NCBI GenBank assembly: GCA_963855995.1
Contig: OY979717.1
Span: forward strand, 35,412,997 to 35,476,996
DNA length: 64,000 nt
Direction of reading: 5' to 3'
From: Muricea muricata
Lineage: Eukaryota > Cnidaria > Anthozoa > Malacalcyonacea > Plexauridae
Shown here: positions 1 through 64,000 of the stretch, piece by piece
Numbering within the stretch: position 1 is the stretch's first letter
Layout of the letters: each line of letters starts with the position of its first letter
Notes under the pieces: model-generated
Database searches by the model: none
Told to the model about the DNA's origin: nothing
The model's input: the letters and a program-made list of their open reading frames with translations, nothing else
Program-made: the position numbers and the translations under genes

Positions 1-140
1 GAAAAACGTGCTTTAGGATAAAGACATAAAATTCTTGGCCTGCTTATCCTTTGAAACCGTTGGAAAAGTTGGCTTCTATCGACTCTCAGACACTAATGTA
101 TATGAGACACGCTGAGATTTTTTCCAATAAAAGCAGCCAT
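1..140 (+). repeat. Spacer tail of a unit cut by the window edge
   Basis: Matches the i-to-A spacer of the other units, including the TATA-like TATATGAGA and the T-run just before slot A. Confidence 0.9.
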
Positions 141-213
141 GTTTCTGTAGTGTAGTGGTTTTCACGTGTGCTTTACACGCGCAAGGTCCTCTGTTCGATC
201 CTGAGCAGAAACA
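141..213 (+). tRNA. tRNA-Val(TAC), A/H hybrid
   Basis: 73 nt. The 5' half (GTGGTTTTCACGTGTGCT) is slot A type. From the anticodon loop on it is slot H type (TTACACGCGC, CTGAGCAGAAACA, then the H terminator). Loop TTTACAC gives TAC. T-stem CTCTG/CTGAG has one T·T mismatch. The crossover lies inside the anticodon loop. Confidence 0.8.
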
Positions 214-454
214 TTCTAAACTTTTTAGCCTTCTTCCTATAATGTGGCGGTCATCAGGTGTACTTAATTCACGTAAGGGCTAAAGCCCGTTCCTGGGCAG
301 AAACAGTCTAATCTGAAAAACGTGCTTTAGGATAAAGACATAAAATTCGTGGCCTGCTTATTGTTTGAAACAGTTGGAAAAGTTGGCTTCTATCGACTCT
401 CAGACAATAATGTATATGAAACACGCTGAGATTTTTTCCACTAAAAGCATTCAT
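141..454 (+). repeat. Recombinant mini-unit (A/H hybrid + relic i)
   Basis: Only 314 bp. The front of slot A is fused to the back of slot H, so B, c, d, e and G are missing. Relic i lies at 233-305. Confidence 0.9.
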
Positions 455-527
455 GTTTCTGTAGTGTAGTGGTTATCACGTGTCCTTAACACGCACAAGG
501 TCCCCAGTTCAATACAGGGCAGAAACA
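455..527 (+). tRNA. tRNA-Val(AAC), A/G hybrid
   Basis: Slot A front and upstream flank with slot G tail (CAATACAGGG then CGAAAG and a T6 run). Loop TTAACAC. Anticodon stem TGTCC/GCACA has a C·C mismatch and T-stem CCCAG/CAGGG an A·A mismatch. Confidence 0.65.
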
Positions 528-762
528 ATCGAAAGTTTTTTCACTGCAAAGAAAAAAGATATTTTGAACTTTTGGACAAATACGTGGAAACAACAAGGCG
601 AGATAATTTCATAGAGTAGCGCCCGTACATAAAATAAAAATTGTGTCCAATTATTTTAGGGTTAAAAACAGTGTGTTTCCTAGCTTTTCTTTCTCCGTGT
701 ATATTTTTTCTTCTCATTTCTCACTACCATTCCTAGGAAATGTTGTGCAACAGATCAATCGC

Positions 763-835
763 GTTTCTGTAGTGTAGTGGTCATCACGTGCGCTTTACAC
801 GCGCAAGGTCCTCAGTTGGATCCTGAGCAGAAAAT
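763..835 (+). tRNA. tRNA-Val(TAC), slot H
   Basis: Loop TTTACAC. The B-box is damaged (GTTGGATCC instead of GTTCGATCC, invariant C56 to G) and the 3' end reads CAGAAAAT, so G1·A72 is mismatched and base 73 is T. Probably weak or dead. Confidence 0.5.
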
Positions 836-1076
836 TTCTAAACTTTTTAGACTTCTTTGTATAATGTGGCGGTCATCAGGTGTACTTAATTCGCGTAAGG
901 GCTAAAGCCCGTTCCTGGGCAGAAACAGTCTAATCTGAAAAACGTGTTTTAGGATAAAGAGATAAAATTCGTGGCCTGCTTATCCTTTGAAACCGTTGGA
1001 AAAGTTTGCTTCTATCGACTCTCAGACAATAACGTATATGAGATACGCTGAGATTTTTTCCAATAAAAGCAGCCAT

Positions 1077-1154
1077 GTTTCTGTAGTGTAGTGTAGTAGT
1101 TATCACGTGTGCTTAACACGCACAAGGTCCCCAGTTCGATCTTGGGCAGAAACA
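1077..1154 (+). tRNA. tRNA-Val(AAC), slot A, 5-nt D-arm insertion
   Basis: 78 nt instead of 73 because TAGTG is present three times in the D-arm region. Loop TTAACAC. T-arm reads CCCAG TTCGATC TTGGG (one G·T pair). T5 run 12 nt downstream. Confidence 0.75.
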
Positions 1155-1382
1155 ATGGGAAAATTTTTCACTGTAAAGAAAAAATATATTTTGATTTTTT
1201 GACAAATATCTCAAAACACTTAGGCGAGAATATTTCATACTCTAGCACGCGTACAAAAAAAATTGTGTTCAATTCTTTTAGAGTTTAAAACAGTGTGTTT
1301 CCTCACATTTCATTCTCTTTGTATTTTTTTCTACGCATTCTCACAAAAATTGTTCAGAATTTTTTTGGAACACATCAAGCGT

Positions 1383-1455
1383 GTTTCTGTAATGTAGTGG
1401 TCATCACGTGCGCCTCACACGCGCAAGGTCCTCAGTTCGATCCTGGGCAGAAACA
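1383..1455 (+). tRNA. tRNA-Val(CAC), slot B
   Basis: 73 nt. Acceptor GTTTCTG/CAGAAAC, anticodon stem TGCGC/GCGCA, loop CTCACAC with anticodon CAC at 34-36, T-stem CTCAG/CTGGG with one wobble pair, discriminator A. The A-box region reads TAATGTAGTGG, the B-box GTTCGATCC. It would read GTG codons. No T4 run follows within about 165 nt, unlike slots A, G and H. Confidence 0.88.
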
Positions 1456-2103
1456 TTCTAAACTAATAAATTTCCGTCTTTATTGTAGCGATCAACATGT
1501 GTACTTAATTCGTGTAAGAAGCGTAAAAATCGTGCTATTATCTCATTAAAAAGTATCTTTCAAACAATATTCATCTTAATAAAAATCTTCGCTTCGAGCA
1601 ACATGTTATTTGAGTCAATGGTTTTGCACTTACCCAGAAAGAAGCTTCAAAAATTTTTTGCTTCCTGAGATTTTGGAACTGTTAAAAAGTCCATGTTTCC
1701 ATAGTTTAGCGGTCATCAAAAGTGGTTAACAAAGAGAAGGACTCGAGTTTGATCCTTGGTAGAACCAGTCTAAATTGAAAAACTTTTTTCTTTAGTACAT
1801 TCATCATGTTCAGTTATGCTTTTAATTGGCCCATTTCTCCCAGCTCGATCCCGACAAAAAAGTTTAAGCTAAAAATTGTGCTTTCGATTTTTAAAACAGT
1901 ATGTTTAAAACAATGTTAATCTTACTGAATATTTTGGCTAAGACTAGGATGTTTTTCAAGTCAATGGTTTTGCACCTACGACGGCGCTATAAAATTCCTC
2001 GCATTCTTAATATTTGAAACATTTGGAAACGTTGGCTTGTATCGACTCAGAAACAATAATGTATATAAAAAACGCTGAGAATTTTTTCCATAAATGAAAC
2101 CAT

Positions 2104-2176
2104 GTTTCTATAGTGTAGTAGTTACCACGTGTGCTTAACACGCACAAGGTCCCCAGTTCAATACAGGGCAAAAACA
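2104..2176 (+). tRNA. tRNA-Val(AAC), slot G, ACAGGG lineage
   Basis: Loop TTAACAC, anticodon stem TGTGC/GCACA intact. The D-loop has AGTAG instead of AGTGG (one of the conserved GG pair lost), T-stem CCCAG/CAGGG has an A·A mismatch, and the acceptor 3' strand CAAAAAC mispairs at 5-68. T6 terminator follows. Confidence 0.6.
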
Positions 2177-2411
2177 ATCGAAAGTTTTTTCACTGCAAAG
2201 AAAAAAGATATTTTGAACTTTTTGACAAATACGTGGAAACAACAAGGCGAGATAATTTCATAGTGTAGCGCCCGTACATAAAATAAAAATTGTGCCCAAT
2301 TCTTTTAGGGTTAAAAACAGTGTGTTTCTTAGCTTTTCTTTCTGCGTGTCAATTTTTTCTTCTCATTAATCACTATCATTCCCAGGAAATGTTGTGCAAC
2401 AGTTCAATCGC

Positions 2412-2489
2412 AATTCTGTAGTGTAGTGTAGTGGTCATCACATGCGCTTCATACGCGCAAGGTTCTCAGTTCGATCCTGAGCAGAAACA
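2412..2489 (+). tRNA. tRNA-Val body with CAT anticodon, slot H
   Basis: 78 nt with an extra TAGTG in the D-arm. Loop TTCATAC gives anticodon CAT (Met) on a valine-type body, one transition (C36 to T) from the CAC loop TTCACAC of short-unit H genes. Acceptor starts AATTCTG, so pairs 1-72 and 2-71 are lost. May be a pseudogene. Confidence 0.5.
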
Positions 2490-2688
2490 TTCTAAACTTT
2501 TTAGCCTTCTTTGTATAATGTGGCGGTCATCAGGTGTACTTAATTCGCGTAAGGGCTAAAGCCCGTTCCTGGGCAGAAACAGTCTAATCTGAAAAACGTG
2601 CTTTAGGATAAAGACATAAAATTCGTGGCCTGCTTATCCTTTGAAACCGTTGGAAAAGTTGGCTTCTATCGACTCTCAGACAATAATG

Positions 2689-2694
2689 TATATG
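2689..2694 (+). promoter_or_regulatory. TATA-like box upstream of slot A
   Basis: TATATG at -42 to -37 from the tRNA start, at the same distance as the stronger box before slot G. Plausible TFIIIB/TBP contact; position and conservation are seen, function is inferred. Confidence 0.4.
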
Positions 2695-2730
2695 AGATAG
2701 GCTGAGATTTTTTCCAATAAAAGCAGCCAT

Positions 2731-2808
2731 GTTTCTGTAGTGTAGTGTAGTGGTTATCACGTGTGCTTAACACGCACAAGGTCCCCAGTTCGATCCTGGG
2801 CAGAAATA
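2731..2808 (+). tRNA. tRNA-Val(AAC), slot A, 5-nt D-arm insertion
   Basis: Decodes GTT/GTC (and GTA if A34 is edited to inosine). Acceptor GTTTCTG/CAGAAAT (G1·T72 wobble here), anticodon stem TGTGC/GCACA, loop TTAACAC, T-stem CCCAG/CTGGG, T-loop TTCGATC, discriminator A. A-box TAGTGTAGTGG and B-box GTTCGATCC fit the Pol III consensus. TAGTG is tripled, moving the acceptor strand 5 nt away from the A-box. No intron, no encoded CCA. Confidence 0.78.
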
Positions 2809-2817
2809 ATGGGAAAA

Positions 2818-2822
2818 TTTTT
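2818..2822 (+). terminator. Pol III terminator of slot A
   Basis: T5 run starting 10 nt after the tRNA 3' end. Confidence 0.7.
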
Positions 2823-3036
2823 CACTGTAAAGAAAAAATATATTTTGATTTTTTGACAAATATCTCAACACACTTAGGCGAGAGTATTTCATACTCTAGC
2901 ACGCGTACAAAAAAAATTGTGTTCAATTCTTTTAGAGTTTAAAACAGTGTGTTTCCTCACATTTCATTCTCTTTGTATTTTTTTCTACGCATTCTCACAA
3001 AAATTGTTCAGAATTTTTTTGGAACACATCAAGCGT

Positions 3037-3109
3037 GTTTCTGTAATGTAGTGGTCATCACGTGCGCCTCACACGCGCAAGGTCCTCAGTTCGATCCTGG
3101 GCAGAAACA
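3037..3109 (+). tRNA. tRNA-Val(CAC), slot B
   Basis: Loop CTCACAC; all stems pair. The first T4 run downstream is at 3276-3279, 167 nt away and beyond relic c. Confidence 0.88.
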
Positions 3110-3129
3110 TTCTAAACTAATAAATTTCC

Positions 3130-3199
3130 GTCTTTATTGTAGCGATCAACATGTGTACTTAATTCGTGTAAGAAGCGTAAAAATCGTGCTATTATCTCA
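3130..3199 (+). pseudogene. tRNA-Val relic, slot c
   Basis: Heavily decayed: GTAGCGATCAACATGTGTACTT still aligns with the D-arm and anticodon 5' side, but the T-arm is unrecognisable and no acceptor stem remains. It starts 20 nt after tRNA B. Confidence 0.6.
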
Positions 3200-3347
3200 T
3201 TAAAAAGTATCTTTCAAACAATATTCATCTTAATAAAAATCTTCGCTTCGAGCAACATGTTATTTGAGTCAATGGTTTTGCACTTACCCAGAAAGAAGCT
3301 TGAAAATTTTTTGCTTCCTGAGATTTTGGAACTGTTAAAAAGTCCAT

Positions 3348-3420
3348 GTTTCCATAGTGTAGCGGTCATCAAGTGTGGTTAACAAAGAGAAGGACTCGAG
3401 TTTGATCCTTGGTAGAACCA
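3348..3420 (+). pseudogene. tRNA-Val relic, slot d
   Basis: Full 73-nt length with an AAC-like loop (GGTTAACAAAG), but the anticodon stem no longer pairs, the B-box is GTTTGATCC (invariant C lost) and the acceptor 3' strand is TAGAACC. A T6 run still follows at 3437-3442. A second family form (d') has GTTCACGAAC in the anticodon region and GTTGGTTCC as B-box. Confidence 0.75.
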
Positions 3421-3436
3421 GTCTAAATTGAAAAAC

Positions 3437-3442
3437 TTTTTT
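3437..3442 (+). terminator. T6 run after relic d
   Basis: Terminator-like T-run kept after a dead tRNA copy. Confidence 0.5.
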
Positions 3443-3453
3443 CTTTAGTACAT

Positions 3454-3515
3454 TCATCATGTTCAGTTATGCTTTTAATTGGCCCATTTCTCCCAGCTCG
3501 ATCCCGACAAAAAAG
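3454..3515 (+). pseudogene. tRNA-Val relic, slot e
   Basis: Most decayed copy. CAGCTCGATCCCGACAAAAAA aligns with the T-arm and acceptor end and TCATCATGTTCAG with the D/anticodon region. Its downstream spacer is homologous to that after relic c, supporting common origin. Confidence 0.5.
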
Positions 3516-3714
3516 TTTAAGCTAAAAATTGTGCTTTCGATTTTTAAAACAGTATGTTTAAAACAATGTTAATCTTACTGAATATTTTGGCTAAGACTAG
3601 GATGTTTTTCAAGTCAATGGTTTTGCACCTACGACGGCGCTATAAAATTCCTCGCATTCTTACTATTTGAAACATTTGGAAACGTTAGCTTGTATCGACT
3701 CAGAAACAATAATG

Positions 3715-3725
3715 TATATAAAAAA
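3715..3725 (+). promoter_or_regulatory. TATA-like box upstream of slot G
   Basis: TATATAAAAAA at -42 to -32 from the slot G tRNA, conserved in the long units I read. Followed by a T6 run at about -24 that would also stop read-through from upstream. Confidence 0.5.
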
Positions 3726-3756
3726 CATTGAGAATTTTTTCCATAAATGAAGCCAT

Positions 3757-3829
3757 GTTTCTGTAGTGTAGTGGTTATCACGTGCGCTTAACACGCACAA
3801 GGTCCCCAGTTCAATCCTGGGCATAAACA
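3757..3829 (+). tRNA. tRNA-Val(AAC), slot G
   Basis: Loop TTAACAC. The D-loop keeps AGTGG, unlike most G copies. Anticodon stem TGCGC/GCACA has one C·A mismatch; acceptor CATAAAC gives a C5·T68 mismatch. Confidence 0.62.
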
Positions 3830-3838
3830 ATGGGAAAA

Positions 3839-3842
3839 TTTT
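3839..3842 (+). terminator. Pol III terminator of slot G
   Basis: T4 run 10 nt after the tRNA; the ACAGGG lineage has T6 here. Confidence 0.6.
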
Positions 3843-4064
3843 CCACTGTAAAGAAAAAATATATTTTGAATCTTTTGACAAATACGTGGAAAAAACGAGG
3901 CGAGAATATTTCAAAGTGTAGCGCCCGTACATAAAATAAAAATTGTGTCCAATTATTTTAGGGTTAAAAACAGTGTGTTTCCTAGCTTTTCTTTCTCCGT
4001 GTATATTTTTTCTTCTCATTTCTCACTACCATTCCTAGGAAATGTTGTGCAACAGATCAATCGC

Positions 4065-4137
4065 GTTTCTGTAGTGTAGTGGTCATCACGTGCGCTTTAC
4101 ACGCGCAAGGTCCTCAGTTCGATCCTGAGCAGAAAAT
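4065..4137 (+). tRNA. tRNA-Val(TAC), slot H
   Basis: Acceptor GTTTCTG, anticodon stem TGCGC/GCGCA, loop TTTACAC (TAC, reads GTA/GTG), T-stem CTCAG/CTGAG fully paired, B-box GTTCGATCC. The 3' end is CAGAAAAT, so G1·A72 mismatch and T at the discriminator, where valine tRNAs have A. Clean H copies elsewhere end CAGAAACA. Confidence 0.7.
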
Positions 4138-4145
4138 TTCTAAAC

Positions 4146-4150
4146 TTTTT
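4146..4150 (+). terminator. Pol III terminator of slot H
   Basis: T5 run 9 nt after the tRNA; also lies in the segment where the 6,590-bp block junctions fall in other units. Confidence 0.7.
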
Positions 4151-4156
4151 AGACTT

Positions 4157-4229
4157 CTTTGTATAATGTGGCGGTCATCAGGTGTACTTAATTCGCGTAA
4201 GGGCTAAAGCCCGTTCCTGGGCAGAAACA
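4157..4229 (+). pseudogene. tRNA-Val relic, slot i
   Basis: Exactly 73 nt and ends CCTGGGCAGAAACA like a real gene, with a D-arm GGCGGTCATCA. The anticodon stem is weak (TGTAC/GCGTA, loop TTAATTC) and the T-arm is replaced by a GGGCTAAAGCCC hairpin, destroying the B-box. No T4 run follows until just before the next slot A. Confidence 0.7.
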
Positions 4230-4378
4230 GTCTAATCTGAAAAACGTGTTTTAGGATAAAGACATAAAATTCGTGGCCTGCTTATCCTTTGAAACCGTTG
4301 GAAAAGTTTGCTTCTATCGACTCTCAGACAATAACGTATATGAGATACGCTGAGATTTTTTCCAATAAAAGCAGCCAT

Positions 4379-4456
4379 GTTTCGGTAGTGTAGTGTAGTA
4401 GTTATCACGTGTGCTTAACACGCACAAGGTCCCCAGTTCGATCCTGGGCAGAAACA
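4379..4456 (+). tRNA. tRNA-Val(AAC), slot A, 5-nt D-arm insertion
   Basis: Acceptor GTTTCGG: G6·A67 mismatch. Loop TTAACAC. Confidence 0.68.
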
Positions 4457-4684
4457 ATGGGAAAATTTTTCACTGTAAAGAAAAAATATATTTTGATTTT
4501 TTGACAAATATCTCAAAACACTTAGGCGAGAATATTTCATACTCTAGCACGCGTACAAAAAAAATTGTGTTCAATTCTTTTAGAGTTTAAAACAGTGTGT
4601 TTCCTCACATTTCATTCTCTTTGTATTTTTTTCTACGCATTCTCACAAAAATTGTTCAGAATTTTTTTGGAACACATCAAGCGT

Positions 4685-4757
4685 GTTTCTGTAATGTAGT
4701 GGTCATCACGTGCGCCTCACACGCGCAAGGTCCTCAGTTCGATCCTGGGCAGAAACA
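4685..4757 (+). tRNA. tRNA-Val(CAC), slot B
   Basis: Loop CTCACAC; stems intact. Confidence 0.88.
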
Positions 4758-5405
4758 TTCTAAACTAATAAATTTCCGTCTTTATTGTAGCGATCAACAT
4801 GTGTACTTAATTCGTGTAAGAAGCGTAAAAATCGTGCTATTATCTCATTAAAAAGTATCTTTCAAACAATATTCATCTTAATAAAAATCTTCGCTTCGAG
4901 CAACATGTTATTTGAGTCAATGGTTTTGCACTTACCCAGAAAGAAGCTTCAAAAATTTTTTGCTTCCTGAGATTTTGGAACTGTTAAAAAGTCCATGTTT
5001 CCATAGTGTAGCGGTCATCAAAAGTGGTTAACAAAGAGAAGGAGTCGAGTTTGATCCTTGGTAGAACCAGTCTAAATTGAAAAACTTTTTTCTTTAGTAC
5101 ATTCATCATGTTCAGTTATGCTTTTAATTGGCCCATTTCTCCCAGCTCGATCCCGACAAAAAAGTTTAAGCTAAAAATTGTGCTTTCGATTTTTAAAACA
5201 GTATGTTTAAAACAATGTTAATCTTACTGAATATTTTGGCTAAGACTAGGATGTTTTTCAAGTCAATGGTTTTGCACCTACGACGGCGCTATAAAATTCC
5301 TCGCATTCTTACTATTTGAAACATTTGGAAACGTTAGCTTGTATCGACTCAGAAACAATAATGTATATAAAAAACATTGAGAATTTTTTCCATAAATGAA
5401 GCCAT

Positions 5406-5478
5406 GTTTCTGTAGTGTAGTAGTTATCACGTGCGCTTAACACGCACAAGGTCCCCAGTTCAATCCTGGGCATAAACA
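5406..5478 (+). tRNA. tRNA-Val(AAC), slot G
   Basis: Loop TTAACAC; D-loop AGTAG; stem TGCGC/GCACA one mismatch; C5·T68 mismatch. Confidence 0.6.
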
Positions 5479-5713
5479 ATGGGAAAATTTTCCACTGTAA
5501 AGAAAAAATATATTTTGAATCTTTTGACAAATACGTGGAAAAAACGAGGCGAGAATATTTCAAAGTGTAGCGCCCGTACATAAAATAAAAATTGTGTCCA
5601 ATTATTTTAGGGTTAAAAACAGTGTGTTTCCTAGCTTTTCTTTCTCCGTGTATATTTTTTCTTCTCATTTCTCACTACCATTCCTAGGAAATGTTGTGCA
5701 ACAGATCAATCGC

Positions 5714-5786
5714 GTTTCTGTAGTGTAGTGGTCATCACGTGCGCTTTACACGCGCAAGGTCCTCAGTTCGATCCTGAGCAGAAAAT
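5714..5786 (+). tRNA. tRNA-Val(TAC), slot H
   Basis: Loop TTTACAC; 3' end CAGAAAAT (1-72 mismatch, T73). Confidence 0.7.
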
Positions 5787-6027
5787 TTCTAAACTTTTTA
5801 GACTTCTTTGTATAATGTGGCGGTCATCAGGTGTACTTAATTCGCGTAAGGGCTAAAGCCCGTTCCTGGGCAGAAACAGTCTAATCTGAAAAACGTGTTT
5901 TAGGATAAAGACATAAAATTCGTGGCCTGCTTATCCTTTGAAACCGTTGGAAAAGTTTGCTTCTATCGACTCTCAGACAATAACGTATATGAGATACGCT
6001 GAGATTTTTTCCAATAAAAGCAGCCAT

Positions 6028-6105
6028 GTTTCTGTAGTGTAGTGTAGTAGTTATCACGTGTGCTTAACACGCACAAGGTCCCCAGTTCGATCCTGGGCAG
6101 AAACA
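6028..6105 (+). tRNA. tRNA-Val(AAC), slot A, 5-nt D-arm insertion
   Basis: Loop TTAACAC; acceptor, anticodon and T stems all pair. Confidence 0.78.
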
Positions 6106-6333
6106 ATGGGAAAATTTTTCACTGTAAAGAAAAAATATATTTTGATTTTTTGACAAATATCTCAAAACACTTAGGCGAGAATATTTCATACTCTAGCACG
6201 CGTACAAAAAAAATTGTGTTCAATTCTTTTAGAGTTTAAAACAGTGTGTTTCCTCACATTTCATTCTCTTGGTATTTTTTTCTACGCATTCTCACAAAAA
6301 TTGTTCAGAATTTTTTTGGAACACATCAAGCGT

Positions 6334-6406
6334 GTTTCTGTAATGTAGTGGTCATCACGTGCGCCTCACACGCGCAAGGTCCTCAGTTCGATCCTGGGCA
6401 GAAACA
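6334..6406 (+). tRNA. tRNA-Val(CAC), slot B
   Basis: Loop CTCACAC; stems intact. Confidence 0.88.
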
Positions 6407-7054
6407 TTCTAAACTAATAAATTTCCGTCTTTATTGTAGCGATCAACATGTGTACTTAATTCGTGTAAGAAGCGTAAAAATCGTGCTATTATCTCATTAA
6501 AAAGTATCTTTCAAACAATATTCATCTTAATAAAAATCTTCGCTTCGAGCAACATGTTATTTGAGTCAATGGTTTTGCACTTACCCAGAAAGAAGCTTCA
6601 AAAATTTTTTGCTTCCTGAGATTTTGGAACTGTTAAAAAGTCCATGTTTCCATAGTGTAGCGGTCATCAAAAGTGGTTAACAAAGAGAAGGACTCGAGTT
6701 TGATCCTTGGTAGAACCAGTCTAAATTGAAAAACTTTTTTCTTTAGTACATTCATCATGTTCAGTTATGCTTTTAATTGGCCCATTTCTCCCAGCTCGAT
6801 CCCGACAAAAAAGTTTAAGCTAAAAATTGTGCTTTCGATTTTTAAAACAGTATGTTTAAAACAATGTTAATCTTACTGAATATTTTGGCTAAGACTAGGA
6901 TGTTTTTCAAGTCAATGGTTTTGCACCTACGACGGCGCTATAAAATTCCTCGCATTCTTAATATTTGAAACATTTGGAAACGTTGGCTTGTATCGACTCA
7001 GAAACAATAATGTATATAAAAAACGCTGAGAATTTTTTCCATAAATGAAACCAT

Positions 7055-7127
7055 GTTTCTGTAGTGTAGTAGTTACCACGTGTGCTTAACACGCACAAGG
7101 TCCCCAGTTCAATACAGGGCAAAAACA
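7055..7127 (+). tRNA. tRNA-Val(AAC), slot G, ACAGGG lineage
   Basis: Loop TTAACAC; A·A mismatch in T-stem; CAAAAAC acceptor end. Confidence 0.6.
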
Positions 7128-7362
7128 ATCGAAAGTTTTTTCACTGCAAAGAAAAAAGATATTTTGAACTTTTTGACAAATACGTGGAAACAACAAGGCG
7201 AGATAATTTCATAGTGTAGCGCCCGTACATAAAATAAAAATTGTGCCCAATTCTTTTAGGGTTAAAAACAGTGTGTTTCTTAGCTTTTCTTTCTCCGTGT
7301 CAATTTTTTCTTCTCATTAATCACTATCATTCCTAGGAAATGTTGTGCAACAGTTCAATCGA

Positions 7363-7435
7363 AATTCTGTAGTGTAGTGGTCATCACATGCGCTTCATAC
7401 GCGCAAGGTTCTCAGTTCGATCCTGAGCAGAAACA
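7363..7435 (+). tRNA. tRNA-Val body with CAT anticodon, slot H
   Basis: 73 nt, loop TTCATAC. Acceptor AATTCTG loses pairs 1-72 and 2-71. Anticodon stem TGCGC/GCGCA and T-stem CTCAG/CTGAG intact. Confidence 0.5.
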
Positions 7436-7676
7436 TTCTAAACTTTTTAGCCTTCTTTGTATAATGTGGTGGTCATCAGGTGTACTTAATTCGCGTAAGG
7501 GCTAAAGCCCGTTTCTGGGCAGAAACAGTCTAGTCTGAAAAACGTGCTTTAGGATAAAGACATAAAATTCGTGGCCTGCTTATCCTTTGAAACCGTTGGA
7601 AAAGTTGGCTTCTATCGACTCTCAGACAATAATGTATGTGAGAGACGCTGAGATTTTTTCCAATAAAAGCAGCCAT

Positions 7677-7754
7677 GTTTCTGTAGTGTAGTGTAGTAGT
7701 TATCACGTGTGCTTAACACGCACAAGGTCCCCAGTTCGATCCTGGGCAGAAACA
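7677..7754 (+). tRNA. tRNA-Val(AAC), slot A, 5-nt D-arm insertion
   Basis: Loop TTAACAC; stems pair. Confidence 0.78.
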
Positions 7755-7982
7755 ATGGGAAAATTTTTCACTGTAAAGAAAAAATGTATTTTGATTTTTT
7801 GACAAATATCTCAAAACACTTAGGCGAGAATATTTCATACTCTAGCACGCGTACAAAAAAAATTGTGTTCAATTCTTTTCGGGTTTAAAACAGTGTGTTG
7901 CCTCACATTTCATTCTTTTTGTATTTTTTTCAACGCATTCTCACAAAAATTGTTCAGAATTTTTTTGGAACACATCAAGCGT

Positions 7983-8020
7983 GTTTCTGTAATGTAGTGG
8001 TTCGATCCTGGGCAGAAACA
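7983..8020 (+). pseudogene. tRNA-Val slot B with 35-bp internal deletion
   Basis: 38 nt left: GTTTCTGTAATGTAGTGG joined directly to TTCGATCCTGGGCAGAAACA. The D-arm 3' side, whole anticodon arm and T-stem 5' strand are gone. The same junction recurs at 15767, 22184, 23789, 27042, 30292 and 35801. Confidence 0.9.
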
Positions 8021-8666
8021 TTCTAAACTAATAAATTTCCGTCTTTATTGTAGCGATCAACATGTGTACTTAATTCGTGTAAGAAGCCTAAAAATCGTGC
8101 TATTATCTCATTAAAAAGTATCTTTCAAACAATATTCATCTTAATAAAAATCTTCGCTTCGAGCAGCATGTTATTTGAGTCAATGGTTTTGCACTTACCC
8201 AGAAAGAAGCTTGAAAATTTTTGCTTCCTGAGATTTTGGAACAGTTGAAAAGTCCATGTTTCCGTAGTGTAGCGGTCATCAAGTGTTGTTCACGAACAGA
8301 AGAACTCGAGTTGGTTCCTTGGCAGAAGCGGTCTAAATTGAAAAGCTTTTTGCTTTAGTCTATTCCTCATCTTCAGTTATGCTTTTAATTGGCCAATTTC
8401 TCCCAGCTCGATCCCGACAAAAAAGTCTAAGCTAAAAATTGTGCTTTCGATTCCTAAAAAAGTATGTTTAAAACAATGTTAATCTTACTGAATATTTTGG
8501 CTAAGACTAGGATGTTTTTCAAGTCAATGGTTTTAAACCTACGACGGCGCTTTAAAAATCCTCGCATTCTTAGTGTTTGAAACATTTGGAAACGTTAGCT
8601 TGTATCGACTCAGAAACAATAATGTATATAAAAAACGCTGAGAATTTTTTCCATAAATGAAGCCAT

Positions 8667-8739
8667 GTTTCTGTAGTGTAGTAGTTATCACGTGTGCTTA
8701 ACACGCAAGAGGTCCCCAGTTCAATCCTGGGCATAAACA
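8667..8739 (+). tRNA. tRNA-Val(AAC), slot G
   Basis: Loop TTAACAC, but the anticodon stem 3' side reads GCAAG (two mismatches) and C5·T68 is unpaired. Probably non-functional. Confidence 0.45.
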
Positions 8740-8974
8740 ATGGGAAAATTATCCACTGTAAAGAAAAAATATATTTTGAATCTTTTGACAAATACGTGGA
8801 AAAAACAAGGCGAGAATATTTCAAAGTGTAGCGCCCGTACATAAAATAAAAATTGTGTCCAACTATTTTAGGGTTAAAAACAGTGTGTTTCCTAGCTTTT
8901 CTTTCTCCGTGTATATTTTTTCTTCTCATTTCTGACTACCATTCCTAGGAAATGTTGTGCAACAGATCAATCGC

Positions 8975-9047
8975 GTTTCTGTAGTGTAGTGGTCATCACG
9001 TGCGTTTTACACGCGCAAGGTCCTCTGTTCGATCCTGAGCAGAAACA
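8975..9047 (+). tRNA. tRNA-Val(TAC), slot H
   Basis: Loop TTTACAC; stem TGCGT/GCGCA (wobble); T-stem CTCTG/CTGAG one mismatch; clean CAGAAACA end. Confidence 0.75.
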
Positions 9048-9288
9048 TTCTAAACTTTTTAGCCTTCTTTCTATAATGTGGCGGTCATCAGGTGTACTTA
9101 GTTCGCGTAAGGGCTAAAGCCCGTTCCTGGGCAGAAACAGTCTAGTCTGAAAAACGTGCTTTAGGATAAAGACATAAAATTCGTGGCCTGCTTATCCTTT
9201 GAAACCGTTGGAAAAGTTGGCTTCTATCGACTCTCAGACAATAATGTATATGAGACACGCTGAGATTTTTTCCAATAAAAGCAGCCAT

Positions 9289-9361
9289 GTTTCTGTAGTG
9301 TAGTGGTTTTCACGTGTGCTTAACACGCACAAGGTTCCCAGTTCGATCCTAGGCAGAAACA
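9289..9361 (+). tRNA. tRNA-Val(AAC), slot A, 73 nt
   Basis: Standard length, only two TAGTG copies. Loop TTAACAC. D-loop GTGGTTTTCAC. T-stem CCCAG/CTAGG has one mismatch. Confidence 0.8.
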
Positions 9362-9590
9362 ATGGGAAAATTTTTCACTGTAAAGAAAAAATATATTTTG
9401 ATTTTTTGACATATATCTCAAAACACCTAGGCGAGAATATTTCATACTCTAGCACGCGTACAAAAAAAAATTGTGTTCAATTCCTTTAGAGTTTAAAACA
9501 GTGTGTTGCCTCACATTTCATTCTCTTTGCATTTTTTTCTACGCATTGTCACAAAAATGGTTCAGAATTTTTATGGAACACATCAAGCGT

Positions 9591-9663
9591 GTTTCTGTAA
9601 TGTAGTGGTCATCTCGTGCGCCTCACACGCGCAAGGTCCTCAGTTCGATCCTGGGCAGAAACA
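9591..9663 (+). tRNA. tRNA-Val(CAC), slot B
   Basis: Loop CTCACAC; D-arm variant GGTCATCTCG. Confidence 0.84.
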
Positions 9664-10310
9664 TTCTAAACTAATAAATTTCCGTCTTTATTGTAGCGAT
9701 CAACACGTGTACTTAATTCCTGTAAGAAGCCTAAAAATCGTGCTATTATCTCATTAAAAAGTATCTTTCAAACAATATTCATCTTAATAAAAATCTTCGC
9801 TTCGAGCAGCATGTTATTTGAGTCAATGGTTTTGCACTTACCCAGAAAGAAGCTTGAAAATTTTTTGCTTCCTGAGATTTTGGAACTGTTGAAAAGTCCA
9901 TGTTTCCATAGTGTAGCGGTCATCAAGTGTGGTTAACAAAGAGAAGGACTCGAGTTTGATCCTTGGCAGAAGCAGTCTAAATTGAAAAACTTTTTTCTTT
10001 AGTACATTCATCATGTTCAGTTACGCTTTTAATTGGCCCATTTCTCCCAGCTCGATCCCGACAAAAAAGTTTAAGCTAAAAATTGTGCTTTCGATTTTTA
10101 AAACAGTATGTTTAAAACAATGTTAATCTTACTGAATATTTTGGCTAAGACTAGGATGTTTTTCAAGTCAATGGTTTTGCACCTACGACGGCGCTATAAA
10201 ATTCCTCGCATTCTTAATATTTGAAACATTTGGAAACGTTGGCTTGTATCGACTCAGAAACAATAATGTATATAAAAAACGCTGAGAATTTTTTCCATAA
10301 ATGAAGCCAT

Positions 10311-10383
10311 GTTTCTGTAGTGTAGTAGTCACCACGTGTGCTTAACACGCACAAGGTCCCCAGTTCAATCCTGGGCATAAAAA
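10311..10383 (+). tRNA. tRNA-Val(AAC), slot G
   Basis: Loop TTAACAC; 3' end CATAAAAA gives mismatches at 5-68 and 1-72. Confidence 0.55.
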
Positions 10384-10617
10384 AGGGAAAATTATCCACT
10401 GTAAAGAAAAAATATATTTTGAATCTTTTGACATTTACGTGGAAAAAACAAGGCGAGAATATTTCAAAGTGTAGCGCCCGTACATAAAATAAAAATTGTG
10501 TCCAATTATTTTAGGGTTAAAAACAGTGTGTTTCCTAGCTTTTCTTTCTCCGTGTATATTTTTTCTTCTCATTTCTCACTACCATTCCTAGGAAATGTTG
10601 TGCAACAGATCAATCGC

Positions 10618-10690
10618 GTTTCTGTAGTGTAGTGGTCATCACGTGCGCTTTACACGCGCAAGGTCCTCTGTTCGATCCTGAGCAGAAACA
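10618..10690 (+). tRNA. tRNA-Val(TAC), slot H
   Basis: Loop TTTACAC; T-stem CTCTG/CTGAG one mismatch; otherwise paired. Confidence 0.8.
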
Positions 10691-10931
10691 TTCTAAACTT
10701 TTTAGCCTTCTTCCTATAATGTGGCGGTCATCAGGTGTACTTAATTCACGTAAGGGCTAAAGCCCGTTCCTGGGCAGAAACAGTCTAATCTGAAAAACGT
10801 GCTTTAGGATGCAGACATAAAATTCGTGGCCTGCTTATTGTTTGAAACAGTTGGAAAAGTTGGCTTCTATCGACTCTCAGACAATAATGTATATGAAACA
10901 CGCTGAGACTTTTTCCACCAAAAGCAGCCAT

Positions 10932-11004
10932 GTTTCTGTAGTGTGGTGGTTATCACGTGTGCTTAACACGCACAAGGTCCCCAGTTCAATACAGGGCAGA
11001 AACA
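10932..11004 (+). tRNA. tRNA-Val(AAC), A/G hybrid
   Basis: Loop TTAACAC; acceptor fully paired; T-stem A·A mismatch. D-arm reads TAGTGTGGTGG, so the A-box A is lost. Confidence 0.68.
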
Positions 11005-11239
11005 ATCGAAAGTTTTTTCACTGCAAAGAAAAAAGATATTTTGAACTTTTGGACAAATACGTGGAAACAACAAGGCGAGATAATTTCATAGAGTAGCGCC
11101 CGTACATAAAATAAAAATTGTGTCCAATTCTTTTAGGGTTAAAAACAGTGTGTTTCTTAGCTTTTCTTTCTCCGTGTCAATTTTTTCTTCTCATTAATCA
11201 CTATCATTCCTAGGAAATGTTGTGCAACAGTTCAATCGC

Positions 11240-11312
11240 AATTCTGTAGTGTTGTGGTCATCACATGCGCTTCACACGCGCAAGGTTCTCAGTTCGATCC
11301 TGAGCAGAAACA
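11240..11312 (+). tRNA. tRNA-Val(CAC), slot H of short unit
   Basis: Loop TTCACAC. Acceptor AATTCTG loses two top pairs. D-arm TAGTGTTGTGG breaks the A-box A. Anticodon and T stems intact. Confidence 0.5.
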
Positions 11313-11553
11313 TTCTAAACTTTTTAGCCTTCTTTCTATAATGTGGCGGTCATCAGGTGTACTTAATTCGCGTAAGGGCTAAAGCCCGTTCCTGGGCAGA
11401 AACAGTCTAGTCTGAAAAACGTGCTTTAGGATAAAGACATAAAATTCGTGGCCTGCTTATCCTTGGAAACCGTTGGAAAAGTTGGCTTCTATCGACTCTC
11501 AGACAATAATGTATATGAGACACGCTGAGATTTTTTCCAATAAAAGCGGCCAT

Positions 11554-11626
11554 GTTTCTGTAGTGTAGTGGTTATCACGTGTGCTTAACACGCACAAGGT
11601 CCCCAGTTCGATCCTGGGCAGAAACA
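11554..11626 (+). tRNA. tRNA-Val(AAC), slot A, 73 nt
   Basis: Cleanest slot A form: all stems pair, D-arm TAGTGTAGTGG, loop TTAACAC, T5 run downstream. Confidence 0.93.
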
Positions 11627-11854
11627 ATGGGAAAATTTTTCACTGTAAAGAAAAAATGTATTTTGATTTTTTGACAAATATCTCAAAACACTTAGGCGAG
11701 AATATTTCATACTCTAGCACGCGTACAGAAAAAATTGTGTTCAATTCTTTTCGAGTTTAAAACAGTGTGTTGCCTCACATTTCATTCGTTTTGTATTTTT
11801 TTCAAGGCATTCTCACAAAAATTGTTCAGAATTTTTTTGGAACTAATCAAGCGT

Positions 11855-11927
11855 GTTTCTGTAATGTAGTGGTCATCACGTGCGCCTCACACGCGCAAGG
11901 TCCTCAGTTCGATCCTTGGCAGAAACA
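11855..11927 (+). tRNA. tRNA-Val(CAC), slot B
   Basis: Loop CTCACAC; T-stem CTCAG/CTTGG with a C·T mismatch. Confidence 0.8.
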
Positions 11928-12574
11928 TTCTAAACTAATAAATTTCCGTCTTTATTGTAGCGATCAACATGTGTACTTAATTCGTGTAAGAAGCGTAAAA
12001 ATCGTGCTATTATCTCATTAAAAAGTATCTTTCAAACAATATTCATCTTAATAAAAATCTTCGCTTCGAGCAACATAATATTTGAGTCAATGGTTTTGCA
12101 CTTACCCAGAAAGAAGCTTGAAAATTTTTTGCTTCCTGAGATTTTGGAACTGTTAAAGAGTCCATGTTTCCATAGTGTAGCGGTCATCAAGTGTGGTTAA
12201 CAAAGAGAAGGACTCGAGTTTGATCCTTGGCAGAAGCAGTCTAAATTGAAAAACTTTTTTCTTTAGTACATTCATCATGTTCAGTTATGCTTTTAATTGG
12301 CCCATTTCTCCCAGCTCGATCCCGACAAAAAAGTTTAAGCTAAAAATTGTGCTTTCGATTTTTAAAACAGTATGTTTAAAACAATGTTAATCTTACTGAA
12401 TATTTTGGCTAAGACTAGGATGTTTTTCAAGTCAATGGTTTTGCACCTACGACGGCGCTATAAAATTCCTCGCATTCTTAATATTTGAAACACTTGGAAA
12501 CGTTAGCTTGTATCGACTCAGAAACAATAATGTATATAAAAAACGTTGAGAATTTTTTCCATAAATGAAGCCAT

Positions 12575-12647
12575 GTTTCTGTAGTGTAGTAGTCACCACG
12601 TGTGCTTAACACGCACAAGGTCCCCAGTTCAATCCTGGGCATAAAAA
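12575..12647 (+). tRNA. tRNA-Val(AAC), slot G
   Basis: Loop TTAACAC; CATAAAAA end (5-68 and 1-72 mismatched). Confidence 0.55.
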
Positions 12648-12881
12648 AGGGAAAATTATCCACTGTAAAGAAAAAATATATTTTGAATCTTTTTACATTT
12701 ACGTGGAAAAAACAAGGCGAGAATATTTCAAAGTGTAGCGCCCGTACATAAAATAAAAATTGTGTCCAACTATTTTAGGGTTAAAAACAGTGTGTTTCCT
12801 AGCTTTTCTTTCTCCGTGTATATTTTTTCTTCTCATTTCTCACTACCATTCCTAGGAAATGTTGTGCAACAGATCAATCGC

Positions 12882-12954
12882 GTTTCTGTAGTGTAGTGGT
12901 CATCACGTGCGCTTTACACGCGCAAGGTCCTCTGTTCGATCCTGAGCAGAAACA
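12882..12954 (+). tRNA. tRNA-Val(TAC), slot H
   Basis: Loop TTTACAC; T-stem CTCTG/CTGAG. Confidence 0.8.
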
Positions 12955-13195
12955 TTCTAAACTTTTTAGCCTTCTTCCTATAATGTGGCGGTCATCAGGT
13001 GTACTTAATTCACGTAAGGGCTAAAGCCCGTTCCTGGGCAGAAACAGTCTAATCTGAAAAACGTGCTTTAGGATGAAGACATAAAATTCGTGGCCTGCTT
13101 ATTGTTTGAAACAGTTGGAAAAGTTGGCTTCTATCGACTCTCAGACAATAATGTATATGAAACACGCTGAGACTTTTTCCACTAAAAGCAGCCAT

Positions 13196-13273
13196 GTTTC
13201 TGTAGTGTAGTGTAGTGGTTATCACGTGTGCTTAACACGCACAAGGTCCCCAGTTCGATCCTGGGCAGAAACA
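13196..13273 (+). tRNA. tRNA-Val(AAC), slot A, 5-nt D-arm insertion
   Basis: Loop TTAACAC; stems pair. Confidence 0.78.
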
Positions 13274-13501
13274 ATGGGAAAATTTTTCACTGTAAAGAAA
13301 AAATATATTTTGATTTTTTGACAAATATCTCAAAACACTTAGGCGAGAGTATTTCATATTCTAGCACGCGTACAAAAAAAATTGTGTTCAATTCTTTTAG
13401 AGTTTAAAACAGTGTGTTGCCTCACATTTCATTCTCTTGGTATTTTTTTCTACGCATTCTCACAAAAAATGTTCAGAATTTTTTTATAACACATCAAGCG
13501 T

Positions 13502-13574
13502 GTTTCTGTAATGTAGTGGTCTTCACGTGCGCCTCACACGCGCAAGGTCCTCAGTTCGATCCTGGGCAGAAACA
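13502..13574 (+). tRNA. tRNA-Val(CAC), slot B
   Basis: Loop CTCACAC; D-arm variant GGTCTTCACG. Confidence 0.84.
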
Positions 13575-14221
13575 TTCTAAACTAATAAATTTCCGTCTTT
13601 ATTGTAGCGATAAACATGTGTACTTAATTCGTGTAAGAAGCGTAAAAATCGTGCTATTATCTCATTAAAAAGTATCTTTCAAACAATATTCATCTTAATA
13701 AAAATCTTCGCTTCGAGCAACATGTTATTTGAGTCAATGGTTTTGCACTTACCCAGAAAGAAGCTTGAAAATTTTTTGCTTCCTGAGATTTTGGAACAGT
13801 TAAAAAGTCCATGTTTCCATAGTGTAGCGGTCATCAAGTGTGGTTAACAAAGAGAAGGACTCGAGTTTGATCCTTGGCAGAAGCAGTCTAAATTGAAAAA
13901 CTTTTTTCTTTAGTACATTCATCATGTTCAGTTATGCTTTTAATTGGCCCATTTCTCCCAGCTCGATCCCGACAAAAAAGTTTAAGCTAAAAATTGTGCT
14001 TTCGATTTTTAAAACAGTATGTTTAAAACAATGTTAATCTTATTGAATATTTTGGCTAAGACTAGGATGTTTTTCAAGTCAATGGTTTTGCACCTACGAC
14101 GGCGCTATAAAATTCCTCGCATTCTTAATATTTGAAACATTTGGAAACGTTGGCTTGTATTGACTCAGAAACAATAATGTATATAAAAAACGCTGAGAAT
14201 TTTTTCCATAAATGAAACCAT

Positions 14222-14294
14222 GTTTCTGTAGTGTAGTAGTTACCACGTGTGCTTAACACGCACAAGGTCCCCAGTTCAATACAGGGCAAAAACA
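14222..14294 (+). tRNA. tRNA-Val(AAC), slot G, ACAGGG lineage
   Basis: Loop TTAACAC; T-stem A·A mismatch; CAAAAAC end. Confidence 0.6.
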
Positions 14295-14529
14295 ATCGAA
14301 AGTTTTTTCACTGCAAAGAAAAAAGATATTTTGAACTTTTTGACAAATACGTGGAAACAACAAGGCGAGATAATTTCATAGTGTAGCGCCCGTTTATAAA
14401 ATAAAAATTGTGTCCAATTCTTTTAGGGTTAAAAACAGTGTGTTTCTTAGCTTTTCTTTCTGCGTGTCAATTTTTTCTTCTCATTAATCACTATCATTCC
14501 TAGGAAATGTTGTGCAACAGTTCAATCGC

Positions 14530-14602
14530 AATTCTGTAGTGTAGTGGTCATCACGTGCGCTTTACACGCGCAAGGTCCTCTGTTCGATCCTGAGCAGAAA
14601 CA
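14530..14602 (+). tRNA. tRNA-Val(TAC), slot H mosaic
   Basis: Front is the AATTCTG lineage normally linked to CAT or CAC, but the body is the TAC lineage (loop TTTACAC, T-stem CTCTG/CTGAG). Top two acceptor pairs lost. Confidence 0.55.
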
Positions 14603-14843
14603 TTCTAAACTTTTTAGCCTTCTTCCTAAAATGTGGCGGTCATCAGGTGTACTTAATTCACGTAAGGGCTAAAGCCCGTTCCTGGGCAGAAACAGTCTAA
14701 TCTGAAAAACGTGCTTTAGGATGAAGACATAAAATTCGTGGCCTGCTTATTGTTTGAAACAGTTGGAAAAGTTGGCTTCTATCGACTCTCAGACAATAAT
14801 GTATATGAAACACGCTGAGACTTTTTCCACCAAAAGCAGCCAT

Positions 14844-14916
14844 GTTTCTGTAGTGTAGTGGTTATCACGTGTGCTTAACACGCACAAGGTCCCCAGTTCA
14901 ATACAGGGCAGAAACA
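14844..14916 (+). tRNA. tRNA-Val(AAC), A/G hybrid
   Basis: Loop TTAACAC; acceptor paired; A·A in T-stem. Confidence 0.75.
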
Positions 14917-15151
14917 ATCGAAAGTTTTTTCACTGCAAAGAAAAAAGATATTTTGAACTTTTGGACAAATACGTGGAAACAACAAGGCGAGATAATTTCA
15001 TAGAGTAGCGCCCGTACATAAAATAAAAATTGTGTCCAATTCTTTTAGGGTTAAAAACAGTGTGTTTCTTAGCTTTTCTTTCTCCGTGTATATTTTTTCT
15101 TCTCATTAATCACTATCATTCCTAGGAAATGTTGTGCAACAGTTCAATCGC

Positions 15152-15224
15152 AATTCTGTAGTGTTGTGGTCATCACATGCGCTTCACACGCGCAAGGTTC
15201 TCAGTTCGATCCTGAGCAGAAACA
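15152..15224 (+). tRNA. tRNA-Val(CAC), slot H of short unit
   Basis: Loop TTCACAC; AATTCTG acceptor; A-box TAGTGTTGTGG. Confidence 0.5.
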
Positions 15225-15465
15225 TTCTAAACTTTTTAGCCTTCTTTCTATAATGTGGCGGTCATCAGGTGTACTTAATTCGCGTAAGGGCTAAAGCCCG
15301 TTCCTGGGCAGAAACAGTCTAGTCTGAAAAACGTGCTTTAGGATAAAGACATAAAATTCGTGGCCTGCTTATCCTTTGAAACCGTTGGAAAAGTTGGCTT
15401 CTATCGACTCTCAGACAATAATGTATATGAGACACGCTGAGATTTTTTCCAATAAAAGCAGCCAT

Positions 15466-15538
15466 GTTTCTGTAGTGTAGTGGTTATCACGTGTGCTTAA
15501 CACGCACAAGGTCCCCAGTTCGATCCTGGGCAGAAACA
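15466..15538 (+). tRNA. tRNA-Val(AAC), slot A, 73 nt
   Basis: All stems pair; loop TTAACAC. Confidence 0.93.
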
Positions 15539-15766
15539 ATGGGAAAATTTTTCACTGTAAAGAAAAAATGTATTTTGATTTTTTGACAAATATCTCAAAA
15601 CACTTAGGCGAGAATATTTCATACTCTAGCACGCGTACAAAAAAAATTGTGTTCAATTCTTTTCGAGTTTAAAACAGTGTGTTGCCTCACATTTCATTCT
15701 TTTTGTATTTTTTTCAACGCATTCTCACAAAAATTGTTCAGAATTTTTTTGGAACACATCAAGCGT

Positions 15767-15804
15767 GTTTCTGTAATGTAGTGGTTCGATCCTGGGCAGA
15801 GACA
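15767..15804 (+). pseudogene. tRNA-Val slot B, 35-bp deletion
   Basis: Same junction as at 7983; 3' end CAGAGACA. Confidence 0.9.
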
Positions 15805-16451
15805 TTCTAAACTAATAAATTTCCGTCTTTATTTTAGCGATCAACACGTGTACTTAATTCGTGTAAGAAGCCTAAAAATCGTGCTATTATCTCATTAAAA
15901 AGTATCTTTCAAACAATATTCATCTTAATAAAATCTTCGCTTCGAGCAGCATGTTATTTGAGTCAATGGTTTTGCACTTACCCAGAAAGAAGCTTGAAAA
16001 TTTTTTGCTTTTTGAGATTTTGGAACTGTTAAAAAGTCCATGTTTCCATAGTTTAGCGGTCATCAAGTGTGGTTAACAAAGAGAAGGGCTCGAGTTTGAT
16101 CCTTGGCAGAAGCATTCTAAATTGAAAAACTTTTTTTCTTAAGTATATTCATCATCTTCAGTTATGCTTTTAATTGGCCCATTTCTCCCAGCTCGATCCC
16201 GACAAAAAAGTCTAAGCTAAAAATTGTGCTTTCGATTTTTAAAACAGTATGTTTAAAACAATGTTAATCTTACTGAATATTTTGGCTAAGACTAGGATGT
16301 TTTTCAAGTCAATGGTTTTGCACCTACGACGGCGCTATAAAATTCCTCGCATTCTTCTTATTTGAAACATTTGGAAACGTTAGCTTGTATCGACTCAGAA
16401 ACAATAATGTATATAAAAAACGCTGAGAATTTTTTCCATAAATGAAGCCAT

Positions 16452-16524
16452 GTTTCTGTAGTGTAGTAGTCACCAGGTGTGCTTAACACGCACAAGGTCC
16501 CCAGTTCAATCCTGGGCAGAAAAA
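16452..16524 (+). tRNA. tRNA-Val(AAC), slot G
   Basis: Loop TTAACAC; position 26 changed (CACCAGG); G1·A72 mismatch. Confidence 0.6.
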
Positions 16525-16759
16525 AAGGGAAAATTTTCCACTGTAAAGAAAAAATATATTTTGAATCTTTTGACAAATACGTGGAAAAAACAAGGCGACA
16601 ATATTTCAAAGTGTAGCGCCCGTACATAAAATAAAAATTGTGTCCAATTATTTTAGGGTTAAAAACAGTGTGTTTCCTAGCTTTTCTTTCTCCGTGTATA
16701 TTTTTTCTTCTCATTTCTCACTAGCATTCCTAGGAAATGTTGTGCAACAGATCAATCGC

Positions 16760-16832
16760 GTTTCTGTAGTGTAGTGGTCATCACGTGCGCTTTACACGCG
16801 CAAAGTCCTCAGTTCGATCCTGAGCAGAAACA
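16760..16832 (+). tRNA. tRNA-Val(TAC), slot H
   Basis: Loop TTTACAC; all stems pair; variable region AAGTC. Confidence 0.87.
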
Positions 16833-17073
16833 TTCTAAATTTTTTAGCCTTCTTTGTATAATGTGGCGGTCATCAGGTGTACTTAATTCGCGTAAGGGCT
16901 AAAGCCCGTTCCTGGGCAGAAACAGTCTAATCTGAAAAACGTGCTTTAGGATGAAGACATAAAATTCGTGGCCTGCTTATTGTTTGAAACAGTTGGAAAA
17001 GTTGGCTTCTATCGACTCTCAGACAATAATGTATATGAAACACTCTGAGATTTTTTACACTAAAAGCAGCCAT

Positions 17074-17146
17074 GTTTCTGTAGTGTAGTGGTTATCACGT
17101 GTGCTTAACACGCACAAGGTCCCCAGTTCAATACAGGGCTGAAACA
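17074..17146 (+). tRNA. tRNA-Val(AAC), A/G hybrid
   Basis: Loop TTAACAC; 3' end CTGAAACA gives T6·T67 mismatch; A·A in T-stem. Confidence 0.65.
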
Positions 17147-17381
17147 ATCGAAAGTTTTTTCACTGCAAAGAAAAAAGATATTTTGAACTTTTGGACAAAT
17201 ACGTGGAAACAACAAGGCGAGATAATTTCATAGAGTAGCGCCCCTACATAAAATTAAAATTTTGTCCAATTCTTTTAGGGTTAAAAACAGTGTGTTTGTT
17301 AGCTTTTCTTTTTCCGTGTCAATTTTTTCTTCTCATTAATCACTATCATTCCTAGGAAATGTTGTGCAACAGTTCAATCGC

Positions 17382-17454
17382 AATTCTGTAGTGTTGTGGT
17401 CATCACATGCGCTTCACACGCGCAAGGTTCTCAGTTTGATCCTGAGCAGAAACA
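17382..17454 (+). tRNA. tRNA-Val(CAC), slot H of short unit
   Basis: Loop TTCACAC; AATTCTG acceptor; B-box GTTTGATCC has lost its C. Confidence 0.4.
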
Positions 17455-17695
17455 TTCTAAAATTTTTAGCCTTCTTTCTATAATGTGGCGGTCATCAGGT
17501 GTACTTAATTCGCGTAAGGGCTAAAGCCCGTTCCTGGGCAGAAACAGTCTAGTCTGAAAAACGTGCTTTAGGATAAAGACATAAAATTCGTGGCCTGCTT
17601 ATCCTTTGAAACCGTTTGAAAAGTTGGCTTCTATCGACTCTCAGACAATAATGTATATGAGACACGCTGAGATTTTTTCCAATAAAAGCAGCCAT

Positions 17696-17768
17696 GTTTC
17701 TGTAGTGTAGTGGTTATCACGTGTGCTTAACACGCACAAGGTCCCCAGTTCGATCCTGGGCAGAAACA
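17696..17768 (+). tRNA. tRNA-Val(AAC), slot A, 73 nt
   Basis: All stems pair; loop TTAACAC. Confidence 0.93.
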
Positions 17769-17996
17769 ATGGGAAAATTTTTCACTGTAAAGAAAAAATA
17801 TATTTTGATTTTTTGACAAATATTTCAAAACACTTAGGCGAGAGTATTTCATACTATAGCACGCGTAGAAAAAAAATTGTGTTCAATTCTTTTAGAGTTT
17901 AAAACAGTGTGTTGCCTCACATTTCATTCTCTTGGTATTTTTTTCTACGCATTCTCACAAAAATTGTTCAGAATTTTTTTGGAACACATCAAGCGT

Positions 17997-18069
17997 GTTT
18001 CTGTAATGTAGTGGTCATCACGTGCGCCTCACACGCGCAAGGTCCTCAGTGCGATCCTGGGCAGAAACA
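17997..18069 (+). tRNA. tRNA-Val(CAC), slot B
   Basis: Loop CTCACAC; T-loop TGCGATC instead of TTCGATC weakens the B-box. Confidence 0.72.
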
Positions 18070-18716
18070 TTCTAAACTAATAAATTTCCGTCTTTATTGT
18101 AGCGATCAACATGTGTACTTAATTCGTGTAAGAAGCGTAGAAATCGTGCTATTATCTCATTAAAAAGTATCTTTCAAACAATATTCATCTTAATAAAAAT
18201 CTTCGCTTCGAGCAACATGTTATTTGAGTCAATGGTTTTGCACTTACCCAGAAAGAAGCTTGAAAATTTTTTGCTTCCTGAGATTTTGGAACTGTTAAAA
18301 AGTCCATGTTTCCATAGTGTAGCGGTCATCAAGTGTGGTTAACAAAGAGAAGGACTCGAGTTTGATCCTTGGCAGAAGCAGTCTAAATTGAAAAACTTTT
18401 TTCTTTAGTACATTCATCATGTTCAGTTATACTTTTAATTGGCCCATTTCTCCCAGCTCGATCCCGACAAAAAAGTTTAAGCTAAAAATTGTGCTTTCGA
18501 TTTTTAAAACAGTATGTTTAAAACAATGTTAATCTTACTGAATATTTTGGCTAAAACTAGGATGTTTTTCAAGTCAATGGTTTTGCACCTACGACGGCGC
18601 TATAAAATTCCTCGCATTCTTAATATTTGAAACATTTGGAAACGTTAGCTTGTATCGACTCAGAAACAATAATGTATATAAAAAACGTTGAGAATTTTTT
18701 CCATAAATGAAGCCAT

Positions 18717-18789
18717 GTTTCTGTAGTGTAGTAGTAACCACGTGTGCTTAACACGCACAAGGTCCCCAGTTCAATCCTGGGCATAAAAA
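18717..18789 (+). tRNA. tRNA-Val(AAC), slot G
   Basis: Loop TTAACAC; D-loop AGTAGTAACCA; CATAAAAA end. Confidence 0.52.
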
Positions 18790-18932
18790 AGGGAAAATTT
18801 TCCACTGTAAAGAAAAAATATATTTTGAATCTTTTGACAAATACGTGGAAAAAACAAGGCGACAATATTTCAAAGTGTAGCGCCCGTACATAAAATAAAA
18901 ATTGTGTCCAATTATTTTAGGGTTAAAAACAG

Positions 18933-18968
18933 CGCACAATGTCCCCAGTTCGATCCTGGGCAGAAACA
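18933..18968 (+). pseudogene. 3' half of tRNA-Val slot A
   Basis: Only the anticodon stem 3' side, T-arm and acceptor end remain (CGCACAATGTCC … CAGAAACA), fused to G-H spacer on its left. Confidence 0.9.
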
Positions 18969-19196
18969 ATGGGAAAATTTTTCACTGTAAAGAAAAAATA
19001 TATTTTGATTTTTTGACAAATATCTCAAAACACTTAGGCGAGAATATTTCATACTCTAGCACGCGTACAAAAAAAATTGTGTTCAATTCTTTTAGAGTTT
19101 AAAACAGTGTGTTGCCTCACATTTCATTCTCTTGGTATTTTTTTCTACGCATTCTCACAAAAATTGTTCAGAATTTTTTTGGAACACATCAAGCGT

Positions 19197-19269
19197 GTTT
19201 CTGTAATGTAGTGGTCATCACGTGCGCCTCACACGCGCAAGGTCCTCAGTTCGATCCTGGGCAGAAACA
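19197..19269 (+). tRNA. tRNA-Val(CAC), slot B
   Basis: Loop CTCACAC; stems intact. Confidence 0.88.
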
Positions 19270-19913
19270 TTCTAAACTAATAAATTTCCGTCTTTATTGT
19301 AGCGATCAACATGTGTACTTAATTCGTGTAAGAAGCCTAAAAATCGTGCTATTATCTCATTAAAAAGTATCTTTCAAACAATATTCATCTTAATAAAAAT
19401 CTTCGCTTCGAGCAGCATGTTATTTGAGTCAATGGTTTTGCACTTACCCAGAAGCTCTAAAATTTTTTGCTTGCTGACATTTTGGAACAGTTGAAAAGTC
19501 CATGTTTCCGTAGTGTAGCGGTCATCAAGTGTTGTTCACGAACAGAAGAACTCGAGTTGGTTCCTTGGCAGAAGCGGTCTAAATTGAAAAGCTTTTTGCT
19601 TTAGTCTATTCCTCATCTTCAGTTATGCTTTTAATTGGCCCATTTCTCCCAGCTCGATCCCGACAAAAAAGTCTAAGCTAAAAATTGTGCTTTCGATTCC
19701 TAAAAAAGTATGTTTAAAACAATATTAATCTTACTGAATATTTTGGCTAAGTCTAGGATGTTTTTCAAGTCAATGGTTTTAAACCTACGACGGCGCTTTA
19801 AAAATCCTCGCATTCTTAGTGTTTGAAACATTTGGAAACGTTAGCTTGTATCGACTCAGAAACAATAATGTATATAAAAAACGCTGAGAATTTTTTTCCA
19901 TAAATCAAGCCAT

Positions 19914-19986
19914 GTTATTGTAGTGTAGTAGTTATCACGTGTGCTTAACACGCACAAGGTCCCCAGTTCAATCCTGGGCAGAAACA
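19914..19986 (+). tRNA. tRNA-Val(AAC), slot G
   Basis: Acceptor GTTATTG (A4·A69 mismatch, T5·G68 wobble), a rare form shared only with the copy at 59645. Loop TTAACAC. Confidence 0.62.
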
Positions 19987-20221
19987 ATGGGAAAATTATC
20001 CACTGTAAAGAAAAAATATATTTTGAATCTTTTGACAAATACGTGGAAAAAACAAGGCGAGAATATTTCAAAGTGTAGCGCTCGTACATAAAATAAAAAT
20101 TGTGTCCAACTATTTTAAGGTTAAAAACAGTGTGTTTCCTAGCTTTTCTTTCTCCGTGTATATTTTTTCTTCTCATTTCTCACTAGCATTCCTAGGAAAT
20201 GTTGTGCATCAGATCAATCGC

Positions 20222-20294
20222 GTGTCTGTAGTGTAGTGGTCACCACGTGCGCTTTACACGCGCAAGGTCCTCTGTTCGATCCTGAGCAGAAAAT
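20222..20294 (+). tRNA. tRNA-Val(TAC), slot H
   Basis: Acceptor GTGTCTG/CAGAAAA (mismatches 3-70 and 1-72), T73; T-stem CTCTG/CTGAG; loop TTTACAC. Confidence 0.5.
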
Positions 20295-20535
20295 TTCTAA
20301 ACTTTTTAGCCTTCTTTGTATAATGTGGCGGTCATCAGGTGTACTTAATTCGCGTAAGGGCTAAAATCCGTTCCTGGGCAGAAACAGTCTAATATGAAAA
20401 ACTTGCTTTAGGATAAAGACATAAAATTCGTGGCCTGCTTATCCTTTGAAACCGTTGGAAAAGTTGGCTTCTATCGACTCTCAGACAATAATGTATATGA
20501 GATACGCTGAGATATTTTCCAATAAATGCAGCCAT

Positions 20536-20613
20536 GTTTCTGTAGTGTAGTGTAGTGGTTATCACGTATGCTTAACACGCACAAGGTCCCCAGTTCGATC
20601 CTGGGCAGAAACA
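20536..20613 (+). tRNA. tRNA-Val(AAC), A/B hybrid, 5-nt D-arm insertion
   Basis: Slot A body, loop TTAACAC, then the B flank (ATTCTAAACTAATAAA) instead of the A terminator. Anticodon stem TATGC/GCACA one mismatch. The crossover lies in the T-arm/acceptor end, which A and B share. Confidence 0.65.
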
Positions 20614-21260
20614 TTCTAAACTAATAAATTTCCGTCTTTATTGTAGCGATCAACATGTGTACTTAATTCGTGTAAGAAGCGTAAAAATCGTGCTATTATC
20701 TCATTAAAAAGTATCTTTCAAACAATATTCATCTTAATAAAAATCTTCGCTTCGAGCAACATGTTATTTGAGTCAATGGTTTTGCACTTACCCAGAAAGA
20801 AGCTTGAAAATTTTTTGCTTCCTGAGATTTTGGAACTGTTAAAAAGTCCATGTTTCCATAGTGTAGCGGTCATCAAGTGTGGTTAACAAAGAGAAGGACT
20901 CGAGTTTGATTCTTGGCAGAAGCAGTCTAAATTGAAAAACTTTTTTCTTTAGTACATTCATCATGTTCAGTTATGCTTTTAATTGGCCCATTTCTCCCAG
21001 CTCGATCCCGACAAAAAAGTTTAAGCTAAAAATTGTGCTTTCGATTTTTAAAACAGTATGTTTAAAACAATGTTAATCTTACTGAATATTTTGGCTAAGA
21101 CTAGGATGTTTTTCAAGTCAATGGTTTTGCACCTACGACGGCGCTATAAAATTCCTCGCATTCTTAATATTTGAAACATTTCGAAACGTTGGCTTGTATC
21201 GACTCAGAAACAATAATGTATATAAAAAACGCTGAGAATTTTTTCCATAAATGAAACCAT

Positions 21261-21333
21261 GTTTCTGTAGTGTAGTAGTTACCACGTGTGCTTAACACGC
21301 ACAAGGTCCCCAGTTCAATACAGGGCAAAAACA
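21261..21333 (+). tRNA. tRNA-Val(AAC), slot G, ACAGGG lineage
   Basis: Loop TTAACAC; A·A in T-stem; CAAAAAC end. Confidence 0.6.
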
Positions 21334-21568
21334 ATCGAAAGTTTTTTCACTGCAAAGAAAAAAGATATTTTGAACTTTTTGACAAATACGTGGAAACAAC
21401 AAGGCGAGATAATTTCATAGTGTAGCGCCCGTACATAAAATAAAAATTGTGTCCAATTCTTTTAGGGTTAAAAACAGTGTGTTTCTTAGCTTTTCTTTCT
21501 GCGTGTCAATTTTTTCTTCTCATTAATCACTATCATTCCTAGGAAATGTTGTGCAACAGTTCAATCGC

Positions 21569-21641
21569 AATTCTGTAGTGTAGTGGTCATCACATGCGCT
21601 TCATACGCGCAAGATTCTCAGTTCGATCCTGAGCAGAAACA
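21569..21641 (+). tRNA. tRNA-Val body with CAT anticodon, slot H
   Basis: Loop TTCATAC; AATTCTG acceptor; T-stem CTCAG/CTGAG. Confidence 0.5.
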
Positions 21642-21882
21642 TTCTAAACTTTTTAGCCTTCTTTGTATAATGTGGTGGTCATCAGGTGTACTTAATTCGC
21701 GTAAGGGCTAAAGCCCGTTCCTGGGCAGAAACAGTCTAGTCTGAAAAACGTGCTTTAGGATAAAGACATAAAATTCGTGGCCTGTTTATCCTTTGAAACC
21801 GTTGGAAAAGTTGGCTTCTATCGACTCTCAGACAATAATGTATATGAGACACGCTGAGATTTTTTCCAATAAAAGCAGCCAT

Positions 21883-21955
21883 GTTTCTGTAGTGTAGTGG
21901 TTATCACGTGTGCTTAACACGCACAAGGTCCCCAGTTCGATCCTGGGCAGAAACA
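21883..21955 (+). tRNA. tRNA-Val(AAC), slot A, 73 nt
   Basis: All stems pair; loop TTAACAC. Confidence 0.93.
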
Positions 21956-22183
21956 ATGGGAAAATTTTTCACTGTAAAGAAAAAATGTATTTTGATTTTT
22001 TGACAAATATCTCAAAACACTTAGGCGAGAATATTTCATACTCTAGCACGCGTACAGAAAAAATTGTGTTCAATTCTTTTCGAGTTTAAAACATTGTGTT
22101 GCCTCACATTTCATTCTTTTTGTATTTTTTTCTACGCATTCTCACAAAAATTGTTCAGAATTTTTTTGGAACACATCAAGCGT

Positions 22184-22221
22184 GTTTCTGTAATGTAGTG
22201 GTTCGATCCTGGGCAGAAACA
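22184..22221 (+). pseudogene. tRNA-Val slot B, 35-bp deletion
   Basis: Same junction as at 7983. Confidence 0.9.
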
Positions 22222-22866
22222 TTCTAAACTAATAAATTTCCGTCTTTATTTTAGCGATCAACACGTGTACTTAATTCGTGTAAGAAGCCTAAAAATCGTG
22301 CTATTATCTCATTAAAAAGTATCTTTCAAACAATATTCATCTTAATAAAATCTTCGCTTCGAGCAACATGTTATTTTAGTCAATTGTTTTGCAGTTACCC
22401 AGAAAGAAGCTTGAAAATTTTTTGCTTCCTGAGATTTTGGAACTGTTTAAAAGTCCATGTTTCCATAGTGTAGCGGTCATCAAGTGTGGTTAAAAAAGAG
22501 AAGGACTCGAATTTGATCCTTGGCAGAAGCAGTCTAAATTGAAAAACTTTTTTCTTTAGTATATTCATCATCTTCAGTTATGCTTTTACTTGGCCCATTT
22601 CTCCCAGTTCGATCCCGACAAAAAAGTCTAAGCTAAAAATTGTGCTTTCGATTTTTAAAACAGTATGTTTAAAACAATATTAATCTTACTGAATATTTTG
22701 GCTAAGACTAGGATGTTTTTCAAGTCAATGGTTTTGCACCTACGACGGCGCTATAAAATTCCTCGCATTCTTACTATTTAAACATTTGGAAACGTTGGCT
22801 TGTATCGACTCAGAAACAATAATGTATATAAAAAACGCTGAGAATTTTTTCCATTAATGAAGCCAT

Positions 22867-22939
22867 GTTTCTGTAGTGTAGTAGTTATCACATGCGCTTA
22901 ACACGCACAAGGTCCCCAGTTCAATCCTGGGCATAAACA
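22867..22939 (+). tRNA. tRNA-Val(AAC), slot G
   Basis: Loop TTAACAC; D/anticodon junction CACATGCGC; C5·T68 mismatch. Confidence 0.58.
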
Positions 22940-23174
22940 ATGGGAAAATTTTCCACTGTAAAGAAAAAATATATTTTGAATCTTTTGACAAATACGTGGA
23001 AAAAACGAGGCGAGAATATTTCAAAGTGTAGCGCCCGTACATAAAATAAAAACTGTGTCCAATTATTTTAGGGTTAAAAACAGTGTGTTTCCTAGCTTTT
23101 CTTTCTCCGTGTATATTTTTTCTTCTCATTTCTCACTACAATTCCTGGGAAATGTTGTGCAACAGATCAATTGC

Positions 23175-23247
23175 GTTTCTGTAGTGTAGTGGTCATCACG
23201 TGCGCTTTACACGCGCAAGGTCCTCTGTTCGATCCTGAGCAGAAACA
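23175..23247 (+). tRNA. tRNA-Val(TAC), slot H
   Basis: Loop TTTACAC; T-stem CTCTG/CTGAG; CAGAAACA end. Confidence 0.8.
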
Positions 23248-23488
23248 TTCTAAACTTTTTAGCCTTCTTCCTATAATGTGGCGGTCATCAGGTGTACTTA
23301 ATTCACGTAAGGGCTAAAGCCCGTTCCTGGGCAGAAACAGTCTAATCTGAAAAACGTGCTTTAGGATGAAGACATAAAATTCGTGGCCTGCTTATTGTTT
23401 GAAACAGTTGGAAAAGTTGGCTTCTATCGACTCTCAGACAATAATGTATATGAAACACGCTGAGATTTTTTCCGCTAAAAGCAGCCAT

Positions 23489-23561
23489 GTTTTTGTAGTG
23501 TAGTGGTTTTCACGTGTGCTTAACACGCACAAGGTTCCCAGTTCGATCCTGGGCAGAAACA
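23489..23561 (+). tRNA. tRNA-Val(AAC), slot A, 73 nt
   Basis: Acceptor GTTTTTG (T5·G68 wobble); loop TTAACAC; other stems pair. Confidence 0.85.
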
Positions 23562-23788
23562 ATGGGAAAATTTTTCACTGTAAAGAAAAAATATATTTTG
23601 ATTTTTTGACAAATATCTCAAAACACCTAGGCGAGAATATTTCATACTCTAGCACGCGTACAAAAAAAATGTGTTCAATTGTTTTAGAGTTTAAAACAGT
23701 GTGTTGCCTCACATTTCATTCTCTTTGTATTTTTTTCTACGAATTGTCACAAAAATGGTTCAGAATTTTTTTGGAACACATCAAGCGT

Positions 23789-23826
23789 GTTTCTGTAATG
23801 TAGTGGTTCGATCCTGAGCAGAAACA
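23789..23826 (+). pseudogene. tRNA-Val slot B, 35-bp deletion
   Basis: Same junction as at 7983; T-stem 3' side CTGAG. Confidence 0.9.
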
Positions 23827-24473
23827 TTCTAAACTAATAAATTTCCGTCTTTATTTTAGCGATCAACACGTGTACTTAATTCGTGTAAGAAGCCTAAAAA
23901 TCGTGCTATTATCTCATTAAAAAGTATCTTTCAAACAATATTCATCTTAATAAAATCTTCGCTTCGAGCAGCATGTTATTTGAGTCAATGGTTTTGCACT
24001 TACCCAGAAAGAAGCTTGAAAATTTTTTGCTTCCTGAGATTTTGGAACTGTTAAAAAGTCCATGTTTCCATAGTTTAGCGGTCATCAAGTGTGGTTAACA
24101 ACGAGAAGGGCTCGAGTTTGATCCTTGGCAGAAGCAGTCTAAATTGAAAAACTTTTTTTCTTAAGTATATTCATCATCTTCAGTTATGCTTTTAATTGGC
24201 CCATTTCTCCCAGCTCGATCCCGACAAAAAAGTCTAAGCTAAAAATTGTGCTTTCGATTTTTAAAACAGTATGTTTAAAACAATGTTAATCTTACTGAAT
24301 ATTTTGGCTAAGACTAGGATGTTTTTCAAGTCAATGGTTTTGCACCTACGACGGCGCTATAAAATTCCTCGCATTCTTACTATTTGAAACATTTGGAAAC
24401 GTTAGCTTGTATCGACTCAGAAACAATAATGTATATAAAAAACGCTGAGAATTTTTTCCATAAATGAAGCCAT

Positions 24474-24546
24474 GTTTCTGTAGTGTAGTGGTTATCACGT
24501 GTGCTTAACACGCACAAGGTCCCCAGTTCAATACAGGGCAGAAACA
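24474..24546 (+). tRNA. tRNA-Val(AAC), slot G position, A/G-type body
   Basis: G upstream flank with TATATAAAAAA, but the body is the short-unit hybrid (GTGG D-loop, CAGGGCAGAAACA end). Loop TTAACAC. A second crossover product. Confidence 0.72.
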
Positions 24547-24781
24547 ATCGAAAGTTTTTTCACTGCAAAGAAAAAAGATATTTTGAACTTGTGGACAAAT
24601 ACGTGGAAACAACAAGGCGAGATAATTTCATAGAGTAGCGCCCGTACATAAAATAAAAATTGTGTCCAATTCTTTTAGGGTTAAAAACAGTGTGTTTCTT
24701 AGCTTTTCTTTTTCCGTGTCAATTTTTTCTTCTCATTAATCACTATTATTCCTAGGAAATGTTGTGCAACAGTTCAATCGC

Positions 24782-24854
24782 AATTTTTTAGTGTTGTGGT
24801 CATCACGTGCGCTTTACACGCGCAAGGTCCTCAGTTCGATCCTGAGCAGAAACA
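24782..24854 (+). tRNA. tRNA-Val(TAC), slot H, damaged acceptor
   Basis: 5' strand AATTTTT can no longer pair well with CAGAAAC; A-box region TAGTGTTGTGG; loop TTTACAC. Probably a pseudogene. Confidence 0.4.
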
Positions 24855-25095
24855 TTCGAAACTTTTTAGCCTTCTTTCTATAATGTGGCGGTCATCAGGT
24901 GTACTTAATTCGCGTAAGGGCTAAAGCCCGTTCCTGGGCAGAAACAGTCTAGTCTGAAACACGTGCTTTAGGATAAAGACATAAAATTCGTGGCCTGCTT
25001 ATCCTTTGAAACCGTTGGAAAAGTTGGCTTCTATCGACTCTCAGACTATAATGTATATGAGACACGCTGAGATTTTTTCCAATAAAAGCAGCCAT

Positions 25096-25168
25096 GTTTC
25101 TGTAGTGTAGTGGTTTTCACGTGTGCTTAACACGCACAAGGTTCCCAGTTCGATCCTGGGCAGAAACA
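25096..25168 (+). tRNA. tRNA-Val(AAC), slot A, 73 nt
   Basis: Loop TTAACAC; D-loop GTGGTTTTCAC; stems pair. Confidence 0.9.
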
Positions 25169-25398
25169 ATGGTAAAATTTTTCACTGTAAAGAAAAAATA
25201 TATTTTGATTTTTTGACAAATATCTCAAAACACCTAGGCGAGAATATTTCATACTCTAGCACGCGTACAAAAAAACAATTGTGTTCAATTCTTTTAGAGT
25301 TTAAAACAGTGTGTTGCCTCACATTTCATTCTCTTTGTATTTTTTTCTACGCATTCTCACAAAAATTGTTCAGAATTTTTTTGGAACACATCAAGCGT

Positions 25399-25471
25399 GT
25401 TTCTGTAATGTAGTGGTCATCTCGTGCGCCTCACACGCGCAAGGTCCTCAGTTCGATCCTTGGCAGAAACA
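25399..25471 (+). tRNA. tRNA-Val(CAC), slot B
   Basis: Loop CTCACAC; T-stem CTCAG/CTTGG one mismatch; D-arm GGTCATCTCG. Confidence 0.78.
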
Positions 25472-26118
25472 TTCTAAACTAATAAATTTCCGTCTTTATT
25501 GTAGCGATCAACACGTGTACTTAATTCGTGTAAGAAGCCTAAAAATCGTGCTATTATCTCATTAAAAAGTATCTTTCAAACAATATTCATCTTAATAAAA
25601 ATCTTCGCTTCGAGCAGCATGTTATTTGAGTCAATGGTTTTGCACTTACCCAGAAAAAAGCTTGAAAATTTTTTGCTTCCTGAGATTTTGGAACTGTTGA
25701 AAAGTCCATGTTTCCATAGTGTAGCGGTCATCAAGTGTGGTTAACAAAGAGAAGGACTCGAGTTTGATCCTTGGCAGAAGCAGTCTAAATTGAAAAACTT
25801 TTTTCTTTAGTACATTCATCATGTTCAGTTATGCTTTTAATTGGCCCATTTCTCCCAGCTCGATCCCGACAAAAAAGTTTAAGCTAAAAATTGTGCTTTC
25901 GATTTTTAAAACAGTATGTTTAAAACAATGTTAATCTTACTGAATATTTTGGCTAAGACTAGGATGTTTTTCAAGTCAATGGTTTTGCACCTACGACGGC
26001 GCTATAAAATTCCTCGCATTCTTACTATTTGAAACATTTGGAAACGTTAGCTTGTATCGACTCAGAAACAATAATGTATATAAAAAACGTTGAGAATTTT
26101 TTCCATAAATGAAGCCAT

Positions 26119-26191
26119 GTTTCTGTAGTGTAGTAGTTATCACGTGCGCTTAACACGCACAAGGTCCCCAGTTCAATACAGGGCAAAAACA
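26119..26191 (+). tRNA. tRNA-Val(AAC), slot G, ACAGGG lineage
   Basis: Loop TTAACAC; stem TGCGC/GCACA one mismatch; A·A in T-stem; CAAAAAC end. Confidence 0.52.
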
Positions 26192-26426
26192 ATCGAAAGT
26201 TTTTTCACTGCAAAGAAAAAAGATATTTTGAACTTTTTGACAAATACGTGGAAACAACAAGGCGAGATAATTTCATAGTGTAGCGCCTGTACATAAAATA
26301 AAAATTGTGTCCAATTCTTTTAGGGTTAAAAACAGTGTGTTTCTTAGCTTTTCTTTCTGCGTGTCAATTTTTTCTTCTCATTAATCACTATCATTCCTAG
26401 GAAATGTTGTGCAACAGTTCAATCGC

Positions 26427-26499
26427 AATTCTGTAGTGTAGTGGTCATCACATGCGCTTCATACGCGCAAGATTCTCAGTTCGATCCTGAGCAGAAACA
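26427..26499 (+). tRNA. tRNA-Val body with CAT anticodon, slot H
   Basis: Loop TTCATAC; AATTCTG acceptor. Confidence 0.5.
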
Positions 26500-26740
26500 T
26501 TCTAAACTTTTTAGCCTTCTTTGTATAATGTGGTGGTCATCAGGTGTACTTAATTCGCGTAAGGGCTAAAGCCCGTTCCTGTGCAAAAACAGTCTAATCT
26601 GAAAAACGTGCTTTAGGATAAAGACATAAAATTCGTGGCCTGTTTATCCTTTGAAACCGTTGGAAAAGTTGGCTTCTATCGACTCTCAGACAATAATGTA
26701 TATGAGACACGCTGATATTTTTTCCAATAAAAGCAGCCAT

Positions 26741-26813
26741 GTTTCTGTAGTGTAGTGGTTATCACGTGTGCTTAACACGCACAAGGTCCCCAGTTCGATC
26801 CTGGGCAGAAACA
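26741..26813 (+). tRNA. tRNA-Val(AAC), slot A, 73 nt
   Basis: All stems pair; loop TTAACAC. Confidence 0.93.
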
Positions 26814-27041
26814 ATGGGAAAATTTTTCACTGTAAAGAAAAAATGTATTTTGATTTTTTGACAAATATCTCAAAACACTTAGGCGAGAATATTTCATACT
26901 CTAGCACGCGTACAAAAAAAATTGTGTTCAATTCTTTTCGAGTTTAAAACAGTGTGTTGCCTCACATTTCATTCTTTTTGTATTTTTTTCAACGCATTCT
27001 CACAAAAATTGTTCAGAATTTTTTTGGAACTAATCAAGCGT

Positions 27042-27079
27042 GTTTCTGTAATGTAGTGGTTCGATCCTGGGCAGAAACA
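27042..27079 (+). pseudogene. tRNA-Val slot B, 35-bp deletion
   Basis: Same junction as at 7983. Confidence 0.9.
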
Positions 27080-27725
27080 TTCTAAACTAATAAATTTCCG
27101 TCTTTATTTTAGCGATCAACACGTGTACTTAATTCGTGTAAGAAGCCTAAAAATCGTGCTATTATCTCATTAAAAAGTATCTTTCAAACAATATTCATCT
27201 TAATAAAATCTTCGCTTCGAGCAGCATGTTATTTGAGTCAATGGTTTTGCACTTACCCAGAAAGAAGCTTGAAAATTTTTTGCTTGCTGACATTTTGGAT
27301 CAGTTGAAAAGTCCATGTTTCCGTAGTGTAGCGGTCATCAAGTGTTGTTCACGAACAGAAGAACTCGAGTTGGTTCCTTGGCAGAAGCGGTCTAAATTGA
27401 AAAGCTTTTTGCTTTAGTCTATTCCTCATCTTCAGTTATGCTTTTAATTGGCCCATTTCTCCCAGCTCGATCCCGACAAAAAAGTCTAAGCTAAAAATTG
27501 TGCTTTCGATTCCTAAAAAAGTATGTTTAAAACAATGTTAATCTTACTGAATATTTTGGCTAAGACTAGGATGTTTTTCAAGTCAATGGTTTTAAACCTA
27601 CGACGGCGCTTTAAAAATCCTCGCATTCTTAGTGTTTGAAACATTTGGAAACGTTAGCTTGTATCGACTCAGAAACAATAATGTATATAAAAAACGCTGA
27701 GAATTTTTTCCATAAATGAAGCCAT

Positions 27726-27798
27726 GTTTCTGTAGTGTAGTAGTTATCACGTATGCTTAACACGCACAAGGTCCCCAGTTCAATCCTGGGCAGAAACA
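27726..27798 (+). tRNA. tRNA-Val(AAC), slot G
   Basis: Acceptor and T-stem fully paired; anticodon stem TATGC/GCACA one mismatch; loop TTAACAC. Confidence 0.75.
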
Positions 27799-28033
27799 AT
27801 GGGAAAATTATCCACTGTAAAGAAAAAATATATTTTGAATCTTTTGACAAATACGTGGAAAAAACAAGGCGAGAATATTTCAAAGTGTAGCGCCGGTACA
27901 TAAAATAAAAACTGTGTCCAACTATTTTAGGGTTAAAAACAGTGTGTTTCCTAGCTTTTCTTTCTCCGTGTATATTTTTTCTTCTCATTTCTCACTACCA
28001 TTCCTAGGAAATGTTGTGCAACAGATCAATCGC

Positions 28034-28106
28034 GTTTCTGTAGTGTAGTGGTCATCACGTGCGCTTTACACGCGCAAGGTCCTCTGTTCGATCCTGAGCA
28101 GAAACA
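28034..28106 (+). tRNA. tRNA-Val(TAC), slot H
   Basis: Loop TTTACAC; T-stem CTCTG/CTGAG; CAGAAACA end. Confidence 0.8.
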
Positions 28107-28347
28107 TTCTAAACTTTTTAGCCTTCTTCCTATAATGTGGCGGTCATCAGGTGTACTTAATTCACGTAAGGGCTAAAGCCCGTTCCTGGGCAGAAACAGT
28201 CTAGTCTGAAAAACGTGCTTTAGGATGAAGACATAAAATTCGTGGCCTGCTTATCCTTTGAAACCGTTGGAAAAGTTGGCTTCTATCGACTCTCAGACAA
28301 TAATGTATATGAGACACGCTGAGATTTTTTCCAATAAAAGCAGCCAT

Positions 28348-28420
28348 GTTTCTGTAGTGTAGTGGTTTTCACGTGTGCTTAACACGCACAAGGTTCCCAG
28401 TTCGATCCTGGGCAGAAATA
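28348..28420 (+). tRNA. tRNA-Val(AAC), slot A, 73 nt
   Basis: Loop TTAACAC; G1·T72 wobble. Confidence 0.85.
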
Positions 28421-28648
28421 ATGGGAAAATTTTCACTGTAAAGAAAAAATATATTTTGATTTTTTGACAAATATCTCAAAACACCTAGGCGAGAATATTT
28501 CATACTCTAGCACGCGTTCAAAAAAAAATTGTGTTCAATTCTTTTAGAGTTTAAAACAGTGTGTTGCCTCACATTTCATTCTCTTTGTATTTTTTTCTAC
28601 GCATTGTCACAAAAATGGTTCAGAATTTTTTTGGAACACATCTAGCGT

Positions 28649-28721
28649 GTTTCTGTAATGTAGTGGTCATCACGTGCGCCTCACACGCGCAAGGTCCTCA
28701 GTTCGATCCTGGGCAGAAACA
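28649..28721 (+). tRNA. tRNA-Val(CAC), slot B
   Basis: Loop CTCACAC; stems intact. Confidence 0.88.
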
Positions 28722-29368
28722 TTCTAAACTAATAAATTTCCGTCTTTATTGTAGCGATCAACATGTGTACTTAATTCGTGTAAGAAGCGTAAAAATCGTG
28801 CTATTATCTCATTAAAAAGTATCTTTCAAACAATATTCATCTTAATAAAAATCTTCGCTTCGAGCAACATGTTATTTGAGTCAATGGTTTTGCACTTATC
28901 CAGAAAGAAGCTTGAAAATTTTTTGCTTCCTGAGATTTTGGAACTGTTAAAAAGTCCATGTTTCCATAGTGTAGCGGTCATCAAGTGTGGTTAACAAAGA
29001 GAAGGACTCGAGTTTGATCCTTGGCAGAAGCAGTCTAAATTGAAAAACTTTTTTCTTTAGTACATTCATCATGTTCAGTTATGCTTTTAATTGGCCCATT
29101 TCTCCCAGCTCGATCCCCACAAAAAAGTTTAAGCTAAAAATTGTGCTTTCGATTTTTAAAACAGTATGTTTAAAACAATGTTAATCTTACTGAATATTTT
29201 GGCTAAGACTAGGATTTTTTTCAAGTCAATGGTTTTGCACCTACGACGGCGCTATAAAATTCCTCGCATTCTTAATATTTGAAACATTTCGAAACGTTGG
29301 CTTGTATCGACTCAGAAACAATAATGTATATAAAAAACGCTGAGAATTTTTTCCATAAATGAAACCAT

Positions 29369-29441
29369 GTTTCTGTAGTGTAGTAGTTACCACGTGTGCT
29401 TAACACGCACAAGGTCCCCAGTTCAATACAGGGCAAAAACA
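29369..29441 (+). tRNA. tRNA-Val(AAC), slot G, ACAGGG lineage
   Basis: Loop TTAACAC; A·A in T-stem; CAAAAAC end. Confidence 0.6.
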
Positions 29442-29676
29442 ATCGAAAGTTTTTTCACTGCAAAGAAAAAAGATATTTTGAACTTTTTGACAAATACGTG
29501 GAAACAACAAGGCGAGATAATTTCATAGTGTAGCGCCCGTACATAAAATAAAAATTGTGTCCAATTCTTTTAGGGTTAAAAACAGTGTGTTTCTTAGCTT
29601 TTCTTTCTGCGTGTCAATTTTTTCTTCTCATTAATCACTATCATTCCTAGGAAATGTTGTGCAACAGTTCAATCGC

Positions 29677-29749
29677 AATTCTGTAGTGTAGTGGTCATCA
29701 CATGCGCTTCATACGCGCAAGGTTCTCAGTTCGAACCTGAGCAGAAACA
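29677..29749 (+). tRNA. tRNA-Val body with CAT anticodon, slot H
   Basis: Loop TTCATAC; T-loop TTCGAAC; AATTCTG acceptor. Confidence 0.5.
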
Positions 29750-29990
29750 TTCTAAACTTTTTAGCCTTCTTTGTATAATGTGGTGGTCATCAGGTGTACT
29801 TAATTCGCGTAAGGGCTAAAGCCCATTCCTGGGCAGAAACAGTCTAGTCTGAAAAACGTGCTTTAGGATAAAGACATAAAATTCGTGGCCTGCTTATCCT
29901 TTGAAACCGTTGGAAAAGTTTGCTTCTATCGACTCTCAGACAATAATGTATATGAGACACGCTGAGATTTTTTCCAATAAAGGCAGCCAT

Positions 29991-30063
29991 GTTTCTGTAG
30001 TGTAGTGGTTTTCACGTGTGCTTAACACGCACAAGGTCCCCAGTTCGATCCTGGGCAGAAACA
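29991..30063 (+). tRNA. tRNA-Val(AAC), slot A, 73 nt
   Basis: Loop TTAACAC; D-loop GTGGTTTTCAC; stems pair. Confidence 0.92.
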
Positions 30064-30291
30064 ATGGGAAAATTTTTCACTGTAAAGAAAAAATGTATTT
30101 TGATTTTTTAACAAATATCTCAAAACACTTAGGCGAGAATATTTCATACTCTAGCACGCGTACAAAAAAAATTGTGTTCAATTCTTTTCGAGTTTAAAAC
30201 AGTGTGTTGCCTCACATTTCATTCTTTTTGTATTTTTTTCAACGCATTCTCACAAAAATTGTTCAGAATTTTTTTGGAACACATCAAGCGT

Positions 30292-30329
30292 GTTTCTGTA
30301 ATGTAGTGGTTCGATCCTGGGCAGAAACA
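30292..30329 (+). pseudogene. tRNA-Val slot B, 35-bp deletion
   Basis: Same junction as at 7983. Confidence 0.9.
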
Positions 30330-30974
30330 TTCTAAACTAATAAATTTCCGTCTTTATTTTAGCGATCAACACGTGTACTTAATTCGTGTAAGAAGCCTAA
30401 AAATCGTGCTATTATCTCATTAAAAAGTATCTTTCAAACAATATTCATCTTAATAAAATCTTCGCTTCGAGCAGCATGTTATTTGAGTCAATGGTTTTGC
30501 ACTTACCCAGAAAGAAGCTTGAAAATTTTTTGCTTCCTGAGATTTTGGAACTGTTGAAAAATCCATGTTTCCATAGTGTAGCGGTCATCAAGTGTGGTTA
30601 ACAAAGAGAAGGACTCGAGTTTGATCCTTGGCAGAAGCAGTCTAAATTGAAAAACTTTTTTCTTTAGTATATTCATCATCTTCAGTTATGCTTTTAATTG
30701 GCCCATTTCTCCCAGCTCGATCCCGACACAAAAGTCTAAGCTAAAAATTGTGCTTTCGATTTTTAAAACAGTATGTTTAAAACAATGTTAATCTTACTGA
30801 ATATTTTGGCTAAGACTAGGATGTTTTTCAAGTCAATGGTTTTGCACCTACGACGGCGCTATAAATTCCTCGCATTCTTACTATTTGAAACATTTGGAAA
30901 CGTTGGCTTGTATCGACTCAGAAACAATAATGTATATAAAAAACGCTGAGATATTTTTCCATAAATGAAGCCAT

Positions 30975-31047
30975 GTTTCTGTAGTGTAGTAGTCACCACG
31001 TGTGCTTAACACGCACAAGGTCCCCAGTTCAATCCTGGGCATAAAAA
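30975..31047 (+). tRNA. tRNA-Val(AAC), slot G
   Basis: Loop TTAACAC; CATAAAAA end. Confidence 0.55.
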
Positions 31048-31282
31048 AAGGGAAAATTTTCCACTGTAAAGAAAAAATATATTTTGAATCTTTTGACAAA
31101 TACGTGGAAAAAACAAGGCGACAATATTTCAAAGTGTAGCGCCCGTACATAAAATAAAAATTGTGTCCAACTATTTTAGGGTTAAAAACAGTGTGTTTCC
31201 TAGCTTTTCTTTCTCCGTGTATATTTTTTCTTCTCATTTCTCACTAGCATTCCTAGAAAATTTTGTGTAACAGATCAATCGC

Positions 31283-31355
31283 GTTTCTGTAGTGTAGTGG
31301 TCATCACGTGCGCTTTACACGCGCAATGTCCTCAGTTCGATCCTGAGCAGAAACA
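31283..31355 (+). tRNA. tRNA-Val(TAC), slot H
   Basis: Loop TTTACAC; all stems pair; variable region ATGTC. Confidence 0.87.
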
Positions 31356-31596
31356 TTCTAAACTTTTTAGCCTTCTTTGTATAATGTGGCGGTCATCAGG
31401 TGTACTTAATTCGCGTAAGGGCTAAAGCCCGTTCCTGGGCAGAAACAGTCTAATCTGAAAAACGTGCTTTAGGATAAAGACATAAAATTCGTGGCCTGGT
31501 TATCCTTTGAAACCGTTCGAAAAGTTTGCTTGTATCGACTCTCAGACAATAATGTATATGAGATACGCTGAGATTTTTTCCAATAAATGCAGCCAT

Positions 31597-31669
31597 GTTG
31601 CTGTAGTGTAGTGGTTATCACGTGTGCTTAACACGCACAAGGTCCCCAGTTCGATCCTGGGCAGAAACA
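31597..31669 (+). tRNA. tRNA-Val(AAC), slot A, 73 nt
   Basis: Acceptor GTTGCTG (G4·A69 mismatch); loop TTAACAC. Confidence 0.8.
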
Positions 31670-31897
31670 ATGGGAAAATTTTTCACTGTAAAGTAAAAAT
31701 ATATTTTGATTTTTTGACAAATATCTCCAAACACTTAGGCGAGAATATTTCATACTCTAGCACGCGTACAAAAAAAATTGTGTTCAATTCTTTTAGAGTT
31801 TAAAACAGTGTGTTGCCTCACATTTCATTCTCTTTGTATTTTTTTCTACGCATTCTCACAAAAATTGTTCAGAATTTTTTTGGAACACATCAAGCGT

Positions 31898-31970
31898 GTT
31901 TCTGTAATGTAGTGGTCATCACGTGCGCCTCACACGGGCAAGGTCCTCAGTTCGATCCTGGGCAGAAACA
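31898..31970 (+). tRNA. tRNA-Val(CAC), slot B
   Basis: Loop CTCACAC; anticodon stem TGCGC/GGGCA one mismatch. Confidence 0.78.
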
Positions 31971-32613
31971 TTCTAAACTAATAAATTTCCGTCTTTATTG
32001 TAGCGATCAACATGTGTACTTAATTCGTGTAAGAAGCCTAAAAATCGTGCTATTATCTCATTAAAAAGTATCTTTCAAACAATATTCATCTTAATAAAAA
32101 TCTTCGCTTCGAGCAGCATGTTATTTGAGTCAATGGTTTTGCACTTACCCAGAAGTTCTAAAATTTTTTGCTTGCTGACATTTTGGAACAGTTGAAAAAT
32201 CCATGTTTCCGTAGTGTAGCGGTCATCAAGTGTTGTTCACGAACAGAAGAACTCGAGTTGGTTCCTTGGCAGAAGCGGTCTAAATTGAAAAGCTTTTTGC
32301 TTTAGTCTATTCCTCATCTTCAGTTATGCTTTTAATTGGCCCATTTCTCCCAGCTCGATCCCGACAAAAAAGTCTAAGCTAAAAATTGTGCTTTCGATTC
32401 CTAAAAAAGTATGTTTAAAACAATATTAATCTTACTGAATATTTTGGCTAGGACTAGGATGTTTCTCAAGTCAATGGTTTTAAACCTACGACGGCGCTTT
32501 AAAAATCCTCGCATTCTTAGTGTTTGAAACATTTGGAAACGTTAGCTTGTATCGACTCAGAAACAATAATGTATATAAAAAACGCTGAGAATTTTTTCCA
32601 TAAATGAAGCCAT

Positions 32614-32686
32614 GTTTCTGTAGTGTAGTAGTTATCACGTGTGCTTAACACGCACAAGGTCCCCAGTTCAATCCTGGGCAGAAACA
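32614..32686 (+). tRNA. tRNA-Val(AAC), slot G
   Basis: Cleanest slot G form: acceptor GTTTCTG/CAGAAAC, TGTGC/GCACA, CCCAG/CTGGG all pair, loop TTAACAC. Still has AGTAG in the D-loop. Confidence 0.85.
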
Positions 32687-32920
32687 ATGGGAAAATTATC
32701 CACTGTAAAGAAAAATATATTTTGAATCTTTTGACAAATACGTGGAAAAAACAAGGCGAGAATATTTCAAAGTGTAGCGCCCGTACATAAAATAAAAATT
32801 GTGTCCAACTATTTTAGGGTTAAAAACAGTGTGTTTCCTAGCTTTTCTTTCTCCGTGTATATTTTTTCTTCTCATTTCTCACTACCATTCCTAAGAAATG
32901 TTGTGCAACAGATCAATCGC

Positions 32921-32993
32921 GTTTCTGTAGTGTAGTGGTCATCACGTGCGCTTTACACGCGCAAGGTCCTCTGTTCGATCCTGAGCAGAAACA
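32921..32993 (+). tRNA. tRNA-Val(TAC), slot H
   Basis: Loop TTTACAC; T-stem CTCTG/CTGAG; CAGAAACA end. Confidence 0.8.
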
Positions 32994-33234
32994 TTCTAAA
33001 CTTTTTAGCCTTCTTCCTATAATGTGGCGGTCATCAGGTGTACTTAATTCACGTAAGGGCTAAAGCCCGTTCCTGGGCAGAAACAGTCTAATCTGAAAAA
33101 CGTGCTTTAGGATGAAGACATAAAATTCGTGGCCTGCTTATTGTTTGAAACAGTTGGAAAAGTTGGCTTCTATCGACTCTCAGACAATAATGTATATGAA
33201 ACACTCTGAGATTTTTTCCACTAAAAGCAGCCAT

Positions 33235-33307
33235 GTTTCTGTAGTGTAGTGGTTATCACGTGTGCTTAACACGCACAAGGTCCCCAGTTCAATACAGGGC
33301 TGAAACA
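33235..33307 (+). tRNA. tRNA-Val(AAC), A/G hybrid
   Basis: Loop TTAACAC; CTGAAACA end (T6·T67), same variant as at 17074. Confidence 0.65.
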
Positions 33308-33542
33308 ATCGAAAGTTTTTTCACTGCAAAGAAAAAAGTTATTTTGAACTTTTGGACAAATACGTGGAAACAACAAGGCGAGATAATTTCATAGAGTAGC
33401 GCCCGTACATAAAATAAAAATTGTGTCCAATTCTTTTAGGGTTAAAAACAGTGTGTTTCTTAGCTTTTCTTTTTCCGTGTCAATTTTTTCTTCTCATTAA
33501 TCACTATCATTCCTAGGAAATGTTGTGCAACAGTTCAATCGC

Positions 33543-33615
33543 AATTCTGTAGTGTTGTGGTCATCACATGCGCTTCACACGCGCAAGGTTCTCAGTTCGA
33601 TCCTGAGCAGAAACA
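33543..33615 (+). tRNA. tRNA-Val(CAC), slot H of short unit
   Basis: Loop TTCACAC; AATTCTG acceptor. Confidence 0.5.
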
Positions 33616-33856
33616 TTCTAAACTTTTTAGCCTTCTTTCTATAATGTGGCGGTCATCAGGTGTACTTAATTCGCGTAAGGGCTAAAGCCCGTTCCTGGGC
33701 AGAAACAGTCTAGTCTGAAAAACGTGCTTTAGGATAAAGACATAAAATTCGTGGCCTGCTTATCCTTTGAAACCGTTGGAAAAGTTTGCTTCTATCGACT
33801 CTCAGACAATAATGTATATGAGACACGCTGAGATTTTTTCCAATAAAAGCAGCCAT

Positions 33857-33929
33857 GTTTCTGTAGTGTAGTGGTTTTCACGTGTGCTTAACACGCACAA
33901 GGTTCCCAGTTCGATCCTGGGCAGAAATA
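33857..33929 (+). tRNA. tRNA-Val(AAC), slot A, 73 nt
   Basis: Loop TTAACAC; G1·T72 wobble, as at 28348. Confidence 0.85.
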
Positions 33930-34158
33930 ATGGGAAAATTTTTCACTGTAAAGAAAAAATATATTTTGATTTTTTGACAAATATCTCAAAACACCTAGGC
34001 GAGAATATTTCATACTCTAGCACGCGTTCAAAAAAAAATTGTGTTCAATTCTTTTAGAGTTTAAAACAGTGTGTTGCCTCACATTTCATTCTCTTTGTAT
34101 TTTTTTTTACGCATTGTCACAAAAATGGTTCAGAATTTTTTTGGAACACATCTAACGT

Positions 34159-34231
34159 GTTTCTGTAATGTAGTGGTCATCACGTGCGCCTCACACGCGC
34201 AAGGTCCTCAGTTCGATCCTGGGCAGAAACA
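34159..34231 (+). tRNA. tRNA-Val(CAC), slot B
   Basis: Loop CTCACAC; stems intact. Confidence 0.88.
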
Positions 34232-34878
34232 TTCTAAACTAATAAATTTCCGTCTTTATTGTAGCGATCAACATGTGTACTTAATTCGTGTAAGAAGCGT
34301 AAAAATCGTGCTATTATCTCATTAAAAAATATCTTTCAAACAATATTCATCTTAATAAAAATCTTCGCTTCGAGCAACATGTTATTTGAGTCAATGGTTT
34401 TGCACTTATCCAGAAAGAAGCTTGAAAATTTTTTGCTTCCTGAGATTTTGGAACTGTTAAAAAGTCCATGTTTCCATAGTGTAGCGGTCATCAAGTGTGG
34501 TTAACAAAGAGAAGGACTCGAGTTTGATCCTTGGCAGAAGCAGTCTAAATTGAAAAACTTTTTTCTTTAGTACATTCATCATGTTCAGTTATGCTTTTAA
34601 TTGGCCCATTTCTCCCAGCTCGATCCCGACAAAAAAGTTTAAGCTAAAAATTGTGCTTTCGATTTTTAAAACAGTATGTTTAAAACAATGTTAATCTTAC
34701 TGAATATTTTGGCTAAGACTAGGATGTTTTTCAAGTCAATGGTTTTGCACCTACGACGGCGCTATAAAATTCCTCGCATTCTTAATATTTGAAACATTTG
34801 GAAACGTTGGCTTGTATCGACTCAGAAACAATAATGTATATAAAAAACGCTGAGAATTTTTTCCATAAATGAAACCAT

Positions 34879-34951
34879 GTTTCTGTAGTGTAGTAGTTAC
34901 CACGTATGCTTAACACGCACAAGGTCCCCAGTTCAATACAGGGCAAAAACA
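34879..34951 (+). tRNA. tRNA-Val(AAC), slot G, ACAGGG lineage
   Basis: Loop TTAACAC; stem TATGC/GCACA one mismatch; A·A in T-stem; CAAAAAC end. Confidence 0.52.
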
Positions 34952-35186
34952 ATCGAAAGTTTTTTCACTGCAAAGAAAAAAGATATTTTGAACTTTTTCA
35001 CAAATACGTGGAAAATACAAGGCGAGATAATTTCATAGTGTAGCGCCCGTACATAAAATAAAAATTGTGTCCAATTCTTTTAGGGTTAAAAACAGTGTGT
35101 TTCTTAGCTTTTCTTTCTGCGTGTCAATTTTTTCTTCTCATTAATCACTATCATTCCTAGGAAATGTTGTGCAACAGTTCAATCGC

Positions 35187-35259
35187 AATTCTGTAGTGTA
35201 GTGGTCATCACATGCGCTTCATACGCGCAAGATTCTCAGTTCGATCCTGAGCAGAAACA
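35187..35259 (+). tRNA. tRNA-Val body with CAT anticodon, slot H
   Basis: Loop TTCATAC; AATTCTG acceptor. Confidence 0.5.
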
Positions 35260-35499
35260 TTCTAAACTTTTTAGCCTTCTTTGTATAATGTGGTGGTCAT
35301 CAGGTGTACTTAATTCGCGTAAGGGCTAAAGCCCGTTCCTGGGCAGAAACAGTCTGGTCTGAAAAACGTGCTTTAGGATAAAGACATAAAATTCGTGGCC
35401 TGTTTATCCTTTGAAACCGTTGGAAAAGTTGGCTTCTATCGACTCTCAGACAATAATGTATATGAGACACGCTGAGATTTTTTCCTTAAAAGCAGCCAT

Positions 35500-35572
35500 G
35501 TTTCTGTAGTGTAGTGGTTATCACGTGTGCTTAACACGCACAAGGTCCCCAGTTCGATCCTGGGCAGAAACA
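35500..35572 (+). tRNA. tRNA-Val(AAC), slot A, 73 nt
   Basis: All stems pair; loop TTAACAC. Confidence 0.93.
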
Positions 35573-35800
35573 ATGGGAAAATTTTTCACTGTAAAGAAAA
35601 AATGTATTTTGATTTTTTGGCAAATATCTCAAAACACTTAGGCGAGAATATTTCATACTCTAGCACGCGTACAAAATAAATTGTGTTCAATTCTTTTCGA
35701 GTTTAAAACAGTGTGTTGCCTCACATTTCATTCTTTTTGTATTTTTTTCAACGCATTCTCACAAAAATTGTTCAGAATTTTTTTGGAACTAATCAAGCGT

Positions 35801-35838
35801 GTTTCTGTAATGTAGTGGTTCGATCCTGGGCAGAAACA
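35801..35838 (+). pseudogene. tRNA-Val slot B, 35-bp deletion
   Basis: Same junction as at 7983. Confidence 0.9.
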
Positions 35839-36484
35839 TTCTAAACTAATAAATTTCCGTCTTTATTTTAGCGATCAACACGTGTACTTAATTCGTGTAA
35901 GAAGCCTAAAAATCGTGCTATTATCTCATTAAAAAGTATCTTTCAAACAATATTCATCTTAATAAAATCTTCGCTTCGAGCAGCATGTTATTTGAGTCAA
36001 TGGTTTTGCACTTACCCAGAAAGAAGCTTGAAAATTTTTTGCTTCCTGAGATTTTGGAACTGTTGAAAAGTCCATGTTTCCATAGTGTAGCGGTCATCAA
36101 GTGTGGTTAACAAAGAGAAGGACTCGAGTTTGATCCTTGGCAGAAGCAGTCTAAATTGAAAAACTTTTTTCTTTAGTATATTCATCATCTTCAGTTATGC
36201 TTTTAATTGGCCCATTTCTCCCAGCTCGATCCCGACAAAAAAGTTTAAGCTAAAAATTGTGCTTTCGATTTTTAAAACAGTATGTTTAAAACAATGTTAA
36301 TCTCACTGAATATTTTGGCTAAGACAAGGATGTTTTTCAAGTCAATGGTTTTGCACCTACGACGGCGCTATAAAATTCCTCGCATTCTTAATATTTAAAA
36401 CATTTGGAAACGTTGGCTTGTATCGACTCAGAAACAATAATGTATATAAAAAACGCTGAGATATTTTTCCATAAATGAAGCCAT

Positions 36485-36557
36485 GTTTCTGTAGTGTAGT
36501 AGTCACCACGTGTGCTTAACACGCACAAGGTCCCCATTTCAATCCTGGGCATAAAAA
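36485..36557 (+). tRNA. tRNA-Val(AAC), slot G
   Basis: Loop TTAACAC; T-stem CCCAT/CTGGG loses a pair; CATAAAAA end. Confidence 0.45.
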
Positions 36558-36792
36558 AAGGGAAAATTTTCCACTGTAAAGAAAAAATATATTTTGAATC
36601 TTTTGACAAATACGTGGAAAAAACAAGGCGACAATATTTCAAAGTGTAGCGCCCGTACATAAAATAAAAATTGTGTCCAATTTTTTTAGGGTTAAAAACA
36701 GTGTGTTTCCTAGCTTTTCTTTCTCCGTGTATATTTTTTCTTCTCATTTCTCACTAGCATTCCTAGAAAATTTTGTGTAACAGATCAATCGC

Positions 36793-36865
36793 GTTTCTGT
36801 AGTGTAGTGGTCATCACGTGCGATTTACACGCGCAAGGTCCTCAGTTCGATCCTGAGCAGAAACA
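36793..36865 (+). tRNA. tRNA-Val(TAC), slot H
   Basis: Loop TTTACAC; anticodon stem TGCGA/GCGCA one mismatch; CAGAAACA end. Confidence 0.75.
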
Positions 36866-37106
36866 TTCTAAACTTTTTAGCCTTCTTTGTATAATGTGGC
36901 GGTCATCAGGTGTACTTAATTCGCGTAAGGGCTAAAGCCCGTTCCTGGGCAGAAACAGTCTAATCTGAAAAACGTGCTTTAGGATAAAGACATAAAATTC
37001 GTGGCCTGGTTATCCTTTGAAACCGTTGGAAAAGTTTGCTTCTATCGACTCTCAGACAATAATGTATATGAAACACGCTGAGATTTTTTCCAGTAAAAGC
37101 AGCCAT

Positions 37107-37178
37107 GTTTCTGTAGTGTAGTGGTTTTCACGTGTGCTTAACACGCACAAGGTTCCCAGTTCGATCCAGGCAGAAACA
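37107..37178 (+). tRNA. tRNA-Val(AAC), slot A, 72 nt, damaged T-stem
   Basis: One base lost in the T-stem 3' side (CAGG instead of CTGGG). Loop TTAACAC. Probably inactive. Confidence 0.5.
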
Positions 37179-37408
37179 ATGGGAAAATTTTTTAACTGTA
37201 AAGAAAAAATATATTTTGATTTTTTGACAAATATCTCAAAACACCTAGGCGAGAATATTTCATACTCTAGCACGCGTACAAAAAAAAATTGTGTTCAATT
37301 CTTTTAGAGTTTAAAACAGTGTGTTGCCTCACATTTCATTCTCTTTGTATTTTTTTCTACGCATTGTCACAAAAATTGTTCAGAATTTTTTTGGAACACA
37401 TCAAGCGT

Positions 37409-37481
37409 GTTTCTGTAATGTAGTGGTCATCTCGTGCGCCTCACACGCCCAAGGTCCTCAGTTCGATCCTGGGCAGAAACA
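37409..37481 (+). tRNA. tRNA-Val(CAC), slot B
   Basis: Loop CTCACAC; stem TGCGC/GCCCA one mismatch. Confidence 0.75.
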
Positions 37482-38128
37482 TTCTAAACTAATAAATTTC
37501 CGTCTTTATTGTAGCGATCAACACGTGTACTTAATTCGTGTAAGAAGCCGAAAAATCGTGCTATTATCTCATTAAAAAGTATCTTTCAAACAATATTCAT
37601 CTTAATAAAAATCTTCGCTTCGAGCAGCATGTTATTTGAGTCAATGGTTTTGCACTTATCCAGAAAGAAGCTTGAAAATTTTTTGCTTCCTGAGATTTTG
37701 GAACTGTTGAAAAGTCCATGTTTCCATAGTGTAGCGGTCATCAAGTGTGGTTAACAAAGAGAAGGACTCGAATTTGATCCTTGGCAGAAGCAGTCTAAAT
37801 TGAAAAACTTTTTTCTTTAGTATATTCATCATCTTCAGTTATGCTTTTAATTGGCCCATTTCTCCTAGTTCGATCCCGACAAAAAAGTCTAAGCTAAAAA
37901 TTGTGCTTTCGATTTTTAAAACAGTATGTTTAAAACAATGTTAATCTTACTGAATATTTTGGCTAAGACTAGGATGTTTTTCAAGTCAATGGTTTTGCAC
38001 CTACGACGGCGCTATAAAATTCCTCGCATTCATACTATTTGAAACATTTGGAAACGTTGGCTTGTATCGACTCAGAAACAATAATGTATATAAAAAACGC
38101 TGAGAATTTTTTCCATAAATGAAGCCAT

Positions 38129-38201
38129 GTTTCTGTAGTGTAGTAGTTATCACATGCGCTTAACACGCACAAGGTCCCCAGTTCAATCCTGGGCATAAAC
38201 A
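38129..38201 (+). tRNA. tRNA-Val(AAC), slot G
   Basis: Loop TTAACAC; CACATGCGC junction and C5·T68 mismatch, as at 22867. Confidence 0.58.
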
Positions 38202-38436
38202 ATGGGAAAATTTTCCACTGTAAAGAAAAAATATTTTTTGAATCTTTTGACAAATACGTGGAAAAAACGAGGCGAGAATATTTCAAAGTGTAGCGCCCGT
38301 ACACAAAATAGAAATTGTGTGCAATTATTTTAGGGTTAAAAACAGTGTGTTTCCTAGCTTTTCTTTCTCCGTGTATATTTTTTCTTCTCATTTCTCACTA
38401 GCATTCCTAGGAAATGTTGTGCAACAGATCAATCGC

Positions 38437-38509
38437 GTTTCTGTAGTGTAGTGGTCATCACGTGCGCTTTACACGCGCAAGGTCCTCTGTTCGATCCTGA
38501 GCAGAAAAT
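38437..38509 (+). tRNA. tRNA-Val(TAC), slot H
   Basis: Loop TTTACAC; T-stem CTCTG/CTGAG; CAGAAAAT end. Confidence 0.62.
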
Positions 38510-38750
38510 TTCTAAACTTTGTAGCCTTCTTGCTATAATGTGGCGGTCATTAGGTGTACTTAATTCACGTAAGGGCTAAAGCCCGTTCCTGGGCAGAAAC
38601 AGTCTAATCTGAAAAACGTGCTTTAGGATGAAGACATAAAATTTGTGGCCTGCTTATTGTTTGAAACAGTTGTAAAAGTTGGCTTCTATCGACTCTCAGA
38701 CAATAATGTATATGAAACATGCTGAGTTTTTTTCCGCTAAAAGCAGCCAT

Positions 38751-38823
38751 GTTTCTGTAGTGTAGTGGTTATCACGTGTGCTTAACACGCACAAGGTCCC
38801 CAGTTCAATACAGGGCAGAAACA
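38751..38823 (+). tRNA. tRNA-Val(AAC), A/G hybrid
   Basis: Loop TTAACAC; acceptor paired; A·A in T-stem. Confidence 0.75.
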
Positions 38824-39058
38824 ATCGAAAGTTTTTTCACTGCAAAGAAAAAAGATATTTTGAACTTTTGGACAAATACGTGGAAACAACAAGGCGAGAT
38901 AATTTCGTAGAGTAGCGCCCGTCCATAAAATAAAAATTGTGTCCAATTCTTTTAGGGTTAAAAACAGTGTGTTTCTTAGCTTTTCTTTTTCCGTGTCAAT
39001 TTTTTCTTCTCATTAATCACTATCATTCCTAGGAAATGTTGCGCAACAGTTCAATCGC

Positions 39059-39131
39059 AATTCTGTAGTGTTGTGGTTATCACATGCGCTTCACACGCGC
39101 AAGGTTCTCAGTTCGATCCTGAGCAGAAACA
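39059..39131 (+). tRNA. tRNA-Val(CAC), slot H of short unit
   Basis: Loop TTCACAC; AATTCTG acceptor; D-loop GTGGTTATCAC. Confidence 0.5.
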
Positions 39132-39372
39132 TTCTAAACTTTTTAGCCTTCTTTCTATAATGTGGCGGTCATCAGGTGTACTTAATTCACGTAAGGGCTA
39201 AAGCCCGTTCCTGGGCAGAAACAGTCTAGTCTGAAAAACGTGCTTTAGGATAAAGACATAAAATTCGTGGCCTGTTTATCCTTTGAAACCGTTGGAAAAG
39301 TTGGCTTCTATCGACTCTCAGACAATAATGTATATGAGACACGCTGAGATTTTTTCCAATAAAAGCAGCCAT

Positions 39373-39445
39373 GTTTCTGTAGTGAAGTGGTTATCACGTG
39401 TGCTTAACACGCACAAGGTCCACAGTTCGATCCTGGGCAGAAACA
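39373..39445 (+). tRNA. tRNA-Val(AAC), slot A, 73 nt
   Basis: D-arm TAGTGAAGTGG; T-stem CACAG/CTGGG one mismatch; loop TTAACAC. Confidence 0.78.
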
Positions 39446-39673
39446 ATGGGAAAATTTTTTACTGTAAAGAAAAAATATATTTTGATTTTTTGACAAATAT
39501 CTCAAAACACTTAGGCGAGAGTATTTCATACTCTAGCACGCGTACAAAAAAAATTGTGTTCAATTCTTTTAGAGTTTAAAACAGTGTGTTGCCTCACATT
39601 TCATTCTCTTAAAATTTTTTTCTACGCATTCTCACAAAAATTGTTCAGAATTTTTTTGGAACACATCAAGCCT

Positions 39674-39746
39674 TTTTCTGTAATGTAGTGGTCATCACGT
39701 GCGCCTCACACGCGCAAGGTCCTCAGTTCGATCCTGGACAGAAACA
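39674..39746 (+). tRNA. tRNA-Val(CAC), slot B
   Basis: First base T instead of G (TTTTCTG), so 1-72 is lost; T-stem CTCAG/CTGGA one mismatch; loop CTCACAC. Confidence 0.62.
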
Positions 39747-40396
39747 TTCTAAACTAATAAATTTCCGTCTTTATTGTAGCGATCAATATGTGTACTTAAT
39801 TCGTGTAAGAAGCGTAAAAATCGTGCTATTATCTCATTAAAAAGTATCTTTCAAACAATATTCATCTTAATAAAAATCTTCGCTTCGAACAACATGTTAT
39901 TTAAGTCAATGGTTTTGCACTTACCCAGAAAGAAGCTTGAAAATTTTTTGCTTCCTGAGATTTTGGAACTGTTAAAAAGTCCATGTTTCCATAGTGTAGC
40001 GGTCATCAAGTGTGGTTAACAAAGAGAAGGACTCGAAATTGATCCTTAGCAGAAGCGGTCTAAATTGAAAAGCTTTTATTTGCTTTAGTCTATTCCCCAT
40101 CTTCAGTTATGCTTTTAATTGGCCCATTTCTCCCAGCTCGATCCCAACAAAAAAGTCTAAGCTAAAAATTGTGCTTTCGATTCCTAAAAAAGTATGTTTA
40201 AAACAATGTTAATCTTACTGAATATTTTGGCTAAGACTAGGATGTTTTTCAAGTCAATGGTTTTAAACCTACGACGGCGCTTTAAAAATCCTCGCATTCT
40301 TAGTGTTTGAAACATTTGGAAACGTTAGCTTGTATCGACTCAGAAACAATAATGTATATAAAAAACGCTGAGAATTTTTTCCATAAATGAAGCCAT

Positions 40397-40469
40397 GTTT
40401 CTGTAGTGTAGTAGTTATCACGTGTGCTTAACACGCACAAGGTCCCCAGTTCAATCCTGGGCAGAAACA
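40397..40469 (+). tRNA. tRNA-Val(AAC), slot G
   Basis: Clean slot G form; loop TTAACAC. Confidence 0.85.
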
Positions 40470-40704
40470 ATGGGAAAATTATCCACTGTAAAGAAAAAAT
40501 ATATTTTGAATCTTTTGACAAATACGTGGAAAAAACAAGGCGAGAATATTTCAAAGTGTAGCGCTCGTACATAAAATAAAAATTGTGTCCAACTATTTTA
40601 GGGTTAAAAACAGTGTGTTTCCTAGCTTTTCTTTCTCCGTGTATATTTTTTCTTCTCATTTCTCACTACCATTCCTAGGAAATGTTGTGCAACAGATCAA
40701 TCGC

Positions 40705-40777
40705 GTGTCTGTAGTGTAGTGGTCATCACGTGCGCTTTACACGCGCAAGGTCCTCATTTCGATCCTGAGCAGAAAAT
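40705..40777 (+). tRNA. tRNA-Val(TAC), slot H
   Basis: GTGTCTG acceptor, CAGAAAAT end, T-stem CTCAT/CTGAG and B-box TTTCGATCC. Loop TTTACAC. Likely weak. Confidence 0.48.
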
Positions 40778-41018
40778 TTCTAAACTTTTTAGCCTTCTTT
40801 CTATAATGTGGCGGTCATCAGGTGTACTTAATTCGCGTAAGGGCTAAAGCCCGTTCCTGGGCAGAAACAGTCTAATCTGAAAAACGTGCTTTAGGATAAA
40901 GACATAAAATACGTGGCCTGCTTATCCTTTGAAACCGTTCGAAAAGTTTGCTTCTATCGACTCTCAGACAATAATGTATATGAGATACGCTGAGATTTTT
41001 TCCAATAAAAGCAGCCAT

Positions 41019-41096
41019 GTTTCTGTAGTGTAGTGTAGTGGTTATCACGTGTGCTTAACACGCACAAGGTCCCCAGTTCGATCCTGGGCAGAAACA
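41019..41096 (+). tRNA. tRNA-Val(AAC), slot A, 5-nt D-arm insertion
   Basis: Loop TTAACAC; stems pair. Confidence 0.78.
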
Positions 41097-41323
41097 ATGG
41101 GAAAATTTTTCACTGTAAAGAAAAAATATATTTTGATTTTTTGACAAATATCTCAAAACACTTAGGCGAGAATATTTCATACTCTAGCACGCGTACAAAA
41201 AAAATTGTGTTCAATTCTTTTAGAGTTTAAAACAGTGTGTTGCCTCACATTTCATTCTCTTTGTATTTTTTTCTAGCATTCTCACAAAAATTGTTCAGAA
41301 TTTTTTTGGAACACATCAAGCGT

Positions 41324-41396
41324 GTTTCTGTAATGTAGTGGTCATCACGTGCGCCTCACACGCGCAAGGTCCTCAGTTCGATCCTGGACAGAAACA
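41324..41396 (+). tRNA. tRNA-Val(CAC), slot B
   Basis: Loop CTCACAC; T-stem CTCAG/CTGGA one mismatch. Confidence 0.8.
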
Positions 41397-42039
41397 TTCT
41401 AAACTAATAAATTTCCGTCTTTATTGTAGCGATCAATATGTGTACTTAATTCGTGTAAGAAGCGTAAAAATCGTGCTATTATCTCATTAAAAAGTATCTT
41501 TCAAACAATATTCATCTTAATAAAAATCTTCGCTTCGAGCAGCATGTTATTTGAGTCAATGGTTTTGCACTTACCCAGAAGCCCTAAAATTTTTTGCTTC
41601 CTGAGATTTTGGAACTGTTAAAAAGTCCATGTTTCCATAGTGTAGCGGTCATCAAGTGTGGTTAACAAAGAGAAGGACTCGAGTTTGATCCTTGGCAGAA
41701 GCGGTCTAAATTGAAAAGCTTTTTGCTTTAGTCTATTCCTCATCTTCAGTTATGCTTTTAACTGGCCCATTTCTCCCAGCTCGATCCCAACAAAAAAGTG
41801 TAAGCTAAAAATTGTGCTTTCGATTCCTAAAAAAGTATGTTTAAAACAATGTTAATCTTACTGAATATTTTGGCTAAGACTAGGATGTTTTTCAAGTCAA
41901 TGGTTTTAAACCTACGACGGCGCTTTAAAAATCCTCGCATTCTTAGTGTTTGAAACATTTGGAAACGTTAGCTTGTATCGACTCAGAAACAATAATGTAT
42001 ATAAAAAACGCTGAGAATTTTTTCCATAAATGAAGCCAT

Positions 42040-42112
42040 GTTTCTGTAGTGTAGTAGTTATCACGTGTGCTTAACACGCACAAGGTCCCCAGTTCAATCC
42101 TGGGCAGAAACA
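42040..42112 (+). tRNA. tRNA-Val(AAC), slot G
   Basis: Clean slot G form; loop TTAACAC. Confidence 0.85.
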
Positions 42113-42347
42113 ATGGGAAAATTATCCACTGTAAAGAAAAAATATATTTTGAATCTTTTGACAAATACCTGGAAAAAACAAGGCGAGAATATTTCAAAGT
42201 GTAGCGCTCGTACATAAAATAAAAATTGTGTCCAACTATTTTAGGGTTAAAAACAGTGTGTTTCCTAGCTTTTCTTTCTCCGTGTATATTTTTTCTTCTC
42301 ATTTCTCACTACCATTCCTAGGAAATGTTGTGCAACAGATCAATCGC

Positions 42348-42420
42348 GTGTCTGTAGTGTAGTGGCCATCACGTGCGCCTTACACGCGCAAGGTCCTCAG
42401 TTCGATCCTGAGCAGAAAAT
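42348..42420 (+). tRNA. tRNA-Val(TAC), slot H
   Basis: Loop CTTACAC (C32); GTGTCTG acceptor; D-loop GTGGCCATC; CAGAAAAT end. Confidence 0.6.
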
Positions 42421-42661
42421 TTCTAAACTTTTTAGCCTTCTTTGTATAATGTGGCGGTCATCAGGTGTACTTAATTCGCGTAAGGGCTAAAGCCCGTTCC
42501 TGGGCAGAAACAGTCTAATCTGAAAAACATGCTTTAGGATAAAGACATAAAATACGTGGCCTGCTTATCCTTTGAAACCGTTCGAAAAGTTTGCTTCTAT
42601 CGACTCTCAGACAATAATGTATATGAGATACGCTGAGATTTTTTCCAATAAAAGCAGCCAT

Positions 42662-42744
42662 GTTTCTGTAGTGTAGTGTAGTGTAGTGGTTATCACGTGT
42701 GCTTAACACGCACAAGGTCCCCAGTTCGATCCTGGGCAGAAACA
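42662..42744 (+). tRNA. tRNA-Val(AAC), slot A, 10-nt D-arm insertion
   Basis: 83 nt: TAGTG four times. Loop TTAACAC; other stems pair. Confidence 0.68.
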
Positions 42745-42972
42745 ATGGGAAAATTTTTCACTGTAAAGAAAAAATATATTTTGATTTTTTGACAAATATC
42801 TCAAAACACTTAGGCGAGAGTATTTCATACTCTAGCACGCGTACAAAAAAAATTGTGTTCAATTCTTTTAGAGTTTAAAACAGTGTGTTGCCTCACATTT
42901 CATTCTCTTGGTATTTTTTTCTACGCATTCTCACAAAAATTGTTCAGAATTTTTTTGGAACAGATCAAGCGT

Positions 42973-43045
42973 GTTTCTGTAATGTAGTGGTCATCACGTG
43001 CGCCTCACACGCGCAAGGTCCTCAGTTCGATCCTGGGCAGAAACA
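42973..43045 (+). tRNA. tRNA-Val(CAC), slot B
   Basis: Loop CTCACAC; stems intact. Confidence 0.88.
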
Positions 43046-43692
43046 TTCTAAACTAATAAATTTCCGTCTTTATTGTAGCGATCAACATGTGTACTTAATT
43101 CGTGTAAGAAGCGTAAAAATCGTGCTATTATCTCATTAAAAAGTATCTTTCAAACAATATTCATCTTAATAAAAATCTTCGCTTCGAGCAACATGTTATT
43201 TGAGTCAATGGTTTTGCACTTACCCAGAAAGAAGCTTGAAAATTTTTTGCTTCCTGAGATTTTGGAATTGTTAAAAAGTCCATGTTTCCATAGTGTAGCG
43301 GTCATCAAGTGTGGTTAACAAAGAGAAGGACTCGAGTTTGATCCTTGGCAGAAGCAGTCTAAATTGAAAAACTTTTTTCTTTAGTACATTCATCATGTTC
43401 AGTTATGCTTTTAATTGGCCCAATTCTCCCAGCTCGATCCCGACAAAAAAGTTTAAGCTAAAAATTGTGCTTTCGATTTTTAAAACAGTATGTTTAAAAC
43501 AATGTTAATCTTACTGAATATTTTGGCTAAGACTAGGATGTTTTTCAAGTCAATGGTTTTGCACCTACGACGGCGCTATAAAATTCCTCGCATTCTTAAT
43601 ATTTGAAACATTTGGAAACGTTAGCTTGTATCGACTCAGAAACAATAATGTATATAAAAAACGTTGAGAATTTTTTCCATAAATGAAGCCAT

Positions 43693-43765
43693 GTTTCTGT
43701 AGTGTAGTAGTCACCACGTGTGCTTAACACGCACAAGGTCCCCAGTTCAATCCTGGGCATAAAAA
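43693..43765 (+). tRNA. tRNA-Val(AAC), slot G
   Basis: Loop TTAACAC; CATAAAAA end. Confidence 0.55.
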
Positions 43766-44000
43766 AAGGGAAAATTTTCCACTGTAAAGAAAAAATATAT
43801 TTTGAATCTTTTGACAAATACGTGGAAAAAACAAGGCGACAACATTTCAAAGTGTAGCGCCCGTACATAAAATAAAAATTGTGTCCAATTATTTTAGGGT
43901 TAAAAACAGTGTGTTTCCTAGCTTTTCTTTCTCCGTGTATATTTTTTCTTCTCATTTCTCACTAGCATTCCTAGAAAATTTTGTGTAACAGATCAATCGC

Positions 44001-44073
44001 GTTTCTGTAGTGTAGTGGTCATCACGTGCGCTTTACACGCGCAAGGTCCTCAGTTCGATCCTGAGCAGAAACA
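44001..44073 (+). tRNA. tRNA-Val(TAC), slot H
   Basis: Cleanest slot H form: GTTTCTG/CAGAAAC, TGCGC/GCGCA, CTCAG/CTGAG all pair, loop TTTACAC, A73. Confidence 0.92.
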
Positions 44074-44314
44074 TTCTAAACTTTTTAGCCTTGTTTGTAT
44101 AATGTGGCGGTCATCAGGTGTACTTAATTCGCGTAAGGGCTAAAGCCCGTTCCTGGGCAGAAACAGTCTAATCTGAAAAACGTGCTTTAGGATAAAGACA
44201 TAAAATTCGTGGCCCGGTTATCCTTTGAAACCGTTGGAAAAGTTTGCTTCTATCGACTCTCAGACAATAATGTATATGAGATACGCTGAGATTTTTTCCA
44301 ATGAAAGCAGCCAT

Positions 44315-44392
44315 GTTTCTGTAGTGTAGTGTAGTGGTTATCACGTGTGCTTAACACGCACAAGGTCCCCAGTTCGATCCTGGGCAGAAACA
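44315..44392 (+). tRNA. tRNA-Val(AAC), slot A, 5-nt D-arm insertion
   Basis: Loop TTAACAC; stems pair. Confidence 0.78.
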
Positions 44393-44620
44393 ATAGGAAA
44401 ATTTTTCACTGTAAAGAAAAAATATATTTTGATTTTTTGACAAATATCTCAAAACACTTAGGTGAGAGTATTTCATACTCTAAAACGCGTACAAAAAAAA
44501 TTGTGTTCAATTCTTTTAGAGTTTAAAACAGTGTGTTGCCTCACATTTCATTCTCTTGGTATTTTTTTCTACGCATTCTCACAAAAATTGTTCAGAATTT
44601 TTTTGGAACAGATCAAGCGT

Positions 44621-44693
44621 GTTTCTGTAATGTAGTGGTCATCACGTGCGCCTCACACGCGCAAGGTCCTCAGTTCGATCCTGGGCAGAAACA
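44621..44693 (+). tRNA. tRNA-Val(CAC), slot B
   Basis: Loop CTCACAC; stems intact. Confidence 0.88.
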
Positions 44694-45340
44694 TTCTAAA
44701 GTAATAAATTTCCGTCTTTATTGTAGCGATCAACATGTGTACTTAATTCGTGTAAGAAGCGTAAAAATCGTGCTATTATCTCATTAAAAAGTATCTTTCA
44801 AACAATATTCATCTTAATAAAAATCTTCGCTTCGAGCAACATGTTATTTGAGTCAATGGTTTTGCACTTACCCAGAAAGAAGCTTGAAAATTTTTTGCTT
44901 CCTGAGATTTTGGAATTGTTAAAAAGTCCATGTTTCCATAGTGTAGCGGTCATCAAGTGTGGTTAACAAAGAGAAGGACTCGAGTTTGATCCTTGGCAGA
45001 AGCAGTCTAAATTGAAAAACTTTTTTCTTTAGTACATTCATTATGTTCAGTTATGCTTTTAATTGGCCCATTTCTCCCAGCTCGATCCCGACAAAAAAGT
45101 TTAAGCTAAAAATTGTGCTTTCGATTTTTAAAACAGTATGTTTAAAACAATGTTAATCTTACTGAATATTTTGGCTAAGACTAGGATGTTTTTCAAGTCA
45201 ATGGTTTTGCACCTACGACGGCGCTATAAAATTCCTCGCATTCTTAATATTTGAAACATTTGGAAACGTTTTCTTGTATCGACTCAGAAACAATAATGTA
45301 TATAAAAAACGCTGAGAATTTTTTCCATAAATGAAACCAT

Positions 45341-45413
45341 GTTTCTGTAGTGTAGTAGTTACCACGTGTGCTTTACACGCACAAGGTCCCCAGTTCAATC
45401 CTGGGCATAAAAA
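45341..45413 (+). tRNA. tRNA-Val(TAC), slot G with switched anticodon
   Basis: Slot G body (AGTAG D-loop, TGTGC/GCACA stem, CATAAAAA end) but loop TTTACAC, so AAC became TAC by A34 to T or by conversion from slot H. Confidence 0.55.
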
Positions 45414-45648
45414 AAGGGAAAATTTTCCACTGTAAAGAAAAAATATATTTTGAATCTTTTGACAAATACGTGGAAAAAACAAGGCGACAATATTTCAAAG
45501 TGTAGCGCCCGTACATAAAATAAAAATTGTGTCCAATTATTTTAGGGTTAAAAACAGTGTGTTTCCCAGCTTTTCTTTCTCCGTGTATATTTTTTCTTCT
45601 CATTTCTCACTAGCATTCCTAGAAAATTTTGTTTAACAGATCAATCGC

Positions 45649-45721
45649 GTTTCGGTAGTGTAGTGGTCATCACGTGCGCTTTACACGCGCAAGGTCCTCA
45701 GTTCGATCCTGAGCAGAAAAT
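45649..45721 (+). tRNA. tRNA-Val(TAC), slot H
   Basis: Acceptor GTTTCGG (6-67 mismatch); CAGAAAAT end; loop TTTACAC. Confidence 0.58.
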
Positions 45722-45962
45722 TTCTAAACTTTTTAGCCTTCTTTCTATAATGTGGCGGTCATCAGGTGTACTTAATTCACGTAAGGGCTAAAGCCCGTTC
45801 CTGGGCAGAAACAGTCTAGTCTGAAAAACGTGCTTTAGGATAAAGACATAAAATTCGTGGCCTGTTTATCCTTTGAAACCGTTGGAAAAGTTGGCTTCTA
45901 TCGACTCTCAGACAATAATGTATATGAGACACGCTGAGATTTTTTCCAATAAAAGCAGCCAT

Positions 45963-46035
45963 GTTTCTGTAGTGAAGTGGTTATCACGTGTGCTTAACAC
46001 GCACAAGGTCCACAGTTCGATCCTGGGCAGAAACA
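45963..46035 (+). tRNA. tRNA-Val(AAC), slot A, 73 nt
   Basis: Duplicate of the gene at 39373. Confidence 0.78.
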
Positions 46036-46263
46036 ATGGGAAAATTTTTTACTGTAAAGAAAAAATATATTTTGATTTTTTGACAAATATCTCAAAACAC
46101 TTAGGCGAGAGTATTTCATACTCTAGCACGCGTACAAAAAAAATTGTGTTCAATTCTTTTAGAGTTTAAAACAGTGTGTTGCCTCACATTTCATTCTCTT
46201 AAAATTTTTTTCTACGCATTCTCACAAAAATTGTTCAGAATTTTTTTGGAACACATCAAGCCT

Positions 46264-46336
46264 TTTTCTGTAATGTAGTGGTCATCACGTGCGCCTCACA
46301 CGCGCAAGGTCCTCAGTTCGATCCTGGACAGAAACA
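46264..46336 (+). tRNA. tRNA-Val(CAC), slot B
   Basis: Duplicate of 39674, including the T at base 1. Confidence 0.62.
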
Positions 46337-46986
46337 TTCTAAACTAATAAATTTCCGTCTTTATTGTAGCGATCAATATGTGTACTTAATTCGTGTAAGA
46401 AGCGTAAAAATCGTGCTATTATCTCATTAAAAAGTATCTTTCAAACAATATTCATCTTAATAAAAATCTTCGCTTCGAACAACATGTTATTTAAGTCAAT
46501 GGTTTTGCACTTACCCAGAAAGAAGCTTGAAAATTTTTTGCTTCCTGAGATTTTGGAACTGTTAAAAAGTCCATGTTTCCATAGTGTAGCGGTCATCAAG
46601 TGTGGTTAACAAAGAGAAGGACTCGAAATTGATCCTTAGCAGAAGCGGTCTAAATTGAAAAGCTTTTATTTGCTTTAGTCTATTCCCCATCTTCAGTTAT
46701 GCTTTTAATTGGCCCATTTCTCCCAGCTCGATCCCAACAAAAAAGTCTAAGCTAAAAATTGTGCTTTCGATTCCTAAAAAAGTATGTTTAAAACAATGTT
46801 AATCTTACTGAATATTTTGGCTAAGACTAGGATGTTTTTCAAGTCAATGGTTTTAAACCTACGACGGCGCTTTAAAAATCCTCGCATTCTTAGTGTTTGA
46901 AACATTTGGAAACGTTAGCTTGTATCGACTCAGAAACAATAATGTATATAAAAAACGCTGAGAATTTTTTCCATAAATGAAGCCAT

Positions 46987-47059
46987 GTTTCTGTAGTGTA
47001 GTAGTTATCACGTGTGCTTAACACGCACAAGGTCCCCAGTTCAATCCTGGGCAGAAACA
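46987..47059 (+). tRNA. tRNA-Val(AAC), slot G
   Basis: Duplicate of 40397; clean form. Confidence 0.85.
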
Positions 47060-47294
47060 ATGGGAAAATTATCCACTGTAAAGAAAAAATATATTTTGAA
47101 TCTTTTGACAAATACGTGGAAAAAACAAGGCGAGAATATTTCAAAGTGTAGCGCTCGTACATAAAATAAAAATTGTGTCCAACTATTTTAGGGTTAAAAA
47201 CAGTGTGTTTCCTAGCTTTTCTTTCTCCGTGTATATTTTTTCTTCTCATTTCTCACTACCATTCCTAGGAAATGTTGTGCAACAGATCAATCGC

Positions 47295-47367
47295 GTGTCT
47301 GTAGTGTAGTGGTCATCACGTGCGCTTTACACGCGCAAGGTCCTCATTTCGATCCTGAGCAGAAAAT
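47295..47367 (+). tRNA. tRNA-Val(TAC), slot H
   Basis: Duplicate of 40705, same defects. Confidence 0.48.
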
Positions 47368-47608
47368 TTCTAAACTTTTTAGCCTTCTTTCTATAATGTG
47401 GCGGTCATCAGGTGTACTTAATTCGCGTAAGGGCTAAAGCCCGTTCCTGGGCAGAAACAGTCTAATCTGAAAAACGTGCTTTAGGATAAAGACATAAAAT
47501 ACGTGGCCTGCTTATCCTTTGAAACCGTTCGAAAAGTTTGCTTCTATCGACTCTCAGACAATAATGTATATGAGATACGCTGAGATTTTTTCCAATAAAA
47601 GCAGCCAT

Positions 47609-47686
47609 GTTTCTGTAGTGTAGTGTAGTGGTTATCACGTGTGCTTAACACGCACAAGGTCCCCAGTTCGATCCTGGGCAGAAACA
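47609..47686 (+). tRNA. tRNA-Val(AAC), slot A, 5-nt D-arm insertion
   Basis: Duplicate of 41019. Confidence 0.78.
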
Positions 47687-47913
47687 ATGGGAAAATTTTT
47701 CACTGTAAAGAAAAAATATATTTTGATTTTTTGACAAATATCTCAAAACACTTTGGCGAGAATATTTCATACTCTAGCACGCGTACAAAAAAAATTGTGT
47801 TCAATTCTTTTAGAGTTTAAAACAGTGTGTTGCCTCACATTTCATTCTCTTTGTATTTTTTTCTAGCATTCTCACAAAAATTGTTCAGAATTTTTTTGGA
47901 ACACATCAAGCGT

Positions 47914-47986
47914 GTTTCTGTAATGTAGTGGTCATCACGTGCGCCTCACACGCGCAAGGTCCTCAGTTCGATCCTGGACAGAAACA
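47914..47986 (+). tRNA. tRNA-Val(CAC), slot B
   Basis: Duplicate of 41324. Confidence 0.8.
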
Positions 47987-48629
47987 TTCTAAACTAATAA
48001 ATTTCCGTCTTTATTGTAGCGATCAATATGTGTACTTAATTCGTGTAAGAAGCGTAAAAATCGTGCTATTATCTCATTAAAAAGTATCTTTCAAACAATA
48101 TTCATCTTAATAAAAATCTTCGCTTCGAGCAGCATGTTATTTGAGTCAATGGTTTTGCACTTACCCAGAAGCTCTAAAATTTTTTGCTTCCTGAGATTTT
48201 GGAACTGTTAAAAAGTCCATGTTTCCATAGTGTAGCGGTCATCAAGTGTGGTTAACAAAGAGAAGGACTCGAGTTTGATCCTTGGCAGAAGCGGTCTAAA
48301 TTGAAAAGCTTTTTGCTTTAGTCTATTCCTCATCTTCAGTTATGCTTTTAACTGGCCCATTTCTCCCAGCTCGATCCCAACAAAAAAGTGTAAGCTAAAA
48401 ATTGTGCTTTCGATTCCTAAAAAAGTATGTTTAAAACAATGTTAATCTTACTGAATATTTTGGCTAAGACTAGGATGTTTTTCAAGTCAATGGTTTTAAA
48501 CCTACGACGGCGCTTTAAAAATCCTCGCATTCTTAGTGTTTGAAACATTTGGAAACGTTAGCTTGTATCGACTCAGAAACAATAATGTATATAAAAAACG
48601 CTGAGAATTTTTTCCATAAATGAAGCCAT

Positions 48630-48702
48630 GTTTCTGTAGTGTAGTAGTTATCACGTGTGCTTAACACGCACAAGGTCCCCAGTTCAATCCTGGGCAGAAA
48701 CA
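48630..48702 (+). tRNA. tRNA-Val(AAC), slot G
   Basis: Duplicate of 42040; clean form. Confidence 0.85.
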
Positions 48703-48937
48703 ATGGGAAAATTATCCACTGTAAAGAAAAAATATATTTTGAATCTTTTGACAAATACCTGGAAAAAACAAGGCGAGAATATTTCAAAGTGTAGCGCTCG
48801 TACATAAAATAAAAATTGTGTCCAACTATTTTAGGGTTAAAAACAGTGTGTTTCCTAGCTTTTCTTTCTCCGTGTATATTTTTTCTTCTCATTTCTCACT
48901 ACCATTCCTAGGAAATGTTGTGCAACAGATCAATCGC

Positions 48938-49010
48938 GTGTCTGTAGTGTAGTGGCCATCACGTGCGCCTTACACGCGCAAGGTCCTCAGTTCGATCCTG
49001 AGCAGAAAAT
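48938..49010 (+). tRNA. tRNA-Val(TAC), slot H
   Basis: Duplicate of 42348. Confidence 0.6.
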
Positions 49011-49251
49011 TTCTAAACTTTTTAGCCTTCTTTGTATAATGTGGCGGTCATCAGGTGTACTTAATTCGCGTAAGGGCTAAAGCCCGTTCCTGGGCAGAAA
49101 CAGTCTAATCTGAAAAACATGCTTTAGGATAAAGACATAAAATACGTGGCCTGCTTATCCTTTGAAACCGTTCGAAAAGTTTGCTTCTATCGACTCTCAG
49201 ACAATAATGTATATGAGATACGCTGAGATTTTTTCCAATAAAAGCAGCCAT

Positions 49252-49334
49252 GTTTCTGTAGTGTAGTGTAGTGTAGTGGTTATCACGTGTGCTTAACACG
49301 CACAAGGTCCCCAGTTCGATCCTGGGCAGAAACA
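49252..49334 (+). tRNA. tRNA-Val(AAC), slot A, 10-nt D-arm insertion
   Basis: Duplicate of 42662; TAGTG four times. Confidence 0.68.
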
Positions 49335-49562
49335 ATGGGAAAATTTTTCACTGTAAAGAAAAAATATATTTTGATTTTTTGACAAATATCTCAAAACACT
49401 TAGGCGAGAGTATTTCATACTCTAGCACGCGTACAAAAAAAATTGTGTTCAATTCTTTTAGAGTTTAAAACAGTGTGTTGCCTCACATTTCATTCTCTTG
49501 GTATTTTTTTCTACGCATTCTCACAAAAATTGTTCAGAATTTTTTTGGAACAGATCAAGCGT

Positions 49563-49635
49563 GTTTCTGTAATGTAGTGGTCATCACGTGCGCCTCACAC
49601 GCGCAAGGTCCTCAGTTCGATCCTGGGCAGAAACA
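49563..49635 (+). tRNA. tRNA-Val(CAC), slot B
   Basis: Duplicate of 42973. Confidence 0.88.
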
Positions 49636-50282
49636 TTCTAAACTAATAAATTTCCGTCTTTATTGTAGCGATCAACATGTGTACTTAATTCGTGTAAGAA
49701 GCGTAAAAATCGTGCTATTATCTCATTAAAAAGTATCTTTCAAACAATATTCATCTTAATAAAAATCTTCGCTTCGAGCAACATGTTATTTGAGTCAATG
49801 GTTTTGCACTTACCCAGAAAGAAGCTTGAAAATTTTTTGCTTCCTGAGATTTTGGAATTGTTAAAAAGTCCATGTTTCCATAGTGTAGCGGTCATCAAGT
49901 GTGGTTAACAAAGAGAAGGACTCGAGTTTGATCCTTGGCAGAAGCAGTCTAAATTGAAAAACTTTTTTCTTTAGTACATTCATCATGTTCAGTTATGCTT
50001 TTAATTGGCCCAATTCTCCCAGCTCGATCCCGACAAAAAAGTTTAAGCTAAAAATTGTGCTTTCGATTTTTAAAACAGTATGTTTAAAACAATGTTAATC
50101 TTACTGAATATTTTGGCTAAGACTAGGATGTTTTTCAAGTCAATGGTTTTGCACCTACGACGGCGCTATAAAATTCCTCGCATTCTTAATATTTGAAACA
50201 TTTGGAAACGTTAGCTTGTATCGACTCAGAAACAATAATGTATATAAAAAACGTTGAGAATTTTTTCCATAAATGAAGCCAT

Positions 50283-50355
50283 GTTTCTGTAGTGTAGTAG
50301 TCACCACGTGTGCTTAACACGCACAAGGTCCCCAGTTCAATCCTGGGCATAAAAA
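50283..50355 (+). tRNA. tRNA-Val(AAC), slot G
   Basis: Duplicate of 43693. Confidence 0.55.
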
Positions 50356-50590
50356 AAGGGAAAATTTTCCACTGTAAAGAAAAAATATATTTTGAATCTT
50401 TTGACAAATACGTGGAAAAAACAAGGCGACAACATTTCAAAGTGTAGCGCCCGTACATAAAATAAAAATTGTGTCCAATTATTTTAGGGTTAAAAACAGT
50501 GTGTTTCCTAGCTTTTCTTTCTCCGTGTATATTTTTTCTTCTCATTTCTCACTAGCATTCCTAGAAAATTTTGTGTAACAGATCAATCGC

Positions 50591-50663
50591 GTTTCTGTAG
50601 TGTAGTGGTCATCACGTGCGCTTTACACGCGCAAGGTCCTCAGTTCGATCCTGAGCAGAAACA
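50591..50663 (+). tRNA. tRNA-Val(TAC), slot H
   Basis: Duplicate of 44001; clean form. Confidence 0.92.
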
Positions 50664-50904
50664 TTCTAAACTTTTTAGCCTTGTTTGTATAATGTGGCGG
50701 TCATCAGGTGTACTTAATTCGCGTAAGGGCTAAAGCCCGTTCCTGGGCAGAAACAGTCTAATCTGAAAAACGTGCTTTAGGATAAAGACATAAAATTCGT
50801 GGCCCGGTTATCCTTTGAAACCGTTGGAAAAGTTTGCTTCTATCGACTCTCAGACAATAATGTATATGAGATACGCTGAGATTTTTTCCAATGAAAGCAG
50901 CCAT

Positions 50905-50982
50905 GTTTCTGTAGTGTAGTGTAGTGGTTATCACGTGTGCTTAACACGCACAAGGTCCCCAGTTCGATCCTGGGCAGAAACA
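50905..50982 (+). tRNA. tRNA-Val(AAC), slot A, 5-nt D-arm insertion
   Basis: Duplicate of 44315. Confidence 0.78.
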
Positions 50983-51210
50983 ATAGGAAAATTTTTCACT
51001 GTAAAGAAAAAATATATTTTGATTTTTTGACAAATATCTCAAAACACTTAGGTGAGAGTATTTCATACTCTAAAACGCGTACAAAAAAAATTGTGTTCAA
51101 TTCTTTTAGAGTTTAAAACAGTGTGTTGCCTCACATTTCATTCTCTTGGTATTTTTTTCTACGCATTCTCACAAAAATTGTTCAGAATTTTTTTGGAACA
51201 GATCAAGCGT

Positions 51211-51283
51211 GTTTCTGTAATGTAGTGGTCATCACGTGCGCCTCACACGCGCAAGGTCCTCAGTTCGATCCTGGGCAGAAACA
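51211..51283 (+). tRNA. tRNA-Val(CAC), slot B
   Basis: Duplicate of 44621. Confidence 0.88.
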
Positions 51284-51930
51284 TTCTAAAGTAATAAATT
51301 TCCGTCTTTATTGTAGCGATCAACATGTGTACTTAATTCGTGTAAGAAGCGTAAAAATCGTGCTATTATCTCATTAAAAAGTATCTTTCAAACAATATTC
51401 ATCTTAATAAAAATCTTCGCTTCGAGCAACATGTTATTTGAGTCAATGGTTTTGCACTTACCCAGAAAGAAGCTTGAAAATTTTTTGCTTCCTGAGATTT
51501 TGGAATTGTTAAAAAGTCCATGTTTCCATAGTGTAGCGGTCATCAAGTGTGGTTAACAAAGAGAAGGACTCGAGTTTGATCCTTGGCAGAAGCAGTCTAA
51601 ATTGAAAAACTTTTTTCTTTAGTACATTCATTATGTTCAGTTATGCTTTTAATTGGCCCATTTCTCCCAGCTCGATCCCGACAAAAAAGTTTAAGCTAAA
51701 AATTGTGCTTTCGATTTTTAAAACAGTATGTTTAAAACAATGTTAATCTTACTGAATATTTTGGCTAAGACTAGGATGTTTTTCAAGTCAATGGTTTTGC
51801 ACCTACGACGGCGCTATAAAATTCCTCGCATTCTTAATATTTGAAACATTTGGAAACGTTTTCTTGTATCGACTCAGAAACAATAATGTATATAAAAAAC
51901 GCTGAGAATTTTTTCCATAAATGAAACCAT

Positions 51931-52003
51931 GTTTCTGTAGTGTAGTAGTTACCACGTGTGCTTTACACGCACAAGGTCCCCAGTTCAATCCTGGGCATAA
52001 AAA
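51931..52003 (+). tRNA. tRNA-Val(TAC), slot G with switched anticodon
   Basis: Duplicate of 45341; loop TTTACAC. Confidence 0.55.
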
Positions 52004-52238
52004 AAGGGAAAATTTTCCACTGTAAAGAAAAAATATATTTTGAATCTTTTGACAAATACGTGGAAAAAACAAGGCGACAATATTTCAAAGTGTAGCGCCC
52101 GTACATAAAATAAAAATTGTGTCCAATTATTTTAGGGTTAAAAACAGTGTGTTTCCCAGCTTTTCTTTCTCCGTGTATATTTTTTCTTCTCATTTCTCAC
52201 TAGCATTCCTAGAAAATTTTGTTTAACAGATCAATCGC

Positions 52239-52311
52239 GTTTCGGTAGTGTAGTGGTCATCACGTGCGCTTTACACGCGCAAGGTCCTCAGTTCGATCCT
52301 GAGCAGAAAAT
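52239..52311 (+). tRNA. tRNA-Val(TAC), slot H
   Basis: Duplicate of 45649. Confidence 0.58.
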
Positions 52312-52552
52312 TTCTAAACTTTTTAGCCTTCTTTGTATAATGTGGCGGTCATCAGGTGTACTTAATTCGCGTAAGGGCTAAAGCCCGTTCCTGGGCAGAA
52401 ACAGTCTAATCTGAAAAACGTGCTTTAGGATAAAGACATAAAATTCGTGGCCTGCTTATCCTTTGAAACCGTTGGAAAAGTTTGCTTCTATCGACTCTCA
52501 GACAATAATGTATATGACATACGCTGAGATTTTTTCCAATAAAAGCAGCCAT

Positions 52553-52630
52553 GTTTCTGTAGTGTAGTGTAGTGGTTATCACGTGTGCTTAACACGCACA
52601 AGGTCCCCAGTTCGATCCTGGGCAGAAATA
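52553..52630 (+). tRNA. tRNA-Val(AAC), slot A, 5-nt D-arm insertion
   Basis: Loop TTAACAC; G1·T72 wobble. Confidence 0.75.
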
Positions 52631-52858
52631 ATGGGAAAATTTTTCACTGTAAAGAAAAAATATATTTTGATTTTTTGACAAATATCTCAAAACACTTAGG
52701 CGAGAATATTTCATACTCTAGCACGCGTACAAAAAAAATTGTGTTCAATTCTTTTAGAGTTTAAAACAGTGTGTTGCCTCACATTTCATTCTCTTTGTAT
52801 TTTTTTCTACGCATTCTCACAAAAATTGTTCAGAATTTTTTTGGAACACATCAAGCGT

Positions 52859-52931
52859 GTTTCTGTAATGTAGTGGTCATCACGTGCGCCTCACACGCGC
52901 AAGGTCCTCAGTTCGATCCTGGACAGAAACA
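52859..52931 (+). tRNA. tRNA-Val(CAC), slot B
   Basis: Loop CTCACAC; T-stem CTCAG/CTGGA one mismatch. Confidence 0.8.
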
Positions 52932-53581
52932 TTCTAAACTAATAAATTTCCGTCTTTATTGTAGCGATCAATATGTGTACTTAATTCGTGTAAGAAGCGT
53001 AAAAATCGTGCTATTATCTCATTAAAAAGTATCTTTCAAACAATATTCATCTTAATAAAAATCTTCGCTTCGAGCAACATGTTATTTAAGTCAATGGTTT
53101 TGCACTTACCCAGAAAGAAGCTTGAAAATTTTTTGCTTCCTGAGATTTTGGAACTGTTAAAAAGTCCATGTTTCCATAGTGTAGCGGTCATCAAGTGTGG
53201 TTAACAAAGAGAAGGACTCGAGTTTGATCCTTGGCAGAAGCGGTCTAAATTGAAAAGCTTTTATTTGCTTTAGTCTATTCCTCATCTTCAGTTATGCTTT
53301 TAACTGGCCCATTTCTCCCAGCTCGATGCCAACAAAAAAGTGTAAGCTAAAAATTGTGCTTTCGATTCCTAAAAAAGTATGTTTAAAACAATGTTAATCT
53401 TACTGAATATTTTGGCTAAGACTAGGATGTTTTTCAAGTCAATGGTTTTAAACCTACGACGGCGCTTTAAAAATCCTCGCATTCTTAGTGTTTGAAACAT
53501 TTGGAAACGTTAGCTTGTATCGACTCAGAAACAATAATGTATATAAAAAACGCTGAGAATTTTTTCCATAAATGAAGCCAT

Positions 53582-53654
53582 GTTTCTGTAGTGTAGTAGT
53601 TATCACGTGTGCTTAACACGCACAAGGTCCCCAGTTCAATCCTGGGCAGAAACA
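53582..53654 (+). tRNA. tRNA-Val(AAC), slot G
   Basis: Clean slot G form; loop TTAACAC. Confidence 0.85.
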
Positions 53655-53889
53655 ATGGGAAAATTATCCACTGTAAAGAAAAAATATATTTTGAATCTTT
53701 TGACAAATACCTGGAAAAAACAAGGCGAGAATATTTCAAAGTGTAGCGCTCGTACATAAAATAAAAATTGTGTCCAACTATTTTAGGGTTAAAAACAGTG
53801 TGTTTCCTAGCTTTTCTTTCTCCGTGTATATTTTTTCTTCTCATTTCTCACTACCATTCCTAGGAAATGTTGTGCAACAGATCAATCGC

Positions 53890-53962
53890 GTGTCTGTAGT
53901 GTAGTGGCCATCACGTGCGCTTTACACGCGCAAGGTCCTCAGTTCGATCCTGAGCAGAAAAT
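53890..53962 (+). tRNA. tRNA-Val(TAC), slot H
   Basis: Loop TTTACAC; GTGTCTG acceptor; CAGAAAAT end. Confidence 0.6.
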
Positions 53963-54203
53963 TTCTAAACTTTTTAGCCTTCTTTGTATAATGTGGCGGT
54001 CATCAGGTGTACTTAATTCGCGTAAGGGCTAAAGCCCGTTCCTGGGCAGAAACAGTCTAATCTGAAAAACGTGCTTTAGGATAAAGACATAAAATACGTG
54101 GCCTGCTTATCCTTTGAAACCGTTCGAAAAGTTTGCTTCTATCGACTCTCAGACAATAATGTATATGAGATACGCTGAGATTTTTTCCAATAAAAGCAGC
54201 CAT

Positions 54204-54286
54204 GTTTCTGTAGTGTAGTGTAGTGTAGTGGTTATCACGTGTGCTTAACACGCACAAGGTCCCCAGTTCGATCCTGGGCAGAAACA
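54204..54286 (+). tRNA. tRNA-Val(AAC), slot A, 10-nt D-arm insertion
   Basis: TAGTG four times; loop TTAACAC. Confidence 0.68.
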
Positions 54287-54514
54287 ATGGGAAAATTTTT
54301 CACTGTAAAGAAAAAATATATTTTGATTTTTTGACAAATATCTCAAAACACTTAGGCGAGAGTATTTCATACTCTAGCACGCGTACAAAAAAAATTGTGT
54401 TCAATTCTTTTAGAGTTTAAAACAGTGTGTTGCCTCACATTTCATTCTCTTGGTATTTTTTTCTACGCATTCTCACAAAAATTGTTCAGAATTTTTTTGG
54501 AACAGATCAAGCGT

Positions 54515-54587
54515 GTTTCTGTAATGTAGTGGTCATCACGTGCGCCTCACACGCGCAAGGTCCTCAGTGCGATCCTGGGCAGAAACA
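54515..54587 (+). tRNA. tRNA-Val(CAC), slot B
   Basis: Loop CTCACAC; T-loop TGCGATC as at 17997. Confidence 0.72.
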
Positions 54588-55234
54588 TTCTAAACTAATA
54601 AATTTCCGTCTTTATTTTAGCGATCAACATGTGTACTTAATTCGTGTAAGAAGCGTAAAAATCGTGCTATTATCTCATTAAAAAGTATCTTTCAAACAAT
54701 ATTCATCTTAATAAAAATCTTCGCTTCGAGCAACATGTTATTTGAGTCAATGGTTTTGCACTTACCCAGAAAGAAGCTTGAAAATTTTTTGCTTCCTGAG
54801 ATTTTGGAACTGTTAAAAAGTCCATGTTTCCATAGTGTAGCGGTCATCAAGTGTGGTTAACAAAGAGAAGGACTCGAGTTTGATCCTTGGCAGAAGCAGT
54901 CTAAATTGAAAAACTTTTTTCTTTAGTACATTCATCATCTTCAGTTATGCTTTTAACTGGCCCATTTCTCCCAGCTCGATCCCAACAAAAAAGTGTAAGC
55001 TAAAAATTGTGCTTTCGATTCCTAAAAAAGTATGTTTAAAACAATGTTAATCTTACTGAACATTTTGGCTAAGACTAGGATGTTTTTCAAGTCAATGGTT
55101 TTAAACCTACGACGGCGCTTTAAAAATCCTCGCATTCTTAGTGTTTGAAACATTTGGAAACGTTAGCTTGTATCGACTCAGAAACAATAATGTATATAAA
55201 AAACGCTGAGAATTTTTTCCATAAATGAAGCCAT

Positions 55235-55307
55235 GTTTCTGTAGTGTAGTAGTTATCACGTGTGCTTAACACGCACAAGGTCCCCAGTTCAATCCTGGGC
55301 AGAAACA
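55235..55307 (+). tRNA. tRNA-Val(AAC), slot G
   Basis: Clean slot G form; loop TTAACAC. Confidence 0.85.
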
Positions 55308-55542
55308 ATGGGAAAATTATCCACTGTAAAGAAAAAATATATTTTGAATCTTTTGACAAATACCTGGAAAAAACAAGGCGAGAATATTTCAAAGTGTAGC
55401 GCTCGTACATAAAATAAAAATTGTGTCCAACTATTTTAGGGTTAAAAACAGTGTGTTTCCTAGCTTTTCTTTCTCCGTGTATATTTTTTCTTCTCATTTC
55501 TCACTACCATTCCTAGGAAATGTTGTGCAACAGATCAATTGC

Positions 55543-55615
55543 GTGTCTGTAGTGTAGTGGCCATCACGTGCGCCTTACACGCGCAAGGTCCTCAGTTCGA
55601 TCCTGAGCAGAAAAT
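55543..55615 (+). tRNA. tRNA-Val(TAC), slot H
   Basis: Loop CTTACAC; GTGTCTG acceptor; CAGAAAAT end. Confidence 0.6.
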
Positions 55616-55856
55616 TTCTAAACTTTTTAGCCTTCTTTGTATAATGTGGCGGTCATCAGGTGTACTTAATTCGCGTAAGGGCTAAAGCCCGTTCCTGGGC
55701 AGAAACAGTCTAATCTGAAAAACGTGCTTTAGGATAAAGACATAAAATACGTGGCCTGCTTATCCTTTGAAACCGTTCGAAAAGTTTGCTTCTATCGACT
55801 CTCAGACAATAATGTATATGAGATACGCTGAGATTTTTTCCAATAAAAGCAGCCAT

Positions 55857-55939
55857 GTTTCTGTAGTGTAGTGTAGTGTAGTGGTTATCACGTGTGCTTA
55901 ACACGCACAAGGTCCCCAGTTCGATCCTGGGCAGAAACA
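55857..55939 (+). tRNA. tRNA-Val(AAC), slot A, 10-nt D-arm insertion
   Basis: TAGTG four times; loop TTAACAC. Confidence 0.68.
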
Positions 55940-56168
55940 ATGGGAAAATTTTTCACTGTAAAGAAAAAATATATTTTTTATTTTTTGACAAATATCTCAA
56001 AACACTTAGGCGAGAGTATTTCATACTCTAGCACGCGTACAAAAAAAATTGTGTTCAATTCTTTTAGAGTTTAAAACAGTGTGTTGCCTCACATTTCATT
56101 CTCTTGGTATTTTTTTCTACGCATTCTCACAAAAATTGTTCAGAATTTTTTTGGAACAGATCAAGCGT

Positions 56169-56241
56169 GTTTCTGTAATGTAGTGGTCATCACGTGCGCC
56201 TCACACGCGCAAGGTCCTCAGTGCGATCCTGGGCAGAAACA
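56169..56241 (+). tRNA. tRNA-Val(CAC), slot B
   Basis: Loop CTCACAC; T-loop TGCGATC. Confidence 0.72.
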
Positions 56242-56888
56242 TTCTAAACTAATAAATTTCCGTCTTTATTTTAGCGATCAACATGTGTACTTAATTCGTG
56301 TAAGAAGCGTAAAAATCGTGCTATTATCTCATTAAAAAGTATCTTTCAAACAATATTCATCTTAATAAAAATCTTCGCTTCGAGCAACATGTTATTTGAG
56401 TCAATGGTTTTGCACTTACCCAGAAAGAAGCTTGAAAATTTTTTGCTTCCTGAGATTTTGGAACTGTTAAAAAGTCCATGTTTCCATAGTGTAGCGGTCA
56501 TCAAGTGTGGTTAACAAAGAGAAGGACTCGAGTTTGATCCTTGGCAGAAGCAGTCTAAATTGAAAAACTTTTTTCTTTAGTACATTCATCATGTTCAGTT
56601 ATGCTTTTAATTGGCCCATTTCTCCCAGCTCGATCCCGACAAAAAAGTTTAAGCTAAAAATTGTGCTTTCGATTTTTAAAACAGTATGTTTAAAACAATG
56701 TTAATCTTACTGAATATTTTGGCTAAGACTAGGATGTTTTTCAAGTCAATGGTTTTGCACCTACGACGGCGCTATAAAATTCCTCGCATTCTTAATATTT
56801 GAAACATTTGGAAACGTTAGCTTGTATCGACTCAGAAACAATAATGTATATAAAAAACGTTGAGAATTTTTTCCATAAATGAAGCCAT

Positions 56889-56961
56889 GTTTCTGTAGTG
56901 TAGTAGTCACCACGTGTGCTTAACACGCACAAGGTCCCCAGTTCAATCCTGGGCATAAAAA
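56889..56961 (+). tRNA. tRNA-Val(AAC), slot G
   Basis: Loop TTAACAC; CATAAAAA end. The insert begins 37 bp downstream. Confidence 0.55.
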
Positions 56962-57458
56962 AAGGGAAAATTTTCCACTGTAAAGAAAAAATATATTAGC
57001 AAGTTTATATGTGTAACAGCACTATAAACTTAAGTTAATGAAACAAGCGTTGGGCCAGAAGTAAAATTGTGCAAAGTCTTGCAGTGTGCAAAGGTCAATT
57101 TGGGAAGCGCATGTTCATACACGTGCTAGGCTCAATGCCAACTTTAACAACAAACCATTGTCTACATCTCTCCCTATGTGTCTGGGCAGGTGGACCAATC
57201 AGGTTTAACCATGTCGTCTAAATAGTTTCCTGCCTGGATCAAAAAGTATCATTCTGTCACATGCAAGCAAAAGCGTCTGACCTCCATGACAATATTTTGA
57301 AATTCCCACCTATCCCACCCTTCAATGATTTTGCACCATTTTTAGCATTAGTTTAATAGAATTGGATATAAACAGGTAAATAGTCTATGTCGCACTCAGT
57401 CAGTGTCATTTGCATGGAATATTTCTCATGTAAGGTCAAAATTAATTATTATGGGATA

Positions 57459-57559
57459 GTTAATATGGTTAAGTGTAATAGTAATAGATTAGTAAAATGA
57501 AATAATTATAGTTAATATGTTTAATTGTAATATTAATAGATTAGTAAAGGAAATAATTA
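57459..57559. repeat. 50-bp AT-rich tandem duplication
   Basis: 57459-57508 and 57511-57559 both start GTTAATATG and share TTAATAG/TAATAG…ATTAGTAAA…AAATAATTA, with several substitutions. Confidence 0.85.
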
Positions 57560-57568
57560 AAAAATAAT

Positions 57569-57589
57569 AAAAAAAAAAAAAAAAAAAAA
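57569..57589. repeat. A21 homopolymer
   Basis: Uninterrupted A-run after an A/T-rich lead-in. Could be a retroposed tail or simple repeat. Confidence 0.9.
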
Positions 57590-57597
57590 TTGTCTTT

Positions 57598-58037
57598 GGT
57601 TGATGGGGATGGAGTGCTCCCAAAGGTCACCCTCAACCCCATAGACTCACATAAAACAATGTAATATATATATTTTATTGTAATTAATTATGGGGATTCA
57701 CTTCCCCTTGCATGTTTAAAGTAAACAATGCCCATCACGGGGATCTACTACCCCTTGGACATTAAAGTAAACAATGCCCATCACGGGGATCTACTACCCC
57801 TTGGACATTTAAGTTATCGATGACCATCACGGGGATCTACTACCCCTTGGACATTGAGAGTGCCCATCTTGGGGAGCTACTACCCCTTGGGCAAAGTCCA
57901 ACACGGGGGAGCCATTACCCCCTGAGGACACAGCTATATCATAATCATAATGCATAATCATAATTGTGAGTCTGTGGGGGGCAATTTGACCACAGTTTAT
58001 AATTATATAAGAATTGGAGCATTTCTCCCCATCAACC
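57598..58037. repeat. 12-bp inverted repeat flanking the minisatellite
   Basis: GGTTGATGGGGA at 57598-57609 and its reverse complement TCCCCATCAACC at 58026-58037. Confidence 0.75.
57690..57921. repeat. Minisatellite, six GGGG-N8-CCCC motifs
   Basis: Motifs at 57692-57707, 57739-57754, 57785-57800, 57831-57846, 57871-57886 and 57906-57921. The central copies have a 46-bp period with ATCTACTA between the G4 and C4 arms, so each could form a 4-bp-stem hairpin. A 79-codon reverse reading frame overlaps it but looks incidental. Confidence 0.85.
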
Positions 58038-58313
58038 CTTCTCCCACAACATTGTGTGTGTGTCATAGTGGTTTCTTAATTGTCTCTATATTTTCCTGAC
58101 GATTGGTGCATTAATTGAATCTTTTGACAAATACGTGGAAAAAACAAGGCGACAATATTTCAAAGTGTAGCGCCCGTACATAAAATAAAAATTGTGTCCA
58201 ATTATTTTAGGGTTAAAAACAGTGTGTTTCCTAGCTTTTCTTTCTCCGTGTATATTTTTTCTTCTCATTTCTCACTAGCATTCCTAGAAAATTTTGTTTA
58301 ACAGATCAATCGC

Positions 58314-58386
58314 GTTTCTGTAGTGTAGTGGTCATCACGTGCGCTTTACACGCGCAAGGTCCTCAGTTCGATCCTGAGCAGAAACA
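58314..58386 (+). tRNA. tRNA-Val(TAC), slot H
   Basis: Clean slot H form; loop TTTACAC. Confidence 0.92.
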
Positions 58387-58627
58387 TTCTAAACTTTTTA
58401 GCCTTCTTTGTATAATGTGGCGGTCATCAGGTGTACTTACTTCGCGTAAGGGCTAAAGCCCGTTCCTGGGCAGAAACAGTCTAGTCTGAAAAACGTGCTT
58501 TAGGATAAAGACATAAAATTCGTGGCCTGGTTATCCTTTGAAACCGTTGGAAAAGTTTGCTTCTATCGACTCTCAGACAATAATGTATATGAGATACGCT
58601 GAGATTTTTTCCAATAAAAGCAGCCAT

Positions 58628-58700
58628 GTTGCTGTAGTGTAGTGGTTATCACGTGTGCTTAACACGCACAATATCCCCAGTTCGATCCTGGGCAGAAACA
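58628..58700 (+). tRNA. tRNA-Val(AAC), slot A, 73 nt
   Basis: GTTGCTG acceptor (4-69 mismatch); variable region ATATC; loop TTAACAC. Confidence 0.78.
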
Positions 58701-58928
58701 ATGGGAAAATTTTTCACTGTAAAGAAAAAATATATTTTGATTTTTTGACAAATATCTCAAAACACTTAGGCGAGAATATTTCATACTCTAGCACGCGTAC
58801 AAAAAAAATTGTGTTCAATTCTTTTAGAGTTTAAAACAGTGTGTTGCCTCACATTTCATTCTCTTGGTATTTTTTTCTACGCATTCTCACAAAAATTGTT
58901 CAGAATTTTTTTGGAACACATCAAGCGT

Positions 58929-59001
58929 GTTTCTGTAATGTAGTGGTCATCACGTGCGCCTCACACGCGCAAGGTCCTCAGTTCGATCCTGGGCAGAAAC
59001 A
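58929..59001 (+). tRNA. tRNA-Val(CAC), slot B
   Basis: Loop CTCACAC; stems intact. Confidence 0.88.
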
Positions 59002-59644
59002 TACTAAACTAATAAATTTCCGTCTTTATTGTAGCGATCAACATGTGTACTTAATTCGTGTAAGAAGCCTAAAAATCGTGCTATTATCTCATTAAAAAGT
59101 ATCTTTCAAACAATATTCATTTTAATAAAAATCTTCGCTTCGAGCAGCATGTTATTTGAGTCAATGGTTTTGCACTTACCCAGAAGCTCTAAAATTTTTT
59201 GCTTGCTGACATTTTCGAACAGTTGAAAAGTCCATGTTTCCGTAGTGTAGCGGTCATCAAGTGTTGTTCACGAACAGAAGAACTCGAGTTGGTTTCTTGG
59301 CAGAAGCGGTCTAAATTGAAAAGCTTTTTGCTTTAGTCTACTCCTCATCTTCAGTTATGCTTTTAATTGGCCCATTTCTCCCAGCTCGATCCCGACAAAA
59401 AAGTCTAAGTTAAAAATTGTGCTTTCGATTCCTAAAAAAGTATGTTTAAAACAATGTTAATCTTACTGAATATTTTGGCTAAGACTAGGATGTTTTTCAA
59501 GTCAATGGTTTTAAACCTACGACGGCGCTTTAAAAATCCTCGCATTCTTAGTGTTTGAAACATTTGGAAACGTTAGCTTGTATCGACTCAGAAACAATAA
59601 TGTATATAAAAAACGCTGAGAATTTTTTCCATAAATCAAGCCAT

Positions 59645-59717
59645 GTTATTGTAGTGTAGTAGTTATCACGTGTGCTTAACACGCACAAGGTCTTTAGTTC
59701 AATCCTGGGCAGAAACA
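59645..59717 (+). tRNA. tRNA-Val(AAC), slot G
   Basis: GTTATTG acceptor as at 19914; T-stem TTTAG/CTGGG relies on three T·G wobbles; loop TTAACAC. Confidence 0.5.
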
Positions 59718-59952
59718 ATGGGAAAATTATCCACTGTAAAGAAAAAATATATTTTGAATCTTTTGACAAATACGTGGAAAAAACAAGGCGAGAATATTTC
59801 AAAGTGTAGCGCTCGTACATAAAATAAAAATTGTGTCCAACTATTTTAAGGTTAAAAACAGTGTGTTTCCTAGCTTTTCTTTCTCCGTGTATATTTTTTC
59901 TTCTCATTTCTCACTACCATTCCTAGGAAATGTTGTGCATCAGATCAATCGC

Positions 59953-60025
59953 GTGTCTGTAGTGTAGTGGTCATCACGTGCGCTTTACACGCGCAAGGTC
60001 CTCTGTTCGATCCTGAGCAGAAAAT
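59953..60025 (+). tRNA. tRNA-Val(TAC), slot H
   Basis: GTGTCTG acceptor; T-stem CTCTG/CTGAG; CAGAAAAT end; loop TTTACAC. Confidence 0.5.
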
Positions 60026-60266
60026 TTCTAAACTTTTTAGCCTTCTTTGTATAATGTGGCGGTCATCAGGTGTACTTAATTCGCGTAAGGGCTAAAATCG
60101 GTTCCTGGGCAGAAACAGTCTAATATGAAAAACGTGCTTTAGGATAAAGACATAAAATTCGTGGCCTGCTTATCCTTTGAAACCGTTGGAAAAGTTTGCT
60201 TCTATCGACTCTCAGACAATAATGTATATGAGATACGCTGAGATATTTTCCAATAAATGCAGCCAT

Positions 60267-60344
60267 GTTTCTGTAGTGTAGTGTAGTGGTTATCACGTGT
60301 GCTTAACACGCACAAGGTCCCCAGTTCGATCCTGGGCAGAAACA
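60267..60344 (+). tRNA. tRNA-Val(AAC), slot A, 5-nt D-arm insertion
   Basis: Loop TTAACAC; stems pair. Confidence 0.78.
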
Positions 60345-60572
60345 ATGGGAAAATTTTTCACTGTAAAGAAAAAATATATTTTGATTTTTTGACAAATATC
60401 TCAAAACACTTAGGCGAGAGTATTTCATACTATAGCACGCGTAGAAAAAAAATTTTGTTCAATTCTTTTAGAGTTTAAAACAGTGTGTTGCCTCACATTT
60501 CATTCTCTTGGTATTTTTTTCTACGCATTCTCACAAAAAATGTTCAGAATTTTTTTGGAACACATCAAGCGT

Positions 60573-60645
60573 GTTTCTGTAATGTAGTGGTCATCACGTG
60601 CGCCTCACACGCGCAAGGTCCTCAGTTCGATCCTGGGCAGAAACA
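60573..60645 (+). tRNA. tRNA-Val(CAC), slot B
   Basis: Loop CTCACAC; stems intact. Confidence 0.88.
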
Positions 60646-61292
60646 TTCTAAACTAATAAATTTCCGTCTTTATTGAAGCGATCAACATGTGTACTTAATT
60701 CGTGTAAGAAGCGTAAAAATCGTGCTATTATCTCATTAAAAAGTATCTTTCAAACAATATTCATCTTAATAAAAATCTTCGCTTCGAGCAACATGTTATT
60801 TGAGTCAATGGTTTTGCACTTACCCAGAAAGAAGCTTGAAAATTTTTTGCTTCCTGAGATTTTGGAACTGTTAAAAAGTCCATGTTTCCATAGTGTAGCG
60901 GTCATCAAGTGTGGTTAACAAAGAGAAGGACTCGAGTTTGATCCTTGGCAGAAGCAGTCTAAATTGAAAAACTTTTTTCTTTAGTACATTCATCATGTTC
61001 AGTTATGCTTTTAATTGGCCCATTTCTCCCAGCTCGATCCCGACAAAAAAGTTTAAGCTAAAAATTGTGCTTTCGATTTTTAAAACAGTATGTTTAAAAC
61101 AATGTTAATCTTACTGAATATTTTGGCTAAGACTAGGATGTTTTTCAAGTCAATGGTTTTAAACCTACGACGGCGCTATAAAATTCCTCGCATTCTTAAT
61201 ATTTGAAACATTTGGAAACGTTGGCTTGTATTGACTCAGAAACAATAATGTATATAAAAAACGCTGAGAAATTTTTCCATAAATGAAACCAT

Positions 61293-61365
61293 GTTTCTGT
61301 AGTGTAGTAGTTACCACGTGTGCTTAACACGCACAAGGTCCCCAGTTCAATACAGGGCAAAAACA
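61293..61365 (+). tRNA. tRNA-Val(AAC), slot G, ACAGGG lineage
   Basis: Loop TTAACAC; A·A in T-stem; CAAAAAC end. Confidence 0.6.
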
Positions 61366-61600
61366 ATCGAAAGTTTTTTCACTGCAAAGAAAAAAGATAT
61401 TTTGAACTTTTTGACAAATACGTGGAAACAACAAGGCGAGATAATTTCATAGTGTAGCGCCCGTACATAAAATAAAAATTGTGTCCAATTCTTTTAGGGT
61501 TAAAAACAGTGTGTTTCTTAGCTTTTCTTTCTGCGTGTAAATTTTTTCTTCTCATTAATCACTATCATTCCTAGGAAATGTTGTGCAACAGTTCAATCGC

Positions 61601-61673
61601 AATTCTGTAGTGTAGTGGTCATCACATGCGCTTCATACGCGCAAGATTCTCAGTTCGATCCTGAGCAGAAACA
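61601..61673 (+). tRNA. tRNA-Val body with CAT anticodon, slot H
   Basis: Loop TTCATAC; AATTCTG acceptor. Confidence 0.5.
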
Positions 61674-61914
61674 TTCTAAACTTTTTAGCCTTCTTTGTAT
61701 AATGTGGCGGTCATCAGGTGTACTTAATTCGCGTAAGGGCTAAAGCCCGTTCCTGGGCAGAAACAGTCTAATCTTAAAAACGTGCTTTAGGATAAAGACA
61801 TAAAATTCGTGGCCTGGTTATCCTTTGAAACCGTTGGAAAAGTTTGCTTCTATCGACTCTCAGACAATAATGTATATGAGATACGCTGAGATTTTTTCCA
61901 ATAAAAGCAGCCAT

Positions 61915-61987
61915 GTTGCTGTAGTGTAGTGGTTATCACGTGTGCTTAACACGCACAAGGTCCCCAGTTCGATCCTGGGCAGAAACA
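61915..61987 (+). tRNA. tRNA-Val(AAC), slot A, 73 nt
   Basis: GTTGCTG acceptor (4-69 mismatch); loop TTAACAC. Confidence 0.8.
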
Positions 61988-62215
61988 ATGGGAAAATTTT
62001 TCACTGTAAAGAAAAAATATATTTTGATTTTTTGACAAATATCTCAAAACACTTAGGCGAGAATATTTCATACTCTAGCACGCGTACAAAAAAAATTGTG
62101 TTCAATTCTTTTAGAGTTTAAAACAGTGTGTTGCCTCACATTTCATTCTCTTTGTATTTTTTTCTACGCATTCTCACAAAAATTGTTCAGAATTTTTTTG
62201 GAACACATCAAGCGT

Positions 62216-62288
62216 GTTTCTGTAATGTAGTGGTCATCACGTGCGCCTCACACGCGCAAGGTCCTCAGTTCGATCCTGGGCAGAAACA
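62216..62288 (+). tRNA. tRNA-Val(CAC), slot B
   Basis: Loop CTCACAC; stems intact. Confidence 0.88.
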
Positions 62289-62931
62289 TTCTAAACTAAT
62301 AAATTTCCGTCTTTATTGTAGCGATCAACATGTGTACTTAATTCGTGTAAGAAGCCTAAAAATCGTGCTATTATCTCATTAAAAAGTATCTTTCAAACAA
62401 TATTCATCTTAATAAAAATCTTCGCTTCGAGCAGCATGTTATTTGAGTCAATGGTTTTGCACTTACCCAGAAGCTCTAAAATTTTTTGCTTGCTGACATT
62501 TTGGAACAGTTGAAAAGTCCATGTTTCCGTAGTGTAGCGGTCATCAAGTGTTGTTCACGAACAGAAGAACTCGAGTTGGTTCCTTGGCAGAAGCGGTCTA
62601 AATTGAAAAGCTTTTTGCTTCAGTCTATTCCTCATCTTCAGTTATGCTTTTAATTGGCCCATTTCTCCCAGCTCGATCCCGACAAAAAAGTCTAAGCTAA
62701 AAATTGTGCTTTCGATTCCTAAAAAAGTATGTTTAAAACAATGTTAATCTTACTGAATATTTTGGCTAAGACTAGGATGTTTTTCAAGTCAATGGTTTTA
62801 AACCTACGACGGCGCTTTAAAAATCCTCGCATTCTTAGTGTTTGAAACATTTGGAAACGTTAGCTTGTATCGACTCAGAAACAATAATGTATATAAAAAA
62901 CGCTGAGAATTTTTTCCATAAATGAAGCCAT

Positions 62932-63004
62932 GTTTCTGTAGTGTAGTAGTTATCACGTGTGCTTAACACGCACAAGGTCCCCAGTTCAATCCTGGGCAGA
63001 AACA
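62932..63004 (+). tRNA. tRNA-Val(AAC), slot G
   Basis: Clean slot G form; loop TTAACAC. Confidence 0.85.
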
Positions 63005-63239
63005 ATGGGAAAATTATCCACTGTAAAGAAAAAATATATTTTGAATCTTTTGACAAATACGTGGAAAAAACAAGGCGAGAATATTTCAAAGTGTAGCGCT
63101 GGTACATAAAATAAAAATTGTGTCCAACTATTTTAGGGTTAAAAACAGTGTGTTGCCTAGCTTTTCTTTCTCCGTGTATATTTTTTCTTCTCATTTCTCA
63201 CTACCATTCCTAGGAAATGTTGTGCATCAGATCAATCGC

Positions 63240-63312
63240 GTGTCTGTAGTGTAGTGGTCATCACGTGCGCTTTACACGCGCAAGGTCCTCAGTTCGATCC
63301 TGAGCAGAAAAT
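63240..63312 (+). tRNA. tRNA-Val(TAC), slot H
   Basis: GTGTCTG acceptor; T-stem CTCAG/CTGAG; CAGAAAAT end; loop TTTACAC. Confidence 0.6.
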
Positions 63313-63553
63313 TTCTAAACTTTTTAGCCTTCTTCCTATAATGTGGCGGTCATCAGGTGTACTTAATTCACGTAAGGGCTAAAGCCCGTTCCTGGGCAGA
63401 AACAGTCTAATCTGAAAAACGTGCTTTAGGATGAAGACATAAAATTCGTGGCCTTCTTATTGTTTGAAACAGTTGGAAAAGTTGGCTTCTATCGACTCTC
63501 AGACAATAATGTATATGAAACACGCTGAGATTTTTTCCACTAAAAGCAGCCAT

Positions 63554-63626
63554 GTTTCTGTAGTGTAGTGGTTATCACGTGTGCTTAACACGTACAAGGT
63601 CCCCAGTTCAATACAGGGCAAAAACA
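63554..63626 (+). tRNA. tRNA-Val(AAC), A/G hybrid
   Basis: Stem TGTGC/GTACA has one mismatch; CAAAAAC end; loop TTAACAC. Confidence 0.6.
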
Positions 63627-63861
63627 ATCGAAAGTTTTTTCACTGCAAAGAAAAAAGATATTTTGAACTTTTGAACAAATACGTGGAAACAACAAGGCGA
63701 GATAATTTCATAGAGTAGCGCCCGTACATAAAATAAAAATTGTGTCCAATTCTTTTAGGGTTAAAAACAGTGTGTTTCTTAGCTTTTCTTTCTCCGTGTC
63801 AATTTTTTCTTCTCATTAATCACTATCATTCCTAGGAAATGTTGTGCAACAGTTCAATCGC

Positions 63862-63934
63862 AATTCTGTAGTGTTGTGGTCATCACATGCGCTTCACACG
63901 CGCAAGGTTCTCAGTTCGATCCTGAGCAGAAACA
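63862..63934 (+). tRNA. tRNA-Val(CAC), slot H of short unit
   Basis: Loop TTCACAC; AATTCTG acceptor. Confidence 0.5.
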
Positions 63935-64000
63935 TTCTAAACTTTTTAGCCTTCTTTCTATAATGTGGCGGTCATCAGGTGTACTTAATTCGCGTAAGGG

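What the first reader, a model, noticed from the sequence alone, without database searches (positions are those of the whole stretch)
1..64000. A >60-kb tandem array devoted to one amino acid: about 149 tRNA-Val genes with three valine anticodons
All tRNA-like genes share one valine-type body and one orientation. Each long unit carries AAC, CAC and usually TAC, a complete valine decoding set packaged in a repeat. Known tandem tRNA arrays (Xenopus tDNA, zebrafish clusters, Entamoeba) mix different amino acids in a unit as far as I recall. The array reaches both window edges, so its real size is unknown.
Basis: partly seen in the sequence, partly recalled or inferred. Interest (0 to 1): 0.85.

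Follow-up and report, generated by a model that had tools for sequence, protein, structure and literature searches.

The report
Valine tRNA gene satellite array
This stretch of eukaryotic DNA is a long head-to-tail repeat array of valine tRNA genes; it is real and unusually large, but most copies carry flaws and long single-amino-acid tRNA arrays are already known, so it is a striking variant of a known kind.

Summary
A profile from three copies finds 149 tRNA-Val-like genes above 60 bits, all + strand, reaching both window edges; ten shuffled windows stay below 8 bits. Anticodons: AAC 76, CAC 34, TAC 32, and 7 CAT (Met). Four gene slots plus a relic slot form a ~1.65-kb higher-order unit; 35 complete units lie in the window.

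Only 24 of 149 have all 20 stem pairs and no indel; 16 of these (11 AAC, 5 TAC) also keep the conserved tRNA residues; no CAC copy is stem-perfect. So a complete valine set per unit is doubtful. Between slots, tRNA bodies changed about four times slower than spacers; within slots they are no more conserved.

Known tandem arrays do not always mix amino acids: Arabidopsis tRNA-Pro, maize tRNA-Ile and a 92-kb maize tRNA satellite are in print (passages). Best reading: a valine tRNA satellite with a small sound minority, perhaps an egg-stage supply array as in zebrafish; a silent satellite fits almost as well. The host is unknown.

The parts
1..64000 (+). Tandem tRNA-Val array, 149 gene-like copies, open at both window edges; interrupted once by an insert
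1695..3347 (+). Example of one higher-order unit (relic slot, then a1 AAC, b1 CAT, a2 AAC with 5-nt duplication, b2 CAC), 1653 bp
9902..12165 (+). Example of a long unit (2264 bp) with an extra a2x-b1 pair: AAC TAC AAC CAC AAC CAC
44001..44073 (+). Sound tRNA-Val(TAC), slot b1: all 20 pairs, conserved residues kept, T5 run starting 9 nt downstream; Rfam tRNA 64.6 bits (highest in window, shared with two copies)
11554..11626 (+). Sound tRNA-Val(AAC), slot a2: all 20 pairs, conserved residues kept, T5 run starting 10 nt downstream; Rfam 63.1 bits
32614..32686 (+). Stem-perfect tRNA-Val(AAC) of slot a1 that has A in place of the first G of the D-loop GG (34 of 36 a1 copies do)
1383..1455 (+). tRNA-Val(CAC), slot b2: A10-C25 mismatch in the D stem, no T4 within 120 nt; Rfam 53 bits when rescanned alone
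7363..7435 (+). CAT (Met) anticodon on the valine body, slot b1; first two acceptor pairs broken
2731..2808 (+). AAC copy with a 5-nt duplication between acceptor and D stems; one of 18 such copies (four of them with two duplications)
1695..1767 (+). Relic slot R3 (GTTTCC...), decayed tRNA; 36 copies in window
857..927 (+). tRNA relic about 94 nt after the start of a b1 gene
7983..8020 (+). CAC slot with about 35 nt missing from the tRNA body; one of 7 places with the same deletion junction
41631..44931 (+). Two units 100% identical in aligned bases to 48221-51521 (offset 6590 bp): recent block duplication, or assembly duplication
56998..58114 (.). Single-copy insert of about 1.1 kb in an a1 spacer, no target-site duplication seen by eye, CpG-depleted (composition measured on 57011-58115); not part of the array

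Best explanation
A nuclear, multi-step tandem amplification of tRNA-Val genes: a tRNA-gene satellite with higher-order repeat structure. Two gene types (alpha with AAC; beta with TAC or CAC) form a 622-bp pair; pairs plus a relic form the 1.65-kb unit; unequal exchange spread the unit, with a block of four units (6.59 kb) among the youngest steps. Each sound copy carries its own Pol III promoter (A and B boxes) and a T-run terminator, so the sound minority (AAC of slot a2 and TAC of slot b1) can be transcribed one by one and supply valine tRNA, most likely when the egg or early embryo needs bulk translation; damaged copies ride along. Shown here: array, slots, unit structure, sound and damaged counts, slower evolution of tRNA bodies between slots. 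Inferred: the order of duplication steps, transcription, charging, egg-stage use.
For: 149 same-strand copies against none in ten shuffles. Ordered slots and unit lengths. Between slots, consensus tRNAs differ at 4/73 sites against 51/239 (a1-a2, Fisher p 7e-4) and 56/229 (b1-b2, p 1e-4) in spacers; alpha and beta spacers are within 0.03 of shuffled background while their tRNAs are 85-92% identical. Two stem pairs change on both sides (29-41 and 50-64, the latter with U-G intermediates): 55 double-changed cells against 19.6 +/- 9.0 in shuffles, 0/500; covariation score 0.103 against 0.068, 0/500. T4+ within 25 nt after 34/34 a2, 41/42 b1 and 22/36 a1 genes, within 60 nt for 36/36 a1. 16 copies are stem-perfect with the conserved residues kept. 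Units 93-100% identical, mean 96%, n = 27. [quoted passage not shown] No CpG decay in the array (o/e 0.92-1.15 in 55 tiles; CpG transition variants 16 on 95 sites against 64 on 360 other C/G sites, p 0.88; between paralogous spacers 2 of 23 CpG positions became TG/CA) although the insert has 12 CpG where 38.4 are expected: this fits little germline methylation of the array.
Against: Within each slot the tRNA body is as variable as the spacer (one-sided Fisher p 0.21-0.95 in four slots), so present selection on single copies is not visible. 125 of 149 copies have a broken pair or an indel; 34 of 36 a1 copies lack the first G of the D-loop GG and 15 of 42 b1 copies lack A73, so only 16 of 149 look fully sound. 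Two of the five covariation measures do not exceed shuffles (pairs with a double change 2 against 2.9; further pair types 11 against 12.7), and relatedness inflates the others. Zebrafish tRNA genes in large clusters are nearly fully CpG methylated in early embryos (PMC11574265, passage), unlike what the CpG record suggests here. Gene conversion between slots, or separate founders for alpha and beta, could mimic part of the between-slot conservation.
Confidence: 0.5

Rival explanations
1. A non-functional satellite: tRNA-Val genes were amplified by unequal crossing-over, and the tRNA-like bodies are fossils of the founder genes; the cell's valine tRNA comes from genes elsewhere and the array is silent.
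For: No excess conservation of tRNA bodies within slots; 133 of 149 copies have a stem, indel or conserved-residue defect; damaged forms spread as readily as sound ones (18 copies with a 5-nt duplication, 7 with one deletion junction, 7 with a CAT anticodon, 34 of 36 a1 without the D-loop GG). [quoted passage not shown]
Against: 16 fully sound copies remain in slots a2 and b1; between-slot rate ratios of 0.22-0.26 and paired stem changes show selection at an earlier stage; no CpG decay as expected of an array long methylated in the germline.
Confidence: 0.4
2. A chromatin boundary or Pol III factor-binding array: the useful part is factor binding at the A and B boxes, not tRNA production, as proposed with CTCF for the human 1q23.3 tRNA tandem repeat.
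For: Box stretches are fairly uniform within slots, also in copies with broken acceptor stems (A box TAGTGTAGTGGT in 31/42 b1; B box AGTTCGATCCT in 27/42 b1). Human precedent (PMC4041453, abstract and outline).
Against: B box changed to AGTTCAATACA in 9 of 36 a1 and 7 of 7 a2x copies, A box changed in 28 of 28 b2 copies; paired changes in anticodon and T stems point to selection on the RNA fold. CTCF-like sites were not searched for.
Confidence: 0.06
3. Assembly artefact: a short array expanded or rearranged by the assembler.
For: Two pairs of units are 100% identical at 6590-bp offset; the array runs off both edges.
Against: Units differ by up to 7%, mean identity 96% (n = 27); nine anticodon compositions among 35 units; the same duplications and deletions in non-adjacent units; a single-copy insert; no N in the window.
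Confidence: 0.04

Closest known systems
Maize tRNA satellite array (tRNASAT_ZM), 91.95 kb on chr4L (PMC10335936, passages seen)
   Same: Tens of kilobases of satellite named after a tRNA
   Different: Isotype and unit not stated in the passages seen; sequence not compared
Single-isotype tandem arrays: 27 tRNA-Pro genes in Arabidopsis, 28 tRNA-Ile in maize (PMC12652284, introduction passage); Arabidopsis tRNA-Cys cluster of ~420-bp units (PMC10701932, passages)
   Same: Tandem genes of one amino acid; for Cys also a short unit
   Different: Far fewer genes; here three valine anticodons and a higher-order unit
Zebrafish repetitive tRNA clusters (chr 4: 5227 genes; PMC11574265 and PMC11417395, passages)
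   Same: Huge repetitive tRNA gene regions, there linked to maternal tRNA
   Different: Adjacent pairs in zebrafish are mostly heterogeneous (PMC2888827, passage); clusters methylated in embryos
[quoted passage not shown]
   Same: Tandem tRNA genes
   Different: Unit mixes several amino acids (recalled, from no call); regulation untested here
Entamoeba tRNA arrays (PMC2652664, passages and part of a table; abstract start)
   Same: Tandem units with tRNA genes; concerted evolution proposed; Val-TAC lies in a unit written [V5] in one species column
   Different: Short tandem repeats between genes there; here Tandem Repeats Finder's four rows (period up to 500) all lie in the insert
Pike 5S rDNA with higher-order organisation (PMC5437419, abstract and passages)
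   Same: Pol III gene array with mixed unit types and blocks
   Different: 5S rRNA, no significant pseudogenisation, heavily CpG methylated

Membership tests
Tandem tRNA gene array | Many tRNA genes head to tail in repeating units | tested here: met
   149 of 149 on +; 35 complete units
Tandem tRNA gene array | Copies are intact, folding tRNAs | tested here: inconclusive
   24 of 149 with 20/20 pairs (G-U allowed) and no indel; 16 of 149 also with conserved residues; 66 of 149 with at most one mismatch
Tandem tRNA gene array | Pol III promoter boxes and terminator | tested here: inconclusive
   T4+ within 25 nt: a2 34/34, b1 41/42, a2x 7/7, a1 22/36, b2 0/28; boxes changed in b2 and part of a1 and a2x
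Tandem tRNA gene array | Expressed, charged tRNA | not testable with these tools
   no RNA data
Satellite DNA with higher-order repeats | Diverged monomers inside a unit, near-identical units | tested here: met
   slot spacers 67-81% identical (a1-a2, b1-b2) or at background (alpha-beta); 27 standard units 93-100%, mean 96%
Satellite DNA with higher-order repeats | Long array, here more than 60 kb | tested here: met
   window start to window end apart from one insert
Oocyte-type (maternal) tRNA array | Expression in ovary or egg | not testable with these tools
   no RNA data; lack of CpG decay is only indirect
tRNA-derived SINE | tRNA head with unrelated body and tail | tested here: not met
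   full-length tRNA bodies in ordered tandem slots
tRNA-derived SINE | Dispersed copies with target-site duplications | not testable with these tools
   no genome held
Complete valine decoding set (AAC, TAC, CAC) | At least one sound gene of each anticodon | tested here: inconclusive
   sound by stems and residues: AAC 11, TAC 5, CAC 0; 15 CAC copies of slot b2 have one mismatch only

The most novel reading that the evidence does not exclude
The array is a germline-hypomethylated, one-amino-acid tRNA satellite that works as an egg-stage valine tRNA bank and as a nursery of new anticodons: one repeated body carries AAC, TAC, CAC and even CAT, with stem changes that go with the slot, all spread as a higher-order unit.
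Probability: 0.14. Interest if true: 0.65.

Novelty: new variant of a known kind. Interest (0 to 1): 0.45.

Why it matters
If the sound copies are used, this would be a clear case of dosage for one amino acid by satellite-like amplification, and a natural experiment on how anticodons switch inside one tRNA body (AAC, TAC, CAC, CAT) while stems co-adapt. If not, it shows that tRNA genes can seed a higher-order satellite in which a tRNA finder reports over a hundred genes although few look sound: a warning for tRNA gene counts used as a proxy for tRNA supply.

Tried and rejected
Rejected: tRNA-derived SINE (tandem, full-length bodies). Rejected: a working set of Met tRNAs; all 7 CAT copies have at least two acceptor mismatches in my register; in the copy at 2417 part of this comes from a 5-nt duplication that shifts the register. 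ARAGORN's three tRNA-Leu and one tRNA-Stop calls are misreadings: these copies read AAC (Leu) and TAC (Stop) in register with the other copies.

Led nowhere: exact scans for tRNA and spacer stretches in viral contigs (three patterns) and genome contigs (one pattern) found 0 matches; these collections hold viruses and prokaryotes, so the absence says little. The host organism could not be named.

Weak points of method: stem counts use my own alignment to one reference, G-U allowed; six copies with the 5-nt duplication were aligned in a shifted register and counted as acceptor mismatches. The structure-pair test used 69 distinct sequences standing for 136 copies; 13 copies with indels in my alignment were left out, and three of the 69 rows are such shifted copies. 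Relatedness of copies inflates that test. tRNAscan-SE was not available. The between-slot Fisher tests rest on consensus sequences and ungapped columns. The list of conserved tRNA residues is recalled. The CpG contrast rests on one 1.1-kb insert, and array spacers are GpC-rich (o/e 1.55), so relative to GpC their CpG is somewhat low.
Full report
OBSERVATION. A nucleotide profile built from one AAC, one TAC and one CAC copy of the window finds 149 + strand hits of 60 bits or more, 79 of 20-60 bits and 86 weaker. Ten order-1 Markov shuffles give at best 7.9 bits. ARAGORN reports 136 genes, Rfam 71 at the gathering score and 95 at E<=1. None of the 34 CAC copies is among the 95; the one rescanned in a short stretch gives 53 bits, so whole-window Rfam counts are too low. 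By anticodon, read in one register, the 149 are AAC 76, CAC 34, TAC 32 and CAT 7. The array runs off both window edges. No whole genome is held for it; that the gene body looks like a metazoan tRNA-Val is recalled, not tested.

ANATOMY. Flank clustering puts the copies into slots: a1 (36 copies; AAC 34, TAC 2), b1 (42; TAC 29, CAT 7, CAC 6), a2 (34 AAC) with a sister a2x (7 AAC), b2 (28 CAC), and two odd junction copies. A fifth slot holds a decayed tRNA (36 copies). Further relics lie about 94 nt after the starts of b1 and b2 genes. Between successive fifth-slot relics there are 35 complete units. The commonest order, a1 AAC, b1 TAC, a2 AAC, b2 CAC, occurs in 18 of 35, one of which holds the 1.1-kb insert; 5 of 35 have an extra a2x-b1 pair (four with b2, one without). 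Seven CAC slots share one internal deletion junction; 18 of 149 copies carry a 5-nt duplication between acceptor and D stems, four of them twice. The 27 units of 1605-1656 bp are 93-100% identical in aligned bases, mean 96%; two pairs of units are identical at an offset of 6590 bp.

SOUNDNESS OF THE GENES. With a 20-pair tRNA structure, G-U allowed, 24 of 149 copies have every pair and no indel (19 AAC, 5 TAC), 66 have at most one mismatch (32 AAC, 18 CAC, 16 TAC) and 116 at most two. A check of 15 conserved residues (list recalled) cuts the 24 to 16: 11 AAC of slot a2 and 5 TAC of slot b1, eight distinct sequences. The loss is in slot a1, where 34 of 36 copies have A for the first G of the D-loop GG; in b1, 15 of 42 lack A73. 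None of the 34 CAC copies is stem-perfect; the 28 of slot b2 all read TAATGTAGTGG in the A-box region, giving an A10-C25 mismatch, and 26 of 28 have no T4 within 60 nt. Other slots mostly have a T run close by: within 25 nt 34/34 a2, 41/42 b1, 7/7 a2x, 22/36 a1; within 60 nt 36/36 a1. All 7 CAT copies have at least two acceptor mismatches in my register.

SELECTION. Between slots, consensus tRNA bodies differ at 4 of 73 sites in both comparisons (a1-a2, b1-b2), while spacers differ at 51 of 239 and 56 of 229; rate ratios 0.26 and 0.22, Fisher p 7e-4 and 1e-4; a1-a2x is weaker (0.43, p 0.033). Alpha and beta spacers are within 0.03 of shuffled background while their tRNAs are 85-92% identical. 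On 69 distinct sequences two stem pairs change on both sides (29-41 and 50-64, the latter with U-G intermediates); double-changed cells 55 against 19.6 +/- 9.0, covariation score 0.103 against 0.068 and cells paired 91.4% against 89.9%, each with 0 of 500 shuffles as high; but the number of pairs with such a change (2 against 2.9) and of further pair types (11 against 12.7) do not exceed shuffles, one slid control has more such pairs (4, though only 9 cells), and relatedness inflates cell counts. Within slots there is no excess conservation: variable columns in tRNA against spacer a1 21/73 v 76/240, b1 24/73 v 58/240, a2 12/73 v 52/240, b2 8/73 v 36/240; one-sided p 0.21-0.95. So selection acted while the slots formed and is not visible among the recent copies.

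CpG RECORD. The array is not CpG-depleted (o/e 0.92-1.15, mean 1.01, in 55 tiles; spacers alone 1.14, though GpC o/e is 1.55 there). CpG transition variants are no commoner than at other C/G sites (16 on 95 sites v 64 on 360; p 0.88). Between paralogous spacers 2 of 23 CpG positions became TG/CA, against 4 of 26 matching changes at GpC. The insert in the same DNA has 12 CpG against 38.4 expected (p 7e-7). I infer, with one insert as the only comparison, that the array has been little methylated in the germline.

MECHANISM. I favour a tRNA-Val satellite with a sound minority that supplies valine tRNA, most likely maternally. In zebrafish, isodecoders present in eggs and early embryos come from highly repetitive regions and those that rise later from scattered genes (PMC11417395, passages); Arabidopsis reactivates a silenced tRNA-Ser/Tyr array in root-tip cells (PMC12308677, passages). 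The main rival is a silent satellite, which the within-slot result and the defect counts fit as well. Transcription is not shown here.

COMPARISON. Single-isotype tandem arrays are known: 27 tRNA-Pro in Arabidopsis and 28 tRNA-Ile in maize (PMC12652284, passages), tRNA-Cys clusters (PMC10701932, passages), homogeneous pairs in several eukaryotes (PMC2888827, passages), and a 92-kb maize tRNA satellite (PMC10335936, passages). Neighbouring tRNA genes for one amino acid with different anticodons, Val included, occur in plants. What I did not meet in nine searches is a one-isotype array of this size with several anticodons in a higher-order unit; that is a limited search. I therefore call it a new variant of a known kind.

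Noticed in passing
56998-58114: Single-copy insert of about 1.1 kb splitting an a1 spacer, with no target-site duplication or loss seen by eye, an A-rich run at 57551-57590 and four 46-bp repeats (74-100% alike) at 57716-57893; strongly CpG-depleted. Probably a mobile element; family not identified.
   Followed up: partly
2417-2489, 7363-7435, 21569-21641, 26427-26499, 29677-29749, 35187-35259, 61601-61673: Seven copies with a Met anticodon (CAT) on the valine body, all in slot b1 and with damaged acceptor stems; by eye they resemble the b1 CAC copies.
   Followed up: partly
39985-46574 and 46575-53169: Two adjacent four-unit blocks, unit by unit 98.9-100% identical at an offset of 6590 bp: a third level of repeat or an assembly duplication.
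   Followed up: partly
857-927 (after b1) and 1477-1518 (after b2), and matching places in other units: Extra decayed tRNA pieces about 94 nt after the starts of beta genes, pointing to a still older duplication step.
   Followed up: partly
array spacers, whole window: CpG is near expectation in the array although the insert in the same DNA is depleted; cause unproven.
   Followed up: partly
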